Source of the DNA: Caulobacter rhizosphaerae
Lineage (GTDB): Bacteria > Pseudomonadota > Alphaproteobacteria > Caulobacterales > Caulobacteraceae
Assembly (NCBI RefSeq): GCF_010977555.1
Contig: NZ_CP048815.1
Span: 2,968,501 to 3,032,500, forward strand
Direction of reading: 5' to 3'
DNA length: 64,000 nt
Shown: piece after piece, positions 1 to 64,000 of the stretch
Position numbering within the stretch: the stretch's first letter is position 1
How the letters are laid out: each line of letters opens with the position of its first letter
Program-made: the position numbers and the translations under genes
The notes under the pieces: model-generated
Database searches by the model: none
Seen by the model: only the letters and a program-made list of their open reading frames with translations
What the model was told of the DNA's origin: nothing

Positions 1-1344
1 CCGCACCAGCCGCTGGGCTCCGATCCCCTGATGCCGGGCGATCTCGCGCCAGTCGCCATCCCAGACGTCCAGGGCGAACTCGGTCACCCGCAGGCCCAGC
101 GGCAGGTGCTCGCGCAGGCGCACGACGTCGAAGGTCTGCGCCTGCGGCAAGGTGAGGGTCAGCTCAGGCGTCGCCGCGCCCTCGTCGCAGGCCCAGTAGG
201 TATCCCGCACGCCGTCCAGCACGTTGGCGGCGGCATGTCCGACGCGGGCGTTTCTGGCCTGGGCCCTGCCCCCGTCCGCGAGATTGCGGGCGAACAACTC
301 GCGCCGGGCCTTGCCCCAGGCGGTCAAGGCGGCGACGTCCTCGTCGGGAATGCGGCCTCGGCGATCTGGCGGCAGGTTGAGCAGCAGGTTCGCGCCGCGG
401 CCGACGGACTCGAAATAGATCTTCTGCAGCCGTCCTGCGGACTTCACCTCGGCGTCCTCGTAGGCGTGCCAGAACCAGCCCGGACGGATAGACACGTCCA
501 CCTCGGCCGGCCACCACACCGACCCGCCGCGCACGCCGCTAGCGCCCTTGGCCTCGGTATAGGGCCCATCGTCCATCGTCGCCCAGCACGGATCGCCGGC
601 GAAGCCGCGCTCGTTGCCCACCCAGCGCAGGTCGGCGCCCTTGGGGTCGAAGGTCACGGCCATGGGTTGCAACTCATGGACGAAGGCGACGATCGAGGGC
701 CAGTTGTAATAGTTGGGCCCGATCTTTCGAACCTCGCGGGCCCCGCCGTAATAGCCGTCCCCGCCATTGGCCCCGTCGAACCACACCTCGAACAGCGTTC
801 CGTATTGGGTCAGGAGCTCGCGCAGCTGGTTGCGATAGTAGGTGACGTATTCCGGCCGGCCGTAGTCCGCGTGATTGCGATCCCAGGGCGACAGATAGAG
901 GCCGAACTTCAATCCGCCGCGCGCGCAAGCCTCGGACATCTCCCGGACGATGTCGCCCTTGCCGCCCTTGTAGGGGCTGTTCTTGATGCTGTGCTCGGTG
1001 AAGCGACTTGGCCACAGGCAAAAGCCGTCGTGGTGCTTGGCCGTCAGGATCAGGGCCTTGAGCCCCCCGGCCTTGGCCGCGGCGACGATCTGGTCGGCGC
1101 TGAAATCGGTCGGGTTGAACAGGGCGGGCGACTCGTCGCCGTAACCCCATTCGCGATCGGTGAAGGTGTTGATCGAGAAATGGACGAAACCGTAGGTCTC
1201 CAGGCCGTGCCAGGCCAGTTGCCGGGCCGACGGCGTCGCGCCGTAGGGCGTTGGTGCAGCGGCGAAGGCCATGCCGGGCAAGGCCGAGGCGGCGGCGCCG
1301 GCCAGCATCAAGCGGCGACGAGATAGATGAAGTTCGGGGCGCAT
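1..1344 (-). CDS. alpha-L-fucosidase, GH29 subfamily B type (3' end cut by window)
   Basis: The minus frame is open from an ATG at 1344 to the window edge (448 codons, no stop seen). The N-terminus carries a twin-arginine signal (SRRRLMLAG, residues 8-16), so periplasmic export is likely. GH29 features are clear: TYGFVHFS and EWGYGDE near residues 50-70, AKHHDGFCLWPS near 102-113, and WFDGANGG with the probable nucleophile Asp190. The EWG and WFDGANG pattern resembles subfamily B enzymes, which prefer alpha-1,3/1,4-linked fucose on branched glycans; this is family knowledge, not shown here. The C-terminal part looks like a discoidin-like sugar-binding domain. It starts 13 bp after the GH67-like gene and is the last visible gene of the operon. 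Confidence 0.9.
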   Translation of the reverse strand, partial: MRPELHLSRRRLMLAGAAASALPGMAFAAAPTPYGATPSARQLAWHGLETYGFVHFSINTFTDREWGYGDESPALFNPTDFSADQIVAAAKAGGLKALILTAKHHDGFCLWPSRFTEHSIKNSPYKGGKGDIVREMSEACARGGLKFGLYLSPWDRNHADYGRPEYVTYYRNQLRELLTQYGTLFEVWFDGANGGDGYYGGAREVRKIGPNYYNWPSIVAFVHELQPMAVTFDPKGADLRWVGNERGFAGDPCWATMDDGPYTEAKGASGVRGGSVWWPAEVDVSIRPGWFWHAYEDAEVKSAGRLQKIYFESVGRGANLLLNLPPDRRGRIPDEDVAALTAWGKARRELFARNLADGGRAQARNARVGHAAANVLDGVRDTYWACDEGAATPELTLTLPQAQTFDVVRLREHLPLGLRVTEFALDVWDGDWREIARHQGIGAQRLVR

Positions 1345-1357
1345 CGATCGGCTCCGG

Positions 1358-3784
1358 TCAGGGGGAAACAGAGGAAGAAACGGGATCGGGGATCAGCCAG
1401 ACCTCGGCCACCTGGTGGCCGCGACCGCCCCCGCCGACACCGGGCGGGCGCGTCCAGTCCAGGCGTAGCTGGCCCGACCGCATGACCTCGGGCGGAACAG
1501 CCAGCTCGACCGTCATCGGATTGGTGGCGCGCGGCAGCGGCGGATGCAGTTCGACGCCATTGGCCGTCAGGCGCATGGGCAGTTGGTAGTCCTCACCGGC
1601 GTAGGTGGCGCGCAGCCGCCACGTCCGCTTCGGATCGAGGTCTCGATAGACCAGAGTAATCGGCCGGTCGTAGAGCGTCTCGGCATAGGTTGTCCAAGCT
1701 CCGCGCCAGCCGTCGTCCGGGACCTTGTCGGCGACGCCGTCGATGGCGCTCTCCAGCATCTGAGGATCGCGATCGAAGCCGAGGCCGCGCACCAGATGCG
1801 GTTCGCGATCCGGGTCACCGAGGTCGTCGTACAGGCCCCCCTGCCCGGTCATCGCCGGATCCGCGATCTTGGCCAGCCGCGTCCGGCGCTCGGCTTCGTC
1901 CGCCAGCGCACGGACGTCGGCGAACTGGCGGGTCAGCCAGATCCGGTCGTTCAGCGAGACGTCTACCCGGTCGAGATTGGCGCCGCGCTCGATCGCCGAG
2001 GCGCCGTAGCGCTGGACGCTGAGCTGCAGGCCGGCATGAGTGTAGAGTCGTCCCGCCAGCTCGAACAGCCGGCCGCGCAGGACCAGGGCTTCCGCCGTGT
2101 CCGGTTCGGCCAGGGCGTGTTCGGCCTGAGCCAGGGCGGCCTCTGCTCCAGTCGTGGAGACCTGCGCGAGCGCCGCCATCGCCGCGGCCTGCCGCGCCGC
2201 CTCGGCCCGCGACCGCGCACGAACCCAGGCGTCATAGACCGCCCGGTAGAGCGCGGACTCGAACCGCCAGTTCGCGCGCTGGATTGGCGAGGCGCTTCGC
2301 TCCAGGCCGTCGAACAGGGTCAGGGTGGCGTCGATCCCGGCGTTGCCGGCCGCCTTGCCCGACCAGTTGCGTTCCAGCGCCATCACGCCGTCGGCGAACC
2401 GGTCGCTGGACTGAACACCAATGCGCGGACCGAGGAACACGCGGACGTAGTCGCCCAGCACTTCACGCGGCTCGACTTGCGGCGACCAGCCCAGCTGAAA
2501 CCACAGCGTCATGTTGACGTCGTCGTTCACCCCCTCCGAATAGGTCACCGCCCCGGTGTTCAGCGCCGCGAAATGGCGGAAGATCGTGGCCTGACCCAGA
2601 GGACGGGGATTGATCGGCTCGCGCCCCTCGGTGATCGCGAAGGCGGGATCCCACTCCGGAACCGGAAATTGGGCGTGCATCGTGTGGCCGATGTCGGGAT
2701 AGAACTGGATCGGATAGCGGGCCGGGATCCGCCGGCGCTGCACGGCCATGGGATCGCGGGTCTGGGGGCCGAAGAACACGCCGGCCAGCCAGCCGGGTCC
2801 GCGCGCCAGTTGGGCGTAGAACGCCTCGCTCTCCGCTTGGTCGAACCCTTGCGCCGATAGCCACACCCTGGCTCCGGGGTGGACGCGCGCCAGCACGCCC
2901 GCCTCCTGCTCGACCAGGGGAAACAGCTTGTCCGGCGGCGTGTGTCCGGGATCGCCGCCCGGGACGTACAGCGCGTCAACCTTCGGCAGCCGGCGAACCA
3001 AAGCCTCGAAGGCCTTCAGCTCCGCCGCCACGGCGTCCGGGTCACCGTAGTCCTTGGCCAACTGCGGATAGTAGAGCGCAAAGTCCAGGCCGTAGCGCTC
3101 GGCCAGGGCCGACAGGCCGACGATCGTCTCCAGCGCCGGCGCTGGGAACAGCGGGCTGGTCGCCGCGTCGTCCGACAGCGGCGCGATGACCTGAATCGTG
3201 TTGCCGCCGAAGATCGCGATGTCGCGCACGCGGCGCTCGAACATCGTCAGTGTCCAGGCGTCGTAGCTGTTGTTCTTGAAGCGATAGCCAATCTGCACGC
3301 CGCGGACGGCCTGCACCGGCGCGGTGTCGATCGCCAAGGCGCTGGGGGCCACCACCCTCCCCGACTCCATCTCCAGCTTGCGCAACAGCCAGCCGACGCC
3401 GAACAGTCGCCCGCGCGGCGTTTCAGCCGCCACGACCAGCGCCGTCCGTGACCCGGCGCGCAGGCTTCGTACCGAGAACCCTTCCGGCGTCCGGGCCGCG
3501 CTCCCGGCGGGATTGGCTCGCCACGTCGCTCGCAAGGCTATGGGCAACAGCCCCTCGATCGCATCGGGCCGCGCCACGATCACCAATGGCGCCTTGGCGT
3601 CAGAACCCGCTCCCCAGGGCCGTTCGAGGCGCGAAGCGATCTCCTCGGCCAGGAAGCGCGCCGCCATCGTCGATTCCGCGCTGGTCTGGACCAGCCGCGC
3701 GCGCGTCAGGTCCTCGGCTTGCGCCGCCGCGGCCGCGCTGGCGGCCAGCATGGCCAATCCCAACGCGAGGCGGCGCGGCTTCAC
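1358..3784 (-). CDS. GH67-like secreted glycoside hydrolase of unassigned family
   Basis: 808 residues starting at a GTG that overlaps the TGA of the GH92 gene (GTGA). A Sec-type signal peptide ends near AAAAAQA. Residues about 25-160 resemble the N-terminal alpha/beta domain shared by GH67 alpha-glucuronidases and GH20 domain 2 (PRGRLFGVGWLLRKLE). A central TIM-barrel-like part follows (RGVQIGYRFKNNSYD, ALYVPGGDPGHTPP, YSEGVNDDVN), then a helical region and a C-terminal beta-rich domain. The canonical GH67 or GH20 catalytic signatures are not evident, so family and substrate are unknown. Its place between GH92 and GH29 in an N-glycan-type operon suggests a step in the same pathway, perhaps on a linkage the other enzymes miss. 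Endo-acting GH163-like activity is an alternative I could not confirm. Confidence 0.75.
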   Translation of the reverse strand: MKPRRLALGLAMLAASAAAAAQAEDLTRARLVQTSAESTMAARFLAEEIASRLERPWGAGSDAKAPLVIVARPDAIEGLLPIALRATWRANPAGSAARTPEGFSVRSLRAGSRTALVVAAETPRGRLFGVGWLLRKLEMESGRVVAPSALAIDTAPVQAVRGVQIGYRFKNNSYDAWTLTMFERRVRDIAIFGGNTIQVIAPLSDDAATSPLFPAPALETIVGLSALAERYGLDFALYYPQLAKDYGDPDAVAAELKAFEALVRRLPKVDALYVPGGDPGHTPPDKLFPLVEQEAGVLARVHPGARVWLSAQGFDQAESEAFYAQLARGPGWLAGVFFGPQTRDPMAVQRRRIPARYPIQFYPDIGHTMHAQFPVPEWDPAFAITEGREPINPRPLGQATIFRHFAALNTGAVTYSEGVNDDVNMTLWFQLGWSPQVEPREVLGDYVRVFLGPRIGVQSSDRFADGVMALERNWSGKAAGNAGIDATLTLFDGLERSASPIQRANWRFESALYRAVYDAWVRARSRAEAARQAAAMAALAQVSTTGAEAALAQAEHALAEPDTAEALVLRGRLFELAGRLYTHAGLQLSVQRYGASAIERGANLDRVDVSLNDRIWLTRQFADVRALADEAERRTRLAKIADPAMTGQGGLYDDLGDPDREPHLVRGLGFDRDPQMLESAIDGVADKVPDDGWRGAWTTYAETLYDRPITLVYRDLDPKRTWRLRATYAGEDYQLPMRLTANGVELHPPLPRATNPMTVELAVPPEVMRSGQLRLDWTRPPGVGGGGRGHQVAEVWLIPDPVSSSVSP

Positions 3785-6108
3785 GCGAACTTCGGCGTCG
3801 AGGGCGGACGAGACGACCGCGCCGCGCCGAACGCCGGGTTCGGCCGCTCGCCCATCTGAAACACCAGCCGCCCGCCCTTGGCCAGTTCGTCGTGGCCGAT
3901 CCAGCAGCGGTCGTGCGCCGCGCCGTTCCAGGTCATGGACTGGATGTAGAAGCGGTCCGGCGCGACGCCCTTGGCCTCGATCACCAGCTTCCGCCCCTGC
4001 CCCACCGCGATCTCGGCCCGCGGGAACAGCGGCGAGCCGAACACATAGGCGCCCATCACCGGGTCGACCGGATAGAGGCCCAGGGCGCTCATCACGTACC
4101 AGGCGCTCATCTGGCCGCAGTCCTCGTTGCCCGACAGGCCGTCTGGCTTGGCCTGGTACTGGCTCTTGAGCAGCATCCGGACCTGGGCCTGGGTCTTATG
4201 GTGGGCGCCGCAATAGGCGTAGAGGTAAGCCACGTGGTGGCAGGGCTCGTTACCGTGCGCGTACTGGCCGACCAGGCCGGCGATGTCGGGCGGCGAGCCC
4301 GGCGGCATCTCCGAGCTGGCGGTGAACAGCGCGTCGAGCTTGGCCTCCAACCCCTTCTCGCCGCCGAACAGCTCCATGTAGGCGTAAAGGTCGTGCTGGG
4401 TCAGGAACGTCGCTTGCCAGGCGTTGGCCTCGGTGAAGTCGCGCCACTTCTCCATGTGGCCGATGGCGCGCGGCTCGAACGGCGTCACCCAGGAGCCGTC
4501 GGCGTTGCGCGGCCGCATGAACTGGGTCGAGGCGTCGAACTGGTTACGGTAGTTGCGTGAGCGCTCCAGCAGGGCCTTGGCGTCGTTGTGGGCCCCGGCC
4601 GCGGCGGCGAGATGCGCCATGGCCCAGTCGTCATAGGCGTATTCCAGAGTGCGGCTGGCGCCTTCCATGACCTCGTCGACCGGAATGAAGCCCAGGCGCT
4701 TGTACCAGTCCAGGCCCAGTACATCGTCGTCGAAGGCGCGTTTGCGGAACGCCTTCCAGGTGCGGGCCGCATCCAGGCCGCCCAGCCCTTTGCCCTGCGC
4801 CTCGGCCAGCACGACGGCTGCGTGCCAACCGTTCATGGTGCCGGTCTCGATCCCCTGCAGCGGCCAGACCGACGGTCCCTTGGGACTTTCCTCGGCCATC
4901 GGCACGAGACCGGCGACCACATCGGCGGCCCGATCCGGCTGGGCCAGGGTCAGCAGTGGATGCAGCGTCCTATAGGTGTCCCACAGGGAATAGGTGCTGT
5001 AGTTGCGGCGGCCGGCCGGGACCTTGTGGTCCTTCTGGTCCATGCCGCGATAACGGCCGTCCACGTCGCTGAACAGGGTCGGCGCCAGCAGGCTGTGATA
5101 GAGGCCGGTGTAGAAGATCTTCGCGTCGGTCTCGGGCGCGTCGTCGATGCGGATCGAGGACAGCGCCTTCTCCCAGGTCGCGCGCGCGGAGCGCCGCACG
5201 CCGTCGAAGTCCCAGCCGGGAACCTCGGCCTGGAGATTGGCCAACGCGCCTTCAATGTCGACGCCGGACAGGCCGACCTTGACGAGCAGCGGCATTTTGC
5301 CGGCGTCGGGATAGCGCAGCACGCATTTGAGGTTCTCGCCCTTGGCCTCGCGCGCGTCGGCAGCCAGCGGCTGGTCAGCGGCGTAGAGCTGGGCGTCCTT
5401 GAACGGCCGAGACAGCTTCAGGGCGAAATAGATCCAGCGCCCGGGCGCCCACTGGAACACTTGGCGGGCCCCGACCAACGTGTCGTCGCCGACTAGGCGC
5501 AGACTGGCGTTCTTGATCCGGGTCTCGGGCGACTTCTCCCACCAGTCTTTCTGGCCATGCTGCAGGTCGATCAGCAGGTGCCCGGGCTCGTCCTTGGGAA
5601 AGGTATAGCGGTGCAGGCCCACCCGCTCGGTGACGGTCAGTTCGGCGTCGATCCGCGTGTCGGTCAGGCGAACCTTGTAGTAGCCCGGCGAGGCATGCTC
5701 GCTGGCGCGGTCGTATCGCGAGCGATAGCCGTCGTCGGGCTTGCCGGGCTCGCCAGGCGTCAGCAGCACCGGGCCGGTGGCGGGGACCACCAGCACGTCT
5801 AGCAGGTCGGCGCAGCCCGTTCCGCTGAGGTGGGTGTGCGAGAAGCCCATGATCGAGCCGTCCTGCTGGTGATAGCCCGAGCAGGAATCCCAGCCGTTGT
5901 TGCTGGTGTCCGGGCTCAGTTGCACCATGCCGAACGGCAGGGCCGCGCCCGGATAGGTGTGGCCGTGACCGCCAGTGCCGATGAACGGGTCGACGAAGTC
6001 GCACAGCGACTTGCGCGGCGCCGAACGGGCGGGCGCGGCCGCGGCGAGCCCGGCGAGCCCGGCTCCGGCCATCAGGGCGCGACGATCGAGGGTGGGAACT
6101 TGGGTCAT
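3781..6108 (-). CDS. GH92 alpha-mannosidase
   Basis: 775 residues, a normal length for GH92, with the ATG in a 4-bp ATGA overlap with GH125. The N-terminus has a Tat signal (DRRALMAGAG, residues 8-17). Family landmarks are all present: FIGTGGHGHTYPGA, PFGMVQLSPDT and GFSHTHLSGTGC in the N-terminal beta-sandwich domain; GNEPCHHVAYLY and GNEDCGQMSAWYV in the (alpha/alpha)6 domain. GH92 enzymes are calcium-dependent inverting exo-alpha-mannosidases of N-glycans. In the Xanthomonas N-glycan system the GH92 enzyme removes the alpha-1,3 mannose first; the same role is inferred here. The linkage preference cannot be read from the sequence. Confidence 0.95.
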   Translation of the reverse strand: MTQVPTLDRRALMAGAGLAGLAAAAPARSAPRKSLCDFVDPFIGTGGHGHTYPGAALPFGMVQLSPDTSNNGWDSCSGYHQQDGSIMGFSHTHLSGTGCADLLDVLVVPATGPVLLTPGEPGKPDDGYRSRYDRASEHASPGYYKVRLTDTRIDAELTVTERVGLHRYTFPKDEPGHLLIDLQHGQKDWWEKSPETRIKNASLRLVGDDTLVGARQVFQWAPGRWIYFALKLSRPFKDAQLYAADQPLAADAREAKGENLKCVLRYPDAGKMPLLVKVGLSGVDIEGALANLQAEVPGWDFDGVRRSARATWEKALSSIRIDDAPETDAKIFYTGLYHSLLAPTLFSDVDGRYRGMDQKDHKVPAGRRNYSTYSLWDTYRTLHPLLTLAQPDRAADVVAGLVPMAEESPKGPSVWPLQGIETGTMNGWHAAVVLAEAQGKGLGGLDAARTWKAFRKRAFDDDVLGLDWYKRLGFIPVDEVMEGASRTLEYAYDDWAMAHLAAAAGAHNDAKALLERSRNYRNQFDASTQFMRPRNADGSWVTPFEPRAIGHMEKWRDFTEANAWQATFLTQHDLYAYMELFGGEKGLEAKLDALFTASSEMPPGSPPDIAGLVGQYAHGNEPCHHVAYLYAYCGAHHKTQAQVRMLLKSQYQAKPDGLSGNEDCGQMSAWYVMSALGLYPVDPVMGAYVFGSPLFPRAEIAVGQGRKLVIEAKGVAPDRFYIQSMTWNGAAHDRCWIGHDELAKGGRLVFQMGERPNPAFGAARSSRPPSTPKFA

Positions 6109-7556
6109 GCGGTCGGGTCCAGGGGGCGGGCCAGCAGGGCGGGCCGGCGGTCGGCGATCTCGACGATCAGCTCGCCGAACAGGGTGTTGGCCCAGGCGAA
6201 CCAGTCACGGGTGAACTTGGTCGGGTCGTCCTTGTGGAAGGCCTCGTGCATGAAGCCCGTGCCGGCGTGGGTGGCCTTCAGGGTCCGCAACGAGGCCAGG
6301 ACCGTGGCGTCGTCGCCGTCGGCCAGGGCGTTCAGCGCCCGCATGATGATCGACATCGGCCAGATCAGGTCCAGACCCGCGTGGGGACCCCCGACCCCCT
6401 CCGCCGCCGCGCCCTTGAAGAAGTAGGGGTTACGCTCGCTCCATGCCAAGCGGGCGGTGCGGCGGAACACCGGGTCGTCGTGCGGAACGCAGCCCAGATA
6501 GGCCAGGCTCAGCAGGCCAGGTGCGTTGGCGTCGTCCATGAAGGCGGCATTGCCAAACCCATCGACCTCGAACGCCCAGACCGGCTGGCCATCGGCGTCG
6601 CGCGTCAGGCCGTGGGCCTGCAGCGCCGCTGTCACCTCGTCGGCGAAGGCGACGCAGTCCGCGGCGAAGGCGGTGTCGTTGAGCACCTCCGTCGCCAGTT
6701 CCGCCAGTTGCCGCAAGCTGGCGGCGGCGAACAGGTTGGACGGGATCAGGAACGGATAGACGCAGGCGTCGTCGGACGGCCGGAACATCGAATGGATCAG
6801 CCCGACCTTGCGGGTCGGCGCGCCCTTGCCTTCCAGCATCAGGGTCTCGGTCGCCAGGGTGCTGGGTCGCTGGAAGCTGTAGGGACCGGGGCCGGTCTTG
6901 CGTTGCTGCTCGCGGAAGGTGCGCACCACCACGGCCATGGCCCTGCGCCACTCGGTGTCGAATGGCGCCGGGTCACGGGTCGCGCGCCAGTAGCCGTGCG
7001 CCAGGCGGATCGGATAGCAGAGGCTGTCGACCTCCCATTTTCGTTCGCCGACGCCGGGTCGCATCTCGGTGACGTCCTGCTGCGACCACTTCAGGTTCGT
7101 CCGCGCCGTCGGGTCGTGCATATAGGCGTTGGCGTAGGGGTCGATCAGGATGCAGCGGGCCTGCCGGCCGATCACGCCCCGGAACAGGGTCCGCAACTCG
7201 GGCGCCTTGGCGGCCAGCGGCAGGTAGGGCCAGACCTGGGCCGAGGAATCACGCAGCCACATGCAGTCGATGTCGCCGGTGATCACGAAAGCGTCCGGCT
7301 TGCCGCCGGCTTCGCCGAGGAAGACCGTGGTGTCCAGGGTGTTGGGGAAACAGTTCTCGAACAGCCAGGCCAGCTCGGGGTCGGCGACCTTGGCCTTCAC
7401 GCGCTTGATAAGGGCCTCGACCGCTGGACTGGCGAAGCGCCGAGCCTCGACCGGAGGCCGGTGCGAGATGAACGGGGCTGCCTTCGCCGGCGTGGCGGCC
7501 AGGGCCGCGGCCGCGCCGGCCAGCAGGGCCTGGCGACGGGAGAGACTGAGACTCAT
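6105..7556 (-). CDS. GH125 exo-alpha-1,6-mannosidase
   Basis: 483 residues with a Tat signal (SRRQALLAG, residues 6-14) and a cleavage region ATPAKAAP. The GH125 hallmark ITGDIDCMWLRDSSAQVWPYL lies at about residues 92-112, followed by PSDDACVYPFLIPSN and EVDGFGNAAFMDDAN. GH125 enzymes are inverting exo-alpha-1,6-mannosidases acting on N-glycan core mannose. The start ATG overlaps the GH3 stop (ATGA) and its own stop overlaps the GH92 start, so GH3, GH125 and GH92 are probably translationally coupled. In the related Xanthomonas pathway this enzyme acts after GH92 and GH3. Confidence 0.94.
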   Translation of the reverse strand: MSLSLSRRQALLAGAAAALAATPAKAAPFISHRPPVEARRFASPAVEALIKRVKAKVADPELAWLFENCFPNTLDTTVFLGEAGGKPDAFVITGDIDCMWLRDSSAQVWPYLPLAAKAPELRTLFRGVIGRQARCILIDPYANAYMHDPTARTNLKWSQQDVTEMRPGVGERKWEVDSLCYPIRLAHGYWRATRDPAPFDTEWRRAMAVVVRTFREQQRKTGPGPYSFQRPSTLATETLMLEGKGAPTRKVGLIHSMFRPSDDACVYPFLIPSNLFAAASLRQLAELATEVLNDTAFAADCVAFADEVTAALQAHGLTRDADGQPVWAFEVDGFGNAAFMDDANAPGLLSLAYLGCVPHDDPVFRRTARLAWSERNPYFFKGAAAEGVGGPHAGLDLIWPMSIIMRALNALADGDDATVLASLRTLKATHAGTGFMHEAFHKDDPTKFTRDWFAWANTLFGELIVEIADRRPALLARPLDPTA

Positions 7557-10183
7557 CGCGGAAGCTCCTGCTGGCCTTCGATCGTGAACGTCACCTCGTG
7601 ACCAGGCCCTTCGCCCGGCTGCCCGCCGCCCACGAACAGCGTGTACTGACCGGGGACCACTGCGCGCGCGCCGTTGCGGGCGACCTGAGAAAGGTCGCGG
7701 GGCGACAGCGTGAAGCGGACCTTGCGCCGCTCGCCGGGCTTCAGAGTCACCCGATCGAACCCGACCAGGGTGCGCAACAGCAGCCGATCGGCCTGCCGCC
7801 CGCGATAGTCCGCGGGCTTGGGCGGGATCAGATAGGCCTGGACCACCTCGTCCCCCGCCCGATCGCCGACGTTGGCCACCTGCGCCTCGACGATCAGATC
7901 CTCGCCGGCCTTCAGCGTGACCGATGAGACGCTGGGCACGCGGTAGTCGAAGCGGGTGTAGCTGAGGCCGTAGCCGAACGGATAGGTCGGTTCGCCATCG
8001 AAATATCGATAGGTTCGCCCCTTCATCGCGTATTCGACCAAGGGGGGCAGGTCACGCGCCGACTTGTAGAAGGTCACCGGTAGACGGCCGGACGGATTGT
8101 TCAAGCCCGCCAGGGTCTCGGCGATGGCCACGCCGCCGGACTGGCCCGGATACCAGGCCGCCAGGATCGCGTCGGCATGAGCCTTGACCCAGTCCAGCTC
8201 GACCGCTCCGCCGGAGGTCAGCACCACGACCAGGGGCTTGCCGGTGGCGGCCAGAGCTTCCAGCAGGCGCCGTTGCGGTGCGGGCAGCGCGATGTCGGTG
8301 CGGTCCCCGCCGTCGAAGCCGGGCACCGTGACCTGCAGCGCCTCGCCCTCGACGTCGGGGGAGAGGCCAACGACCGCCACCACCACCTCGGACTGGGCGG
8401 CGGCCTTGACGGCCTCGGCCAGCTGCGGGGCGGCCGGGGCGCGCCATTGCAGGCGCACGCCCTGGTCCTCGCCCGTGTGCGACAGTTCCAGGCGGATGCG
8501 GCGCGGACGCGTGTCGGCGAAGTTCAGCACGGCCTCGAGCGCCTTGCCCGAACCATCGTCGTCAACCACCAGCTTGTCGTCGACCCACAGCCGGACGGGA
8601 TCATGGCCCTTGCAGTCGAAACAGCGGGCGACGCCGACGACCAGAGCGTACTGGCCGGGCCCCGGCGGGACCAGCGCGCCGGTCCAGCGCACGCCGTAGC
8701 GGGCGGGATCCAGGCCCGGCGCCGGCGCGGCGCGATCCCAGTCGAAATTGACGACCCGGTCGGTGCGGGTCACGCGCGGTGCGCCGCTCAGTGCGGGATC
8801 GTCGAAATAGGCGCCGATCAGACCCTGGACCGCGTCCGAGCCGACGCCGGTGCGCAGCGCGGTTTCCGGCACGGCGACGGGCACGCCCTCGGCCACGGTC
8901 GAGCCTTGGGCATAGCGGATGTTCCCCTCGCCCCACTGGGCGCGCAGACCCCGCAGCGGCGTCACCGGGTCGACGGCCGTGCCGTGATAGTTGGCTTCCA
9001 GCACCTCCAGGGCGTCGGCGTCCGGCCCGATCACCGCGATCTTGGTCGTCACGGCCAACGGCAGGCGTTTCCGATCGTTCTTCAGCAGCACGATCGACTT
9101 GCGCGCCGCCTCCAGCGCCAAGGCGCGATGGGCGGGACTGTTCACGGCGTCAGCCCCGATCCTGGCGTAGGGGTTGGCTGGATCAGGCGCGAACAGCGCG
9201 CCCAACGCCGCGCGGCCCTCGAACAGCTGGACGACGGCGCGGTCGAGCATCGCCTCGTCGAGGTCCCCCCGGCGGACCGCCGCCGGCAACTGGGCGTAGG
9301 CGTTGCCGCAGTTCAGGTCGTCGCCGGCCACCAGAGCCGCAGCCGACGACGCGGCGTTGTCGAGGCGGAAATAATGGAACTGAGTCATGTCGTCGACTGC
9401 GTCGCAGTCGGAGACGACAAAGCCCTTGAAGCCCCAGTCGCGGCGCAGGGTCTCGTCCAGTAGCAGCGGCGAGGCGCAGGCCGGAAAGCCGTGGATGGCG
9501 TTGTAGGCGCACATCACCGAGCGCGCCCCGCCCTCGACCACCGCCTGGCGGAAGGCCGGCAGGTAGGTGGCCTCCAGGTCCTGCGGCGAGACATCGACAT
9601 CGAAGCCATGGCGGCCGGCCTCGGGTCCCGAATGGACCGCGAAGTGCTTGGGCGTGGCGATGGCGCGGGGGTGCTGCGGATCAGGCCCCTGGATCCCGCG
9701 CACGAAGGCGGCGGCAAGGGTCCCGGTCAGGTGTGGGTCCTCGCCATAGGTCTCTTGCCCTCGCCCCCAGCGCGGATCGCGATAGATGTTGATGTTCGGC
9801 GACCAGATCGTCAGGCCCTCGTAGCGGCCCGGGTCGCGGTCACCGACGGCGTTGAACTTGGCCCGCGCCTCGGTCGACACCGCCTCGCCGACCCGGCCCA
9901 TCAGGCCCTCGTCCCAGGTCGCGGCCAGGCCGATGGCCTGAGGGAAGACCGTGGCCGGACCGTTGCGGGCCAGGCCATGCAGGCCCTCGTTCCACCACTC
10001 GTAGCCGCGGATCCCCAGGCGCGGGATCGGCGGCGCGGCGCTTTGCAACTGGGCCGCCTTCTCCTCGAGGCTCAGGCGCGAGACCAGGTCCGCCGGGGTC
10101 TCGGCGGCCCAGGTTTTGGCCAGGGGGGCGGCAGTGGCGAACAGCAGCAGCAAGACCGTTAGGGCGTGGGGTCGAACCATCAT
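7553..10183 (-). CDS. GH3 beta-glycosidase (beta-xylosidase type) with PA14 insert
   Basis: 876 residues with a Sec signal peptide (hydrophobic residues 8-22). The N-terminal barrel has YEWWNEGLHG, RDPRWGRGQETYGEDP and PKHFAVHSGPE. The nucleophile is Asp259 in GFVVSDCDAV. The (alpha/beta)6 sandwich is interrupted by a PA14 domain at about residues 453-583 (GLIGAYFDDPALSG to GVRLQWRAP), and a fibronectin-III-like domain closes the protein. The WWNE and SDCDAV pattern is that of xylosidase-type GH3 enzymes. In Xanthomonas the GH3 enzyme of the N-glycan cluster removes core beta-1,2-xylose, which is the proposed role here. The stop overlaps the GH125 start by 4 bp; 6 bp separate it from the upstream GH2 gene. 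Confidence 0.93.
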   Translation of the reverse strand: MMVRPHALTVLLLLFATAAPLAKTWAAETPADLVSRLSLEEKAAQLQSAAPPIPRLGIRGYEWWNEGLHGLARNGPATVFPQAIGLAATWDEGLMGRVGEAVSTEARAKFNAVGDRDPGRYEGLTIWSPNINIYRDPRWGRGQETYGEDPHLTGTLAAAFVRGIQGPDPQHPRAIATPKHFAVHSGPEAGRHGFDVDVSPQDLEATYLPAFRQAVVEGGARSVMCAYNAIHGFPACASPLLLDETLRRDWGFKGFVVSDCDAVDDMTQFHYFRLDNAASSAAALVAGDDLNCGNAYAQLPAAVRRGDLDEAMLDRAVVQLFEGRAALGALFAPDPANPYARIGADAVNSPAHRALALEAARKSIVLLKNDRKRLPLAVTTKIAVIGPDADALEVLEANYHGTAVDPVTPLRGLRAQWGEGNIRYAQGSTVAEGVPVAVPETALRTGVGSDAVQGLIGAYFDDPALSGAPRVTRTDRVVNFDWDRAAPAPGLDPARYGVRWTGALVPPGPGQYALVVGVARCFDCKGHDPVRLWVDDKLVVDDDGSGKALEAVLNFADTRPRRIRLELSHTGEDQGVRLQWRAPAAPQLAEAVKAAAQSEVVVAVVGLSPDVEGEALQVTVPGFDGGDRTDIALPAPQRRLLEALAATGKPLVVVLTSGGAVELDWVKAHADAILAAWYPGQSGGVAIAETLAGLNNPSGRLPVTFYKSARDLPPLVEYAMKGRTYRYFDGEPTYPFGYGLSYTRFDYRVPSVSSVTLKAGEDLIVEAQVANVGDRAGDEVVQAYLIPPKPADYRGRQADRLLLRTLVGFDRVTLKPGERRKVRFTLSPRDLSQVARNGARAVVPGQYTLFVGGGQPGEGPGHEVTFTIEGQQELPR

Positions 10184-10189
10184 GCGCTC

Positions 10190-12829
10190 CTAGGGCGTCA
10201 CAGGCTTGGTGGCGCCATAGAGGCTGCGCAGGGTCAGGGCCCGCTTCAATTGGGCCAGCGAGGCCTTGGACGTCACCTGGACGGTGACAGCCTCGCCCGG
10301 GGGCAGGTCGAAGGCGTTGTCCGACAAGGTGGCGTCGAGGTCGCCGAAGCCCAACCAGACCGCCCGCGCCAGCTTGGCGGCCTTGACGGTCACGGCATAG
10401 CCGTCCGCCGTCTTCGACCAGGTCGCCCCCAGGCGCGGGTCCGGCAGGGCCATGGCCTTAGCCGGAACCTGTGTGACTATGCCGCGCGAGATCGTCCGGC
10501 CGTTCTCAATCAACTCGACCACGGCGAAGGTCCGGGCCGGATCGGCGCCCTTGAAAAGAGTCGCGTCCGGCAGGTCGGCGACCTGGGTGGCCGCCAGCGG
10601 CTTGAGCTCGGCGTCGGACGTGCTGTCCGACAGGACCTTGCCGTCGACATCCATCACCCGCACCCGCCAGCGGACCCCCGCGGCGGTCGTGCGGTCGGAC
10701 AGCAGGGTGATCGTCGTCGCGCCCTTGTCGTGCACGGCCGCGAGCGCGACTGAGGCGTAGAACCGGCGGGCATGGTACTGCAGCGCCTTCCAGCGGCCAT
10801 AATAGTCCACGCTGGACCAAGAGGCGCCCGGCCAGACGTCGTTGAGCTGCCAGTACAGCGAACCCATGGTCTGCGGCCGCGAGGATCGGTGGTGCAAGGC
10901 CGCCAGCTCGATACCTTCGGCCTGCATCACCTGGCTGAGATAGACGAAGTCCTCGAAGGTCTTCGGCTCGCCGTAGTTGCGGCGGATGTAGAACAGGATC
11001 CGCTCGTTGCCCTCGCCCTTGGCGTATTTCTGGTGGGCGCGCATGACTGTGGAATTGACCGACAAGTCCTTAGACCCGGCGACCGTCCTGAGCGTCCGTA
11101 TTTCCGGCTGCGACTGCAGGCCGTATTCAGACATGAAGCGCGGCGTGACGTGGAGATACTCCTCGACCGGCAGCGAGCCGCCCCAGACGCTCCAGTAGTG
11201 GCGATCGCCATCGGTCAGCAGGTCGGAAGCCCCGTCATAGTCCGTGCTGGGCGAACCGGCCCAGTAGGGCGTGTCGGGATCGTTCTCGGCGACCGCGCCG
11301 CGCAGCACCTGGCCGAACAAGGTGGTCATGCCGACGACGATGCGCTCGCGCTCCTCGGGCGGGATCGAGGTCTTGAAGGCGACCCGGTCGCTCCAGTTCT
11401 CCCAGCCGGTCTGCACCTCGTTGTTGCCGCTCCACAGCACGATGCTCGGATGGTCGCCCAGGCGCTTGACCTGCTCGACAGCCTCGATCCGGGTGTTCTC
11501 GCGGAACGCCACATCATAGGGCGGGATGGCGCCGCCGAACATGAAGTCCTGCCAGATCATCAAGCCCAATTCATCGGCCATCGCGTAGAAGGCGTCGCTC
11601 TGATAGTGGCCGCCGCCCCACATGCGCAGCATGTTCATGTTGGCGTCGCGAGCCGAGGTCAGGATCTGACGCATCTTTTCGTCGGTGACTCGCGGCGAGA
11701 AGCTGTCGAACGGGATCAGGTTGGCGCCCTTGGCGAACACCGGCACGCCGTTGACGACGAAGCCCATGCTCTTGCCCCAGGCGTCGGTCTCGCGGCGCAG
11801 CTCGACCGTGCGCAGGCCCGAGCGGCGCTCGGCCTTGGCTACCACCGCGCCGTCCAGGGCGACGGAAGCGCTGAAGCGGTAGAGGTTCTGAGCGCCGTAG
11901 CCTGCGGGCCACCACAGCTTGGGCGCGGCGATCGGCACGGGCACGGAAACGCGGTTCAGACCGGGCGCCAGGGTTACGGTCTGGCGGACAACGGGCAGCG
12001 CCGCGCCGTCGGGCGCGGTAGGCGTGACCGCCAGTTCGATCGTGCGCGTTCCGTCGGCCTCGATCTCGAACTCGGCCGAAAGGCGGGCGTGGTCGGCGGC
12101 GACCTGGTCCTGGCGGATGCGGAAGCCATCAATGCGCACCTCGTCCCAGGCCTCCAGCCGCACCTCGCGCCAGATGCCTTCGGTGACGTAGCGCGGCCCC
12201 CAGTCCCAGCCGTAGTGATAGGGCGATTTGCGGACATAGGTGGAGGTGTGCTTGGCCGGCGGCTCGTCACCGAACGCGGAGTCATAAGCGCCGGGCAGCA
12301 CATAGGGCTGCTTGAGCAGGTCAGGCTGCAGCTTCTTGATCGGTGACTTGAAGGTGATCGAGATCACGTTGGCGCCGGGCTTCAGCACCGCCTTGACGGG
12401 CACACGCCAACGGCGGTGCTGGTTGTCGGCCGACAGCAGCTTGACGCCGTTGACGAAGACTTCCGCGAAGGTGTCGAGGCCGTCGAACACCAGATCGACG
12501 TGATCGCGGTCCAGCAGGGCCGGGTCTGCGTCCAGCGTCCGCTGGTACTGCCAGTCGGCCAAGCCAATCCACTGCAGCTGCGCCTCGTTGGTTCCCGCGA
12601 ACGGATCGGGGATGCGGCCGGCGGCCAGCAGGTCGGTCTGCACCGTGCCGGGCACCGTCGCCGGCCGCCACTGCGCCGCCTCGGCTGCGTGGGTCTTGGC
12701 CGCGGCGTCGGCCGGATCAAGCCGGAAGCTCCAGCCCTGGTCCAGGCTTCGGGTTTCGACGGGTCCGGCCAGGGCGGTGGAACCCATGGCCGCTAGGGCG
12801 AAGGCGGAAAGCAGCGCGGATCGAAGCAT
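10190..12829 (-). CDS. GH2 beta-mannosidase
   Basis: 879 residues from the ATG at 12829, chosen because a signal peptide (MLRSALLSAFALAAMG) follows directly and AAGGCGAG lies upstream; an in-frame start 36 codons earlier would bury the signal. Domain order is that of BtMan2A-type beta-mannosidases: sugar-binding domain, immunoglobulin-like domain, barrel, C-terminal domains. The barrel shows LRMWGGGHYQSD, the acid/base Glu471 in LWSGNNEVQTGWENW and the nucleophile Glu568 in PRFMSEYG. Its likely role is to cleave Man-beta-1,4-GlcNAc after the alpha-mannoses and xylose are gone. It lies 26 bp after GH20. Confidence 0.93.
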   Translation of the reverse strand: MLRSALLSAFALAAMGSTALAGPVETRSLDQGWSFRLDPADAAAKTHAAEAAQWRPATVPGTVQTDLLAAGRIPDPFAGTNEAQLQWIGLADWQYQRTLDADPALLDRDHVDLVFDGLDTFAEVFVNGVKLLSADNQHRRWRVPVKAVLKPGANVISITFKSPIKKLQPDLLKQPYVLPGAYDSAFGDEPPAKHTSTYVRKSPYHYGWDWGPRYVTEGIWREVRLEAWDEVRIDGFRIRQDQVAADHARLSAEFEIEADGTRTIELAVTPTAPDGAALPVVRQTVTLAPGLNRVSVPVPIAAPKLWWPAGYGAQNLYRFSASVALDGAVVAKAERRSGLRTVELRRETDAWGKSMGFVVNGVPVFAKGANLIPFDSFSPRVTDEKMRQILTSARDANMNMLRMWGGGHYQSDAFYAMADELGLMIWQDFMFGGAIPPYDVAFRENTRIEAVEQVKRLGDHPSIVLWSGNNEVQTGWENWSDRVAFKTSIPPEERERIVVGMTTLFGQVLRGAVAENDPDTPYWAGSPSTDYDGASDLLTDGDRHYWSVWGGSLPVEEYLHVTPRFMSEYGLQSQPEIRTLRTVAGSKDLSVNSTVMRAHQKYAKGEGNERILFYIRRNYGEPKTFEDFVYLSQVMQAEGIELAALHHRSSRPQTMGSLYWQLNDVWPGASWSSVDYYGRWKALQYHARRFYASVALAAVHDKGATTITLLSDRTTAAGVRWRVRVMDVDGKVLSDSTSDAELKPLAATQVADLPDATLFKGADPARTFAVVELIENGRTISRGIVTQVPAKAMALPDPRLGATWSKTADGYAVTVKAAKLARAVWLGFGDLDATLSDNAFDLPPGEAVTVQVTSKASLAQLKRALTLRSLYGATKPVTP

Positions 12830-12855
12830 GGTCTGGTCTCGCCTTGGGGACTTGA

Positions 12856-15177
12856 TCAGTTGGAAGAGCGGGGCGTCAGGGCCAGGGCCTCGACCGCGTA
12901 GAAAGGGCCAGACAGCGGCGCGGTGAACAACAGGCAAAGGTCGGAATCGCCCGTGCCCGACGGCAAGGCGCCCTGGAACTTCAACCGGTTGTCGGCCGTG
13001 GCCGGATCGGGCAGCGGGAAGGTCGCGACCACCGTCCCCTCACAGCCGCCCGCGCGCACGACCAGTTCGCCGAACCGCGTGGCGTTGTAGTGCCAGCGGA
13101 CCTTGTCGGTGTCCGCCGCCAGGCCGTAGTGACGGGGCACGCGCGCGACCTTGACCTCGAACCCGCCGGCCAGGTCGAGCGGCGCGGCCGGGTACATCGC
13201 GCAGGTGTCGAACAGGTTGACGTTGAAGGCCGGCGCGTCGGCCTGAGCTTCCGAGGTCAGCGGCACGCGCAGGCCCAGCGCCCCCTTCGGACAGGCCGTC
13301 AGTTCGGTATTGCTCCGGGTCAGCAGCGCGTTCCGGCCAAGGTCGAAAGACTGCGGCTCGGCGGTCGGGCGACCGTCGGCGGCGAACGCGGCCGCGCGAA
13401 CCGTGGTCCCCACCGGAACCTTGAGCGGCTTGCCGTACAGCGCCGAACGCCCCGTCGGCGTCTTGCCGTCCAGCGTGTAGCGGATCTGGCCGAAGCCGGT
13501 CTGGGTCGACAGGGCCAGGGTGGCCTGTCCCGAGCGTAGCGCCGCGCCGCGACCACCGTCCAAGGCGAAATTGATCGCGAAGGCGCCGTCGGCCGCGTTG
13601 ATTCCCTGGCGGGCGTAGCGCAGGCGCTGGATGTCCAGGCGATTCAGGAAGCCCGACCAGTCGCGCCGATCCTTGGGCGACCATGTGATCTCCGAAACCG
13701 CGTCCAGGCGCGGGAAGATCGCGTGACGCACCTGCGACGGCGTCACCAGGTATTCCGTCCAGGCGTTGGCCTGAGCGCCCAGCACGTGGCCGGCCTTGTC
13801 GGGGGCGATGCCCTTGGGCATCGGCTCGTAGGCGTAGACGTCCTTCAGGGTCACGATCGACAGCCGGCCGGGCGGCTCGTCGGCGCGGTTGCTCTGCAAG
13901 CTGTCCAGGTACAGTGTCGGGGCCGGCGACAGCACCACGTCGTGACCCGCATTGGCGGCGTCGATCGCCCCCTGCTCGCCCCGCCACGACATCACCGAGG
14001 CCGAGGTCGGCAGGCCGCCCTCGAGGATTTCGTCCCAGCCGATCAGCCGCCGGCCATGTGACGCCAGGTATTGGCCCAGATGCTCGATGAACCAGCTCTG
14101 CATCTCGTGCTCGTTCTTCAGGCCCAGTTCGCGCATGCGGGCCTGGACGGCGGGCGAACTTTGCCACTGGTCCTTGATCGCCTCGTCGCCGCCCACGTGG
14201 ATGTAGGTCGAGGGGAACAGGTCCATCAGCTCGTCCAGCACGCCTTCGATGAAGGTCAGGCTGGGCTGGTCGACGTCGAACAGGTAGGGGTTCACGCCCC
14301 AGTCGACGCTGACGGGCGGGCGGTCGCCGAAGACCCCGATCTCGGGATAGGCGGCGACCGCGGCCTGGGCGTGGCCCGGCAGGTCGATTTCCGGCACGAT
14401 GGTCACCGACCGTTCTCGCGCATAGGCCACCAGGTCGCGGATCTGGTCCTGGGTGTAGAAGCCGCCATAGGGCTGGGCCGAGGGGGCCTCGCCCGCCGTC
14501 GGCGGTGTGCGCCAGGCGCCGATTTCCGTCAGCTTGGGATAGCGCTTGATCTCGACCCGCCAGCCCTGGTCGTCGGACAGGTGCAGATGCAGCACGTTCA
14601 TCTTGTGCGCCGCCATGGCATCGATCAGCGGCTTCAGCGACTCGGCCGGCTGGAAGTGGCGGGCCACGTCGACCATGATCCCGCGCCAGGCGAAGCGCGG
14701 TTGGTCGCGAACGGTCAGGGCCGGAACCTTGACCGGGCGACCGAACGCCGCGTCGGGGCTGAGCAGCTGGGCCAGGGTCATGGCGCCGTACAACAGGCCG
14801 GCGTCGTCCTTGGCGGCGATGCGCGCCCCCTTAGGCGTCACGGTCAGCACGTAGCCTTCGGCCGCACTCACCGACGGATCCCGGATCAGGACGATGATCC
14901 CGGCCCCGCCCTCTTGCGCGACGAGGTCCAGGCCCCGCGTCTGCTTGACCTGGCCGGCCAGCAGCCGCGCGGCAGACAGGGCGGCGGCGTCGCCGGCCGG
15001 GACCGAGATCACGGCCCCAGAGCGGACGGCGAGCGCACCACGTCCCGGGGTCAGCTCGGCTGGGACTGGAATGATCGGCGCCGGCGAGGGCGCGGCCAAT
15101 GCGGTGCCCGCAGCCAGGGCCAGGGAAAGAGCCGCAAAGCTGGCGGTCGCGAAACGGTGAGCGGGTCGCATCGGCAA
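12856..15177 (-). CDS. GH20 beta-N-acetylhexosaminidase
   Basis: 773 residues with an N-terminal Sec signal peptide ending near ALAAP. Domain 2 (residues about 35-155) precedes the barrel, which has RGIMVDVARHF, LHLHLSDDQGWR, PEIDLPGHAQA and the catalytic pair Asp331-Glu332 in YIHVGGDEAI; GWDEILEGG follows. Substrate-assisted cleavage of terminal beta-GlcNAc is the family reaction. A long C-terminal part after residue 540 carries a chitobiase-like beta domain and a further beta-rich segment. Expected targets are antennary GlcNAc and GlcNAc freed from chitobiose. The start is 3 bp from the GH18 stop. Confidence 0.95.
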   Translation of the reverse strand: MPMRPAHRFATASFAALSLALAAGTALAAPSPAPIIPVPAELTPGRGALAVRSGAVISVPAGDAAALSAARLLAGQVKQTRGLDLVAQEGGAGIIVLIRDPSVSAAEGYVLTVTPKGARIAAKDDAGLLYGAMTLAQLLSPDAAFGRPVKVPALTVRDQPRFAWRGIMVDVARHFQPAESLKPLIDAMAAHKMNVLHLHLSDDQGWRVEIKRYPKLTEIGAWRTPPTAGEAPSAQPYGGFYTQDQIRDLVAYARERSVTIVPEIDLPGHAQAAVAAYPEIGVFGDRPPVSVDWGVNPYLFDVDQPSLTFIEGVLDELMDLFPSTYIHVGGDEAIKDQWQSSPAVQARMRELGLKNEHEMQSWFIEHLGQYLASHGRRLIGWDEILEGGLPTSASVMSWRGEQGAIDAANAGHDVVLSPAPTLYLDSLQSNRADEPPGRLSIVTLKDVYAYEPMPKGIAPDKAGHVLGAQANAWTEYLVTPSQVRHAIFPRLDAVSEITWSPKDRRDWSGFLNRLDIQRLRYARQGINAADGAFAINFALDGGRGAALRSGQATLALSTQTGFGQIRYTLDGKTPTGRSALYGKPLKVPVGTTVRAAAFAADGRPTAEPQSFDLGRNALLTRSNTELTACPKGALGLRVPLTSEAQADAPAFNVNLFDTCAMYPAAPLDLAGGFEVKVARVPRHYGLAADTDKVRWHYNATRFGELVVRAGGCEGTVVATFPLPDPATADNRLKFQGALPSGTGDSDLCLLFTAPLSGPFYAVEALALTPRSSN

Positions 15178-15180
15178 TCC

Positions 15181-16254
15181 TTAGCGCTTGACCACGGGAA
15201 GGACGTCCCAGACGGCGGGATCCTCGGACCCCAGCACCCAGGCGCTGAACCCGGCCAGGCCCTGTTGCTTGACCACCTCGTAGCGGGCCTTGAAGCTGCG
15301 GGCGTCCGGCATCGACACCCACTCGTTCATCTGGTCGCGGTAGAGCACGTACCAGCTTTCCTTCTGGACCTCGTCCCACTGGACCTTCACGCCGTATTCA
15401 CGCGCCATCGGCATGGACTCGTCTGCGTCGAAATAGACGCCGCTGATGTTGACGGCTTCAGTCCCGTCGGGGCGCACCGGATTGTCGGCGAACCAGCGGT
15501 AGCCGTAGAGCGGGATGCCCAGCGAGATCTTCTCGCGCGGGATCACCTTCAGGGCGTAGTCGAGGTTCTCCATCACCCAGGGCATGCCGCCGACCGGGCC
15601 TGGCGGGGTCCAGCGCGTGTGCTGGTCATAGGTCATCAGGCTGACCTCGTCGGCGATCTTGCCCAAGGCCTCGATGTCATAGGCGCCGCGCCAGTATTCC
15701 CACATCCACTTGGAATAGGCGCCCTTGCCCGGATGGCCGGGGGCGTTGGGCACGACGGCCACGCCCATGGTGAAGCCGGCGGCGTGCAGGGCGTCGGCGG
15801 TCTGCTTGGCCATCAGGGTAAAGGCGTCGCGGTCCAGATAGCTGATGTTCTCGAAGTCGAAGTGGAAGCCGACATAGCCGTTGGCCTTGGCCTCACGAAC
15901 CAGGGCCTCGATCATCGCCTTCTTGGCCGCCTCGTTCTGCATCAGCTGGTGCAGGCCGGCGCGGTCGGTCAGCGAGATGATCGGCATCACCGGCAGGCGC
16001 GCGGCCTTGGCCTTGGCCAGGATCCCCGGATTGGGGGCTCCAGTGACCAGGCCGTCCTTGGACACCCCGTACCAGGTCGGCACCAGCAGGCCGATCTTGT
16101 CGATATGCTGCTCGAAGGAGCGCGTCGATTTGGGCGTTTCCATCAAATAGAACAGCGCCACGGGCTGGGTGGCCTGGCCCTGGGCCTGGGCTGCGCCGGC
16201 AAAAGCGGTCCCCAAGGCGGCGGCGAGAAGTACGCGGGTCAGGATGCGGCGCAT
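15181..16254 (-). CDS. GH18 glycosidase, probable endo-beta-N-acetylglucosaminidase or chitobiase
   Basis: 357 residues from the ATG at 16254; the reading frame stays open far upstream inside the GH29 gene, but a signal peptide (MRRILTRVLLAAALGTAFAG) marks this start. The GH18 barrel carries the DxE catalytic element in GFHFDFENI (Asp133, Glu135), plus SLMTYDQHTRW and GIPLYGYRW, as in compact YaaH-like GH18 proteins. In this operon the expected substrate is the GlcNAc-beta-1,4-GlcNAc core of an N-glycan, but a chitinase-like activity cannot be excluded. The catalytic pair is intact although the usual first Asp of DxxDxDxE is replaced. Confidence 0.88.
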   Translation of the reverse strand: MRRILTRVLLAAALGTAFAGAAQAQGQATQPVALFYLMETPKSTRSFEQHIDKIGLLVPTWYGVSKDGLVTGAPNPGILAKAKAARLPVMPIISLTDRAGLHQLMQNEAAKKAMIEALVREAKANGYVGFHFDFENISYLDRDAFTLMAKQTADALHAAGFTMGVAVVPNAPGHPGKGAYSKWMWEYWRGAYDIEALGKIADEVSLMTYDQHTRWTPPGPVGGMPWVMENLDYALKVIPREKISLGIPLYGYRWFADNPVRPDGTEAVNISGVYFDADESMPMAREYGVKVQWDEVQKESWYVLYRDQMNEWVSMPDARSFKARYEVVKQQGLAGFSAWVLGSEDPAVWDVLPVVKR

Positions 16255-16283
16255 GACGGCCCTTTCACTCAGGCGAAGTTCGA

Positions 16284-17933
16284 TTAGGCGAGTTCGATGC
16301 GGTAGACGTAGGCGGCGCGGCCGGCGGGCTGTCCGCCAACCGCCAGCCGCAGGCCCTCGGCCGTCTGGCTGAAGGCGACGGGCCGGCCAGTGCTGAGCGC
16401 GGTGACGGAGCGGACCTGGTCCGCCGGCTTGATCGAGGCGATCAGGGCCTGGTCGCCTTCCGGCGCGCTCAGCTGCAGGGCGTAGAGCCGCCCGTCCCGG
16501 GTGGTGAACCGGAAGTCCTTGGCCGTATAGGGCTTGGTCTTGGTTTCCTGGAAGGAGCCGTCGGCGATCTCTGTCGGCCCTTCGCCGAACACCCGCCAAG
16601 GCCGCGAGCCGTAGATCGCTTCGCCGTTCAGGGCCAGCCACTGGCCCATGGCCAGCAGGGTGTCGCGGGCCGCCGGCGGAATGCTTCCGTCCGCGTGCGG
16701 GCCGACATTGAGCAGCAGGTTGCCGTTCTTCGAGACCACGTCGACCAGCAGGTGGATCAACTGGCCGGCGCTCTTGTAGGTGTCGTTCTCGATGAAGCCC
16801 CAGGCCTTGTCGCTGATCGAGGTGCAGGTCTGCCACGCCGAGGCCTGGATGCCCGGCGCCTGGCCGCGCTCGATGTCCAGCACCCCGGCCCCGACCGGCA
16901 TCGAGCCGAGCTTGTAATTGACCACGGCCTGCAGGCCCTTGGCGGCCTTGGTGTTGTAGTACTGGGCCAGCATGGCCGGCAGGGCGGCGCGGAACTCGGC
17001 CTTGCCGATCCACCAGTCGAAATAGATCAGTTCGGGATCGTAGAGCTCGACCAGCTCGGCCGTCCGCGCCAGCCAGTCGTCCACCCAGGCCTGGGAGACG
17101 GCGGTGAAGTCACCATAGAGGTCGGCGTCGTCCTTCCCCGACAGGCGCAGCTGGGCGGGGCCGTAGAGCTCCAGGTAGCGGGGGTCGTTGACGTCGGACG
17201 GGATCTTGCGGCCTTCGTCGAAGAACCAGTCGTGCTCAGCCCGATGGCTGGAGAGGCCGAAATGCAGCCCCTCGGCCCGGGCGGCCTTGGCGAAGGCGCC
17301 AATCAGGTCCCGCTTGGGACCGGTCTTGACGGCGGTCCAGTCCGACAGCCGGCTGTCGTACATCGCATAGCCGTCGTGGTGCTCGGCTACCGGCACCACG
17401 TAGCGGGCGCCCGCCTGCTTGAACAGGCTCGCCCAACCGGCCGGGTCGTAGGCCTTGGCGGTGAACTGGGGGATGAAGTCCTTGTAGCCGAAGCGGTCTT
17501 GCGGTCCGTAGGTGGCCCGGTGGTGCTCGTATTCCTTCGAGCCCTCCTGGTACATCAGGCGCGAGTACCACTCGCCGCCAAAGGCCGGCACCGAATAGAC
17601 GCCCCAGTGAATAAAGATCCCGAACTTGGCGTCCTGGTACCAGAGCGGCGGCTCATAGGCTTTCAATGATGGCCAGTCAGGGCGGAACGGGCCGGTCGCC
17701 GCCGTCGCGCGGGCTCGTTTGAGCACCGCGGCGCGCGGCGCATCGAACTTGGTCGCCGCCCGCCGCCAAGCCTGGTCGATCTTCTCCGGACTCAAGGTCT
17801 TGGCCGTCGGCGCGGTGGGCGAGACTGTCGGCTCGGCCGCGAGAGCCGGCTTGGCGACGACGGCTGTCGCACCGGCCGCGGCGACCGCCAGAAAGGCGCG
17901 ACGGTCGAGGCTGTTCGGATCGGTCTTGGACAT
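16284..17933 (-). CDS. alpha-L-fucosidase, GH29 subfamily A type
   Basis: 549 residues. The ATG at 17933 shares one base with the TGA of the upstream GH2 gene (TGATG). A twin-arginine signal (DRRAFLAVAAAG, residues 10-21) is present. GH29 motifs: WYQDAKFGIFIHWGVYSVPAF, EHHDGYAMYDS, and Asp306 in IYFDWWIG, the probable nucleophile; NGNLLLNVGPHADG follows. It differs clearly from the GH29 at the left edge, so the operon encodes two non-redundant fucosidases. One may serve core alpha-1,3-fucose and the other the antennary Lewis-type fucose; which does which cannot be told from sequence. Confidence 0.94.
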   Translation of the reverse strand: MSKTDPNSLDRRAFLAVAAAGATAVVAKPALAAEPTVSPTAPTAKTLSPEKIDQAWRRAATKFDAPRAAVLKRARATAATGPFRPDWPSLKAYEPPLWYQDAKFGIFIHWGVYSVPAFGGEWYSRLMYQEGSKEYEHHRATYGPQDRFGYKDFIPQFTAKAYDPAGWASLFKQAGARYVVPVAEHHDGYAMYDSRLSDWTAVKTGPKRDLIGAFAKAARAEGLHFGLSSHRAEHDWFFDEGRKIPSDVNDPRYLELYGPAQLRLSGKDDADLYGDFTAVSQAWVDDWLARTAELVELYDPELIYFDWWIGKAEFRAALPAMLAQYYNTKAAKGLQAVVNYKLGSMPVGAGVLDIERGQAPGIQASAWQTCTSISDKAWGFIENDTYKSAGQLIHLLVDVVSKNGNLLLNVGPHADGSIPPAARDTLLAMGQWLALNGEAIYGSRPWRVFGEGPTEIADGSFQETKTKPYTAKDFRFTTRDGRLYALQLSAPEGDQALIASIKPADQVRSVTALSTGRPVAFSQTAEGLRLAVGGQPAGRAAYVYRIELA

Positions 17934-20086
17934 CAATGCACCGCCGGATTGCTGGAAAGCTGCGCGGGATCGGGCGGGAACGGCGCCGAGCCCAGCTTGA
18001 AGGGTCGATATTCGGCCGTCTCCCCGCCCGAGCGGACGCCGGTCAAGGTCAGGACATCAAGGGTGAGACGGACGACGCCGTCCACCGGCTTGTCCCAGGC
18101 GCCCGTCACGATCGCCGGAGCCCCGAGATCAATATCCGTCGGCGGACTTTCTCCGACCACCGCGCCGTTCTGGTCCAGGGCCTTCCAGCGAACCCGCTGG
18201 CCGATCAACGGATAGGACGGCAGGGTCCCGGCCGCGCTCGGCGCAACCTTGGCGGTGAAGCCCTTGAGACCGCCCTCGCCCACCGTCCAGGACACCGACA
18301 CATCGAGCGCGCGGTTGCGGTGTTCCCAGGCCGCGTAGGACGGCTTGCGCTGCCGATACTCGTCGACGACGCCGTGGTCCACATAGCCATCGACCGACCC
18401 GGCATAGAGGTTCCGGTTGGAGTGGTAGTCCTGGTAGGTCCAGAAGATCGCGCCGCCCACGAAAGACCGCTTCTCGAACGCCGCCATCTGGCCCCGCAGG
18501 TTCTCGACACGCGCCGCGTCGGCCGTCTTCGGATCGGCCGAGAACGGGCCCGGCCAGCCGAACTCCGAGATGATCAACATCTTGTCGGGATAGGCCTTGT
18601 CGAAGAAGTCCAGCCATGGCTCCACCGAGCCGGCCCCGCCGCTCCAGGTGCCGAAATAGGCGTTGGCCATGATGAAGTCGGCCTCGCGCAGCGCCTGGGC
18701 CGGCTTCCAGGGCGCGATCGACACGTCTGAGTCCGCGAAGGTCACGAAGCGGCCGGGATCCAGCGCGTTGATGTGCGCCTTCATGGCCCGGAAGAACGCC
18801 AGGCCGCCAGGCTTGGAGGCGTCGCTCTCGTTCATCACGCTCCAGGCCAGGACGCTGGGATGGTTGCCAGCCTCGGCAATCATCTCATCCATCTGGCGCT
18901 TGGCCAGCGGCAGCAGGCGCGGATCGGCCAGTTGGGCCTCGTTCATCTGCCAGATCGGGATTTCCGGGACCAGCAGCACGCCCTGGCGGTCGGCCTCCTC
19001 TAGCACGGCCTGCGGCTGCGGATAGTGCACCGGCCGGGTCAGGGTGACGTGCAGCGCCGCGAGGTCGTTCCAGTCCTGGCGGATCGTGCCCGCACTCTCG
19101 GCCTGCCCCTCCCATGGGGAGTCCTGGTGGCGGGTCATGCCGGTCAGGCGCACGGCCCGGCTGTTCACGTACAGTTTGCGGTCCTTGATCTCGATCTTGC
19201 GGAAGCCGATCGTATCCGTCCGTTCGTCCAGCAGCCGCCCATCCTCGTCGCGCAACTGCACCGACAGGCGATAGAGCTTGGCCGCGCCGACGTTCCACAG
19301 CTGAGGTCGCTCGACCGTGAAGCTCAGCGACGGCTCGGCCGCACCGCTCGCCGCTACCCGCAGCGTCTGTTCGGCGCGGCCCACGACGCGGCCGTCCGGA
19401 TCCTCGATCGCGGCGGTCAGGCGATAGGCGCGTGTCTCCGCATCGACGTTTTCGACCCGCACCCGAGTGACCGCCGTCGCACGGTCAGCGGACAGCTGCT
19501 GGGTGATCGTCTGTTGACGGATCAATCCCCCGTCAGCCACGCTCAGCCAGACGTCGCGCAGGATACCGCCGTTGCGCCACCAGTCGTACCAGACGTTGCC
19601 CGAGGCTTGGAGCCGCATGGCGTAACCCGGGATGGTGGCTAGGCCCGGCCGATTGTCGATGGCCACGGCGATCCTGTTCTCGCCGGGCCGGACCAGCTTG
19701 CTGACATCCAGATGATAAGCTGTGAAGCCGCCTTCGTGGGCGCCGGCTTCGACGCCGTTCACGAAGATCCGGCTCTTATAGAAGGTTCCGCCGAAATTGA
19801 GCTCGACGTGCCGGTCCGTCAGGCCTTCGGGCAGGACGAAGGTTTTGAAATACCAGCCGACACCATCAAAGGCCTGGTCCTGGCCCAGGTTCCAGGTGTG
19901 GGGCACGGTAACCGCCCGTGCGCCCTCGGGCGGCCCGGTGGTCCAGCCAGCGGAGAGCCCCTCTCCTTTCGAGTCAGTGCGAAAGCGCCAGGCGCCGTCG
20001 AGATCGAGCCGCGTAGCGGCGGTGGCATGGCCGCCCAAAGCCAAGGCGAGGATCAGCAGGCGTAGAAAATTGCCAATCGTCCTCAT
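17933..20086 (-). CDS. GH2 beta-glycosidase, probable beta-galactosidase
   Basis: 717 residues from ATG 20086, preceded by AGGGAG at good spacing; a GTG two codons earlier would sit on that ribosome site. A signal peptide covers residues 1-23. The sugar-binding domain (DGAWRFRTDSKGEG, VPHTWN), immunoglobulin-like domain and barrel follow. Acid/base Glu420 is in WSVMNESD and nucleophile Glu508 in LIISEFGWPG. The TRHQDSPWEG segment is typical of beta-galactosidase-like GH2. Plant Lewis-a termini carry beta-1,3-galactose, which would suit this operon, but beta-glucuronidase-type activity is possible. It is the first gene of the glycosidase operon. Confidence 0.88.
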   Translation of the reverse strand: MRTIGNFLRLLILALALGGHATAATRLDLDGAWRFRTDSKGEGLSAGWTTGPPEGARAVTVPHTWNLGQDQAFDGVGWYFKTFVLPEGLTDRHVELNFGGTFYKSRIFVNGVEAGAHEGGFTAYHLDVSKLVRPGENRIAVAIDNRPGLATIPGYAMRLQASGNVWYDWWRNGGILRDVWLSVADGGLIRQQTITQQLSADRATAVTRVRVENVDAETRAYRLTAAIEDPDGRVVGRAEQTLRVAASGAAEPSLSFTVERPQLWNVGAAKLYRLSVQLRDEDGRLLDERTDTIGFRKIEIKDRKLYVNSRAVRLTGMTRHQDSPWEGQAESAGTIRQDWNDLAALHVTLTRPVHYPQPQAVLEEADRQGVLLVPEIPIWQMNEAQLADPRLLPLAKRQMDEMIAEAGNHPSVLAWSVMNESDASKPGGLAFFRAMKAHINALDPGRFVTFADSDVSIAPWKPAQALREADFIMANAYFGTWSGGAGSVEPWLDFFDKAYPDKMLIISEFGWPGPFSADPKTADAARVENLRGQMAAFEKRSFVGGAIFWTYQDYHSNRNLYAGSVDGYVDHGVVDEYRQRKPSYAAWEHRNRALDVSVSWTVGEGGLKGFTAKVAPSAAGTLPSYPLIGQRVRWKALDQNGAVVGESPPTDIDLGAPAIVTGAWDKPVDGVVRLTLDVLTLTGVRSGGETAEYRPFKLGSAPFPPDPAQLSSNPAVH

Positions 20087-20103
20087 CCCCACTCCCTATC
20101 GTT

Positions 20104-20139
20104 TCGGCTTGAAAGCCGACACCGAAGACTGAGTCTTCG
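20104..20139. promoter_or_regulatory. two inverted repeats in the leader of the glycosidase operon
   Basis: Two perfect inverted repeats lie 18-53 bp upstream of the first glycosidase start. One is TCGGCTT-GA-AAGCCGA at 20104-20119, the other CGAAGAC-TGA-GTCTTCG at 20123-20139. They could be operators or hairpins in the mRNA leader. The TGGT heptamers found near gntR are absent here, so this operon may use a different control site. Confidence 0.4.
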
Positions 20140-20222
20140 AAAGCATGCACTCGCCGGGATCCAAGCCTCGTCGTCGGCGTCACGACGTCGTCAGTGTCGC
20201 CCAGCGCGCTTGGACGCCTCCC

Positions 20223-20261
20223 AAAAAAAGGGCCGCCGCCTTGCAGGTGCGGCGGCGGCCC
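20223..20261 (-). terminator. rho-independent terminator of the TonB receptor gene
   Basis: Read on the minus strand, a perfect 11-bp stem (20251-20261 with 20230-20240, GGGCCGCCGCC type) with a 10-nt loop is followed by seven T residues (20229-20223). It lies 21 bp after the receptor stop codon and separates that transcript from the glycosidase operon. Confidence 0.9.
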
Positions 20262-20281
20262 AGTCGGGGAGAAAGTAAACC

Positions 20282-22951
20282 CTACATCTTGTAGGCGAAG
20301 CTCAGGGCCAGCACGCGACCGTTCTTGTAGAAGGCGGTCGGGGCGTCCTTGGTGCCGCTGTACGAATAGTAGGTTTCATCCAGCAGGTTCTGGGCGTTCA
20401 GGTTCAGCGACATGCGGTCGGTGAACTTGTATGAGGCCGAGAAGTCGAGCTGGTTGTATCCGTCGGTGCTGTCTTTCGAATTCAAACGACCAATGCCGGT
20501 GAAATACGAAGAGCGGTAGTTGTAGCTAAGACGCGCTTGGAACGGTCCCTTCTCGTAGTAGGGAATGACGTTGACCGTGTACTTCGACAGGAACGGCATG
20601 TTGTAGTCCTGGACCTCCGCTTCCGAGTAGGAAACGTTGGTCTGGATGCCGAAGCCCCAGGGCAGATCGCTCTGGAACGACACGAGCAGGCCGCTGACCT
20701 TGGCGTCCTGCGCATTGATCGGCAGCGTGACGCTATAGGTCTCGGTTTTCTGGGTATTCGGATTGAACAGCTGCATGTCGGTGGTCTTGGACACGACATA
20801 GGAGCTGATGTCGCGATGGAAGACTTCCGCCGAGAGCATGGCGCCCGGCGCGAAGTACCATTCGGCCGACAATTCGAGGTTCAGCGCCTCATAGGGCTTC
20901 AGGTCGGGATTGCCGCCGCCCGCCGTGTGCTGGTTGTCATCCCGGCTGAACGCCCCGGCCAGTTGGCCGTAGCGGGGCCGAGCGACGACCTGGGCCGCGG
21001 CGCCGCGCACCACCACGTTGTCCCCAAGCGCGTAAGCCACGTTCAACGACGGCAAGAACTTGTTGTATTCGTTCATGGTCTTTGCCGGCACATAGGTATT
21101 GCCGTTGTCGTTGCTCAGCCAGTAACGCGAGTCGTCGTTGGTGTTGACGAAGCGGCCACCGATATTGCCCCGCCAGCCGTTTTGCTCGAAGTCGCCCTGC
21201 ACGTAGGCGGCCGCGATGCTTTCGTCGACCTTGAAGCTGGCCCCATAGTCGGTGCTGTAGAACGAGTACTTCCGCGCCTTCAGCAGACGGATAACCTCTT
21301 CCTTCGGAATGGTCGTGAACTGAGTGGCGTTGCCGGTAGCGCCCAGACCGCTGAACAGGTCCGCCGGCGTGGTGATCGTCTTAATATCGGCGAGGCTGAA
21401 CGGCGTGTCCGAATAGTCGGACGTGCCGGCCGAGGATTCCTCATTGCTGTGGTCGGAGTACTTCAAGCCGAACCGGATCTTGGTGAAAGGCCCCCACTCA
21501 ACATCGCGCTTGAAGTCGACTTGGCCGTAAGCCTCTTCATCCGAGGTCACGCCGGTATAGACACCGCCGAGTTGGAAACCTGTGAACGTCTGGCCGTTGC
21601 GGTTGACGGTGCCGTTCTTGCGGCTGGCGAAGGTGCCCGGGGTGCTCGGATCGGAGGTATAGTTGACCACCGTGTTCTTGCCGTCGAAGGCATAGGTGAA
21701 GCCTGCGCTGGTCATCGCCGAGAACAGGTATTCGGGATCCTTGCCGCCCGTAGCCTTGGTGTAGCCGACGTCGGCGTGGATGTCCCACGCGCCAGGCTTC
21801 CAGTTGGCGGCGAAGTTCAGGCTGTCGTTCTTGATCGTCGTCTTGCGGTAGTTCGTGTCAAGCTGGGCGGTGTCGCCGTTCGACTTGGGACCGAAAACGC
21901 CCTGGGTCATCAGGCCGTTATTGACCGTGGCCGCCTGAAGGGTGGTCGGCGTCCAGACCGCGACCGAATATTCCGACTGGCTGTAGTTGTTGTACTTGCC
22001 GTCGATGTGCAGGCCGGTGACCAGGAACTCCAGATCATCCGTCGGCTTGTACTGCACGGCGCCCGAAAGGCCGATCCGCTCGCGCGTCTGGTCGAAGTAG
22101 GCGAAGTTGATGCAGCACGGCAGGCGCGAGGCGCGCAGGGTGGCCAGGCTGGCGTTGGTCGGCGCCGCACCGTTGATCGTCGGGCCGCCCGTTACGTTGC
22201 CGCTGGCGTCATAGGTGAAGGCGCTGTCGAAGCTGTCGCCGCCGCTGTAGCCGAAATATTCGACGCCAGCGCGGGTCAGGTGCTGCTTGTCATAGGTGGC
22301 TCCCAGCAAGATGCCGAGGCTGCCGGTGCTGTTCTTCCAACTATAGAGACCCGAGGCGCGGGCATTGCCCTTCTCGGAACGATCGTTGTAGGCGTAGCCG
22401 AGCGAGCCTGAGAAGGTGTTGGCGTCCAGGTCCAGCGGCTTGCGCGTGTGGACGATGACAGTGCCGCCCAGGCTGCCTTCATCGATCCGGGCTTCCGGCG
22501 ACTTGAAGACCTCGGCGCGGGCGACGATCTCGGGCGCCAGCAGCGAATAGTTGAAGCTGCGGCTTGAGCGATCGGACGGGTTGCCGCCCCAATCGGCCGA
22601 GGCGATGCTGTGACCGTCGACCAGGATGCGGTTCAGCGCCGGGTCGGTGCCGTGGATGGCGACCCGCTCACCTTCGCCGAACTGGTGGTCGACGCTGACG
22701 CCCGGCACGTGAGCCAGAGCTTCGGCGACGTTGCGGTCGGGGAACTTGCCCACGCCATCGGCGGTGATGACGTCGACCACGGCGTTGGCCTCGCGCTTGA
22801 CCTGGATCGACTTCTTCAGGCTCTCGCGCAGGCCGGTGACGACCACTTCGTCGACCGTCGTCGCCCCGCTGGCCGTCTGAGCCGACGCTGCGCCGGCCAT
22901 GAACACGCCCGCCAGCGCGGTCGTCAGCAGAATATGTGCTTTGAGGCTCAT
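20282..22951 (-). CDS. TonB-dependent outer-membrane receptor (glycan uptake)
   Basis: 889 residues from the ATG at 22951, which follows GGGGAGGGGA at 6 nt and opens a signal peptide (MSLKAHILLTTALAGVFMAG). A TonB-box-like TTVDEVVVTG lies just after cleavage. The plug has GKFPDRNVAEALAHVPGV and EARIDEGSLGGTVIVHTRKPLD; the remainder is a 22-strand-type barrel ending in LSFAYKM. This is the style of Caulobacter and Xanthomonas receptors for oligosaccharides. With the neighbouring glycosidases, uptake of N-glycan fragments or glycopeptides is the likely function. It is divergent from gntR and has its own terminator. Confidence 0.93.
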   Translation of the reverse strand: MSLKAHILLTTALAGVFMAGAASAQTASGATTVDEVVVTGLRESLKKSIQVKREANAVVDVITADGVGKFPDRNVAEALAHVPGVSVDHQFGEGERVAIHGTDPALNRILVDGHSIASADWGGNPSDRSSRSFNYSLLAPEIVARAEVFKSPEARIDEGSLGGTVIVHTRKPLDLDANTFSGSLGYAYNDRSEKGNARASGLYSWKNSTGSLGILLGATYDKQHLTRAGVEYFGYSGGDSFDSAFTYDASGNVTGGPTINGAAPTNASLATLRASRLPCCINFAYFDQTRERIGLSGAVQYKPTDDLEFLVTGLHIDGKYNNYSQSEYSVAVWTPTTLQAATVNNGLMTQGVFGPKSNGDTAQLDTNYRKTTIKNDSLNFAANWKPGAWDIHADVGYTKATGGKDPEYLFSAMTSAGFTYAFDGKNTVVNYTSDPSTPGTFASRKNGTVNRNGQTFTGFQLGGVYTGVTSDEEAYGQVDFKRDVEWGPFTKIRFGLKYSDHSNEESSAGTSDYSDTPFSLADIKTITTPADLFSGLGATGNATQFTTIPKEEVIRLLKARKYSFYSTDYGASFKVDESIAAAYVQGDFEQNGWRGNIGGRFVNTNDDSRYWLSNDNGNTYVPAKTMNEYNKFLPSLNVAYALGDNVVVRGAAAQVVARPRYGQLAGAFSRDDNQHTAGGGNPDLKPYEALNLELSAEWYFAPGAMLSAEVFHRDISSYVVSKTTDMQLFNPNTQKTETYSVTLPINAQDAKVSGLLVSFQSDLPWGFGIQTNVSYSEAEVQDYNMPFLSKYTVNVIPYYEKGPFQARLSYNYRSSYFTGIGRLNSKDSTDGYNQLDFSASYKFTDRMSLNLNAQNLLDETYYSYSGTKDAPTAFYKNGRVLALSFAYKM

Positions 22952-23036
22952 TTCGAGTCCCCTCCCCTTGGGCGCCGCAGCTCCCACCCTCGCCAGACCG
23001 TCGCCACGACAGCCGCCCAAGCCGCCAAGACCCCTA

Positions 23037-23065
23037 GAGACCAATCCAGGACCATTGGAATACCT
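23037..23065 (-). promoter_or_regulatory. probable GntR operator: three tandem heptamers before the receptor gene
   Basis: Read on the minus strand: AGGTATT (23065-23059), TGGTCCT (23054-23048), TGGTCTC (23043-23037), spaced exactly 11 bp, one helical turn. They lie 86-114 bp upstream of the receptor start, just downstream of a possible promoter. The layout resembles the TGGTATT direct repeats reported, as I recall, for the GntR regulator NagQ of Xanthomonas GlcNAc genes. Confidence 0.6.
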
Positions 23066-23077
23066 GATGCGAGCCTG

Positions 23078-23107
23078 AGCCTACGTTTGGGCTCCCACCT
23101 TCGTCAA
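23078..23107 (-). promoter_or_regulatory. possible promoter of the TonB receptor gene
   Basis: On the minus strand TTGACG (23107-23102) and TAGGCT (23083-23078) are separated by 18 bp. The -10 match is weak. The predicted start would fall just upstream of the heptamer repeats, a sensible place for repression. Confidence 0.3.
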
Positions 23108-23323
23108 TTAGTAAATTAAATTTCATATATAATTCTGAAATGGCCACAGAGGCGTAGTCCTTTAGAATGATCACGACCCACGTATATGGTTGTAGAAAAA
23201 GAGGATTTTTAGGGACCGCGCCACGCAAAGGTCCACGACCGGCCATGGTGGACTGCCCAATTTGGACAGGGCCAGCCGTGGTAATTAAAGCAAATTGATG
23301 TTAGTTAGCCATTGGGCTGAAAA

Positions 23324-23353
23324 TGGTCTCATAGGTGGTATGCGCTTGGTTGA
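23324..23353 (+). promoter_or_regulatory. probable GntR operator: three tandem heptamers before gntR
   Basis: TGGTCTC (23324-23330), TGGTATG (23336-23342) and TGGTTGA (23347-23353) repeat with 12 and 11 bp periods; a weaker copy, TGGGCTG, lies 11 bp earlier at 23313. They are about 100-125 bp upstream of the gntR start, suggesting autoregulation. The same heptamer family lies before the divergent receptor gene. Confidence 0.55.
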
Positions 23354-23449
23354 TCACTCCAGGACGTCCCGCGTGATCCCCGGCTCTCGCCCGCCTCCCT
23401 GAAGGGGCAGGTCATTTATTCCCTTCCGGCCGCTTGAGACCTCGCTCCC

Positions 23450-24211
23450 ATGAAAGACCTAGGTAATCCCATGTCCTTCTCCGACATCGTGGGCCGGCTT
23501 GAGATTGAAGACACGACGCCGCTTTATCTTCAGCTGCAGCGCGTCGTGCGAAACGCGATCAAGCGTAACGTGTTGACGCCGGACGTCGCCATTCCGCCCG
23601 AACGGGACCTGGCCGAGGAATACGCCGTTTCACGCATCACCGTGCGCAAGGCGCTCGGCGGCCTGGTGGACGAAGGTCTTCTCAGCCGCCGTCGAGGCGC
23701 CGGCACCTTCGTCACCGGTCGGGTCGAGAAGAGCTTCTCTAAGCTGTCTTCGTTTTCAGAGGACATGCTGTCTCGCGGGCGCCGCCCACACAGCGCCTGG
23801 ATCAACCGCTCGCTCGGCGCCGTGACCCCCGAGGAATCGCTTTCGCTCGTCCTGTCTCCCGGGGCGCCGGTCTATCGATTCCACCGGATCCGCTACGCCG
23901 ACGACTCGCCTATGGCCCTGGAATATTCGACCATCCCGGCCTACTGCCTGCCGTCGCTCGATGCGGTGGAGGACTCCCTTTATGAAGCCCTGCACAAGGC
24001 CGGCTATCGACCTGTGAGGGCCTTGCAGCGCCTCCGCGCCGTCACGTTCACCAGGGAGCAGGCCGAGACGCTGGGTGTCCGTCCGGGCGACGCAGGGTTG
24101 CTGATCGAACGACGCGGCTTCCTGCCGGACGGCCGCGCGGCGGAGTTCACCCAGTCCTACTATCGCGGCGACGCCTATGACGTGGTCGCCGAGCTCAACC
24201 ACAATCTCTAG
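23450..24211 (+). CDS. GntR/HutC-family transcriptional regulator (UTRA domain)
   Basis: 253 residues from ATG 23450; a second in-frame ATG at 23471 is also possible and neither has a strong ribosome site. Residues about 24-90 form the GntR winged helix (PPERDLAEEYAVSRITVRKAL, RRRGAGTFV). The rest is a UTRA ligand domain (YRFHRIRYADDSPMALE, YEALHKAGYRP, AGLLIERRGF). This family includes repressors that sense amino-sugar phosphates, such as NagR of Bacillus and NagQ of Xanthomonas. Control of the two receptor genes and perhaps the glycosidases by GlcNAc-6-phosphate is inferred from context. Confidence 0.92.
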   Translation: MKDLGNPMSFSDIVGRLEIEDTTPLYLQLQRVVRNAIKRNVLTPDVAIPPERDLAEEYAVSRITVRKALGGLVDEGLLSRRRGAGTFVTGRVEKSFSKLSSFSEDMLSRGRRPHSAWINRSLGAVTPEESLSLVLSPGAPVYRFHRIRYADDSPMALEYSTIPAYCLPSLDAVEDSLYEALHKAGYRPVRALQRLRAVTFTREQAETLGVRPGDAGLLIERRGFLPDGRAAEFTQSYYRGDAYDVVAELNHNL

Positions 24212-24282
24212 GGCGGCCCGGAGCCGCAAAGGCTGCCCGAAGGGTTCTTCGAACGGCCTTGCCCAGCGTCCTTCGCAAACGC

Positions 24283-27006
24283 CTAGAACTGCATGTTGGC
24301 GCCCACGAACACCGTCCGTCCGCTGGTGGTGTCGTTCCACAGCCGGTGGGCGCCGGTCGCGCCGAACCCGTTATTGTAGCTGTTGTACTGGGACTCGCGC
24401 TCGTTGGAGAGGTTCACGGCGTCAAGCGTCAGGCGTATCCCCGGCGTCAGCTGATAGAAGGCCGCCGCGTCGATATAGGTTGTCGCCTTGAAGCCGCCGC
24501 TGTCGATCGTGTACTCCGAACGATAGTTGGAGGAGATCCGCGCGCCCCACTTCGCCGTCTCGTAGTAGAGCGTGACGTTGTGGTTCAGGTCGGACATCCC
24601 GTAGATCGCGCCCTTCTGGGGCTTGCCGTTGACGAGGTTGGTCGTCTCGGAGTCGATGAAGGTGACGTTGGCGACGACACCCATGTTCTTGAATGGACCC
24701 GGCAGGAAGAAGAAATCGCTCTGGGCGCTGAGTTCCAGGCCGGTCAGCGTGGCCTCGTTGAGGTTCACCGACCGGGTGTAGGACGATACGATCGTCGACC
24801 CGGTGACGCCCGGGTACAGGCCTTCGGCCAGGCCGGTGCTGGCGTAGGTGACATTGTTGACGGTCTGGCTGCTGACCAGGCCGTCGATCTTCTTGTGGAA
24901 GACGCCAGCGGTCAGCATGCCGATGCTGCCGAAGTACCATTCGGCCGACAGGTCGAACTCGTCGGAGGTGTAGGGGTTGAGGTTGGGATTGCCGGTCGAC
25001 ACCGTCACGCTGGTCCCGTCGACGCTGATCGTTCCGTTCATCGCATAGGCGGCCAGCGAGGGACGGTTGATGTTCTGGGCTGCGGCGGCTCGGATCTGGA
25101 ACTGGTCTGATACTTCCAACACGGCGTTGAAGGCTGGCAGCACGCCGGAATAGGTCTTCTTGGCCTCGGTCGGCGTGTTGACGCCCTTGACCGCCATGAC
25201 GCCAGACGAGATCAAGTCGGTGTCATAGGCCCGCAGGCCGGCGTTCCCCCGTACGGGCCTGCCAAACAAGATGGTCTTCCAGTCCAGCTGGAGATAGCCG
25301 GCCTGGGTGTCCTCCTCGACCTGGTAGATCGCCTTGGGCGCGCCGAAGGTGCGGGTAACCCCGTAGAAGGCCAGAGCCTTGTCGAAGTCGACGTTCACCC
25401 AGGACTGGTCGTGGTGCTTGTCGAAGATCGTGTAGTAACTGGTGACGTGATCATCCAGCGTGCCCTTTTCCCAGGCCGTCTTGTTCACGTCATCGTTGGT
25501 CTGGGTGTAACCCGAGTTCTCGAAGCCGCGATACGAAACGCCCGCCTTCAAGGTCAAGGCGCCGTTCAATTCCCAAGCTGCGTTCAGCTCACCGTTCTTC
25601 AAGTCGGTGCTCTGATAGCTGGCCGAGAAGTCGATCTCGTGGGCCCGGTAGCTGTTCGGATCGGTGGTGTTCCACTTGTAGGTGTTGTGGCCTGCGTCGC
25701 CGCGATAGTCGGTGATCAGCCCGCCGAACGCCTCGGTGTAGAACTTGTCCGAGATAGGAATGTCGTAATCCGACGTCTCCTGACCGATATGACCGTCGAC
25801 CGTCAGGCGGTCGGTGGGCTTCCACTCGCCGGTCAGCACCAACTGATCGAACGTGTTCCTGGTCTGCTGGCGACGGGTCTCGGTGGCGAAGACAGTGTTG
25901 TCGACATCCGCGTAAACGATCGTGTTGTACTTGTCGTACTGGATCGAGTTCAGCACCGGCGGGGGACTGACCAGGTTGCCTGAGTGAGGGGTGGCTGCGC
26001 CCAGGATGGTCGAGTTCAGGGTGGCGCGGGTGGCCAGACTGTTCTCGTCCCTGTCGTTGGTGAACTTGCCGTGCAGGGCGTCGAGAGTCAGGGTGAGGTT
26101 CTCGACCGGACGCCATTGCAGCGCGGCCGTCACGCCAAGGCGCTCCTGGTCCGAGCCCCAGACGGTCAGTCGGTTGCCGCGCTGGAAGATCAACTCGCCA
26201 TTAATGGCCTTGGCCTGGTCGGCCGCGCTGAGATTGACGACATTGGCGGCGAGGGCCTTGGTCGTGGGGGCGGCGTAGGTGTTGTAACCCTGCTCCTGGG
26301 TCTTGCGCTTGGAATAGGCCACTGAGACGAGGACGCCGAATTTGTCGTCCCAGTTCCTGCTGAACATCGCCGCGCCGCGCGGCTGGAAGTCCTTGGTCGC
26401 CGAGTTGGTGCCGCCCTGCAGGGACAGGGCGGCCTTGGTTCCCGAATAGTCGAACGGCTTGGCGGTATAGAGGCCCACCGTGCCGGCCATGCCGCCTTCG
26501 TCCTGCTCGGCCGAGAACGACTTCCGTATGTCGACCTTCGAAAACAGCTCCGAGGCGAAGATGTTGAAGTCGAACGCCCGATCCCGCGAGGTCTGGCCGC
26601 GGCTGTCCATCGGCGAATCGACGTTGCCCAGCACCTCCATGCCGTTCAGCTGCACACGGGTGAAGTCAGGGCCCAGGCCGCGCAAGCTGACTCGACGCCC
26701 CTCGCCGCCTTCCCGGTTGATGGCCACGCCCGGCAGGCGCTGCAGCGACTCGGCAAGGTTGAGGTCGGGGAACTTGGCCATGTCCTCGGCGACGATCACG
26801 TCGGCGACAATGGCGCTGTCCTTCTTGGCCAAGCGCGCCGCGCCCAGCGACTTGCGGAAGCCCTGAACGACCACTTCGTCGACGGCGTTGTCGGCCGGGG
26901 AAGCCGCCGGCGCGACGTCGGCCGCCTCGGCCGAGCCGGCGGACAGGACCGTGACGAGGACGCCGGCCGCGGCGCTCATGACCAGCGCCTTCTTGATTGG
27001 TGACAT
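24283..27006 (-). CDS. TonB-dependent outer-membrane receptor (second, glycan locus)
   Basis: 907 residues from ATG 27006, where a signal peptide begins (MSPIKKALVMSAAAGVLVTVL); the frame is open 53 codons further upstream without signal features. The TonB box region is NAVDEVVVQG. The plug has AKFPDLNLAESLQRLPGVAINR and GLGPDFTRVQLNGMEV, the barrel ends in VFVGANMQF with a terminal Phe. It is of the same class as the other receptor but only distantly similar, so it may take a different fragment or peptide-linked glycan. It converges with gntR (71 bp gap, no clear terminator). Confidence 0.92.
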   Translation of the reverse strand: MSPIKKALVMSAAAGVLVTVLSAGSAEAADVAPAASPADNAVDEVVVQGFRKSLGAARLAKKDSAIVADVIVAEDMAKFPDLNLAESLQRLPGVAINREGGEGRRVSLRGLGPDFTRVQLNGMEVLGNVDSPMDSRGQTSRDRAFDFNIFASELFSKVDIRKSFSAEQDEGGMAGTVGLYTAKPFDYSGTKAALSLQGGTNSATKDFQPRGAAMFSRNWDDKFGVLVSVAYSKRKTQEQGYNTYAAPTTKALAANVVNLSAADQAKAINGELIFQRGNRLTVWGSDQERLGVTAALQWRPVENLTLTLDALHGKFTNDRDENSLATRATLNSTILGAATPHSGNLVSPPPVLNSIQYDKYNTIVYADVDNTVFATETRRQQTRNTFDQLVLTGEWKPTDRLTVDGHIGQETSDYDIPISDKFYTEAFGGLITDYRGDAGHNTYKWNTTDPNSYRAHEIDFSASYQSTDLKNGELNAAWELNGALTLKAGVSYRGFENSGYTQTNDDVNKTAWEKGTLDDHVTSYYTIFDKHHDQSWVNVDFDKALAFYGVTRTFGAPKAIYQVEEDTQAGYLQLDWKTILFGRPVRGNAGLRAYDTDLISSGVMAVKGVNTPTEAKKTYSGVLPAFNAVLEVSDQFQIRAAAAQNINRPSLAAYAMNGTISVDGTSVTVSTGNPNLNPYTSDEFDLSAEWYFGSIGMLTAGVFHKKIDGLVSSQTVNNVTYASTGLAEGLYPGVTGSTIVSSYTRSVNLNEATLTGLELSAQSDFFFLPGPFKNMGVVANVTFIDSETTNLVNGKPQKGAIYGMSDLNHNVTLYYETAKWGARISSNYRSEYTIDSGGFKATTYIDAAAFYQLTPGIRLTLDAVNLSNERESQYNSYNNGFGATGAHRLWNDTTSGRTVFVGANMQF

Positions 27007-27084
27007 GGAAAAGCCCCTGTACTGGCGGCGGAGGGAGACAACCCAAGCTGGGCGTCCGGCGAGAGGCCGGGCGTTAGGGGTGTT

Positions 27085-27097
27085 CCGTGACTCACGG
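27085..27097. promoter_or_regulatory. 13-bp palindrome upstream of the second receptor
   Basis: CCGTGA-C-TCACGG is a perfect palindrome in the 198-bp gap between the divergent receptor and phospholipase-phosphatase genes, 79 bp before the receptor start. It may bind a regulator; no known motif was recognised. Confidence 0.35.
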
Positions 27098-27204
27098 TTC
27101 TCGTTTCGAATAAGGGTTTGTGACGACGACGGACGGGGCGTCGACCACCGACGCGAAACCGTCATCGAGCGTGGCTAGTCGGACCGCGATCTTCGGAGGA
27201 CCTC

Positions 27205-28947
27205 ATGCTAAGTCTCGTCGCCGCGCTTCTGATGGGCGCCAGTCCCGCCGCCGTCGAGCTGCGCATGAACGACCTGACCGCGGTCGGCACGCACAACAGT
27301 TACAAGCTGGCCGTCCCGCCCGAGGAGATGGCGGCCATGGTCACCGCGCGCGGACAGGCCGCCCTGGGCGTCGATTATGCGCACCGGCCACTCGTCGAGC
27401 AGTTGGACGCCGGGGCCAGGCAGCTGGAGATCGACGTGGTCGCCGATCCGGGCGGCGGTCTCTACGCCAAGCCGCTGACCGCCCTCGGACACGGGACCAT
27501 CCTGCCGCCCAGCGTCGCCGCCGCCTTGGCGAAGCCCGGCTTCAAGGTCCTTCACATGCCAGACGTCGACTTCCGCAGCTCGTGCCCGACCTTCGTCGCG
27601 TGCCTGACGCAGGTGAAGGCCTGGTCCAAAGCCCATCCGGATCACGTGCCGATCCTGATCCTGCTCAACGCCAAGGATGGCCAGGCCAGCCTGCCCGGCG
27701 GCGTCACCCCCCTGCCCTTCGACGAAAGGACGTTCGACGCCCTGGACGCCGAGATCCGCTCGGTGTTCGACGACGGCCGGTTGATCATCCCCGACCAGGT
27801 GCGCGGCCGACGCGCCACCCTGCGCGAGGCGATCCTGGCCGACGGCTGGCCCAGCCTGGCCGCCTCGCGCGGCAAGGTGTTCTTCGCCCTGGACGAGGCC
27901 CCCGCCAAGGTGGCGCTCTATCGCGGGACGCGAACCTCGCTGGAGGGCCGCGCGATGTTCGTCAACACCGACGAGGCCTCGCCAGCCGCGGCCTATCTCA
28001 CCCTCAACGACCCAGTCGGCCAGAAGGACCGCATCGCCGCCGCCGTGAAGGCGGGCTTCATCGTCCGCACGCGCGCCGACGCCGACACCTGGGCCGCGCG
28101 AACCAACGATGTGACCCAGCGCAGCGCTGCGCTGACAAGCGGCGCGCAATATATCTCGACCGACTACCTCTGGCCCGATCCACGCTTTGCCGGCGGATAC
28201 GCCGTGCGCCTGACCGGGGGCGATGTCGCCATCTGCAACCCCGTGCGGGCCGCCGATCGTTGCGACAGCCTGGCGATCGAAGCCCAGCCCGGCGTCCCAC
28301 CGCGCGGCTATCTCTCACCCCAGGCTCGGCCGGACCTGACCAAGATCCTGGCGCCGCCGCCCGCCAAGGGCTCGCCCCGCGCCGTCGCCGACGCGGCGAT
28401 CTTCGACCAGACCCGCGCGCTGAAGGACTCGCCTCGCTGGGCCCTGGCCACCGCCGACGTCGATGGGTCCATGTACGATCACTTCGCCCAGGCCCTGGGC
28501 GTAAGACTGACGCCCCAGGCCGCGCCGGTGCTGACCGCCCTGCTGCAACGGGCCGGCGAGGATCGCTCAGTCGTCAGCCTGGCCAAGACCTACTGGGACA
28601 CGAAGCGGCCCTATATCGGCAAGGAGGCCGCTCCGATCTGCGAACCCAAGAGCGACCACCTGGCCGGCAATCCGGATTATCCATCCGGGCACTCCGTCCA
28701 TGGCGAGCAGGTGGCGATGATCCTGGCCGAACTGGCCCCCTCCCGCGCCGCCGCCCTGTACGCGCGGGGCCGCGACTATGCCGAAAGTCGCTATGTCTGC
28801 GGCTCTCACACCTTCAGCGCGACGGAAGCGGGTCTCCAGGCCGGCGCCGTGATCTACGCGGCCGAACACGCTTCGCCGATCTTCCGGCGGGACATGGACA
28901 TGGCCCGCGCTGAACTGGACGCAGCCCTGGGAACGCCCTCTCGATAA
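27205..28947 (+). CDS. exported PI-PLC-like / class A acid phosphatase fusion protein
   Basis: 580 residues, start supported by GGAGGA four bases before ATG. A short hydrophobic N-terminus suggests export. Residues about 20-340 resemble calcium-dependent phosphatidylinositol-type phospholipase C: VGTHNSYK with His30, QLEIDVVADP, and His117 in LHMPDVDF. Residues about 380-575 form a PAP2/class A acid phosphatase: KTYWDTKRPY, NPDYPSGHSVHG (His496) and ESRYVCGSH (His535). The Asp normally four residues after that last His is Ala539. The protein could release and dephosphorylate a phospholipid head group in one polypeptide. A link to the adjacent glycan locus is not evident. Confidence 0.85.
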   Translation: MLSLVAALLMGASPAAVELRMNDLTAVGTHNSYKLAVPPEEMAAMVTARGQAALGVDYAHRPLVEQLDAGARQLEIDVVADPGGGLYAKPLTALGHGTILPPSVAAALAKPGFKVLHMPDVDFRSSCPTFVACLTQVKAWSKAHPDHVPILILLNAKDGQASLPGGVTPLPFDERTFDALDAEIRSVFDDGRLIIPDQVRGRRATLREAILADGWPSLAASRGKVFFALDEAPAKVALYRGTRTSLEGRAMFVNTDEASPAAAYLTLNDPVGQKDRIAAAVKAGFIVRTRADADTWAARTNDVTQRSAALTSGAQYISTDYLWPDPRFAGGYAVRLTGGDVAICNPVRAADRCDSLAIEAQPGVPPRGYLSPQARPDLTKILAPPPAKGSPRAVADAAIFDQTRALKDSPRWALATADVDGSMYDHFAQALGVRLTPQAAPVLTALLQRAGEDRSVVSLAKTYWDTKRPYIGKEAAPICEPKSDHLAGNPDYPSGHSVHGEQVAMILAELAPSRAAALYARGRDYAESRYVCGSHTFSATEAGLQAGAVIYAAEHASPIFRRDMDMARAELDAALGTPSR

Positions 28948-30002
28948 TGAGCGCTCCAATGACTGGAGGTTTCCCCACGCCGAAGCCGTTGGCGGGGTTC
29001 GGGGTAGGAAAGCGAATCCGAACTCTCGCTCTCCACGGTGCAGCTTCTCGCGCGCCGGTAGGCCCTGGTAACGATTATCGGGACGAACTGTTGTTTAAAA
29101 AACGCCGCCAAATCGAAAATCGTGCGGCTTGCGGTTTGCTCGACAATATCAGGATTTACCCCCTGAAATCTGGTGAAATCTCTACGGAACCATAACCACG
29201 GAGAACATATTCCAGATTGTAACATTAATTTACGTTCTACCTTTCTATCTACACCTGCCAAATCAAGTCAACCGGCTTCATGAGCATCTTGAGAGAGGTA
29301 ATAGAAACTTCTATTCTTGACGAATTTGCAAAAATTTACTTCAAGATCCGCTCATTTTAACCACGACCGCACCACTAGCCATACATCACCCCGTGTGACT
29401 TTCAACACCGAGGACCTGTAGGCGAAAAGTACAGAATAAGCGTCCAGCGCCACCCGAGAAATTATCTTTTATCCACAACCCACAATGGGCCTAATCACCA
29501 GATCAGCCATCTCATGCAAGAGATGCAACGACACATATATCGCGCTGAAACCGGAACATGGGATTTATACTATCAGCTAGCCGGGGCAATTCCCCGGAAA
29601 CAGCTCGTGCCGCTCGACAACTTCAGCGCTGCGACTTCGAGAAACGGCCATTTCACTTTTTCCGCCACTGCTCCGATATATACTTTAACATGCCTCTGGA
29701 ATCGAGGAATTTTTCACCGCTATACTTAATAATTCAACTTTTAACAAACTAAATCGCAATATCTTCGCCATAAAGCGCAGCTACACTTGCAATATAATAT
29801 AGTTATACCTATTTACTCACCTTTCTAGTAGTTGATATCGATAAACGGCACTCAATAGACCACGCCGTGCTAACCGTCCGTTAATAATTTGAGCCGCTGG
29901 CTCCCCTTTACATGCCACCTAAGCGGGAAGGTGATGCGATTTCGGGAAGCTGGGGCGCCCAGAACCGCATCCACCGGCATCAAAAGAAGGTTGAGGGCGA
30001 AG
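28948..30002. other. AT-rich 1.05-kb region without convincing gene
   Basis: About 29090-29880 is strikingly A/T-rich compared with the flanks. Short open frames near 29514-29752 lack ribosome sites and recognisable features. The region holds perfect small hairpins: CATCTC-N6-GAGATG (29508-29525) and CCGGGG-CAATT-CCCCGG (29581-29597). It lies upstream of the autotransporter locus and may be a long regulatory region, encode a small RNA, or be a remnant of transferred DNA. Confidence 0.5.
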
Positions 30003-30575
30003 ATGAATCAAGTATTGGCGGGTAACCCCCTCCGGCGCCGCGCTTTTGCAGCCGTTGTCGGGCTCGCGCTCATTGCTGACGTCGGCGTCTTGGCGCCCGC
30101 CGCGGCGGCCGCGACGACCGCTGCGCCGGCGAACGCGGCGGTCTTCCGCGATCAGGCCAACAAGGTCGGCGCGCGGAGCTGCGCGGATCTCTACGAGGCG
30201 CTTGGTCAGGGCCTGACCCGCGGGGCGGCGTTCTCGGTCAAGACCGAAACGGACCAGGCCGCCCCCGACGCCCATCTCGTCCGAGGCCTTCTGGGTCTGA
30301 CCTACGACCAGCCGGACCTCAAGGGATCGGCCGGCGGGGTGGTGGTCGCCGCGCCCGGCCAAGGGGGATGCGAAGGCTACCTCGTGCGCGTGGCGCCTTT
30401 CCAGAAGCCCTGCGCCGAGGTCGTCAGCCTCCTCCCGGCCGGCAGCACGGCCGGCCAGCCCCTCCTGGGCGTCTGGCAATACCAGCTCGCCGGAACCCAG
30501 GGGCAGGCGCTGATGATCCCCAGCGGCTCCACCTGCGTGGTGGTCACCCTGTCCGGAATGACCCAGCGCCAATGA
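30003..30575 (+). CDS. small exported protein of unknown function, autotransporter neighbour
   Basis: 190 residues from ATG 30003, preceded by GAGGGCGAAG. The first 46 residues look like a signal peptide: basic RRR, a hydrophobic stretch and Ala-rich cleavage region. The mature part has four cysteines (SCADL near 60, GGCEG, KPCAE, STCVV), suggesting two disulfides in the periplasm or outside. I do not recognise a family. It precedes the trimeric autotransporter by 160 bp on the same strand, so an accessory role (folding, anchoring or surface display) is plausible but unproven. Confidence 0.7.
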   Translation: MNQVLAGNPLRRRAFAAVVGLALIADVGVLAPAAAAATTAAPANAAVFRDQANKVGARSCADLYEALGQGLTRGAAFSVKTETDQAAPDAHLVRGLLGLTYDQPDLKGSAGGVVVAAPGQGGCEGYLVRVAPFQKPCAEVVSLLPAGSTAGQPLLGVWQYQLAGTQGQALMIPSGSTCVVVTLSGMTQRQ

Positions 30576-30735
30576 TCGGGGCGCGTGAGCCCAGACCCGC
30601 CAGCCGGGCCAGGCTCGCAAGATCGGTCGTGCGGACAGGCGCCCGCCGCACGAGAGAAGTGAAGTGGGCCCAGACCGCGGCTCTCGCCAATGCCCCAGCA
30701 GGGCTGGCGGGCCGATATTGAGGGGTAGCGTTGCC

Positions 30736-33700
30736 ATGAATGCCTACGTGTCGAAGGATCGTCGTCTCGCCGGTTTCGTCCGCAACTGGATGGGCCGCAG
30801 CGATGGGCGCAACTGGTCGCAGCTTCGCCGGCTGATGGCGATCCTGCGCCGGGCCCACCAGGTGCTGGGCGTCAGCCGCAAGGGCCTGGGGCTCGGCGCG
30901 TTGGGTGTCGGCGGCGGGCTGCGTCCGGCCAGCGCGATCGGCGGTCTGGCGGCGATCTTGGCGCTCGGCCTCTGCGCCCCGGCTCAGGCGCAATATGCGG
31001 CCGGCGGCGGTTCGGCGCCAGCCAGCGGCTCTGTCGCCATCGGCGCGAGTTCGTCGGCCACCAATCTCAATGCCGTTGCGATCGGAACCTCAACGGTCTC
31101 GTCGTCGCAATATACGGTGGCGATCGGACAGGGCGCGCAGGCTACGGGCGCCGGCGGCGCGGTGGCCCTGGGCGCCGGCACGATCTCGAACAACATCAAT
31201 ACGACCGCGATCGGCGTCAACGCCAACGCCACCGGGGCCGGGGCCAGCGCACTGGGCACCGCCTCCCTGGCTTCAGGGGGCAACTCCACCGCGGTCGGCG
31301 TCGGCGCCACCGCCAGCGGCAACTTCGCATGGGCCGGCGGCTATCAGTCCGTCGCTGGGGGGCTACGCACCCTCGCGCTTGGGTATCAAGCCAACGCGTC
31401 CGGGATCGATGCGATCGCCCAGGGCAGCACCGCCACCGCGAGCCAGCAGAACGCCGTGGCGATCGGCTTCGGGACGGTCGCATCGGGGATAAACTCCGTC
31501 TCTCTCGGCTCGCGCACCCTGGCTGGAGCCGGCGCCCTCGGCCAGAGCGCCGTCGCCATCGGCACGGACGTGACGGCGTCCGCGAACGACGCCCTTGCGA
31601 TGGGGCGCTCAAGCAAGGCGACCGCCGTTTTCGCCACCGCGATCGGGACAAGCTCCCAGGCGGCGGGGACAAGCTCGGCGGCGTTCGGCCCCAACGCCAA
31701 TGCCTCAGCCAACTTCGCGCTGGCGCTGGGCAACGCGGCCGTGTCGAGCGGAAGCGGGTCTCTCGCGGCAGGCTCGGGAGCCCAGAGCACGGACGTCGGG
31801 GCCGTGGCGGTCGGCAACAACTCCGCTGCATCCGCCACGAATGCCATAGCGGTCGGCCTGGGCTCGATCGCGAACGCCACAGACACCGTTGCGATGGGAC
31901 GCCAGACCCAGGCCACCGCCAGCAATTCCACCGCCGTCGGACGTGAAGCGGGGGCCAGCGGTGTCGGCAGCACCGCGCTCGGTTTCGGCGCCCGGACCAG
32001 CGCCCAGAATTCGGTCGCCGTCGGCGCGGGCTCGCGCGCGTCCGGGATTAACTCCATCTATCTCGGCTCGAGCACCTTCGCGACCAGCGCCAGCGGCCAG
32101 AGCGCCATCGGCATCGGCACCGACGTGACGGCGTCCCAGGACGGCGCCATTGCGATGGGACGTGACACTTCGGCGACCGCGACCAACGCCATCGCGGTCG
32201 GTTTCCAATCCTTCGCCGACACTGAAGACGCCGTCGCCATCGGCACCGGCGCGAGCGCGACCGGCGGCAAGGCCGTCGCCATCGGCGCCGGCAACGCCGC
32301 CTATGGCGACGGCGCTGTGGCCATCGGCGATCCCAGCTACGCCAGCGGCACGGGCGCCTTCACCGGCGGGGCCAACAACATCGCCAACGCCGACGGTACC
32401 GCCAGCGCCACGGCGGCCAATGCGGCCAATGGCGCGGTCGCCATCGGCAACAACAACGTCGCGGTCGGCCAGGGCTCGGTGGCGCTCGGCAACGCCAGCC
32501 GCGCCGGCGCCGCCGGCGCCCTGGCCTTCGGCGACACGGCGACCGCCAACAACGCCGGCGACGTCGCCCTGGGCTCGGGCTCGGTCACGGCCGCCGCCGT
32601 GGGGACCGCGAACACCACGATCAACGGCACGGTCTATACCTTCGCCGGCACGGCGACGCCGAGTTCGACAGTGAGCATCGGCGCGGCGGGCGCCGAGCGG
32701 ACGCTCACCAACCTGGCGGCGGGCCGGATCTCGAACACCTCTACCGACGCGGTCAACGGCTCGCAGCTGTTCGCCACCAACCAGGCGGTCACCACGCTCG
32801 CCAATACGGTCAGCACCACCGCCATTCACTATCTGAGCGTCAACGACGGCGGCGTCACCGGCGGCAACTACAGCAACAATGGCGCGACGGGGGCGAATTC
32901 TATCGCTCTGGGCGTGAGCGCGGCTTCGCAGACCTCGAACAGCGTCGCCATCGGCGCTAGCGCTTTCAATCAGACCACGGGCGCCGACGTCCAGGCAGTC
33001 GCGATCGGCGCTGCGGCGCTGACCACCCAGAGCCGTGCGACGGCGATCGGCGCCCAAGCGGCCGCGCGGGGTGTGAACTCGATCGCGCTCGGCGCCGCGG
33101 CGTCGGGAAGCACCTCCTACGCTATCGCCATCGGCTCGGGGCCGGTGACGGGGGCGAGCGCAACGGGGACTGGATCCATCGCCATCGGCGGCGGTGGCGG
33201 AACCGTGCCCACCGGCGCTCCGGCCTCCGCGACCGCGTCGCGCGCTATCGCCATCGGCCAGAACACGGTCGCCGCGTTCAACAGTTCGATCGCCCTGGGC
33301 AGTCGGTCCACGACCGGCAGCGCGTCCTCAGTCGCGGTGGGCGACACCGCCAGCACTGGCGCGACCGGCGTCAACGTCGCCATTGGCAATCTGAGCACCG
33401 CCAACGCCGGCACGGCCGGCGGCGGCGCGGTCGCGATCGGCCGCTCGAACACCGCCTTCGGCGACGGCGCGGTGTCGATCGGCGATCCCAGCTACGCCAG
33501 CGGCACGGGCGCCTTCACCGGCGGCGCCAACAATATCGCCAACAGCGACGGGACCACCACGGCGACCGCCGCCAACCAGGCCAATGGCGCGGTGGCGATC
33601 GGCAACGCCAACCGCGCGATCGGCCAGGGCAGCGTGGCGCTCGGCAATGGTTCGACCGCCGGCGCGGCCGGGCTGGCGGGCAATGTCGCGCTCGGCAATG

Positions 33701-36700
33701 GCGCGACGGCGACCGCCAGCGCCGGCGACGTGGCCCTGGGCTCGGGCAGCACGACCGCCGTGGCCGTCGGCACCGCCAGCACGGTGATTGGCGGCGTGAA
33801 CTACGGCTTCGCGGGAACGACGCCCAGCAGCACGGTCAGCATCGGCGCGCTCGGCGCCGAGCGCACGATCACAAACGTGGCGGCGGGCCGGCTCAACGGC
33901 GGCTCGACCGACGCGGTCAACGGCTCGCAGCTGTTCGCCACCAACCAGCAGGTAACCCAGAACACCACCGATATCGCCAATCTCAACAACACGGTCACCA
34001 ACATCAACACCGGCGCGGGCATCAAGTATTTCCACGCCAACTCGACCCAGCCCGACAGCCAGGCCCTGGGGACCGACTCCGTCGCCATCGGCCCCAGCGC
34101 CGTAGCCAACAACGCCGGCGACATCGCACTGGGCTCCGGCAGCAGCACCGGCGCCGCGGTCGGCACGACCGGAACGACGATCGGCGGCAACAACTACAGC
34201 TTCGCTGGAACCGCACCGACCAGCACGGTCAGCGTCGGCGCGTTTGGCGCCGAGCGCACGATCACAAACGTGGCGGCGGGCCGGCTCAACGGCGGCTCGA
34301 CCGACGCGGTCAATGGTTCGCAGCTGTTCGCGACCAACCAGCAGGTGACGACCAACACCACCGACATCGCCGGCAATACGGCGGCGATCACCAATCTGAC
34401 CAACAGCGTCAACAGCGGTACGGTCGGTCCGGTGCAGCAAACCGGGGCGGCCGACCAGTTGGCCCTGGTGGCTCCCGGAGGAACCGGCTCGGCGCCGGGT
34501 GCGGCCCAGAACCTGACCAATGTGGCGGCGGGCGCGGTGTCGGCGACCAGCACCGACGCGATCAACGGCTCGCAACTCTACGGCGTCAGCCAGAGCGTCG
34601 CGAACACTCTGGGCGGCGGCTCGACCGTCAATCTCGACGGTACCGTCACCGGACCGACCTACACCATCCTCGGCGGCAACTATACGACGCTCTTCGACAG
34701 CCTCACGGCGGTCGACGGCGGCCTGACCAGCCTCACCAACCAGCTCACCACCATCAACAATGGCGGCGGCATCAAGTATTTCCGCGCCAACTCGATCCTC
34801 GCCGACAGCCAGGCGATCGGGACCGACAGCGTGGCGGTGGGCCCGCGGGCGGTGGCCAACAACACCGGCAGCGTGGCCCTGGGCGACAACGCGGTCGCCA
34901 GCGTCGACGGCGCCCTGGCGCTGGGTTCCGGCTCCGTCGCCGATCGGGCGATCGCGCCGATCTCGGGCACGATCGCCGCCGGCATCGGCTTCGTGCCCTA
35001 CAACACCACCGACGCCACGCTGTTGGGGGCCGTCTCGGTCGGCAACGCCACGACCAGCCAATACCGCCAGATCACCAATGTCGCCGACGGCACCAGCGCC
35101 CAGGACGCGGTGACCCTGCGCCAGCTGCAGGGCGCCATCGGCTCGGTCTCCGTGACCCCGGTGCGGTACTTCCACGCCAACTCGACAGCGGTCGACTCGC
35201 TGGCGGTCGGAAAGGACTCGGTGGCGGTCGGCCCGACCACCGTCGTCAACGGCGACAACGGCATTGGCATCGGCAATGGCGCGGTCGTGCAGATAACCGC
35301 GCCGGGCGGAACCGCGATCGGCCAGAACGCCCAGGTCTCGCAGGCCGACGGCGTCGCCCTGGGCACCAACGCCATCGCCAACGGCATCCAGTCGATCGCC
35401 ATCGGCCCCGGCGCCAACGCCAGCTTCTCGGGCAGCGTCGCCCTGGGCGCGGGCGCGACGACGACCGTCGGCTCGCGGACCGGCTATGCCGGCTACGGCC
35501 TGGCCGCACCGCAAAACTCGGCGGGCGAGGTGTCGGTGGGCAGCGTCGGCGCCGAGCGGCAGGTCACCAATGTCGCGGCCGGCTCGGCGCCGACCGACGC
35601 GGTGAATGTCAGCCAGTTGAACCAGGTGGCCCAGAACACCGCCGGCGCGCTGGGCGGCGGGGCGTCCTACGATCCGACGACCGGGACCTATACCGCGCCG
35701 ACCTATACGGTGGGCGGCGCCACCTACACCAATGTCGGGGACGCCCTCGGGGCCCAGACCACGGCGGTGACCAATCTCGACGGTCGGGTGACCACCGTCG
35801 AGAACACCGTCACCAACCTCGGCGCCAATGTCACCAATCTCGGCGACAGCGTGGCGGCCGGCCTGGGGGGCGCTTCGAGCTACAACGCCACGACCGGCGC
35901 GGTGACCACCAGCCTCAACGTTGGCGGCGCCAACTACAGCAACGTCAACGACGCGCTGCAGGCCCTGAACCAGACAGCGGGCGCGGGCTGGAACATCCAG
36001 GCCAACGGCGGCCCAGCCACCAACGTCCCGTCCAACGGCACCCTCAACGTGACCGCCGGGACCAACACCGTGGTCACCCTCAACGGCAACCAGCTGCAGA
36101 TCGCCATGGCGGACAACCCGACCTTCAACGGGGTGATCAACGCCAATGGCGGCCTGACCGTGGGTCAGAACACCACCGTCGACATGGGCGGCAACGTTGT
36201 CCGCAACGTCGGGGCCGGCGCGGTGACCGCCACCTCGACCGACGCGGTCAACGGGGCCCAGCTCAACCAGGTCCAGCAGGTGGCCGCCAATTCGGTGCAA
36301 TATGATGCGGGCCGCAACTCGGTGACATTCAACCCCGGCGGCCAGGCCGCGACCCTGCACAATGTCGCCGCCGGCGTCGCGCCGACCGACGCGGTCAATG
36401 TCCAGCAGCTCAACGACGGGCTGTCGAATGCGATCTCGACCGCCAACGCCTATACCGACGCGCGGCTGCAGGGCTTCGTGGTCGATATGTCGAAGGCGCG
36501 GCGCGAGGCCTTCGCCGGGAACGCAGGCGCGCTGGCGGCGGCGGGCCTGCCCCAGGCCTATGAGCCGGGTCGCAGCATGCTTTCCCTGGGCGCGGGCACC
36601 TATGGCGGACAATCCGCCTTCGCCATGGGCCTGTCGCGGATCATGGACGACGGCCGCACCATCCTCAAGGCCGGCGCAACCTACGACACCCAGGAACGCA

Positions 36701-36735
36701 CCGGGGCCAATCTCGGCATCGGCTTCCAGTTCTGA
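30736..36735 (+). CDS. YadA-type trimeric autotransporter adhesin
   Basis: 1999 residues from ATG 30736 (upstream GAGGGG; the frame opens 24 codons earlier). A long basic N-terminus (residues 1-50) precedes a hydrophobic signal core and cleavage at APAQAQ near 85, like extended signal peptides of large autotransporters. The passenger is built of YadA head repeats (AVAIG, SVALG units), interrupted by eight neck motifs of the DAVNGSQL type, and stalk segments (GIKYFHANST units, TNLTNSV coiled coil). The last about 70 residues form the membrane anchor, ending LGIGFQF. It would form a trimeric surface fibre for adhesion. Three small exported proteins flank it. Confidence 0.95.
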   Translation: MNAYVSKDRRLAGFVRNWMGRSDGRNWSQLRRLMAILRRAHQVLGVSRKGLGLGALGVGGGLRPASAIGGLAAILALGLCAPAQAQYAAGGGSAPASGSVAIGASSSATNLNAVAIGTSTVSSSQYTVAIGQGAQATGAGGAVALGAGTISNNINTTAIGVNANATGAGASALGTASLASGGNSTAVGVGATASGNFAWAGGYQSVAGGLRTLALGYQANASGIDAIAQGSTATASQQNAVAIGFGTVASGINSVSLGSRTLAGAGALGQSAVAIGTDVTASANDALAMGRSSKATAVFATAIGTSSQAAGTSSAAFGPNANASANFALALGNAAVSSGSGSLAAGSGAQSTDVGAVAVGNNSAASATNAIAVGLGSIANATDTVAMGRQTQATASNSTAVGREAGASGVGSTALGFGARTSAQNSVAVGAGSRASGINSIYLGSSTFATSASGQSAIGIGTDVTASQDGAIAMGRDTSATATNAIAVGFQSFADTEDAVAIGTGASATGGKAVAIGAGNAAYGDGAVAIGDPSYASGTGAFTGGANNIANADGTASATAANAANGAVAIGNNNVAVGQGSVALGNASRAGAAGALAFGDTATANNAGDVALGSGSVTAAAVGTANTTINGTVYTFAGTATPSSTVSIGAAGAERTLTNLAAGRISNTSTDAVNGSQLFATNQAVTTLANTVSTTAIHYLSVNDGGVTGGNYSNNGATGANSIALGVSAASQTSNSVAIGASAFNQTTGADVQAVAIGAAALTTQSRATAIGAQAAARGVNSIALGAAASGSTSYAIAIGSGPVTGASATGTGSIAIGGGGGTVPTGAPASATASRAIAIGQNTVAAFNSSIALGSRSTTGSASSVAVGDTASTGATGVNVAIGNLSTANAGTAGGGAVAIGRSNTAFGDGAVSIGDPSYASGTGAFTGGANNIANSDGTTTATAANQANGAVAIGNANRAIGQGSVALGNGSTAGAAGLAGNVALGNGATATASAGDVALGSGSTTAVAVGTASTVIGGVNYGFAGTTPSSTVSIGALGAERTITNVAAGRLNGGSTDAVNGSQLFATNQQVTQNTTDIANLNNTVTNINTGAGIKYFHANSTQPDSQALGTDSVAIGPSAVANNAGDIALGSGSSTGAAVGTTGTTIGGNNYSFAGTAPTSTVSVGAFGAERTITNVAAGRLNGGSTDAVNGSQLFATNQQVTTNTTDIAGNTAAITNLTNSVNSGTVGPVQQTGAADQLALVAPGGTGSAPGAAQNLTNVAAGAVSATSTDAINGSQLYGVSQSVANTLGGGSTVNLDGTVTGPTYTILGGNYTTLFDSLTAVDGGLTSLTNQLTTINNGGGIKYFRANSILADSQAIGTDSVAVGPRAVANNTGSVALGDNAVASVDGALALGSGSVADRAIAPISGTIAAGIGFVPYNTTDATLLGAVSVGNATTSQYRQITNVADGTSAQDAVTLRQLQGAIGSVSVTPVRYFHANSTAVDSLAVGKDSVAVGPTTVVNGDNGIGIGNGAVVQITAPGGTAIGQNAQVSQADGVALGTNAIANGIQSIAIGPGANASFSGSVALGAGATTTVGSRTGYAGYGLAAPQNSAGEVSVGSVGAERQVTNVAAGSAPTDAVNVSQLNQVAQNTAGALGGGASYDPTTGTYTAPTYTVGGATYTNVGDALGAQTTAVTNLDGRVTTVENTVTNLGANVTNLGDSVAAGLGGASSYNATTGAVTTSLNVGGANYSNVNDALQALNQTAGAGWNIQANGGPATNVPSNGTLNVTAGTNTVVTLNGNQLQIAMADNPTFNGVINANGGLTVGQNTTVDMGGNVVRNVGAGAVTATSTDAVNGAQLNQVQQVAANSVQYDAGRNSVTFNPGGQAATLHNVAAGVAPTDAVNVQQLNDGLSNAISTANAYTDARLQGFVVDMSKARREAFAGNAGALAAAGLPQAYEPGRSMLSLGAGTYGGQSAFAMGLSRIMDDGRTILKAGATYDTQERTGANLGIGFQF
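32323..33524 (+). repeat. 47-bp identical direct repeat inside the autotransporter gene
   Basis: Positions 32323-32369 and 33478-33524 are identical and encode IGDPSYASGTGAFTGG. They lie at the same place in two larger similar head-neck modules, so the passenger grew by internal duplication. Confidence 0.85.
33853..34313 (+). repeat. 68-bp identical direct repeat inside the autotransporter gene
   Basis: Positions 33853-33920 and 34246-34313 are identical at the DNA level, encoding GAERTITNVAAGRLNGGSTD and the following AVN. The 393-bp offset equals 131 codons, so recombination between copies would delete or add a module in frame. Confidence 0.88.
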
Positions 36736-36767
36736 TCCCCGCCATTTGCGCATTCAAGGAGGACACC

Positions 36768-37205
36768 ATGAAAGCCAAGCGTCTCGCTCTCGCGATCCTT
36801 TCAGGACTCGGCCTCGCGGGCCCGGTCGCGGCCGTCGCTCGGGACGCCCCTTCCCTATCCGCCATGACCTATGTGGCGTCGATCGATCCCGCCGCCTTCC
36901 ACGAGGTTCCGGGCGAACGTGACAAGCTGGGCGTGACGGTCAGCCCGGCCTCCGTGCGGCTGATCACGCCGGGGGTCGACAAGTTCAGCATCTATCCCCT
37001 GCTCGGTCCGCCGCACTTCGCGGAGAGCGTCCGGCGGCGGTGGAACTACGTCTTGTTCTTTCCCGTCGCACCGGGGAGCGTGGAACGGGTACGCTGCCGG
37101 ATGGAGATTCGCTTCACCCGCCCGCGCGGGCGCTACAACGTCACGGTGTCCGAAGTGGTCTGGCAGGAGAAATCCTGTGCGGACCGGGTCGCGGCCGCGA
37201 GCTGA
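36768..37205 (+). CDS. small exported protein of unknown function
   Basis: 145 residues, with a strong AAGGAGG five bases before ATG. A signal peptide covers about residues 1-25 (LALAILSGLGLAGPVAAVA). The mature part has two cysteines (RVRCRMEIR and EKSCADR) and a beta-rich look; no family is recognised. It begins 32 bp after the autotransporter stop and is followed 15 bp later by the Skp-like gene, so the three are probably co-transcribed. A role in biogenesis or anchoring of the adhesin is inferred from position only. Confidence 0.72.
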   Translation: MKAKRLALAILSGLGLAGPVAAVARDAPSLSAMTYVASIDPAAFHEVPGERDKLGVTVSPASVRLITPGVDKFSIYPLLGPPHFAESVRRRWNYVLFFPVAPGSVERVRCRMEIRFTRPRGRYNVTVSEVVWQEKSCADRVAAAS

Positions 37206-37220
37206 TCGGGCGAGGATGAT

Positions 37221-37751
37221 ATGCGTTTGATCGGGGGGCTGGCCATCGGCCTGACAATGATCGTCGGTGGGCCTGCGACCGCCCAGACCTTCGGTCCGCC
37301 CATCACCGGCATGTGCCTGCTATCGCGCGTCGGGGCGATCGGCGCCTCGCGCGCCGGCCAGTCGATGCAGGTCCAGCTGCGCCAGCTGCAGGTCTCGCTG
37401 AGCAGTGAGCTGGCGCAGCGGCGGGCCTCGCTCGACGTGCAGCGCCGGGCGCTGGAAGGGCGACAGGCGGCGATCGCGCCGATCGAGTTCCAACGACAGC
37501 TGGCGGGCCTCAGCCAGCAAGCCCAGGCGCTGGAGCAGCAGCAGAACACGCGGTTCGTCGCCGCCCAGACCCGCGCCCAGCAGCAGGTCGACCGCGCCCT
37601 CAATGACGCGCTCACCCGGGTCATTACCCGCAGCGCGTGCAGCGTGGTGATGGAGCGCGACAATGCTTACGGCTGGAACAATGCGATGGACATCACGCCG
37701 GCGACCGCCCACGAAATGGATGGCGTCCTACAGGCCGTCACGATCCAGTAG
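37221..37751 (+). CDS. Skp/OmpH-like periplasmic chaperone
   Basis: 176 residues with a signal peptide cleaved near GPATAQT. The mature protein starts with a short beta segment (GMCLLSRVGAIGASRAGQSM), then a long charged Gln/Arg-rich helical region (residues about 50-125, SSELAQRRASLDVQRRALEGRQ) and a C-terminal beta segment (ACSVVMERDN), the layout of Skp/OmpH. Skp trimers hold unfolded outer-membrane proteins with their helical tentacles. Being the third gene after a trimeric autotransporter suggests a dedicated chaperone. Sequence similarity to housekeeping Skp appears low. Confidence 0.75.
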   Translation: MRLIGGLAIGLTMIVGGPATAQTFGPPITGMCLLSRVGAIGASRAGQSMQVQLRQLQVSLSSELAQRRASLDVQRRALEGRQAAIAPIEFQRQLAGLSQQAQALEQQQNTRFVAAQTRAQQQVDRALNDALTRVITRSACSVVMERDNAYGWNNAMDITPATAHEMDGVLQAVTIQ

Positions 37752-37859
37752 CCGAAGGTCAGACGCGGTCTGATCGTCCGGCTTTGCCTTGGCGTGGGTT
37801 TGGGAAGCGAGCAGCTTTGCACGCTCTTCTAGGGGCGCGCCGATGGACGCCAGGTTCAG

Positions 37860-40784
37860 TCAGGGGCGAGCCGAAATCTCGGCTTCCTGGGCCCGCGTCC
37901 AAAGGCGTTCGAGCTCGCGGAGATCCGCCGTGTCCCATCCTTCGACGAAGGCTTCCCGAAGCGATCCCAAGAGAGTCCGCGCTTGCCGGGTCTTTCCCTG
38001 CGCCAGCCAGAGTTCGGCCAAATCATGCGCGGACCGCAACTCCCACGCCCGTGCCCCCTGCTTCCGGCTGATGTCCAACGCCTCGTCCAGCAGCCGTTCG
38101 GCCTCAGCCAACTGGTCGGCACCATATTGTTGGACGATACGGGCGCGAAGCCGAAGTAGCTCCGGCAAGGCGAAGGCCTCGCCGTTCCCGCGGCACCGCG
38201 CCAGCGTGGCGTCGACTGTGCGGAGAGCCTCGTCGGGCTGGCCGTCGAGCAAAAGGCCGTGCGCCAGGGCGTGCTCGAACGCGGTGGTCAGCAACTCGTA
38301 GCGGGCGGCGTGCAGACGCGCGAGGCTCTCCTGGATCCAGGACACGCCCTCGCGGACTAGCCCTGTCTGGATCGACCGCACGCCTCTCTGACCGAGGGCT
38401 ACAGCGATGTAGGGCACGAAGCCGTTGACCTCCGCGATCTGGGCGAAGGTGTCCAGGCTCGCCTTGGCCTGAGCCTCGTCGCCCGTCCAGACATAGATCG
38501 AATGGCCCCAGATCAACGCGATGCAACGCGTTACCGGATGGTCGAGCGCGATGGCCTCGACCTCGGTCTGCACCGCCAGTCGCCGCGCCTGGTCAGGCAA
38601 GCCCTGCAACCACAGAACCCGCGAGAGCGCGATGCCGGACCGGTTGCGATGATCGAATCCGTAATAGAGCGTTCGGCTGCGCTCGGACGGCGCGCTCTTC
38701 TGGAGCGAAGTCTCCAGTTCCCGTCGCGCCCTGGCCTGGTCCCCGAACAGATGATGCGACACGCCCGCCAGCGAGGCGGCCAGACCGGTCGCTTCGGGGT
38801 GGCCGACGCTTTCGGCGATGTCCACGGCCTGCTCGGCCCAGGCCAGGGCCTGCTCGAACTCGCCTATCCGCTCATGGAAGATGTGCAGCCGGCCCAGCAG
38901 CCGCAGCTGGTTCCAGCGATCCCCCAGTGCGGTTGCGATGTCGAACGCCCGGCGCAAGGCGACGCCAGCTTCGGGGGCGTTGCCACGCGTGAACATGAGG
39001 GTCAGGCCGAGGGCGGCCTGCAGCTCCATCTCCACCGCCGTATCGCGAAACTGATCGTCCAGGCTCCTGACCGCCCGCTCACACCAGGTGCGACCCTCCA
39101 CGAACAGCGAGAGATAGGCGAAGAGCGGAACACTAACGGCCACCAGGGACGTGGCCACCGCGAGATCACCCCGCCCGCCGAAGCTCCAGTCGAGGGCGTC
39201 GCGGATGTTGCCGATCTGGCCGGACATCGTGGCCGCGCCGGCGAAGATTTCCTCGGGCGTCTCACCCAGTTCCGCCATCCTGTCGCGAAAGAAGCGCGCA
39301 TGACGTCGGCGAACTGCGTCCAGCTCAACTTCACCCCGTTCGTCCAGCTTGGCCTTGCCATAGGCGCGGGTGGTTTCGAGCAGGCGGTAGGCCTCGGGAC
39401 AGTGGGTGCGGTCAGGCGCGACCAAGCACTTGGATGTAAGCTCCTCGAACGCGGCGACCACCTGGGCCTCGTCCAGTTCTTCGTCCGAAACGACGGTCAA
39501 CGCCGCCCGGAGGGAAAACGGGCCGCGAAAAACCGACAGCCTTTCCAAGGTTCGCCGTTCGGACGGGTTGAGGAGCTCGTAGCTCCAGTCCAGGGTGGCC
39601 TGAAGGGTCTGCTGCCTGGGTAGAGCGGTGCGCCTTCCCGCCCAGCTCAGGGCGAACCGTTCGCCGAGCATCGCGCTGGTCGTCGCGAGGCCGTGGGCGG
39701 CCACGCGCACGGCGGCCAGTTCGATGGCCAGCGCCATGCCATCGAGCCGCTCACACATCTGGGCGATCGCTCGCGCGTCCTCGACATCCACCGCCAAGGC
39801 GCTGTTCGCGGCCGACGCCCGTTCCACGAAGAGTTGGACGGCGGGAAAGGCCAATATTTCCTGCAATGACAGGCCGATCGCGTCGCTCGGAAACGGCAGG
39901 GCGCCCAGCCAGTGCACGTGCTCGTCACGCGCCCGCAAGGGTTCGCGGCTCGTCGCCAGCACGCTGATCTGCGGCGCCGTTTCCCTGATGCGCTCGGCGA
40001 CGCCGCAAACGGCGTCGATCAGGTGCTCGCAGTTATCGAGGATCAGCACGATGTCCTGGGTCCGAACGTGGCCCAGTAGGACCGCCATCGGATCCTCGGT
40101 CTGCACCGGTATGCCGAGCGCGCCCGCCAGGGCCCACGGGATCAGCGCGCCGTCAGCCAGGGCCGCGAGGTCGACGAAGCGCACGTGGCGGCCATGCTCG
40201 CTGGCCAGCCTGTAGCCAACCTCGACCGCCAGGGTGGTCTTGCCCATGCCGCCTGGGCCAACGACAGTGAATAGGCGCGGATGAGCTAGACCGTCCAGAA
40301 TGCGCTCGACATCCGACTCCCGGCCGATCAACCGCGTCCGGACCGGCAACGCGCCCGCCGCCCTCAGCGACAGCTCCGGGACGACGCTTCTGGGCGGCGC
40401 CGGAGCGACGGCCGCGACTTCCCTGACCGTTCCGACGAACGCGTAGCCGACGCCCACCTGGGTGGCGATATAACGCTCGTCGCCCGCCCCGTCGCCCAGC
40501 AGCTTGCGAAGGCTGGTCACGTGAAAGCGCAGGCTCGTGTCCTCGACAGTCCGGCCGGGCCATACGCGGTCGAAAAGTTCTCGCTTGGACATGACGCGTC
40601 CGGGCTGTTCCACCAGAGCGATCAGCAGGTCCAGCGCCCGGCCGCCGATCTCAACGGGCGCCCCGTTTCGCATCAGCAGACGCCTGTGAGGCACCAGCTC
40701 AAAAGGTCCGAATGCGAGCCGACCGACCTCGACGTCGGAAAATGCACGCTCCAAGACGGACCCTTTCATCGTGTTCAGGCGCAT
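37860..40784 (-). CDS. winged-helix regulator with P-loop ATPase and TPR-like repeats
   Basis: 974 residues from ATG 40784 (GAGGGG upstream; a second Met at residue 6). Residues about 25-118 are an OmpR/PhoB-type DNA-binding domain (RVMSKRELFDRVWPGRTVEDTSLRFHVTSLRK in parts). A STAND-like ATPase follows: Walker A GPGGMGKTT at 176-184, Walker B ILDNCEHL, LATSREPL, and a conserved DWSYELLNPSERR. The C-terminal half is helical, Ala/Leu/Arg-rich, consistent with TPR repeats that sense a ligand or partner. It is divergent from the MFS-hydrolase run and probably controls it. It has no membrane segment, so it acts in the cytoplasm. Confidence 0.88.
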   Translation of the reverse strand: MRLNTMKGSVLERAFSDVEVGRLAFGPFELVPHRRLLMRNGAPVEIGGRALDLLIALVEQPGRVMSKRELFDRVWPGRTVEDTSLRFHVTSLRKLLGDGAGDERYIATQVGVGYAFVGTVREVAAVAPAPPRSVVPELSLRAAGALPVRTRLIGRESDVERILDGLAHPRLFTVVGPGGMGKTTLAVEVGYRLASEHGRHVRFVDLAALADGALIPWALAGALGIPVQTEDPMAVLLGHVRTQDIVLILDNCEHLIDAVCGVAERIRETAPQISVLATSREPLRARDEHVHWLGALPFPSDAIGLSLQEILAFPAVQLFVERASAANSALAVDVEDARAIAQMCERLDGMALAIELAAVRVAAHGLATTSAMLGERFALSWAGRRTALPRQQTLQATLDWSYELLNPSERRTLERLSVFRGPFSLRAALTVVSDEELDEAQVVAAFEELTSKCLVAPDRTHCPEAYRLLETTRAYGKAKLDERGEVELDAVRRRHARFFRDRMAELGETPEEIFAGAATMSGQIGNIRDALDWSFGGRGDLAVATSLVAVSVPLFAYLSLFVEGRTWCERAVRSLDDQFRDTAVEMELQAALGLTLMFTRGNAPEAGVALRRAFDIATALGDRWNQLRLLGRLHIFHERIGEFEQALAWAEQAVDIAESVGHPEATGLAASLAGVSHHLFGDQARARRELETSLQKSAPSERSRTLYYGFDHRNRSGIALSRVLWLQGLPDQARRLAVQTEVEAIALDHPVTRCIALIWGHSIYVWTGDEAQAKASLDTFAQIAEVNGFVPYIAVALGQRGVRSIQTGLVREGVSWIQESLARLHAARYELLTTAFEHALAHGLLLDGQPDEALRTVDATLARCRGNGEAFALPELLRLRARIVQQYGADQLAEAERLLDEALDISRKQGARAWELRSAHDLAELWLAQGKTRQARTLLGSLREAFVEGWDTADLRELERLWTRAQEAEISARP

Positions 40785-40874
40785 GGCCGCCCCTCAAGTC
40801 GAGTTCGCCCTAACTAGGGGAATTCGTCCGGATCGATCAATCGGCCAGACGCCTGAGCTGGTTATCCTGCTTTT

Positions 40875-40895
40875 CGGGCTCGGCTAACGAGCCCG
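40875..40895. promoter_or_regulatory. perfect inverted repeat between regulator and MFS gene
   Basis: CGGGCTCG-GCTAA-CGAGCCCG, 8-bp arms and 5-nt loop, lies 45 bp before the transporter start in the divergent gap. No T-run follows on either strand, so a terminator is unlikely; an operator or a leader hairpin fits better. Confidence 0.45.
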
Positions 40896-40939
40896 CCGAT
40901 TCCACGGGCATCGGCGGCTGGTGAAGATTTGGGGGACGG

Positions 40940-42166
40940 ATGATTCCACAATGGTATCGAACGCTCGACATCCAAGGTCGCGGAACCTTCTGGACGGCGT
41001 TCGCCGGATTCGTCCTGAACGCCCTGGCCATACAGCTCTATCCGCTGCTGCTGCCGACCATCGCCGCCGTCTGGAGACTTGACGCCTTCGAAGCTGGCGC
41101 GATCGCCAGCATCACGCTGATCGCCTCGACGGCAGGCGGCTGGATCGCCGGCGCCCTGTCTGATCGCTGGGGACGCGTGCGGGTCCTGCAAGCAACGATC
41201 CTTTTGTTCGCGGTGGCGACGCTGATGTGCGCGGTCTCCCGCGACGCTGTCCAGTTGACGATCGCCCGAGCGCTGCAAGGGGCGGCGTTCGGCGGAGAAT
41301 GGGCTGTCGGGATCGTGCTTGTCGCCGAGGCCGCCGTCCCGGCGACGCGCGGCCGGATGGTCGGCGCGGCGCAAAGCGCCTGGGCGGTCGGTTGGGCCTT
41401 GGCGGCGGGCGGTGCGTTCGCCGTGGTCTCGTTCCATGATCCTGTGTCGAGCTGGCGGGCGGCGTTCAGCTTGGCCGCCGTACTGGCGTTAGGCGTGCTG
41501 CTTCTGCGCCATCGCTTCCCCACCCCGCCCGCTGCAAAGCACGAGGAGCCGCCGGCGATCTGGCGCGACCTCTTCGCCCGCCGGCACGCCTATGCCACCT
41601 TCCGCGGCGCGCTTCTGGCCATCGGGCTGCACAGCGGATACTGGGCGCTGGCTACCTGGCTGCCCACGCTGCTGCGCTTCGGGGCGGCGACCGATCCCGG
41701 CGAGGCGGGCCGCCGGTTGGCCGTGCTGATCGGCGGCTCGTTTCTGGGCTATTTCGGCGGCTCCTGGCTCAGCGACCATCTCGGCCGACGCAAGGCCTTG
41801 CTGGGCTTCGCGGTGACGGCGGCCCTGTTCGTCCCGGTCTATTTCGCCGTCCCCCACGCGAAGGCCCTGGCCGTCGTTCTGGGTCTCCCGCTTGGCTTCC
41901 TGGCCACGGGCATGTTCAGCGCCAGCGGACCGGTGCTGGCCGAACTCTATCCGACCGCGCTTCGAGGATCAGGCCAGGGCTTCTGCTACAATCTGGGGCG
42001 GGGCGTGGCCGGGGTGGCGACCGGCTTCATCGGCGCCGGGGTCGTCAAGATAGGTCTCGCGCCCATGCTCACGGTCTTCGTCACCGGGGCCTATGGCCTG
42101 GTCGCCCTGGCGGCCCTCCTCCTGCACGAAACCCGAGGCCGGTCCCTGGCCGACGACGGCTCTTAG
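40940..42166 (+). CDS. MFS transporter
   Basis: 408 residues, start preceded by GGGGGAC. About twelve hydrophobic segments are visible. The MFS loop motif appears twice, GALSDRWGRVRV after helix 2 and SDHLGRRKALL after helix 8, showing the two-fold repeat. RALQGAAFGGEWAVG in helix 4 and ELYPTALRGSGQGFCYN in helix 10-11 resemble the aromatic-acid/sugar symporter groups of the family. The substrate is unknown. It is the first gene of the plus-strand run and is divergent from the ATPase regulator. Confidence 0.88.
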   Translation: MIPQWYRTLDIQGRGTFWTAFAGFVLNALAIQLYPLLLPTIAAVWRLDAFEAGAIASITLIASTAGGWIAGALSDRWGRVRVLQATILLFAVATLMCAVSRDAVQLTIARALQGAAFGGEWAVGIVLVAEAAVPATRGRMVGAAQSAWAVGWALAAGGAFAVVSFHDPVSSWRAAFSLAAVLALGVLLLRHRFPTPPAAKHEEPPAIWRDLFARRHAYATFRGALLAIGLHSGYWALATWLPTLLRFGAATDPGEAGRRLAVLIGGSFLGYFGGSWLSDHLGRRKALLGFAVTAALFVPVYFAVPHAKALAVVLGLPLGFLATGMFSASGPVLAELYPTALRGSGQGFCYNLGRGVAGVATGFIGAGVVKIGLAPMLTVFVTGAYGLVALAALLLHETRGRSLADDGS

Positions 42167-42297
42167 GGTTTCGCGAGAACTCACAGCGCCTCACGATGCC
42201 TAACATGCCAAATCATTGAGCTCGAGCAAGATTGGGTTGCGGTCGATGACCGCTGCGCCTCGCGCATTTCTTCATCCCAAGCTCCGGGAACCGACCC

Positions 42298-43080
42298 ATG
42301 CCCAAGTTGATCAGCGCGCTCGCCGTGATCCTGGCCCTCAGCGGCTCCGTCGCGCTCGCCGCGCCGCCTCCCAAGCCTGTCACGATTGTCCTCGTCCATG
42401 GTGCGTTCGCCGAATCCGCCAGCTGGAATCGGGTCGCCGCTCAGTTGAAGGCCGACGGCTACCACGTGATCGCCGCCGCCAATCCGTTGCGCGGCGTCAA
42501 GGACGACGCCGCCTCGGTTGGGCGGATCGCCGCGGCCGTACAGGGTCCGGTCGTGCTCGTCGGCCATTCGTATGGCGGCGCGGTGATCAGCGAGGCGGGC
42601 GCGACGCCGCCAAACGTCAAGGCGCTGGTCTTCGTGGCCGCCTTCGCCCCCGACGCCGGCGAGAACGCCCTGGAACTGACGGGCCGGTTCCCCGGCGGCA
42701 CCCTGGGCCAGGCCCTGGCTCCCCCCGTCATGCTGCCCGACGGCAGCAAGGACCTCTACATCGACCAGGACAGGTTCGGCGCCCAGTTCGCCGCCGATGT
42801 CGCGCCCGAGGAGGCGGCGCTGATGGCCGCCACCCAACGCCCCGTGCGCGACGCCGCCTTGACCGAGGCCTCGGGCCCGCCCGCCTGGCGGCGGCTGCCC
42901 TCGTGGTTCGTGTACGGGACCGGCGACAGGAACATCCCGCCCGCCGCCCTTGGCTTCATGGCCAAGCGCGCGGACTCCAAGAAGACGGTCGTGATCGACG
43001 GCGCCTCGCACGTCGTCATGGTTTCGCACCCAAAGGCCGTCGCCGAGGTGATCGAGGCCGCCGCGACCGCGCAGCCGTAG
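42298..43080 (+). CDS. exported alpha/beta hydrolase
   Basis: 260 residues with a clear signal peptide (LISALAVILALSGSVALAAP). The alpha/beta hydrolase fold shows LVHGAFAES (oxyanion hole) and the nucleophile elbow GHSYGG with Ser91. A C-terminal His lies in DGASHVVMVSHP. The pattern resembles salicylate-esterase-like and methyl-esterase-like hydrolases. The substrate is unknown; the ribosome site is weak. It is followed 141 bp later by a second hydrolase of a different type. Confidence 0.85.
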   Translation: MPKLISALAVILALSGSVALAAPPPKPVTIVLVHGAFAESASWNRVAAQLKADGYHVIAAANPLRGVKDDAASVGRIAAAVQGPVVLVGHSYGGAVISEAGATPPNVKALVFVAAFAPDAGENALELTGRFPGGTLGQALAPPVMLPDGSKDLYIDQDRFGAQFAADVAPEEAALMAATQRPVRDAALTEASGPPAWRRLPSWFVYGTGDRNIPPAALGFMAKRADSKKTVVIDGASHVVMVSHPKAVAEVIEAAATAQP

Positions 43081-43221
43081 GTGGCGATGGCGGCGATCCA
43101 CCCGCCGCCGGACCTTCGATCTTCAGGGGGCGAGATCTCGCATCCCCCAATGCGTCCTAACGACAAGACCAACGACCTGGGCCCAGTTTTCCTACGGCCT
43201 TTTCAACACGAAGGCGCCCCC

Positions 43222-44253
43222 ATGCCCCATGACCTTTCCGCCCCTGCCATCGACGCGCGCCGCCGGCGCCTGATCGGCGCCATGACCCTGACCGCCGCAA
43301 CGGCCCTGGTGACACAAGCCAATCGTGCACAGGCCACAACACCCGCCAGAGCGCTGCCGTTCGGCGCCCTCAAGCAGATCAACGCTGGCGTACTCAGCAT
43401 CGGCTACGCAGAGCTGGGGCCGATCACGGGAACCCCGGTGCTCCTGCTGCACGGCTGGCCCTACGATATCCATGCCTTCGCCGAAGTCGGTCCTCGGCTC
43501 GCGGCGGCGGGCTACCGCGTGATCGTCCCGCACCTGCGAGGCTACGGTTCGACGCGGTTCCTTTCCGCCAACACGCCGCGCAATGGCCAGCAGATGGCGT
43601 TGGCCGCCGATGGACTGGCCCTGATGGACGCCCTCGGGCTGCGGCAGGCGATTGTCGCCGGTTTCGACTGGGGCGCGCGGACGGCCGACATCATGGCCGC
43701 CCTCTGGCCGGAACGCTGTAAGGCCCTGGTCAGCGTCAGCGGTTACCTGATCGGCAGCCAGCAGGCCAACAAGGCGCCGTTGTCGCCCAAGGCCGAACTG
43801 GCCTGGTGGTACCAGTTCTACTTCGCCACCGAACGCGGCCGCGAGGGCTATGCCGCCAATACCCACGCGTTCGCCAAGCTGATCTGGCAGTTGGCCTCGC
43901 CGCAGTGGAAGTTCGACGATCCGACGTTCGAGCGCAGCGCCGCCTCGCTGGACAATCCCGACCATGTCGATATCACCATCCACAACTATCGCTGGAGGCT
44001 AGGTGTGGCCGATGGCGAGCGTCGGTACGACGACCTTGAGCGCCGTCTGGCCGCCGGCCCGACGATCGGCGTGCCGACCATCACGATGGAAGGCGACGCC
44101 AATGGCGCCCCGCACCCTGAGCCCGCGGTCTATAGCAAGAAGTTCACCGGCAAGTACGCCCATCGCCTGATCACGGGCGGCATCGGTCACAACCTGCCGC
44201 AGGAGGCTCCATCCGCCTTCGCCCAGGCCGTGATCGACGTCGATCGCTTCTAG
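43222..44253 (+). CDS. alpha/beta hydrolase of epoxide hydrolase/dehalogenase type, exported
   Basis: 343 residues from ATG 43222; the frame is open from 43081 but the upstream part lacks features, while this start is followed by a Tat-like signal (RRRRLIGAMTLTAATALV). LLLHGWPYD and the nucleophile elbow GFDWGAR with Asp149 show the Asp-nucleophile subgroup (soluble epoxide hydrolases, haloalkane dehalogenases). A His near GGIGHNLPQE completes the triad. A periplasmic location suggests action on an incoming compound. It lies 14 bp before the cytochrome P460 gene. Confidence 0.87.
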   Translation: MPHDLSAPAIDARRRRLIGAMTLTAATALVTQANRAQATTPARALPFGALKQINAGVLSIGYAELGPITGTPVLLLHGWPYDIHAFAEVGPRLAAAGYRVIVPHLRGYGSTRFLSANTPRNGQQMALAADGLALMDALGLRQAIVAGFDWGARTADIMAALWPERCKALVSVSGYLIGSQQANKAPLSPKAELAWWYQFYFATERGREGYAANTHAFAKLIWQLASPQWKFDDPTFERSAASLDNPDHVDITIHNYRWRLGVADGERRYDDLERRLAAGPTIGVPTITMEGDANGAPHPEPAVYSKKFTGKYAHRLITGGIGHNLPQEAPSAFAQAVIDVDRF

Positions 44254-44267
44254 GCAGGAGTTCCCTC

Positions 44268-44774
44268 ATGTTCTCCTCCTGGACACTGGCGGTCGGCGGC
44301 GCCACCGCCATGGTCGTCGGCCTGTGCTGGGCCTGCGCGCCGATACGGACTCCGTCCGTGGCCTCGCCGATCTACGGCGTGACCCTTCCGAACGGGTATC
44401 GCGATTGGACCCTGGTCGCCCCGGCCCAGGAAGCCGCGCCGCTGGACGAGTTGCGGGCAGTCGTCGGCAACCGCAAAGCTCTGAAGACCTACCGCGTCGG
44501 AGCTCGGCCGTTCCCCGACGGGACGGTGCTGGTGAAGCTGGCATGGAAACACACGCCCTCGCCGGACTTTCCGCCCGCCTCGATCCCGGGTGCGGCCACC
44601 ACGGTCCAGGTCATGGTCAAGGACTCCGAGCGCTACGCCTCGACCGGCGGTTGGGGCTTTGGGCGGTTCGTCAATGGCAAGCCCGTCGACAAGGCCCAGC
44701 ACGAGACGTGCTTCGCGTGCCACGCCGCGCGCGTGAAGGACCGCGACTACGTCTTCACCCGCTACGCGCCCTGA
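44268..44774 (+). CDS. cytochrome P460 family protein
   Basis: 168 residues, AGGAG seven bases before ATG. An N-terminal hydrophobic segment (residues 3-24, ending in Cys) acts as signal or lipoprotein anchor. The mature part matches the P460 fold: YRDWTLVA, VLVKLAWKH, WGFGRFVNGKP and one c-type heme site CFACH near residues 148-152. P460 proteins bind a heme cross-linked to Lys and oxidise hydroxylamine, though many members have unknown roles. Lying between two epoxide hydrolase-type genes suggests a linked redox step in detoxification or catabolism. Confidence 0.85.
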   Translation: MFSSWTLAVGGATAMVVGLCWACAPIRTPSVASPIYGVTLPNGYRDWTLVAPAQEAAPLDELRAVVGNRKALKTYRVGARPFPDGTVLVKLAWKHTPSPDFPPASIPGAATTVQVMVKDSERYASTGGWGFGRFVNGKPVDKAQHETCFACHAARVKDRDYVFTRYAP

Positions 44775-44827
44775 CACGTGGGCGCCGGACCTTTCCTCTC
44801 ATTCTCCCAAGCTCCACGGAGTTCCCA

Positions 44828-46096
44828 GTGAAGAACCTTCTCCTTCCGGCCAACCGCCGCGCGGTGGTCGGCGGCCTCGCCGTGGCCGGCGCCGCCGCTC
44901 TTGCCCCTAACCTGGCCAAGGCCGCTTCGCCGGCCGTCCGCCCCTTCCAGGTCGCCATCCCCGAAGCCGATGTCCTGGCCATGAAGCGCCGCATCGCCGG
45001 CGCCCGCTGGGCCGACGCCGAACCGGCCGGCGACGACAGCCAAGGCGTGCGCCGCCAGACCCTGGAGCCGCTGATGCGCTACTGGGCGAACGGTTACGAC
45101 TGGCGCAAGGTCGAGGCGCGGCTGAACGCCCTGCCGATGTTTGTGACCCAGATCGACGGCCTGGACATCCAGTTCATCCACGTTCGCTCGCGTCATGAAG
45201 GCGCGATGCCGATGATCATGACCCATGGCTGGCCGGGCTCGATCCTGGAGTTCCTGAAGGCCATCGATCCCCTCACCAATCCGACCGCCCACGGTGGCAA
45301 GGCCGAGGACGCTTTCCATCTGGTGATCCCCTCGATCCCCGGCTTCGGCTTCTCGTCCAAGCCGAAGACCCTGGGCTGGGGCTCGGACCACATCGGCCGC
45401 GCCTGGTCCACGCTGATGCTGCGCCTGGGCTACGACCGCTACGTGTCGCAGGGCGGCGACTGCGGCTCGGTGATTTCCCAGCGCATGGCGCTGCAGAAGG
45501 TGCAGGGTCTAGTCGGCATCCACCTCAACATGCCCGCCGTGGTGCCCGCCGACATCGCCCGGGCCCTGGCCGCCGGCGATCCCGCCCCCGCCAGCCTGTC
45601 GCCCAAGGAGCGCACGGCCTTCGACCAATTGGAGGCGTTCTATCGCGACAACGCCGCCTATGCCGCGATGATGAACACCCGGCCCCAGACCATCGGCTAT
45701 TCGCTGGTCGATTCGCCCGTCGGCATGGCGGCCTGGATGTACGAGAAGATCGCCCAGTGGACCTATAGCGGCGGCGATCCTCTGAAGGTCCTGACCCGTG
45801 ACGAGATCCTCGACGACCTGTCGCTGTATTGGCTGACCGGCACCGGCGCATCGGCCGCCCGGATCTACTGGGAAGATCACACCAACAACTTCAACGCTCG
45901 TGGGATCATCGACCTGCCGGTCGCCGTCAGCGTCTTCCCCGGCGAGATCTTCCGCGCGCCCAGGACCTGGGCCGAGCGCTGCTACCGAGACCTGATCTAT
46001 TTCAACGAAGCCCCGAACGGCGGCCACTTCGCCGCCTGGGAGCAGCCCGGGCTGTTCGCCCAAGAAGTGCGCTCCGCCTTCCGCTCGCTGCGCTGA
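44828..46096 (+). CDS. epoxide hydrolase with EHN domain, exported
   Basis: 422 residues from a GTG at 44828, supported by CGGAG six bases before it and by the signal that follows (NRRAVVGGLAVAGAAALAPNLA, Tat-like). The EHN domain spans about residues 35-125, followed by the hydrolase core: MTHGWPGSILEF, IPSIPGFGFS and nucleophile Asp211 in QGGDCGSVIS. The C-terminal GGHFAAWEQP carries the catalytic His. It resembles microsomal-type epoxide hydrolases. It is the second Asp-nucleophile hydrolase in the cluster. Confidence 0.9.
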   Translation: MKNLLLPANRRAVVGGLAVAGAAALAPNLAKAASPAVRPFQVAIPEADVLAMKRRIAGARWADAEPAGDDSQGVRRQTLEPLMRYWANGYDWRKVEARLNALPMFVTQIDGLDIQFIHVRSRHEGAMPMIMTHGWPGSILEFLKAIDPLTNPTAHGGKAEDAFHLVIPSIPGFGFSSKPKTLGWGSDHIGRAWSTLMLRLGYDRYVSQGGDCGSVISQRMALQKVQGLVGIHLNMPAVVPADIARALAAGDPAPASLSPKERTAFDQLEAFYRDNAAYAAMMNTRPQTIGYSLVDSPVGMAAWMYEKIAQWTYSGGDPLKVLTRDEILDDLSLYWLTGTGASAARIYWEDHTNNFNARGIIDLPVAVSVFPGEIFRAPRTWAERCYRDLIYFNEAPNGGHFAAWEQPGLFAQEVRSAFRSLR

Positions 46097-46126
46097 TCCA
46101 TATCCACATCCACAGGAACTGACACC

Positions 46127-46542
46127 ATGAGCACCGCTCTCCGCACCCTCTACACCGGCAAGGTCCATGTCGCCGGCGGCCGCGAAGGCGCCGCGCGCAG
46201 CGTCGAGGCCGTCTGGACATCAAGCTGTCGACGCCCGGCGGTCCCGGACCAGGCACGAACCCCGAGCAGTTGCTGGCCGCCGGCTGGTCCGCCTGTTTCG
46301 AAGGCGCAATCGCCATCGCCGCCAAGCAGATGAAGCTCACCCTGCCCGAAGCTCCGTCGATCGACGCCGAGATCGATCTCAACCTCGATGACGACGGCTA
46401 CGCCCTGGCCGCCCGGCTGAACATCGCCTTGCCAGGCGTGCCCCGGGACATGGCGCAGGCGCTCGTCGAGGCCGCCCATCGCACCTGCCCCTACTCCAAG
46501 GCGCTGACGGGTAATATCGACATCGTGATCAACCTGGTTTGA
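46127..46542 (+). pseudogene. ohr: Ohr/OsmC-family peroxiredoxin gene, frameshifted
   Basis: The start MSTALRTLYTGKVHVAGGRE is typical of Ohr, and the rest (GRLDIKLSTPGG, NPEQLLAAGWSACFEGAI, HRTCPYSKAL) continues in another frame. The shift lies near 46204-46207, where one base appears missing: GTCGAGGCCG in place of an expected GTCGANGGCCG. Both redox cysteines are encoded after the shift. Intact Ohr reduces organic hydroperoxides in the cytoplasm. The rest of the gene looks undecayed, so a sequencing error or a very recent mutation is as likely as a true pseudogene. Confidence 0.82.
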
Positions 46543-46690
46543 GCTCGACGGCGAGGTCGATGGACATGGCCCCTTCACGCCCTCCAACGGCGCAACCGGC
46601 CGCCTCTTCATCGAGTTCCTCGCCCCGGGCGTCCGCGCTTATGCTTTCACCTTCCGCAAGGGAAATCCCCAATGTCCAAGACCTGGTTGA
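46541..46690 (+). other. possible remnant of a coding sequence
   Basis: After the Ohr stop the frame starting at 46541 reads ELDGEVDGHGPFTPSNG and continues as GRLFIEFLAPGVRAYAFTF up to a stop at 46690. It has coding-like composition but no start of its own, and it overlaps the next gene's start. It may be the 3' end of a deleted gene; I do not recognise a family. Confidence 0.25.
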
Positions 46691-47502
46691 TCACCGGCGC
46701 GTCTCGCGGCCTGGGTCGCGCGCTTGCCGAAGCCGTCCTCAAGTCCGGGGATCGGTTGGTCGCCACCGCGCGTGATCCGGCGAGCCTGCAGCCCATGCAG
46801 CAGCAATACGGCGCGGCGGTTCTCACCGCCCCGCTCGATGTCACCGATCCGGCAGCAGCCCAGGCAGCGATCCAATCGGCGGTCGATCATTTCGGCGGCG
46901 TGGACGTGCTGGTGAACAACGCCGGCTACGGCGATATCGGCTCGGTGGAGGACACCTCGCTCGAGGACTTCCGGCGACAGATCGAGGCGAACCTGTTCGG
47001 TACGATTATCGTCACCAAGGCGGCCATTCCGGTGATGCGCGAGCAGCGCCGGGGCCACATCATCCAATTCTCGTCAGTCGGCGGTCGCGTTGGCGCACCC
47101 GGGCGTGCAGCCTATTCGGCGGCCAAGTGGGCGATCGAGTGCTTCTCGGAGGTCCTTGCGCAGGAAATGGCCTTGATCGGCGTGAAGGTCACCATCGTCG
47201 AGCCTGGCGGCTTCCGCACCGACTTCGCCGGAGCGTCCACCTCCCTGAACCCCGGTCGACCGGAATACGACTCCGTCGTCGGCGCCGCAGCCCGACGGCA
47301 GGCCGAATACAACGGTCGTCAACCCGGCGATCCCCGAAGGGCGGCGCAGGCGATCCTGCGCATCGTCGCCGAGCGCGAACCGCCGCTTCGTCTGCCTTTG
47401 GGCGGAGACGCCTTGGCCGCGATCGCCGCCGCCGATCGCGGGCGGCTGGCGATGCTGGAGGCCTGGCGCGATCTCAGCGCGTCGACCGACTACGTCGAAT
47501 AG
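46672..47502 (+). CDS. short-chain dehydrogenase/reductase
   Basis: 276 residues, AAGGGA upstream of ATG. The classical SDR signature is complete: TGASRGLG (8-15) for NAD(P) binding, NNAG (82-85), catalytic Ser134/135 region in QFSSVGG and YSAAK with Tyr148 and Lys152. Arg at position 12 and ATARDP after strand 2 suggest NADP preference. The substrate is unknown; many relatives act on ketones or alcohols. It ends the plus-strand run and converges with the next gene with only 2 bp between stops. Confidence 0.9.
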   Translation: MSKTWLITGASRGLGRALAEAVLKSGDRLVATARDPASLQPMQQQYGAAVLTAPLDVTDPAAAQAAIQSAVDHFGGVDVLVNNAGYGDIGSVEDTSLEDFRRQIEANLFGTIIVTKAAIPVMREQRRGHIIQFSSVGGRVGAPGRAAYSAAKWAIECFSEVLAQEMALIGVKVTIVEPGGFRTDFAGASTSLNPGRPEYDSVVGAAARRQAEYNGRQPGDPRRAAQAILRIVAEREPPLRLPLGGDALAAIAAADRGRLAMLEAWRDLSASTDYVE

Positions 47503-47504
47503 CC

Positions 47505-48122
47505 TCAGGCCTTGAGGGTCACGTCGACCCCGTTTGCCTTGAGCTGGCCGGTCATCCAGTCCGCCACCGCCAGCGAGCATGCCCTGTCACCCACCACGTC
47601 AGCCCAGGGCACGCCGCCAGCCGCGCCGTGGGTGCCGGTGAACTTCTTTTCCTCGAGGACGCCGTCGCCGTCGAGCCAGCGCCCGGTGTTGTAGAAGTAG
47701 AAGCGCGACTTGACGGGGTTTCGGATCCAGAAGGCCAGATCGCGCGCCGTCCGGGCATGGGCGACGAAATCGACGTTGTCGGGGATGGTCTGCGAAAGGC
47801 CCAGTTCGCTGGTCTGCATGTCGACAGCGTCGAAGAGGAACATCGCCTTGACCCGCTTGCCCTGGGCCTTGAGGCGCTTGGCCGCGATGATCGCCGTACA
47901 TCCGCCGCGGCTGTAGCCAACCAGGATCACAGGTCCGGCCCCTTGAGCGGCGCCGACCGCGCGGTCGGCGATGCTGGAAACTTCCTTGCCGGTCAGCGAG
48001 GGGCCTCGAAAATAGGTGCTGCCGACGACTTGCTTGGCGATCTGGCTGGGGAACGAGTTCCCCATCTCCTTGGCGTACTCCTGGTCGTTGTCAGGTCCGG
48101 TCCCATCGATGATAACGATCAT
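47505..48122 (-). CDS. small alpha/beta serine hydrolase, DUF2235-like
   Basis: 205 residues, no signal peptide. The start IVIIDGTG, NSFPSQIAKQV and the elbow VGYSRGG (Ser near 89-90) resemble DUF2235/Tle-type lipase domains, in which DGT and HSRG motifs are conserved. KAMFLFDAVDM carries a likely acidic residue and THGAAGGVPW a candidate His near the end. Some DUF2235 proteins are T6SS phospholipase effectors; the T6SS locus starts 1.7 kb away, but no immunity gene or VgrG lies next to this gene, so that link is speculative. It has an AT-rich upstream region of its own. Confidence 0.7.
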   Translation of the reverse strand: MIVIIDGTGPDNDQEYAKEMGNSFPSQIAKQVVGSTYFRGPSLTGKEVSSIADRAVGAAQGAGPVILVGYSRGGCTAIIAAKRLKAQGKRVKAMFLFDAVDMQTSELGLSQTIPDNVDFVAHARTARDLAFWIRNPVKSRFYFYNTGRWLDGDGVLEEKKFTGTHGAAGGVPWADVVGDRACSLAVADWMTGQLKANGVDVTLKA

Positions 48123-48201
48123 ACTCTTTCTCGCTGGCCTGAAGTGCGCGGGAGCCTAGCGTTGGTGCACAGCTTACTCAATACAGCTTTGCCACCTTTT
48201 G

Positions 48202-48231
48202 TTGTATTTTGAAAATGATGTTTAAAGTCAA
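48202..48231 (-). promoter_or_regulatory. possible promoter for the small hydrolase gene
   Basis: On the minus strand TTGACT (48231-48226) is followed at 18 bp by ATACAA (48207-48202) in an AT-rich stretch about 80-110 bp before the start. The -10 match is only partial. Confidence 0.3.
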
Positions 48232-48326
48232 TCAGATGCAGCCATTATCGCCCTGGTAAACACCCTCGAGGCCAAGCAACGTCGCACAAGTATATCGCAG
48301 CTTAAGCTTGGGAACCTTTTTTACCG

Positions 48327-49667
48327 CTAACCGTTCTGGGCCGCCCGCAGCGCATCTAACCTGTCGCGCATCTTCCGGAAGGCCGCCAAAGCTTCACCAT
48401 TGAGAGCGTGGCGACTATTGGTCTGGAAGGCCATCGGATCGACCTGCACATCTCGAACGATCACCTCGTAGTGCAGGTGCGGCCCTGACGAGAGGCCGGT
48501 ATTGCCCGAAAGCCCGATCGCTTGGCCCTGGCGCACGGCCGCCCCCACCGACATCCCTGGCGCGTAGCCGGACAGGTGGGCATAGGCCGTCTGGAGTTCC
48601 GGCGAGTGCCGGATCCGGACGAAGTTGCCATGGCCGCCGTGCGGTCCCATGAAATCCACCACCCCGTCGCCCGAGGCATAGACGGTGGTCCCCACCGGAA
48701 CGGCGAAATCGGTGCCCTTGTGGACCCGGGTATAGCCCAAGACAGGGTGCAACCTTGGCCCAAAGCTTGAGGTAATTCGGGCGCCTTCCACGGGTGTCCG
48801 CATCAATCCGCGCGCGACGGCGGCGCCATTGCCGTCGAACCAGCTGGGCTTGGCCTCGCCGGCCGGCTGGAACAGGTAGAGCGCGCGAGACTTCGTCTGG
48901 GTCTGCAGCGAGGCGTAGACCAGTCGCTCCGCCCCCACGACGTCGCCTCGGCTATCGACCTTTTGTTCAAACGCCGCCTCGAAGATGTCGCCCGGGCGGA
49001 TCTCCCGCTGGAAATCGAAATCGAAGGCGAAGGCGCTGGCGAAGTCGTCCACCAGCGAATCCACGACACCGGCGGCCACCGCCGAGGAGTAGAAGCTGTT
49101 GGCGTCCATCTCGCCACGCACCACCTTGATCCGGACCTGAAGGTCCGAGGCCAGGTCTTCGGCGACCAGGCGGCCGCTGCCGTCGGGATGAATGACGAAG
49201 CCCGAGCCGTCCGGGCGCCGCAACTCGATCCTCTCGACGTCATCCGCCTTGCCGTTCGGAAAGGTCAGCGAGACGCGCAGTTCGCCCGGCGCGCCTTCGA
49301 GCTTCTCGTTGGCGGCGAGCCCGAATCGCAGCGCCCGGTCCGTCGCGACGCCCTCGGCGGTCAACGCGGACGCCAGGTCCTGTATGCGCGCGATCACCAG
49401 CGTGCGGTGAAATCCGTCGGGGGCCGCAGGCGCCTTGGACACGGCGGAACGGGCGGGCGCGGACGGGCGATGCAGGACGCCCCACCCGATCGCGACGAGG
49501 ATCGCCAGGATCGCCCCGGCCGCCACGGCCGACAGCACTGGCTTTCTTATGCTCAAGCTTGTTTCAGACGAGCGTGACTTATCCTCCCGCACGCCGTTCG
49601 GCGCGTCAGGTTTCCGTCGCCAGCTGCGAGGATCGAACGACGGTTCGTCTTCCCGTGAGCCCCGCAT
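48327..49667 (-). CDS. membrane-anchored M23 (LytM) metallopeptidase
   Basis: 446 residues. A cytoplasmic charged segment (1-42) precedes one membrane helix (about 43-65, VLSAVAAGAILAILVAIGWGVL in parts). The periplasmic part has an OapA-like/LysM-adjacent region (residues 85-280) and a C-terminal peptidase M23 domain: SSFGPRLHPVLG, HKGTDFA (zinc ligands His and Asp), YAHLSGY and the final HLHYEV. All zinc ligands are present, so it should be active on peptidoglycan cross-links. It is divergent from tssK, and could clear a path for T6SS assembly; a general cell-wall role is equally possible. Confidence 0.9.
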   Translation of the reverse strand: MRGSREDEPSFDPRSWRRKPDAPNGVREDKSRSSETSLSIRKPVLSAVAAGAILAILVAIGWGVLHRPSAPARSAVSKAPAAPDGFHRTLVIARIQDLASALTAEGVATDRALRFGLAANEKLEGAPGELRVSLTFPNGKADDVERIELRRPDGSGFVIHPDGSGRLVAEDLASDLQVRIKVVRGEMDANSFYSSAVAAGVVDSLVDDFASAFAFDFDFQREIRPGDIFEAAFEQKVDSRGDVVGAERLVYASLQTQTKSRALYLFQPAGEAKPSWFDGNGAAVARGLMRTPVEGARITSSFGPRLHPVLGYTRVHKGTDFAVPVGTTVYASGDGVVDFMGPHGGHGNFVRIRHSPELQTAYAHLSGYAPGMSVGAAVRQGQAIGLSGNTGLSSGPHLHYEVIVRDVQVDPMAFQTNSRHALNGEALAAFRKMRDRLDALRAAQNG

Positions 49668-49805
49668 CCATCTCTCGCTGCTTGCCTTTCTCCAAGCATA
49701 GCCGCAAGGCGCGGGAGAACCAGAGCCGCAGATGGCAAATGCGTCTTCCGCAGCTCTGCCGACTAGTGTTTAAGTGGTATTTCTAGAGTCCGTTGAGGGA
49801 AGCGT
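49668..49805. promoter_or_regulatory. divergent region before tssK
   Basis: 138 bp between the M23 gene and tssK. It must hold the promoter of the tssK-pppA operon. GAGGGAAGC just before ATG 49806 is the ribosome site. No clear sigma-54 (-24/-12) element was seen. Confidence 0.4.
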
Positions 49806-51149
49806 ATGCAGAGCGACAGCCGCGTCGCATGGCGCGAGGGTCTATTCCTTCGACAACAGCATTTTCAGCAGCAGGATCGGTATCTCGAAGCCCTGGTCGC
49901 GGCGCGCGCCAACGGTCTGCGCCCCTATCCGTGGGGTCTGTCGGAGCTGAAGATCAACGCCGACCTTGCGGCCTTGGGCAAGTTCGCGATCGAATCGATG
50001 ACCGGGGTCCTGCCCGACGGCCTGCCCTTCTCGATTCCCGGCGACCTGCCGCCCCCGCCGCCGCTCGACATACCGGCCGACGCCCGCGACGTGATCGTTC
50101 ACCTCACCCTTCCCGCCCGCCAGAGCGGAGCGGTGGAATTCAAGAGCCGCGGCGAACGCGGCGGCGCGACGGTACGCTATATCGTTGACGAGGAGGACGT
50201 CGCCGACTCCTTTTCCGACGAACGCGGTCAGGAGCCGATCGAGGTGGCCCGACCGAACCTGGCGTTCGGCGTCACCCAGGACCAGACCTATGGCCGCGTC
50301 CTGTTGGGATTGGCGCGTGTGCGCGAAGTCCACAACGGCGCCGTAGTCTTCGACGACCGCTACATTCCGCCCACCTTGGACATCCGCGCCAGTCCACGAC
50401 TGTCGGGTTTTCTGACCGATATCATCGGACGGGCGTCGCAGCGTGTCGACGAGTTGGCCCTGAGAGCGGTCGAGGCCACGGATGGCGGGGCGGAGACCTT
50501 CGCCAGCTTCCTGCTCCTTCAGGCGCTCAACCGATGGGTCAGTCAGCTGCGCCACCTGGCCGGCTTGCCCATGGTGCACCCGGAGCGGCTGTACGAAACC
50601 TTCCTTGGCATGGCCGGTGAGCTGGCGACGCTGACGCGTCCCGATCGGCGACCACCACCCTTTCCCAGCTATGTCCATGAGCAACTTCAGCTGACCTTCG
50701 AGCCAGTGTTCGAGGTGCTTCAGGCCGCGCTCTCGGCGGTGTTCGATCGTTCGGCGATCCAGTTGCCGCTGCAGGTCGCCGGACCGGGCGCCTACACCTC
50801 CCGGATCACCGACCACAATCTCTACAAGACCGGCTACTTCTATCTTGCGGTCAACGCTCGTGCGTCGCTCGACGACATTCGGGGACGCTTCCCCGCGATC
50901 GCCAAGATCGGCGCGGTCCAGAAGATGCGCGAGATCGTCGATTCCGCCCTACCGGGCGTGCCCCTGAGACACACCCCGACGCCGCCGCCGCAGCTTCGCG
51001 TCATCCCCGGTTACGTCTATTTCGAGCTCGACCGCTCGGTTCCCGATTGGCGCGACTTCGCCAACGCCGCGGCTCTGGGTCTGCATGTCGCCGGAGAGTG
51101 GCCCGACCTGAAGCTCGAGCTCTGGTGCGTCAAGGGGACCGGCCGATGA
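49806..51149 (+). CDS. tssK: type VI secretion baseplate protein TssK
   Basis: 447 residues, the family's usual length. The N-terminal VAWREGLFLRQQHFQQQDRY is the typical TssK opening. The shoulder and neck domains follow, and the C-terminal head includes DHNLYKTGYFYLAVNA and IPGYVYFELDRS. TssK trimers link the baseplate wedges to the TssL/TssM membrane complex in the cytoplasm. It is the first gene of the plus operon, overlapping tssL by ATGA. Confidence 0.96.
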   Translation: MQSDSRVAWREGLFLRQQHFQQQDRYLEALVAARANGLRPYPWGLSELKINADLAALGKFAIESMTGVLPDGLPFSIPGDLPPPPPLDIPADARDVIVHLTLPARQSGAVEFKSRGERGGATVRYIVDEEDVADSFSDERGQEPIEVARPNLAFGVTQDQTYGRVLLGLARVREVHNGAVVFDDRYIPPTLDIRASPRLSGFLTDIIGRASQRVDELALRAVEATDGGAETFASFLLLQALNRWVSQLRHLAGLPMVHPERLYETFLGMAGELATLTRPDRRPPPFPSYVHEQLQLTFEPVFEVLQAALSAVFDRSAIQLPLQVAGPGAYTSRITDHNLYKTGYFYLAVNARASLDDIRGRFPAIAKIGAVQKMREIVDSALPGVPLRHTPTPPPQLRVIPGYVYFELDRSVPDWRDFANAAALGLHVAGEWPDLKLELWCVKGTGR

Positions 51150-52543
51150 CCGGCGACGACGAGGAGAAGAACCCGAACAAGACGGTCTTCCGACCGTCGC
51201 CGCTGCAGAATCTACGCACGTCCGGAAACCTCTCCCCGCCGTCCGCGCCGGCTTTCGCCGCCGGTGAACCGGCGGCGTTCGCATCGTCATCGTCTTCGTT
51301 TGCTTCTGCCCCTCCCCCACGTCGCGTCATCAGCCGCGACGACGATATTCCCGCGCCTCCGCCGGCCGCCCGCGCGCGAAATCCGATGATGATGGCGGCC
51401 GCGCCGGTGTTGTCACTGATCGTCGGCGTCCGCTCCGGCCGCGTTCACCTCAGCCTGCCGGAATTGCACCAGAAGACTTCCACCGCGGTCGCCAGCTTCG
51501 ATCAAGCCCTTCTGGCCGCCGGCTACGACACCGAGACTCGCCAGAGGGCTCGCTACGCGGTGTGCGCCACAGTCGACGACATCGCCCAGAACCTTCCCGG
51601 TCAGGCGGCGGACGGCGCGGAATGGGCGCGCCGCAGCCTTGTCGTGCAGGTGTTCAACGAGAATATCGGCGGCGATCGCTTCTGGCGCCTGCTCGAAGAC
51701 ATGCTGGCCAGGCCCGCGGAATTCGCCAACCTGATCGAGCTCTACCATGCGTGCCTGGCCGCGGGCTTCGAAGGTCGCTATCGCGTCGCGCCGGATGGCA
51801 AGCGCCGCCTGCACGAGATCATGGCCAGTTGCTATGCGGCCCTCGACCATACTCGCGCCCTGTCTCAAACCGAACTGTCGCCGCATTGGCGCGGCGAGCC
51901 GACACCGGCGGCCCGTATCAGCTTCTGGGCGACCCTGGCCCTGGCCGGCGCGATCGCCCTGGCCGGTCTGCTGGCCCTCTTCATCCTCTTGCGCGTAACC
52001 CTGATCCAGACGGGCCAGCCGTCGCTGAACGCCCTGAAAGCCATCAATCCGGACCAGCCGCTGCGCATGTCGCGCGTCGCCCCCGCCCCGCCGGTTCCGA
52101 CCAGCACTCAGTTGCAGCGCATCCAGGGCTTCCTCGCGCCCGAGATCGCCCAGCATCTGGTGGTCGTCGAGCAGGATAGCAAGTCCATCCGCGTACGCAC
52201 CACCGTCGGACAGCTTTTCAGGTCGGGATCGGACAGGCTGGAGCCAGGCCGCGAGGCGCTGTTCGCCCGGATCGGCGCGGCGATCGAAGCCGAGCGCGGA
52301 GCCGTCCGCGTGGAGGGCCATGCGGACTCCGACCACCTGATCAGCGTCACCTTCCCGGATAACTTCGCGCTGTCCAAGGCGCGGGCAGACGCGGCCGCCC
52401 AGATCCTTCGCGGCAAGATCACCGACGCCAGCCGCGTCAGCACCGAAGGGTTCGGTGACAGCCAGCCGATCGCGTCGAACTCCACCGCCAACGGCAAGGC
52501 GCTGAATCGCCGGGTCGAAATCGTCATTCCGCGCGCCGAATAG
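51146..52543 (+). CDS. tssL: type VI secretion membrane protein TssL with OmpA domain
   Basis: 465 residues from ATG 51146 overlapping the tssK stop. A Pro/Ala-rich cytoplasmic head (1-80) precedes the DotU/IcmH domain (QALLAAGYDTETRQRARYAVCATVDD, WWRLLED-type FWRLLEDML). One membrane helix lies at about 255-278. The periplasmic part is an OmpA-like peptidoglycan-binding domain (VEGHADSDH, NFALSKARADAAA, NRRVEIVI). This fused form anchors the complex to the cell wall directly, which may compensate for the absence of TssJ or a separate TagL. Confidence 0.95.
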   Translation: MTGDDEEKNPNKTVFRPSPLQNLRTSGNLSPPSAPAFAAGEPAAFASSSSSFASAPPPRRVISRDDDIPAPPPAARARNPMMMAAAPVLSLIVGVRSGRVHLSLPELHQKTSTAVASFDQALLAAGYDTETRQRARYAVCATVDDIAQNLPGQAADGAEWARRSLVVQVFNENIGGDRFWRLLEDMLARPAEFANLIELYHACLAAGFEGRYRVAPDGKRRLHEIMASCYAALDHTRALSQTELSPHWRGEPTPAARISFWATLALAGAIALAGLLALFILLRVTLIQTGQPSLNALKAINPDQPLRMSRVAPAPPVPTSTQLQRIQGFLAPEIAQHLVVVEQDSKSIRVRTTVGQLFRSGSDRLEPGREALFARIGAAIEAERGAVRVEGHADSDHLISVTFPDNFALSKARADAAAQILRGKITDASRVSTEGFGDSQPIASNSTANGKALNRRVEIVIPRAE

Positions 52544-52550
52544 GGCCACG

Positions 52551-55500
52551 ATGAAGCGCTTCTTCCTGAACTGGTGGCTGCTCACCGGCCTCGCGGCGGT
52601 CCTGGTCGCGGTGCTGTTGGTCCTTGTTCTTCCGCTGGTCGCGCCGTTCCTGAGGCCGTGGTGGGTCAAGACCCTGCTCGCCCTCCTCGTCGCCGCTGTG
52701 TGGGGCGTTTTCGCCACGCTGCGGGTCCTCAAGGCCCGCAGAGCCGCCGCCGAGATCGCCAGGCAGTTGGCGGCCCCGTCGCCAGGCGACGTCGAGGCGG
52801 AGGCGCTGACGGGGCGCATGCGTTCGGCCTTGGCCAAGCTGAAGACGGCGACAGGCGACAAGCGCGACTACCTCTATGCTCGCCCCTGGTACGTGATCAT
52901 CGGTCCCCCCGGCGCGGGCAAGACGACTGCGCTGCTGAAGTCCGGCGTCCAGTTTCCGTTCTCGGACGCGGCGCTCAAGGGCGTCGGTGGAACCCGCAAT
53001 CTCGACTTCTGGTTCGCTGACGACGCCGTGCTGATCGACACCGCCGGCCGATACACCACCCAGACCTCCGACGCCTCTGTCGACCACAAGGGCTGGGACA
53101 GCTTCCTCAAGCTGCTACGCCGCACCCGCCCCTTGCAGCCGATCAACGGGGTCCTGGTGGCGATCGGCCTGGACGAACTTCTCAACACCGATCGAGCGGG
53201 GCTGGACGACCACGCGGCCGCGGTGCGTCGCCGCCTGCTCGAACTGCGGCGCGCGCTCGAGGTTTCAGCGCCGGTCTATGTGCTGTTCACCAAGGCCGAC
53301 CTGTTGGCTGGCTTTGGCGAATTCTTCGACGACCTCGATGTCGAGGGGCGCCGCGCCATTCTTGGTGCGACCCTGCCGTTGGAAGCTCCGACCAGCCTCG
53401 ACGTCGTGTTGGCCGAGTTCGACGCCGTGGTCCAGGCCTTGGCGGACCGGGTCGCCAAGCGCCTGCAGGAAGAAACCGATCCACATCGCCGCAGCCTGAT
53501 TTTGGGCTTCCCGTCGCAGGTGGCGTCGCTGCGCGCCAGGCTAAGCCGTTTCCTGGACGGCGCCCTGCTGGCTGAACAGGATATGCGGCCGCTGTTCCGG
53601 GGCTTCTATCTGACCAGCGGCGTCCAGGAAGGCGCTCCACTGGACCGGATCCTCGGGGACGTGGCCGCCGTCTACGACGCCCCTGCAATTCCGCGTTCTG
53701 GGCTGGCTGGCCAAGGCGGCAGAGCCTATTTCCTCAACCGGTTGCTCAAGGACGTGATCTTCGCCGAGGCAGGGCTCGTCCAGAGCGATCCGGCGGCGCG
53801 CGCCCGCCGTCGAACGGCGCTGATCGCCGGTGTGTCCGGCATCGCTGTCCTGTCGCTGCTCATTGCTCTGCTCTGGGGTGTCAGCTTCACGAGAAACAGG
53901 GCGTTGCAGGACCAGCTCCTGGTCGGCGCTCAGAACGTCAGCGCCGAGGTGCGCGAGACGGGTGTCGACCTGGTGGAGGTGCGCGAAGGCGATCCCGACC
54001 TGGAACAGGCGCTATCGTTGATCCGGGCCCTGCGCGACCTGCCGCGCGGCCATGTCGACCAGGCCAAGGGCGGGCCGCCCCTGCTGATGCGGTTCGGCTT
54101 GTTCCAGGGCGGCCACGCCAAGGCCGCCGACCAGGCCTATCGGGAAGCGCTCCAGCGCATCCTCCTGCCCCGCATCCTGCTGCGGCTGGAACGCTACATG
54201 CAGGATCACGCCCAAGAGCCGCTGAAGGTCTACGAGCCGCTCAAGGTCTATCTGATGCTGGGCGGCCAGGGGCCCCTGGATCCGAAAACCGTCAAGGCGT
54301 GGGTGACCGACGATTGGGCCGAGAACGCCCTGCCGGGCGCGGATCGCGCCGAGGTGCGCGAGGAGCTGGCCAAGCACCTGGACGTCCTGCTCGCCGATCC
54401 GCAGCTGGGCCGTGTGTGGCCGGGGCGCGAGGCGCCGCTGGACGGGGCGCTGATCGAGTCGACGCGGGCGGCGGTGCAGACCCTGTCCCTGGCCGATCGC
54501 GCCTATGCGATCCTTCGCCAGAAGGCGGCCGCGACCGACCAGCCCGACTGGCGCGCCGACAGCGTCCTGGCGAGCGGCGATCGCCAGGCCTTTATGAACG
54601 GCGACGCGGTCCTGGATGCCAGCGTGCCCTACTTCTTTACGCGCGCTGGCTTCGAGCGAGCCTATCAGCCCGGGCTGCAGACCGTGGCCTCCGACCTTGA
54701 AAAGGATCTGTGGGTCATGGGTCAGGACGCCGACAAGGCGGCGATCCGCGGCCAGATCGCCCAGGTCAAGCCGGGCGTCGCGGCGCTCTACGCCAAGGAA
54801 TACATCGCGGCCTGGGACGGCGTGGTCCAGGGCCTGAAGCCGGCCGACTACTTCACCAATCCCGCCGCCCTGGGCGCCTTCACCCGCACACCGTCACCGC
54901 TGAAGGTGCTGCTGCTGGAGGTCCGCAAGAACACCACCTTCGGCAAGCCGCCGGCGATCCGGGCCCCCAGCAAGCTGAAGACCGCCGCGCGCGTCGTGAG
55001 CGGAGCGGTGCTGGACTCCGGCGGCGTCGACGCCGGCAAGACCATCACCGACTACTTCCGGCCGCTCGCGACCTATGTCGGCGACGGCAAGGGCGCCGCG
55101 CCGATCGACGAGTTCCTGGCGGCGGTGAAGCAGGCCGCCTCGGCCAACATGGCCGCCGGGATCGCCGGCGGCGGGTTGGGCGGCGTCGCGGCGCAGGGCG
55201 AACTGGCGTCGGCGCTGGGACAGGTCGCCACCACCAGCGTCGTGGCCCCGCCTCAGCTCCAGGGCTTCGTCGCTCAGGCGACCCAGAGCGGCCGGGGCGC
55301 CGTGGTGTCCTCGGCCCAGAACGCCATCGGACAGGAGTATGCGACAAACCTTGCGGGCGCCTGCCGCAGCGTTAGCGACAACCGCTATCCATTCTATGGC
55401 GCGGCGCAGAACGACGCGACGGCGGCGGACATGATGCGGGTTCTGGGTCTCAACGGCCAGTTCGACAGCATGATGCGCGATCGCCTGCAGCCCTTGCTGC

Positions 55501-55997
55501 TGACCTCCGGTCCGGTCTGGCGCTGGCGTTCGGACGACCCGGTGGCGTCGGCCTTCGACCCGGCCAGCGCCGAGCAGTTCCAGAAGGCGGCTCAGGTCCG
55601 CGACCTGCTCACCTCCGGCCTGCCAATCCGCGTCGAGGCCGCAGGCTTCGGCGGGGCGGTCACCGCCGCCGAATTCTCCGCCGGCGGCGCGACCTATCGC
55701 TTCGAGCCCAACAGCGTTGGCGCCAAGCCCGTGATGTGGGCGATCTCGGGCCTGCCCGAAGCCCATCTCGTCCTCTATGCCGGCGCCAAGGAAGTGCGGC
55801 GCTACGACGCCCAGGGGGTATGGGCGCTCTTCCGCCTGATGGACGCCGCCCAAAAGGAAAACGCTGGTCCGAACGCGATCAAGGCCACCTTCGGCCAGGG
55901 CGCCCAGTATTTCACGCTCAAGGTCAATCTGCCGTCCGACAAAAATCCGTTCGGTCGCGGCGGCCTGTGGTCATTCCGATGCCCAGCCAAGCTTTGA
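52551..55997 (+). CDS. tssM: type VI secretion membrane protein TssM (IcmF)
   Basis: 1148 residues. Two N-terminal membrane helices (8-32, 38-58) are followed by a cytoplasmic NTPase domain with an intact Walker A, GPPGAGKTT (118-126), and VLIDTAGRYT. A third helix lies at about 425-445 (GVSGIAVLSLLIALLWGV), then the large periplasmic IcmF domain, ending in GGLWSFRCPAKL. TssM forms the core of the envelope-spanning complex. It starts 7 bp after tssL; its last 19 bp overlap tagF. Confidence 0.96.
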   Translation: MKRFFLNWWLLTGLAAVLVAVLLVLVLPLVAPFLRPWWVKTLLALLVAAVWGVFATLRVLKARRAAAEIARQLAAPSPGDVEAEALTGRMRSALAKLKTATGDKRDYLYARPWYVIIGPPGAGKTTALLKSGVQFPFSDAALKGVGGTRNLDFWFADDAVLIDTAGRYTTQTSDASVDHKGWDSFLKLLRRTRPLQPINGVLVAIGLDELLNTDRAGLDDHAAAVRRRLLELRRALEVSAPVYVLFTKADLLAGFGEFFDDLDVEGRRAILGATLPLEAPTSLDVVLAEFDAVVQALADRVAKRLQEETDPHRRSLILGFPSQVASLRARLSRFLDGALLAEQDMRPLFRGFYLTSGVQEGAPLDRILGDVAAVYDAPAIPRSGLAGQGGRAYFLNRLLKDVIFAEAGLVQSDPAARARRRTALIAGVSGIAVLSLLIALLWGVSFTRNRALQDQLLVGAQNVSAEVRETGVDLVEVREGDPDLEQALSLIRALRDLPRGHVDQAKGGPPLLMRFGLFQGGHAKAADQAYREALQRILLPRILLRLERYMQDHAQEPLKVYEPLKVYLMLGGQGPLDPKTVKAWVTDDWAENALPGADRAEVREELAKHLDVLLADPQLGRVWPGREAPLDGALIESTRAAVQTLSLADRAYAILRQKAAATDQPDWRADSVLASGDRQAFMNGDAVLDASVPYFFTRAGFERAYQPGLQTVASDLEKDLWVMGQDADKAAIRGQIAQVKPGVAALYAKEYIAAWDGVVQGLKPADYFTNPAALGAFTRTPSPLKVLLLEVRKNTTFGKPPAIRAPSKLKTAARVVSGAVLDSGGVDAGKTITDYFRPLATYVGDGKGAAPIDEFLAAVKQAASANMAAGIAGGGLGGVAAQGELASALGQVATTSVVAPPQLQGFVAQATQSGRGAVVSSAQNAIGQEYATNLAGACRSVSDNRYPFYGAAQNDATAADMMRVLGLNGQFDSMMRDRLQPLLLTSGPVWRWRSDDPVASAFDPASAEQFQKAAQVRDLLTSGLPIRVEAAGFGGAVTAAEFSAGGATYRFEPNSVGAKPVMWAISGLPEAHLVLYAGAKEVRRYDAQGVWALFRLMDAAQKENAGPNAIKATFGQGAQYFTLKVNLPSDKNPFGRGGLWSFRCPAKL

Positions 55998-56530
55998 CCG
56001 CGCCGCAGGCCTTCGCTTTCGGCAAGTTGCCGACCCACGGCGATTTCGTCGCCCGCGGCCTTTCCGGCCCGGACCGCGACGCCTGGGACGCCTGGGCGAG
56101 CGCCGGATTGGCGCAGGCGCGGACTGTCCTGGGTCCGGATTTCGAAGCTCGGCACGACGCCGCGCCGCCGTTGCGCTTCTCGTTTGGGCCCGGGCCCTTC
56201 GGCGACGGCTGGCGAACCGGAACGCTGGCGTCCTCGATCGACTCGGCGGGGCGACGCTTCATTATCGTCCTTGGCGGCCGCACGACCGAGGCTCTTTCAG
56301 CGCGATCCGCCGAACGCATCGCCGCGGCGGCCGAAGACGAAATCCATCGCGCCTTCGAAGACGCCGCGAACATCGACGCGATGGTGGCCAGCGCGCAAAT
56401 TATCTTTCAAACTGTGGAATCAGAGGGCGGAGCAGAAGCGCAAGGCCGCTTCTGGTTGCCGGACTCACCGTTCGATCTGATTGCCAGCCAGCCACCCGCC
56501 GACCTGATGACCCAGGTTCTGACGACATAG
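55979..56530 (+). CDS. tagF: type VI secretion regulator TagF
   Basis: 183 residues from ATG 55979, overlapping the tssM end by 19 bp. The opening FGKLPTHGDFVARGL and DAWDAWASAGL are diagnostic of TagF (DUF2094). The usual second half is short, so this is a compact version. TagF represses T6SS post-translationally by binding Fha or countering the phosphorylation pathway. In Agrobacterium TagF is fused to PppA; here the two are separate neighbours 9 bp apart. Confidence 0.92.
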   Translation: MPSQALTAPQAFAFGKLPTHGDFVARGLSGPDRDAWDAWASAGLAQARTVLGPDFEARHDAAPPLRFSFGPGPFGDGWRTGTLASSIDSAGRRFIIVLGGRTTEALSARSAERIAAAAEDEIHRAFEDAANIDAMVASAQIIFQTVESEGGAEAQGRFWLPDSPFDLIASQPPADLMTQVLTT

Positions 56531-56539
56531 GAGCTGTCC

Positions 56540-57280
56540 ATGGATGACGGGAGTTTGCGATTTCACGACGCCACCCTGACCCATCCCGGGAAGGTGCGGC
56601 GCGACAACGAGGACCAAGTGCTGGCGCGTCCGGACCAGGGCCTCTGGGCGGTCGCCGACGGCATGGGCGGTCACGCCAACGGGCAGTGGTCGTCCAAGAC
56701 CATCACCGCGACCCTGGAGGCCGCAGTCCTGCCCGCCGACTTCGACGACGCCGCTTCGGCGGTCGCCGCGGCGGTGCACGAGGCCAACGAGCGCATCTGG
56801 ACCAAGTCGGTCGGACAGCCCATGGGTTCCACGGTCGTGGCCCTACTTCTGCGCGACCGACGTTTCGTGGTGCTGTGGGCCGGCGACAGCCGTTGCTACC
56901 TGCTGCGTGACGGTCAGCTCTACCAGCTGACAGTCGACCATTCACAGGTTCAGGACATGGTGACCTCGGGTCGGTTGACGGCCGAAGAGGCCGAAAACCA
57001 CCCCATGTCGCATGTGCTGTCGCGCGCGGTGGGCGTTGCGCCCCGACTTGAACTGGATGCGGTCTCTGACGAAGCCAAGGTTGGGGACGTCTTCCTGGTG
57101 TGCAGCGACGGCCTTACCCGGACGATCCCAGACGCCGAACTGGCAACGATTCTGGCCCAGGGCAATCCAGCCGCCGCCGCCGACGAACTGGTGAAGATCT
57201 GCTTGGAGCGCGGCGCCCCCGACAATGTCAGCGTGGCCGTGGTCAATTGCGACGAGACCACGCTGCTCGCTCTGTCCTGA
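56540..57280 (+). CDS. pppA: PP2C-type Ser/Thr phosphatase PppA of the T6SS
   Basis: 246 residues, AGGAG six bases before ATG. All PP2C motifs are present: VRRDNEDQ, VADGMGGHANG, GSTVVALLL, WAGDSRCYLLRDG, VCSDGLT and APDNVSVAVV, with metal-binding Asp residues intact. PppA dephosphorylates Fha and switches T6SS off, opposing the kinase PpkA, which is not in this window. It ends the plus operon and converges with fha (29 bp gap). Confidence 0.95.
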   Translation: MDDGSLRFHDATLTHPGKVRRDNEDQVLARPDQGLWAVADGMGGHANGQWSSKTITATLEAAVLPADFDDAASAVAAAVHEANERIWTKSVGQPMGSTVVALLLRDRRFVVLWAGDSRCYLLRDGQLYQLTVDHSQVQDMVTSGRLTAEEAENHPMSHVLSRAVGVAPRLELDAVSDEAKVGDVFLVCSDGLTRTIPDAELATILAQGNPAAAADELVKICLERGAPDNVSVAVVNCDETTLLALS

Positions 57281-57309
57281 TCCGCCCAGCGGCCGCCAAG
57301 CGCAGTGGT

Positions 57310-58686
57310 CTAGGGCCGCCGCTTGGCCTTCATGTCGGCGGCGATGCGTTCGTAAGCGTCACGGAACTCCTTGGCGAAGACCTCCATGAAGGCTTCGTCG
57401 GAGCCCCGGGTGACACCCTCGAACTCCCGTTCATAAGCTTGCCAGAGCGCCGCCGCCCGCGCGCCAGGTACGATCTTGGCCAGCAGCCCCCGGTGCTCCG
57501 CCCGGCCCCGGATCGCCGAGGGAGAGAAGCGATCGAGCGTGGCGGCCAACGCGCCCTGCATCGCCGTCAAGGTGGCTAGCTGGTGGGCCTGCAGGTCTCG
57601 GAAGGCGTCCTCCACGGCCAGGTCGGCCGGCATGAAGCCACGATCGGGTCGATTAAGCATCTGCGCCATCGCCTTGTCGGCCGATCGCGTGAACTTCAGC
57701 GGATTGTTGCCGTCAAACTCCAGGCTGGTGTTCTGCGCCCCAAGCTGGGCCTTCGCTCTGGCCCTCGCCTCCATCATCACGACCATGCCGCCCAGCAGGC
57801 GTCGCAGGACGCCGCCTGCCGCCGACAGCACTTCCAGGGGTGAACTGCTGAAATCCTCGGAGCGGAGTCCGGCGCCGTGCAGGAAAGCGCGCCATTCGGC
57901 GCCGTCGCCGGCCGTGGGCGTCGATCGCGGCTTTCGCGCCGGCTCCGGCGGCGGCGGCGGCGCGGGGGTCTGGCCCCAAGGCGCCGTGGAAGGCGAGGCC
58001 AAGGGCGGCGCCTCGAACGCCGGCGTGGCGGGGCCGCCGAAGCCGCGGGCCCAGTCGACCTCGTTGGTGGCCGCCAGTTGCCCCCATACGTCCACCGCCG
58101 AGGGCATGGCCTGGGTCGGCGGATCGCTGGACCAGGCCGAAGGCGGCGGCGCTTCCGAACGAGCTGGAGCCCAGGCCGAGGCGGGCTGGGGGGCGACGTC
58201 CATGCGCGGCGGCGCCCAGGCGCCCGAGACGGAACCCTGGCCCGTGATGGCAGCCCGTGGCGCCGGTTGATCCCAGCGCGCCGGGTCATCCGCCACCTCG
58301 CGGGCGCCGTGGCTGTCCCAGCCGCTCCAGGCGGCGGCCGGCGCGGACTCTTCAGCGCCAGAGCCCCTGCCCTGCTCCAGCCGGGCCTCGATTTCGTAGT
58401 GGCCGATCAGGATCACGTCGCCATCGACGATCTGATGCGGCGTCGTCAGCCGTGATGCCGACCGGTTCACAAAGGTGCCGTTGGTGCTTCGATCGACCAG
58501 CACGTAAGCCCCATCACGGTAGTGGATCTCGCAATGGGCGGAGGAAATATAGCTGCGCGGATCCGGCAGGCACCAATCCATGTGGGGCGAGCGTCCGATG
58601 CGCGCGCCATGGCGGTCGAGCTTCAGGCGCGCCGTCTCTCCGTTGTCGAGACGATCCAGCGCCTTGATGGTCAGCACAAGGGTCAT
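57310..58686 (-). CDS. fha: T6SS FHA-domain protein (Fha/TagH)
   Basis: 458 residues from ATG 58686, chosen because MTLVLTIKALDRL begins the FHA fold; the longer open frame upstream has no such feature. The FHA domain spans residues 1-105 (GRSPHMDWCLPDP, SSAHCEI, STNGTFVN). A long Pro/Ala-rich linker (about 110-265) follows, then the C-terminal VI_FHA domain (FMPADLAVEDAFRDLQAHQLA, FAKEFRDAYERI). It binds phosphothreonine and activates T6SS assembly. The start overlaps the upstream gene's stop (ATGA). Confidence 0.94.
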   Translation of the reverse strand: MTLVLTIKALDRLDNGETARLKLDRHGARIGRSPHMDWCLPDPRSYISSAHCEIHYRDGAYVLVDRSTNGTFVNRSASRLTTPHQIVDGDVILIGHYEIEARLEQGRGSGAEESAPAAAWSGWDSHGAREVADDPARWDQPAPRAAITGQGSVSGAWAPPRMDVAPQPASAWAPARSEAPPPSAWSSDPPTQAMPSAVDVWGQLAATNEVDWARGFGGPATPAFEAPPLASPSTAPWGQTPAPPPPPEPARKPRSTPTAGDGAEWRAFLHGAGLRSEDFSSSPLEVLSAAGGVLRRLLGGMVVMMEARARAKAQLGAQNTSLEFDGNNPLKFTRSADKAMAQMLNRPDRGFMPADLAVEDAFRDLQAHQLATLTAMQGALAATLDRFSPSAIRGRAEHRGLLAKIVPGARAAALWQAYEREFEGVTRGSDEAFMEVFAKEFRDAYERIAADMKAKRRP

Positions 58687-59237
58687 GGGTGTGCGGTTTC
58701 TCGGCCGCTGGCGATCGCGTCGCCGAGCGCGAGCGCCGAACGAAGGCTCTCCAGATGGCGTCCGCTCTGTGTCGCAGCGGTGAGCACCGCTCCCGCGGCG
58801 AAGGCGCCGACCGTGTCCTTGGGCGGCAAAACGGGTTCGACATCCACCGGCGCGATCGAGCCGCCCGAAAAGAACACCGCCAAGGCGCACTGCCTCTGGG
58901 GGCTGGCCCCACGGGACTGCTCAGCGATCGCGAACGCCGCCCGGCGCCGACCGTCGCTCGGGTCCTGCAGCCATAGAAGGGTCGCCTTGAGCGCCTCGGC
59001 GTCCTGAGCGCTCGGGGTCAAGGACAGCTCCTGGACGGCCCGGGCCGCCCAGGCCACGGCTTCGAAGCGAGGCAAGGCCTGGCCGAGGAACAGGGCCGCA
59101 TCGTCTTCACGTCCTTCCTCGATCAGGCGGTCGAAGACCGTCTCGGGTGGATCGGCGTCGTGGTTCGACTTGGGCCATCCGAGAATTGCGGAGACTTGGC
59201 CCGCTTCGGCCCACTTAACCTGTTTCCAGCGTCTCAT
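58683..59237 (-). CDS. T6SS-associated protein of unknown function, possibly DUF6931
   Basis: 184 residues, no signal peptide or membrane segment. It is helical and Ala-rich, with ALPRFEAVAWAARAVQEL, ATLLWLQDPSDGRRRAAFAIAEQ and AGAVLTAATQSGR; this resembles the small T6SS-linked family I recall as DUF6931, but that is not certain. It sits 8 bp after vgrG and overlaps fha, so it is translated in the same operon. Repeats of the WLQDPSD type suggest a scaffold or an adaptor; effector function seems less likely without a toxin motif. Confidence 0.72.
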   Translation of the reverse strand: MRRWKQVKWAEAGQVSAILGWPKSNHDADPPETVFDRLIEEGREDDAALFLGQALPRFEAVAWAARAVQELSLTPSAQDAEALKATLLWLQDPSDGRRRAAFAIAEQSRGASPQRQCALAVFFSGGSIAPVDVEPVLPPKDTVGAFAAGAVLTAATQSGRHLESLRSALALGDAIASGRETAHP

Positions 59238-59245
59238 ACGCGATC

Positions 59246-61210
59246 CTAATTGATCTTCACGGCGCCGCCCGTGATCGTCGTCATGCCGTCTCCGTGCACT
59301 TCGACCTGCGGCGCGCTCACGGTGTTGACGCCGCGCGCGTGGCTGGTGACCGTCTGGGCGCTCAGCGTAATGCTGGAGGGATCCATCACAATCAAGCTTG
59401 AGCCGACCTTCAGCGTGATGCTTTGCGCGGCTTCGATCGTCACCGTCCCCTTGTTCACCTTCACGCTATAGTTGCCAGAGCGCACGGTGGTTCCATCGTC
59501 AAGCTCGATTGTCGTCGTGCGCTTGCCCTTGCTGACCTCGTGGGTTTCGTCGCCGGTCTCGATGGTGGTGGCTTCATGCCGCTTGACCGCCGTCTTGCGA
59601 TCGCGCCCCACCCGGGTGGCGCGGTCGCGCTGGACGGTCAGGGTGTCGTCCAGCAGCACGTCGCGCACCATCTCGCGCTGGGCGTGGATGTAGATCTCTT
59701 CCGAGCCGCCCTTGTCCTCAAGACGGATCTCATTGAAGCCCAGGCTGTTGGGCGGCGGGGTTTTCTCGGCCCCGGCATAGTCGCCCAGCCGCCCGATCGT
59801 CTGGGTACGCCACAACGACCGGGTCTTTTGGGCCGGCAAGTCGTAGGCGTGCTTGCGCTGGCCGTTATAGACCCGCCCGGTGATGATCGGGCGATCCGGA
59901 TCGCCGTTCAGAAAGTCGACGATGACCTCCTGGCCCACCCGTGGCAGGTCGACATTGCCAAAGCCCTCGCCTGCGGCGTGGTGCGAAACGCGCATCCAGC
60001 ACGAGGTCTTGCCTGGCTGATCGGGCGAGCGATCCCAGTGGAAGCGCACCTTCACGCGTCCCCATTCGTCGACATAGACGACCTCGCCGGCCGGCCCGGT
60101 CACCGTGGCGGTCTCGACGCCGCTTGAGATGGGCTTTTCGGCGACGAGCGGCGGCCGGAACAGCGTGTCGCTAGGGATCGCCACCACGTTGACGCGCCTG
60201 GCCTGACGATCGTCGCCGCTGCGATGGCTCTCGGCCTCGACGACATGGTTGAGGCCGATGATCAGGTATTCCTGGTTGAAGCGATCGACCCCAGCTTCTG
60301 TCAGGGTGAAGAGGCCGCCGCAGGCCAGACCCAAGACGTCGCCGCCCCCGCTGTAGAGCCGTCGCGGCGCGCGACTCGCGGCCAGACGAGCCTGCCCCCG
60401 CGTTTCGCCCTCGCTCTTGTCGGTAAAGTCGCCGAGATATTCGTACACCTCGAGCGCGTCGCCCGGGTGCTGGCCAGCGCCCTGGCTGACGGCCTCGACC
60501 GGATTCTGCGGCTTGGTGAAGTCGAAGCTGCGCAGGGTCACGCTGGCCTGGCTGACCGAGCTGATCCGTTCGTTCCATTCCGAGAGGGTGTCGGGCGTGC
60601 TCGTTTCGTCGCCGGAGACCGGAAGGAAGCGGATGCTCTCGTAGCCCGGCTCGGGCTTGTGAGCCGATTTTCCGTCACAAAGGACCAGCTTGTGAGCCGC
60701 TTCCTCGTGCCGGAAATAGTAGTAGATGCCCTCGTCCTCGAACAGGCGCGAGACGAAATTGAAGTCACTTTCCTTGTACTGAACGCAATATTCCCGCGGT
60801 TTGTAACTGCCGGTCAGCCGGTCGAACTCGACGTCCTTCATGCCGGCGTCGGAGAACACCTGCTTGACGATGTCGACGACGCTCTTGTCCTGGAAGATCC
60901 GATAGTTTCGGTTCTGGTCCAGGAGTGACAGCCATGGCCTGAGGGTGAGCCGGTAGTGGGCGCCGTTGATATCGACCTTGATCAAGGCCGCTTCGGTCAA
61001 CAACCCATGGAAGTAGCGGACGTGGTCCATCTCATCGCCAGCGTCCAGGGAAACCGGCTTTCCAAGGTGCGGCAGAAAATCGACCTCGTCGGCAGAAAAC
61101 CCTTCTACAACAATCACAAACGGCTCGCTCAAGCGCTCGATCGACTCGAAGCGCTCAAGGTTAAGCTTAGCCGTACCAAGAGCGACAGATATCGTAGCCT
61201 GCCGATCCAT
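59246..61210 (-). CDS. vgrG: type VI secretion spike protein VgrG (TssI)
   Basis: 654 residues, canonical length without a C-terminal toxin extension. The gp27-like part has YFHGLLTEA, REYCVQYKESDFNFVSRLFEDEGIYYYF and the gp5-like OB fold DEWGRVKVRFHWDR. The family signature SHHAAGEGFGNVDLPRVGQEVIVDFLNGDPDRPIITGRVYN is present (in parts). A beta-helix tail of DUF2345 type ends ITGGAVKIN. VgrG trimers form the tip that is fired into targets. It is the first gene of the minus operon; no PAAR or effector follows. Confidence 0.96.
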   Translation of the reverse strand: MDRQATISVALGTAKLNLERFESIERLSEPFVIVVEGFSADEVDFLPHLGKPVSLDAGDEMDHVRYFHGLLTEAALIKVDINGAHYRLTLRPWLSLLDQNRNYRIFQDKSVVDIVKQVFSDAGMKDVEFDRLTGSYKPREYCVQYKESDFNFVSRLFEDEGIYYYFRHEEAAHKLVLCDGKSAHKPEPGYESIRFLPVSGDETSTPDTLSEWNERISSVSQASVTLRSFDFTKPQNPVEAVSQGAGQHPGDALEVYEYLGDFTDKSEGETRGQARLAASRAPRRLYSGGGDVLGLACGGLFTLTEAGVDRFNQEYLIIGLNHVVEAESHRSGDDRQARRVNVVAIPSDTLFRPPLVAEKPISSGVETATVTGPAGEVVYVDEWGRVKVRFHWDRSPDQPGKTSCWMRVSHHAAGEGFGNVDLPRVGQEVIVDFLNGDPDRPIITGRVYNGQRKHAYDLPAQKTRSLWRTQTIGRLGDYAGAEKTPPPNSLGFNEIRLEDKGGSEEIYIHAQREMVRDVLLDDTLTVQRDRATRVGRDRKTAVKRHEATTIETGDETHEVSKGKRTTTIELDDGTTVRSGNYSVKVNKGTVTIEAAQSITLKVGSSLIVMDPSSITLSAQTVTSHARGVNTVSAPQVEVHGDGMTTITGGAVKIN

Positions 61211-61413
61211 TAATCGCTCCCGTTACTGCGCCTGAAACCTACGGCCCGCGGCCCGCTGTGCATAGGTGTAGCGATCAATTTCAACATCTCAACCAGACAG
61301 ACTTGCCAAAACGATTTCTTGGGCCACACTCCGCGCCCGCCCCAACCGCCTGCCTGCGCAGGTTCGGCGACAAACGGCTCGGGCGCGATATCAACGTTGA
61401 GGCGAACGAGAAC
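61211..61413. promoter_or_regulatory. divergent region between vgrG and tssA
   Basis: 203 bp that must hold promoters for vgrG-fha (minus) and tssA-tssC (plus). An open frame from 61258 runs into tssA but has no start signal or family match. No clear sigma-54 element was seen. Confidence 0.4.
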
Positions 61414-62430
61414 ATGGCGCTTGATCCGAGTCGACTGTTGGCGCCGGTTTCCGACGACGACCCGACCGGCCCGGACCTCGCCTACGACCCGCAGCGCTAT
61501 GAAATCGAACAAGCCTTCGAGACGGAGGTCTCGATCGACGCGTCCGGGGTCGAGGCTCAAGCTTCCGACATCGACTGGCGCGCGATCATCGCCAAAATCG
61601 TCGAGCAAAGCGCGCGCACCAAGGACATCTGGCTGCCCATCTATCTCTGCCGCGCCGGAGCCCGGGCGGGGGACCTGGAAACTGTCGAGGCCGGTGCGAA
61701 ATATCTGGCGGGCCTTCTGGAGGCCTACTGGCCCAGCCTGCATCCGCGATTGGAGGACTATGGGTTCCAAGGGCGCAAGGGTCCTTGCGATTCCCTGACC
61801 GGAGCGTCGCAGTTCATCCAACCCCTGCGCAGGATCACATTGATCCGCCATCCTCGCCTCGGTGACTATTCCATCGACCACTTCGAACGCTTCCGCTTGG
61901 GAGGCGAAACAGAGGAAGGCTACGGAATGTTCCGGGCCGCGCTGGAGGATGTGAGTCAGGACGACCTTGATGTGATCGTCCAGCGGCTGAACGCAATTGA
62001 AGACAGCCTGCGTCGCGTGGACATGGTGCTCACCGCCAACGCCGACGAGGGCGGCTCCACGAACTTTCGGGCGACCTACGACGCGCTCGGTCAGATGCGA
62101 CGCGCGGTGCAGGCGTTCGGAAAAAAGACCGAGACGTCAGAAAGTGGGGAACCATCGGCGGAACCGGACGTTGCATCGCCAAGCTTCTTGAACTCGTCGC
62201 CCACCCTGGGCGCGAGGATCGAGACCCGGGACGACGTCGTCCGCGCCCTTGAGGCGCTGAGCGACTACTACCGGCGCAGGGAACCGGGGCACCCGATCCT
62301 GACGTTGCTACAGCGTGCGCGTGAATGGGTTGGGTTGGATTTCATGGCGATTCTTGAAGACATCGCGCCAGGGAGCGTCGAAGAAGCTCGCAACGTTCTG
62401 CAATCACGAAAACATCGCGAACAAGCTTGA
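61414..62430 (+). CDS. tssA: type VI secretion protein TssA
   Basis: 338 residues from ATG 61414, which fits the usual TssA opening (LLAPVSDDDPTGPDLAYDP). The ImpA_N domain covers about residues 5-140 (DIWLPIYLCRAGARAGDL, LEAYWPSLHPRLED). The C-terminal part ends in YYRRREPGHPILTLLQRA and WVGLDFMAILEDIAP, the conserved short TssA tail. TssA caps the growing sheath and coordinates tail assembly. It is followed by tssB after 86 bp containing a hairpin. Confidence 0.93.
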   Translation: MALDPSRLLAPVSDDDPTGPDLAYDPQRYEIEQAFETEVSIDASGVEAQASDIDWRAIIAKIVEQSARTKDIWLPIYLCRAGARAGDLETVEAGAKYLAGLLEAYWPSLHPRLEDYGFQGRKGPCDSLTGASQFIQPLRRITLIRHPRLGDYSIDHFERFRLGGETEEGYGMFRAALEDVSQDDLDVIVQRLNAIEDSLRRVDMVLTANADEGGSTNFRATYDALGQMRRAVQAFGKKTETSESGEPSAEPDVASPSFLNSSPTLGARIETRDDVVRALEALSDYYRRREPGHPILTLLQRAREWVGLDFMAILEDIAPGSVEEARNVLQSRKHREQA

Positions 62431-62445
62431 GCTATCGGTTGAACA

Positions 62446-62473
62446 TCGCCATGATATAGACCTATGATGGCGA
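62446..62473 (+). other. hairpin in the tssA-tssB gap
   Basis: TCGCCAT (62446-62452) and ATGGCGA (62467-62473) form a 7-bp stem with a 14-nt AT-rich loop, 43 bp before tssB. No T-run follows closely. It could stabilise or process the abundant sheath mRNA. Confidence 0.35.
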
Positions 62474-62516
62474 AGTTTATTAGCGACATATAACGTCTAA
62501 TTGCGGGTGGATGACC

Positions 62517-63026
62517 ATGGCGTCGAACAAAGGTGGACAGCGTTTCATCAAGGAGAATCGCGCTCCTCGTGTTCACATTGAATACGAAGTGGAGACTTTT
62601 GGTTCCCGCCAGAAGATCGAAATTCCGTTCGTGGTCGGAGTTATGTCCGACCTGTCTGGAAAATCGAATGTCGAGAAGAAGCCGCTCGACAAGCGCGACT
62701 TTGTCGAATTCGACATGGACAATTTCGAACAGAAGATGGAAGCGATTGCGCCACGCGCCGCTTTCACGGTCGACAACACATTGACCGGAGACGGTAAGAT
62801 CGGCGTCGATCTGACCTTCAAGTCGATGGAAGATTTCTCGCCAGGCCAAGTCGCCAAGAACGTGCCCGCCCTGGCGAAGTTGCTGGAGGCGCGGCAGCAG
62901 TTGAACGACCTGATGCTGTACATGGACGGCAAGGACGGCGCTCAAGACCTGCTCGATAAGGTTCTGAAAGACCCCGAGTTGATGAAGGCGCTCGCGGCCG
63001 CCAAGCCGCCCGCCGACAACGCCTAG
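62517..63026 (+). CDS. tssB: type VI secretion sheath small subunit TssB
   Basis: 169 residues from the second ATG at 62517; GGGTGG lies 6 nt before it but directly abuts the ATG at 62511. The sequence is typical: FIKENRAPRVHIEYEVE, VVGVMSDLSG, RDFVEFDMDNF and LTFKSMEDFSP. TssB pairs with TssC to form the contractile sheath. It is 56 bp upstream of tssC. Confidence 0.96.
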   Translation: MASNKGGQRFIKENRAPRVHIEYEVETFGSRQKIEIPFVVGVMSDLSGKSNVEKKPLDKRDFVEFDMDNFEQKMEAIAPRAAFTVDNTLTGDGKIGVDLTFKSMEDFSPGQVAKNVPALAKLLEARQQLNDLMLYMDGKDGAQDLLDKVLKDPELMKALAAAKPPADNA

Positions 63027-63082
63027 ACAATCTCCAGTAGATCTAGAATGATTTCCCCTACCCTGCCCGTTGGGAGACCTTG

Positions 63083-64000
63083 ATGGCGCAAGAAACGCTT
63101 CAGCAGACTGGCGCCCCCGCCACGGAAACCGTCACCGTCGACGATTTCGCGTCGCTGCTGCAAAGGGAATTCAAGCCCAATACCGACGCCAAGCAGGCGC
63201 GGATCGAAGAGGCTGTGAAGACCTTGGCGCAGCAGGCGCTCGAGGACACCCAGATCATCGGCGCCGACGTCTTTTCAACCGTGGACGCCCTGAAGGCCGC
63301 GATCGACCGCAAGCTGACCGAACAGGTCAACAAGATCATCCACCACAAGGACTTCCAGACTCTGGAATCCGCCTGGCGGGGGCTTTGGTATCTCGTCGGC
63401 AACACCCCGACCGGCAAGGACCTCAAGGTCCGCGTGCTGAACGTCTCCAAGGACGAGACCCGCAAGATGCTGCGGCAGTTCCGCGACGCAGCCTGGGACC
63501 AGAGCCCCCTCTTCAAGAAGATCTACGAGGCCGAGTTCGGCCAGCTGGGCGGGCAGCCCTATGGCGCGTTCATCTGCGACTACGCCTTCGACCACACCGC
63601 GCCCGACATCGAGGTGATGAAGGGGCTGGCGAAGATCGGCGCGGCGGCGCACGCCCCGTTCGTGGCGGCGGCGGACTCGCAATTGCTCGGCATGGAAAGC
63701 TGGCAGGAGCTGGCTAATCCGCGCGACATCGCCAAGCAGTTCGACGCCACCGACTACATGGCCTGGCGCTCGTTTCGCGCCTCAAACGACAGCCGCTACA
63801 TGGCGCTGACCCTGCCGCGCTTCCTCGGGCGCCCGCTCTACGGCGCCAATAGCGAGCCGGTCGAGGAGTTCGCCTTCGAGGAAGACACCGAGGGCGGCCA
63901 GCACGACAACTATCTGTGGCTGAACGCCTCCTACGCGCTGGGCGTGCGGATCACCGAGGCCTTCAAGACCTACGGCTGGTGTACGCGCATTCGCGGCGTG
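63083..64000 (+). CDS. tssC: type VI secretion sheath large subunit TssC (3' end cut by window)
   Basis: 306 codons from ATG 63083 to the window edge, about 60 percent of the normal length; GGGAGACC precedes the start. Family landmarks: TLESAWRGLWYLV, FGQLGGQPYGAFICDYAF, PFVAAADSQLLG, FRASNDSRYMALTLPRFLGRPLYG in parts, and LWLNASYALG. With TssB it builds the contractile tail sheath recycled by ClpV. The remaining tss genes probably follow to the right. Confidence 0.95.
   Translation, partial: MAQETLQQTGAPATETVTVDDFASLLQREFKPNTDAKQARIEEAVKTLAQQALEDTQIIGADVFSTVDALKAAIDRKLTEQVNKIIHHKDFQTLESAWRGLWYLVGNTPTGKDLKVRVLNVSKDETRKMLRQFRDAAWDQSPLFKKIYEAEFGQLGGQPYGAFICDYAFDHTAPDIEVMKGLAKIGAAAHAPFVAAADSQLLGMESWQELANPRDIAKQFDATDYMAWRSFRASNDSRYMALTLPRFLGRPLYGANSEPVEEFAFEEDTEGGQHDNYLWLNASYALGVRITEAFKTYGWCTRIRGV

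Follow-up and report, generated by a model that had tools for sequence, protein, structure and literature searches.

A predicted nix-type operon for plant-type N-glycans in Caulobacter rhizosphaerae, with a candidate glycosidase of a new family

Introduction

Which glycans does the glycosidase cluster in the first 27,006 positions of this stretch of the Caulobacter rhizosphaerae genome serve, and how does it relate to the nix system of Xanthomonas? The window analyzed comprised 64,000 nucleotides of contig NZ_CP048815.1 (positions 2,968,501 to 3,032,500), and a preliminary description had read positions 1 to 27,006 as a complete locus for the degradation of plant-type N-glycans. In Xanthomonadaceae, the nix genes are regarded as phytopathogen-enriched or plant-associated and as dampening plant immunity (extracts of PMC5700972 and PMC6718126), and relatives are also noted from several phyla that include plant and soil bacteria (extracts of PMC5700972).

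Gene Content and Order

The following features were located in the window (coordinates, strand, description):

1..1344, minus strand, GH29 no. 2, likely a GH29-B type alpha-1,3/4-fucosidase (PF01120)
3784-1358, minus strand, 808-aa protein (UNK), "GH67-like" in the preliminary description; predicted glycosidase fold, signal-peptide-like N-terminus
3781..6108, minus strand, GH92, predicted alpha-1,3-mannosidase, NixK position (PF07971/PF17678)
6105..7556, minus strand, GH125, predicted alpha-1,6-mannosidase, NixJ position (PF06824, 523 bits)
7553..10183, minus strand, GH3 with a PA14 insert, predicted beta-xylosidase, NixI position (PF00933/PF01915/PF07691)
10190..12829, minus strand, GH2, predicted beta-mannosidase, NixH position (Pfam; start inferred, longest frame from 12937)
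12856..15177, minus strand, GH20, predicted beta-N-acetylhexosaminidase, NixG position (PF00728, 395 bits; HVGGDE motif)
15181..16254, minus strand, GH18, NixF-like (PF00704; FDFE motif; start inferred)
16284..17936, minus strand, GH29 no. 1, predicted core alpha-1,3-fucosidase, NixE position (PF01120, 348 bits; PDB 7ljj, 418 bits)
17933..20092, minus strand, GH2, candidate beta-galactosidase in the place of NixL (PF02836/02837/00703)
20282..22951, minus strand, TonB-dependent receptor 1, NixD position (PF00593/PF07715; TIGR01782, 659 bits; start inferred)
23101..23134, no strand, AT-rich and conserved, lies upstream of receptor 1 and may be an operator, nearly unchanged in 4/4 intergenic regions (coordinates worked out from alignment offsets)
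23450..24211, plus strand, GntR/UTRA regulator, divergent from the operon (PF00392/PF07702)
24283..27006, minus strand, TonB-dependent receptor 2 (Pfam)

The ten minus-strand glycosidase genes overlap or nearly abut, with gaps between neighbors of -4 to +29 bp (using the inferred starts of GH18 at 16254 and of the GH2 beta-mannosidase at 12829), and form one operon. The collinear run of ten glycosidase genes in the preliminary description was thus borne out, nine of them by Pfam families above gathering cut-offs (from the receptor end to base 1: GH2, GH29, GH18, GH20, GH2, GH3, GH125, GH92, and GH29); the tenth, "GH67-like," matched neither Pfam nor NCBIfam and retained remote kinship alone. 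Catalytic motifs were found in all nine assigned enzymes, those of both GH2 genes being partly read by eye. Both GH29 genes contained PF01120 together with the nucleophile Asp and the acid/base Glu at what we take to be their catalytic positions. The claim of completeness within positions 1 to 27,006 did not hold: a PNGase A gene lies outside. GH29 no. 2 is truncated by the window start (the entire gene encodes 691 aa, ends at L005:17769, and carries PF01120 over its full length).

In Xanthomonas, the tabulated nix order is TonB receptor, fucosidase, NixF glycosyl hydrolase, hexosaminidase, beta-mannosidase, GH3-type, NixJ, and alpha-mannosidase (Table 2 of PMC6718126, in extract). The Caulobacter order was TonB receptor, GH29, GH18, GH20, GH2, GH3, GH125, and GH92, which is the nix-type order with one extra GH2 between the receptor and GH29, the comparison being with the published table (PMC6718126, in extract) rather than with Xanthomonas DNA. 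It is not plausible that seven families share this order by chance. The GH numbers of NixI, NixJ, NixK, and NixL (GH35) reportedly go back to work by Dupoiron in 2015. Of the nixE-nixL parallel previously proposed, the stretch from nixE to nixK (GH29 to GH92) matched, whereas the GH35 beta-galactosidase with which the nix cluster ends (NixL) was absent by Pfam from the ten window genes; a GH2 may stand in. The Caulobacter cluster further differs from the nix cluster in having this GH2 at the operon head, UNK and a second GH29 at the tail, and a PNGase A module alongside. In X. citri, additional genes separate nixI from nixJ (extracts of PMC5700972), whereas the Caulobacter window has none at this point. 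These sequence comparisons support an N-glycan operon in nixE-nixK order.

Individual Enzymes and the Nature of the Substrate

The GH92 protein matched best 7zgm (607 bits), a plant N-glycan alpha-1,3-mannosidase, followed by 6f8z (551 bits). Of the +1 subsite residues H530/E532/S533 of 7ZGM, placed by H-x-E-S spacing, H and E are kept and S is replaced by K; among 48 related GH92 proteins, H was present in 47 (by eye) and the H-x-E pair in three. The GH125 protein matched 3p2c (522 bits) and retained the acid and base motifs, and the top PDB matches of GH3 (338 bits) were entries titled xylan 1,4-beta-xylosidase. The predicted beta-mannosidase matched the beta-mannosidase 6byc (1177 bits; the match spans residues 64-908 when the long frame is used). 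The first GH2 (17933..20092) showed mixed beta-glucuronidase and beta-galactosidase matches (best 192 bits), and among the relatives of the GH18 protein were those of Xanthomonas albilineans and Xylella fastidiosa, at 58% each. GH29 no. 2 was nearest 8ayr (606 bits), followed by 5k9h (411), 4zrx (368), and the alpha-1,3/4-fucosidase 3ues (357); the GH29 A/B subgroups were assigned from the nearest structures.

Invertebrate N-glycans (of insects, nematodes, or molluscs) could be the target instead of those of plants. Mollusc N-glycans carry xylose, and the enzyme set would suit both sources. Core alpha-1,3-fucose is common to plants and invertebrates (extracts of PMC10154615). However, the GH92 protein is nearest a plant-specific enzyme, the beta-xylosidase-type GH3 and the alpha-1,3/4-fucosidase type fit plant xylose and Lewis a, and eight of 78 related loci came from Sphingomonas "Leaf" isolates. 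An invertebrate target is therefore improbable, and from these sequence matches we infer plant rather than invertebrate glycoproteins.

A PNGase A Module Adjacent to the Operon

The locus extends about 15.5 kb past base 1, where a TonB receptor, an ECF sigma factor with FecR, a TonB receptor, a PNGase A-family gene, a TonB receptor, and a GH3 gene were located. The outermost TonB receptor and this second GH3 were present in two of four Caulobacter genomes (G000 and G091). The PNGase A-family gene scored 191.8 bits with PF12222 (gathering score 25.3), and its single PDB match was PNGase Bb (9vla, 208 bits). It occurred in 7 of 199 host-family genomes, all with a strong GH125 match, and in each of the seven the same contig held a GH125 or UNK gene no more than about 33 kb away. 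Because the PNGase has its own sigma/FecR pair, it could be part of a different regulon.

Bacterial PNGase H+ and the Caulobacter gene have PNGase A homology in common, and PNGase H+ of T. roseus frees core alpha-1,3-fucosylated glycans (extracts of PMC4231336 and PMC7348039). In the same extracts the natural role of PNGase H+ is left open, the authors of PMC4231336 being able only to speculate; the Caulobacter gene, known by sequence, lies beside a whole exo-glycosidase operon.

The plant N-glycan loci of Bacteroides massiliensis share with Caulobacter a PNGase, a GH92 alpha-1,3-mannosidase, a GH3 beta-1,2-xylosidase, GH29 core and antennary fucosidases, a GH2 galactosidase, and GH20 (extracts of PMC9522356; the Caulobacter activities are predicted). 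On the other hand, the B. massiliensis genes are scattered over several loci, some with susC/D, and the PNGase there resembles EMTypeII/PNGase F, whereas that of Caulobacter is of the PNGase A type (PF12222) (extracts of PMC9522356).

Another conceivable target is mannan in general or the fungal cell wall. GH92, GH125, and GH3 occur in mannan degradation too, but two fucosidases, GH20, a NixF-type GH18, a beta-mannosidase, and PNGase A would be out of place in alpha-mannan breakdown, and the gene order is that of nix; a mannan substrate is thus most improbable.

Regulator, Receptors, and Possible Operator

The two TonB receptors and the GntR regulator of the preliminary description were found by Pfam. 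The regulator and receptor 1 were present in 4/4 Caulobacter genomes, the G082 copy of the receptor being only 58% identical. Receptor 2 adjoined the regulator in two of the four (G000 and G091) and is weakly linked to the locus. When the regulator-side copy of the possible operator was used as a pattern over 82.5 kb (up to two mismatches), it matched itself and one site with two mismatches at 29321, against 0, 0, 0, 1, and 0 matches in five shuffles. The idea of a two-copy operator is weak because the receptor-side copy lies beyond the two-mismatch limit.

The 808-aa Protein

The earlier claim that all ten enzymes cover every linkage failed on UNK, to which no linkage is assigned; the standard plant N-glycan structure leaves none over for it. 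UNK had no match in Pfam at E<=0.001, in NCBIfam at E<=0.1, or among PDB sequences, and had 880 relatives at E<=0.001 among 7995 scored. Its AlphaFold model reached a pLDDT of 88.4, and the predicted fold was nearest GH115, GH84, GH67, and GH20, with GH115 as the best match; GH163 was not among the fold matches listed. Like these four families, UNK has an N-terminal domain and a (predicted) TIM barrel, but no family model matches it.

The identification as GH67 was rejected, as the catalytic domain PF07488 was not matched by Pfam, and only remote kinship holds: a single hhalign comparison with a GH67 profile gave E 2.4e-8 and a probability of 95%, and of 120 UNK relatives listed, three carried PF03648, the GH67 N-terminal domain, and one carried PF02838. 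A genuine GH67 lies elsewhere in the genome (C1:3388184-3389143). UNK as a substitute for the GH35 galactosidase was also rejected, both being present in four Asticcacaulis loci and in the genomes G114 and G137.

The active site was mapped with sequence profiles of GH115 (20 sequences), GH84 (3), and GH67 (25), and beyond the N-terminal domain, only the barrel's first half could be aligned confidently. In GH84 and GH20, strand 4 is followed by a catalytic DD or DE pair. The corresponding loop of UNK reads GGDPG (residues 276-280, with D278 and P279 invariant), so that GH20 has GGDE where UNK has GGDP. Further invariant residues of UNK are D364, E389, and E417. D278 lies one residue from what is presumably the strand-4 catalytic Glu of GH67, but the alignment there is of low confidence and too weak for a claim.

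UNK could be a uronidase of the alpha-glucuronidase kind, the operon then also handling uronic acid-bearing glycans found alongside plant glycoproteins (for example, those of arabinogalactan proteins or linked to inositol). Its best fold match, GH115, includes the arabinogalactan-active 5by3, and GH92 genes lie near a true GH115 at two other loci of the same genome. Six non-alphaproteobacterial UNK loci contained MFS carriers, and DHDPS-family aldolases also occurred in such loci (three tested). The three carriers tested were nearest the galactonate type, but with 137-143 bits they scored far under the family cut-off of 395. Moreover, UNK matched neither PF07488 nor the GH115 catalytic domain PF15979, and to our knowledge plant N-glycans carry no uronic acid. 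A uronidase is accordingly unlikely. UNK probably represents a new glycosidase family and plays an accessory part. More tentatively, UNK might found a new glycoside hydrolase family within the GH115/GH67/GH84/GH20 fold group and, in Alphaproteobacteria, remove an N-glycan decoration beyond the known N-glycan enzymes, so that some plant or invertebrate N-glycans would bear a substituent that was overlooked or lacks a known degrading enzyme; this is possible, with the odds somewhat against it.

Distribution in Relatives

UNK was found in 13 of 199 host-family genomes, all of which also contained GH125, and a sister genome harbored the operon without UNK. The UNK profile (A1) matched 25 of the 199, but 12 of these were short matches (18-23 bits, mostly to the N-terminal domain) that were not counted as UNK, at least six of them overlapping GH67 genes. 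An inner stop was reported in 7 of the 13 full-length matches; in G137, the one checked, it was the normal gene end. GH125 gave a strong match in 18 of 199 genomes and a weak nineteenth (47 bits). Class- and phylum-wide searches returned only the genome itself (UNK 1/385, GH125 1/385, GH18 1/398) and were uninformative.

Related sets occurred in Asticcacaulis, Sphingomonas, Sphingobium, Niveispirillum, and others; therefore, the Caulobacter locus is no single exception. The 78 related loci were gathered via UNK and give no measure of how often clusters without it occur, and with flanks of only 10 kb, GH18, GH29 no. 1, and the GH2 at the operon head fall out of view (1, 1, and 0 of 78 loci showed them). 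Additional genes comprised PF01112 (glycosylasparaginase-type, 11 loci), GH35 (4, those bearing it including four from Asticcacaulis), GH84 (3), and GH85 (2), and six Nitrospirillum/Azospirillum loci had added genes fitting GlcNAc catabolism. Among the publication titles listed, none pointed to such a locus in Caulobacter or Sphingomonas.

Proposed Function

Gene content, order, conservation, and the predicted fold are direct observations. Because of the nine family assignments, the PNGase A family, the nixD-nixK order (minus the inserted GH2), the best structure matches, the co-occurrence of PNGase A with GH125 in host-family genomes, and the genes added in related clusters, it is likely that the locus scavenges nutrients from core-fucosylated, core-xylosylated (plant-type) N-glycans. 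Points against this reading are the mixed matches of the first GH2, the partly conserved GH92 subsite, the sigma/FecR pair of the PNGase, and UNK, for which the standard plant structure offers no linkage. The enzyme activities, their order, localization, regulation, and substrate are predictions. The PNGase A-family enzyme would cut glycans off glycoproteins or glycopeptides, TonB receptors would bring them into the periplasm, and exported glycosidases would act there in sequence. The last GH29 would first remove antennary Fuc, followed by the first GH2 (Gal), GH20 (GlcNAc), GH92 (alpha-1,3-Man), GH3 (beta-1,2-Xyl), GH125 (alpha-1,6-Man), the second GH2 (beta-Man), and the first GH29 (core Fuc), and GH18/GH20 would finally split the chitobiose. 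UNK would probably be an accessory exo-glycosidase taking off a further decoration, and the GntR/UTRA protein probably represses the operon until a GlcNAc- or glycan-derived signal arrives.

By sequence, the Caulobacter locus would be a known, nix-type system in a new variant form, with activities that are predicted. Simple nutrition would account for the nix order in Caulobacter and for the similar sets elsewhere in the Alphaproteobacteria. The linked PNGase A suggests a likely natural role for the bacterial PNGase A family, and UNK offers a candidate new enzyme family that can be tested directly.

Gene Organization of the Locus

The window (contig 1, bases 2968501-3032500, of a 5.96-Mb genome in two contigs) harbored an operon of ten minus-strand genes in which neighbors are -4 to +29 bp apart (two of the starts are inferred). 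A TonB receptor stands ahead of the operon, and a GntR/UTRA regulator diverges from this receptor.

Genes in order of transcription
20282-22951 (-), first TonB receptor
(-), first GH2
(-), first GH29
(-), GH18
(-), GH20
(-), second GH2, beta-mannosidase
(-), GH3
(-), GH125
(-), GH92
1358-3784 (-), UNK, an 808-aa protein with a glycosidase-like predicted fold
(-), last GH29, cut by the window start

Genes past the window start
last GH29, full
TonB receptor (+)
ECF sigma factor
FecR
TonB receptor
PNGase A-family protein (PF12222, 191.8 bits; the single PF12222 match in the genome)
TonB receptor
second GH3

Inspection by eye indicated twin-arginine-like signal peptides in the first and last GH29, GH125, and GH92; other N-termini inspected in the operon looked Sec-like. 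An AT-rich element upstream of the first receptor was almost unchanged in all four of four Caulobacter genomes.

Elsewhere in the window, a fusion of a calcium-dependent PI-PLC (PF16670) and a PAP2 phosphatase (27205-28947, +) adjoins the second TonB receptor, and Type VI secretion genes (VasE, DotU-OmpA, IcmF, PP2C, FHA, and a VgrG-like baseplate hub) occupy 49806-61210. A 2023-aa plus-strand frame (30664-36735) opposes a 1141-aa minus-strand frame (33328-36753), for which no Pfam match was found; the AT skew is 0.20 across 32001-36000.

Predicted Specificities of the Assigned Enzymes

Catalytic motifs were found in all nine assigned enzymes. The closest solved structure to GH92 was 7ZGM, a plant N-glycan alpha-1,3-mannosidase (607 bits), followed by 6F8Z (551 bits). 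Three +1 subsite residues are named for 7ZGM; the window enzyme keeps H and E, and S is replaced by K. Where the motif could be located in related GH92s (48 proteins), H was kept in 47 (by eye) and H-x-E in only 3, so the subsite residues are regarded as mild support. The second GH2 matched the beta-mannosidase 6BYC, presumably from X. citri, with 1177 bits. The first GH2 had mixed structure matches (top score, 192 bits). The first GH29 matched 7LJJ (418 bits), which was deposited as an exo-alpha-L-galactosidase and, as 7SNK, an alpha-L-fucosidase; for the last GH29, 8AYR was on top (606 bits), followed by others and the alpha-1,3/4-fucosidase 3UES (357 bits). The top matches of GH3 were beta-xylosidases (338 bits), and GH125 matched 3P2C with 522 bits, exo-alpha-1,6-mannosidase entries scoring 394-396.

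Comparison with the nix Cluster

By ascending locus tag, Table 2 in PMC6718126 gives for X. citri nixD (TonB receptor), nixE (alpha-L-fucosidase), nixF (putative glycosyl hydrolase), nixG (beta-hexosaminidase), nixH (beta-mannosidase), nixI (beta-glucosidase-related), nixJ (putative glycosyl hydrolase), nixK (alpha-mannosidase), and nixL (beta-galactosidase). The order from nixD to nixK recurs in the window, except for a GH2 inserted behind the receptor; X. citri carries additional genes between nixI and nixJ (PMC5700972). NixE has been classed as GH29 subfamily A (PMC10154630), and PMC5700972 already records relatives of NixE, NixF, and NixL in several bacterial phyla, mainly from plants and soil. 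The window GH18 shared 58% identity with X. albilineans and Xylella fastidiosa proteins. In contrast to the nix cluster, the window locus lacked GH35, contained UNK and the last GH29, and adjoined a PNGase A module; the nix-type locus as such is known. Literature searches, whose coverage left out most subscription journals, listed no paper with a title describing a locus of this kind in either Caulobacter or Sphingomonas.

Linkage within the Family

Among 199 sampled genomes of the family, GH125 was found in 19 (18 strong, >400 bits, and one weak), full-length UNK (>1000 bits) in 13, and PF12222 in 7. All 13 UNK genomes contained a strong GH125 (Fisher p ~1e-16, uncorrected for relatedness); the two genes were <7 kb apart on one contig in 11 and on separate contigs in two (G133 and G153). 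A strong GH125 was likewise present in 7/7 PNGase genomes, in each of which a GH125 or UNK gene shares the contig with the PNGase gene and lies no more than ~33 kb from it. Five GH125 genomes lacked UNK (G014, G129, G131, G145, and G194). G194, from the same genus as the window host, harbored the operon from the first receptor through the last GH29, plus a receptor, FecR, a receptor, and PNGase, collinear with the window locus at 79-94% protein identity; just 72 bp separate its GH92 and last GH29 matches at the expected place of UNK. UNK is therefore an optional module. Among other genomes of this genus, G091 has the outermost receptor and the second GH3, and neither was found in the examined stretches of G082 and G194.

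Neighborhoods of UNK

A scan of genome contigs yielded 78 distinct loci from the best 80 of 95 UNK-encoding stretches, and neighbors were scored within about 10 kb using bit cut-offs chosen for this analysis. Within this set, UNK was accompanied most often by GH92 (52 loci), followed by the last GH29 (47), GH3 (40), beta-mannosidase (36), GH125 (30), GH20 (25), and the first receptor (23). PNGase A accompanied it at three loci, GH18 and the first GH29 at a single locus each, and the first GH2 at none. GH92 was near UNK in 51/57 alphaproteobacterial loci vs. 1/21 others (Acidobacteria, Bacteroidota, Hydrogenedentota, and Omnitrophota; our grouping), with L050, a record titled Bacillus sp. 2B10, tallied with Sphingomonas because of its matching neighbors. 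Alphaproteobacterial loci additionally contained PF01112, GH35, GH85, or GH84 genes, all of which suit N-glycans. Outside Alphaproteobacteria, the neighbors were MFS carriers most similar to the galactonate type, DHDPS-family aldolases, and fucose-isomerase-like proteins, with ribulokinase in Pedobacter; given these different neighbors, the ancestral substrate of UNK may have been other than N-glycan.

Six Nitrospirillum/Azospirillum UNK loci (L012, L013, L014, L016, L017, and L040) contained an MFS carrier, a SIS-domain protein, a NagA-type amidohydrolase, two ROK proteins, and a BcrAD-type ATPase (Pfam on one representative each), adjoining UNK, GH29, GH92, and mostly GH125. This is likely a GlcNAc catabolic set.

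Other GH92 Loci and Proposed Function

GH92 lies close to a GH115-fold protein at three loci in the genome, UNK included. A second locus (G000:C1:2345001-2383000; L007 and L006) contained a TonB receptor, two GH92, a branch-2 histidine phosphatase (which we take to be of the phytase type), GH115, a sugar ABC transporter, a GFO/IDH/MocA dehydrogenase, a PfkB+DUF2090 protein (presumably of the IolC type), and NAGLU (GH89). It looks like a system for exploiting an inositol-linked glycan, possibly the head groups of plant GIPCs. Another GH92 is close to GH115 at G000:C1:365001-384900 (L008).

The window locus is established here in its gene content, order, conservation, and predicted fold, and it quite probably functions in plant-type N-glycan catabolism. 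PNGase A would free the glycan, which the TonB receptors would take up for trimming in the periplasm, and the GntR protein may control the locus.
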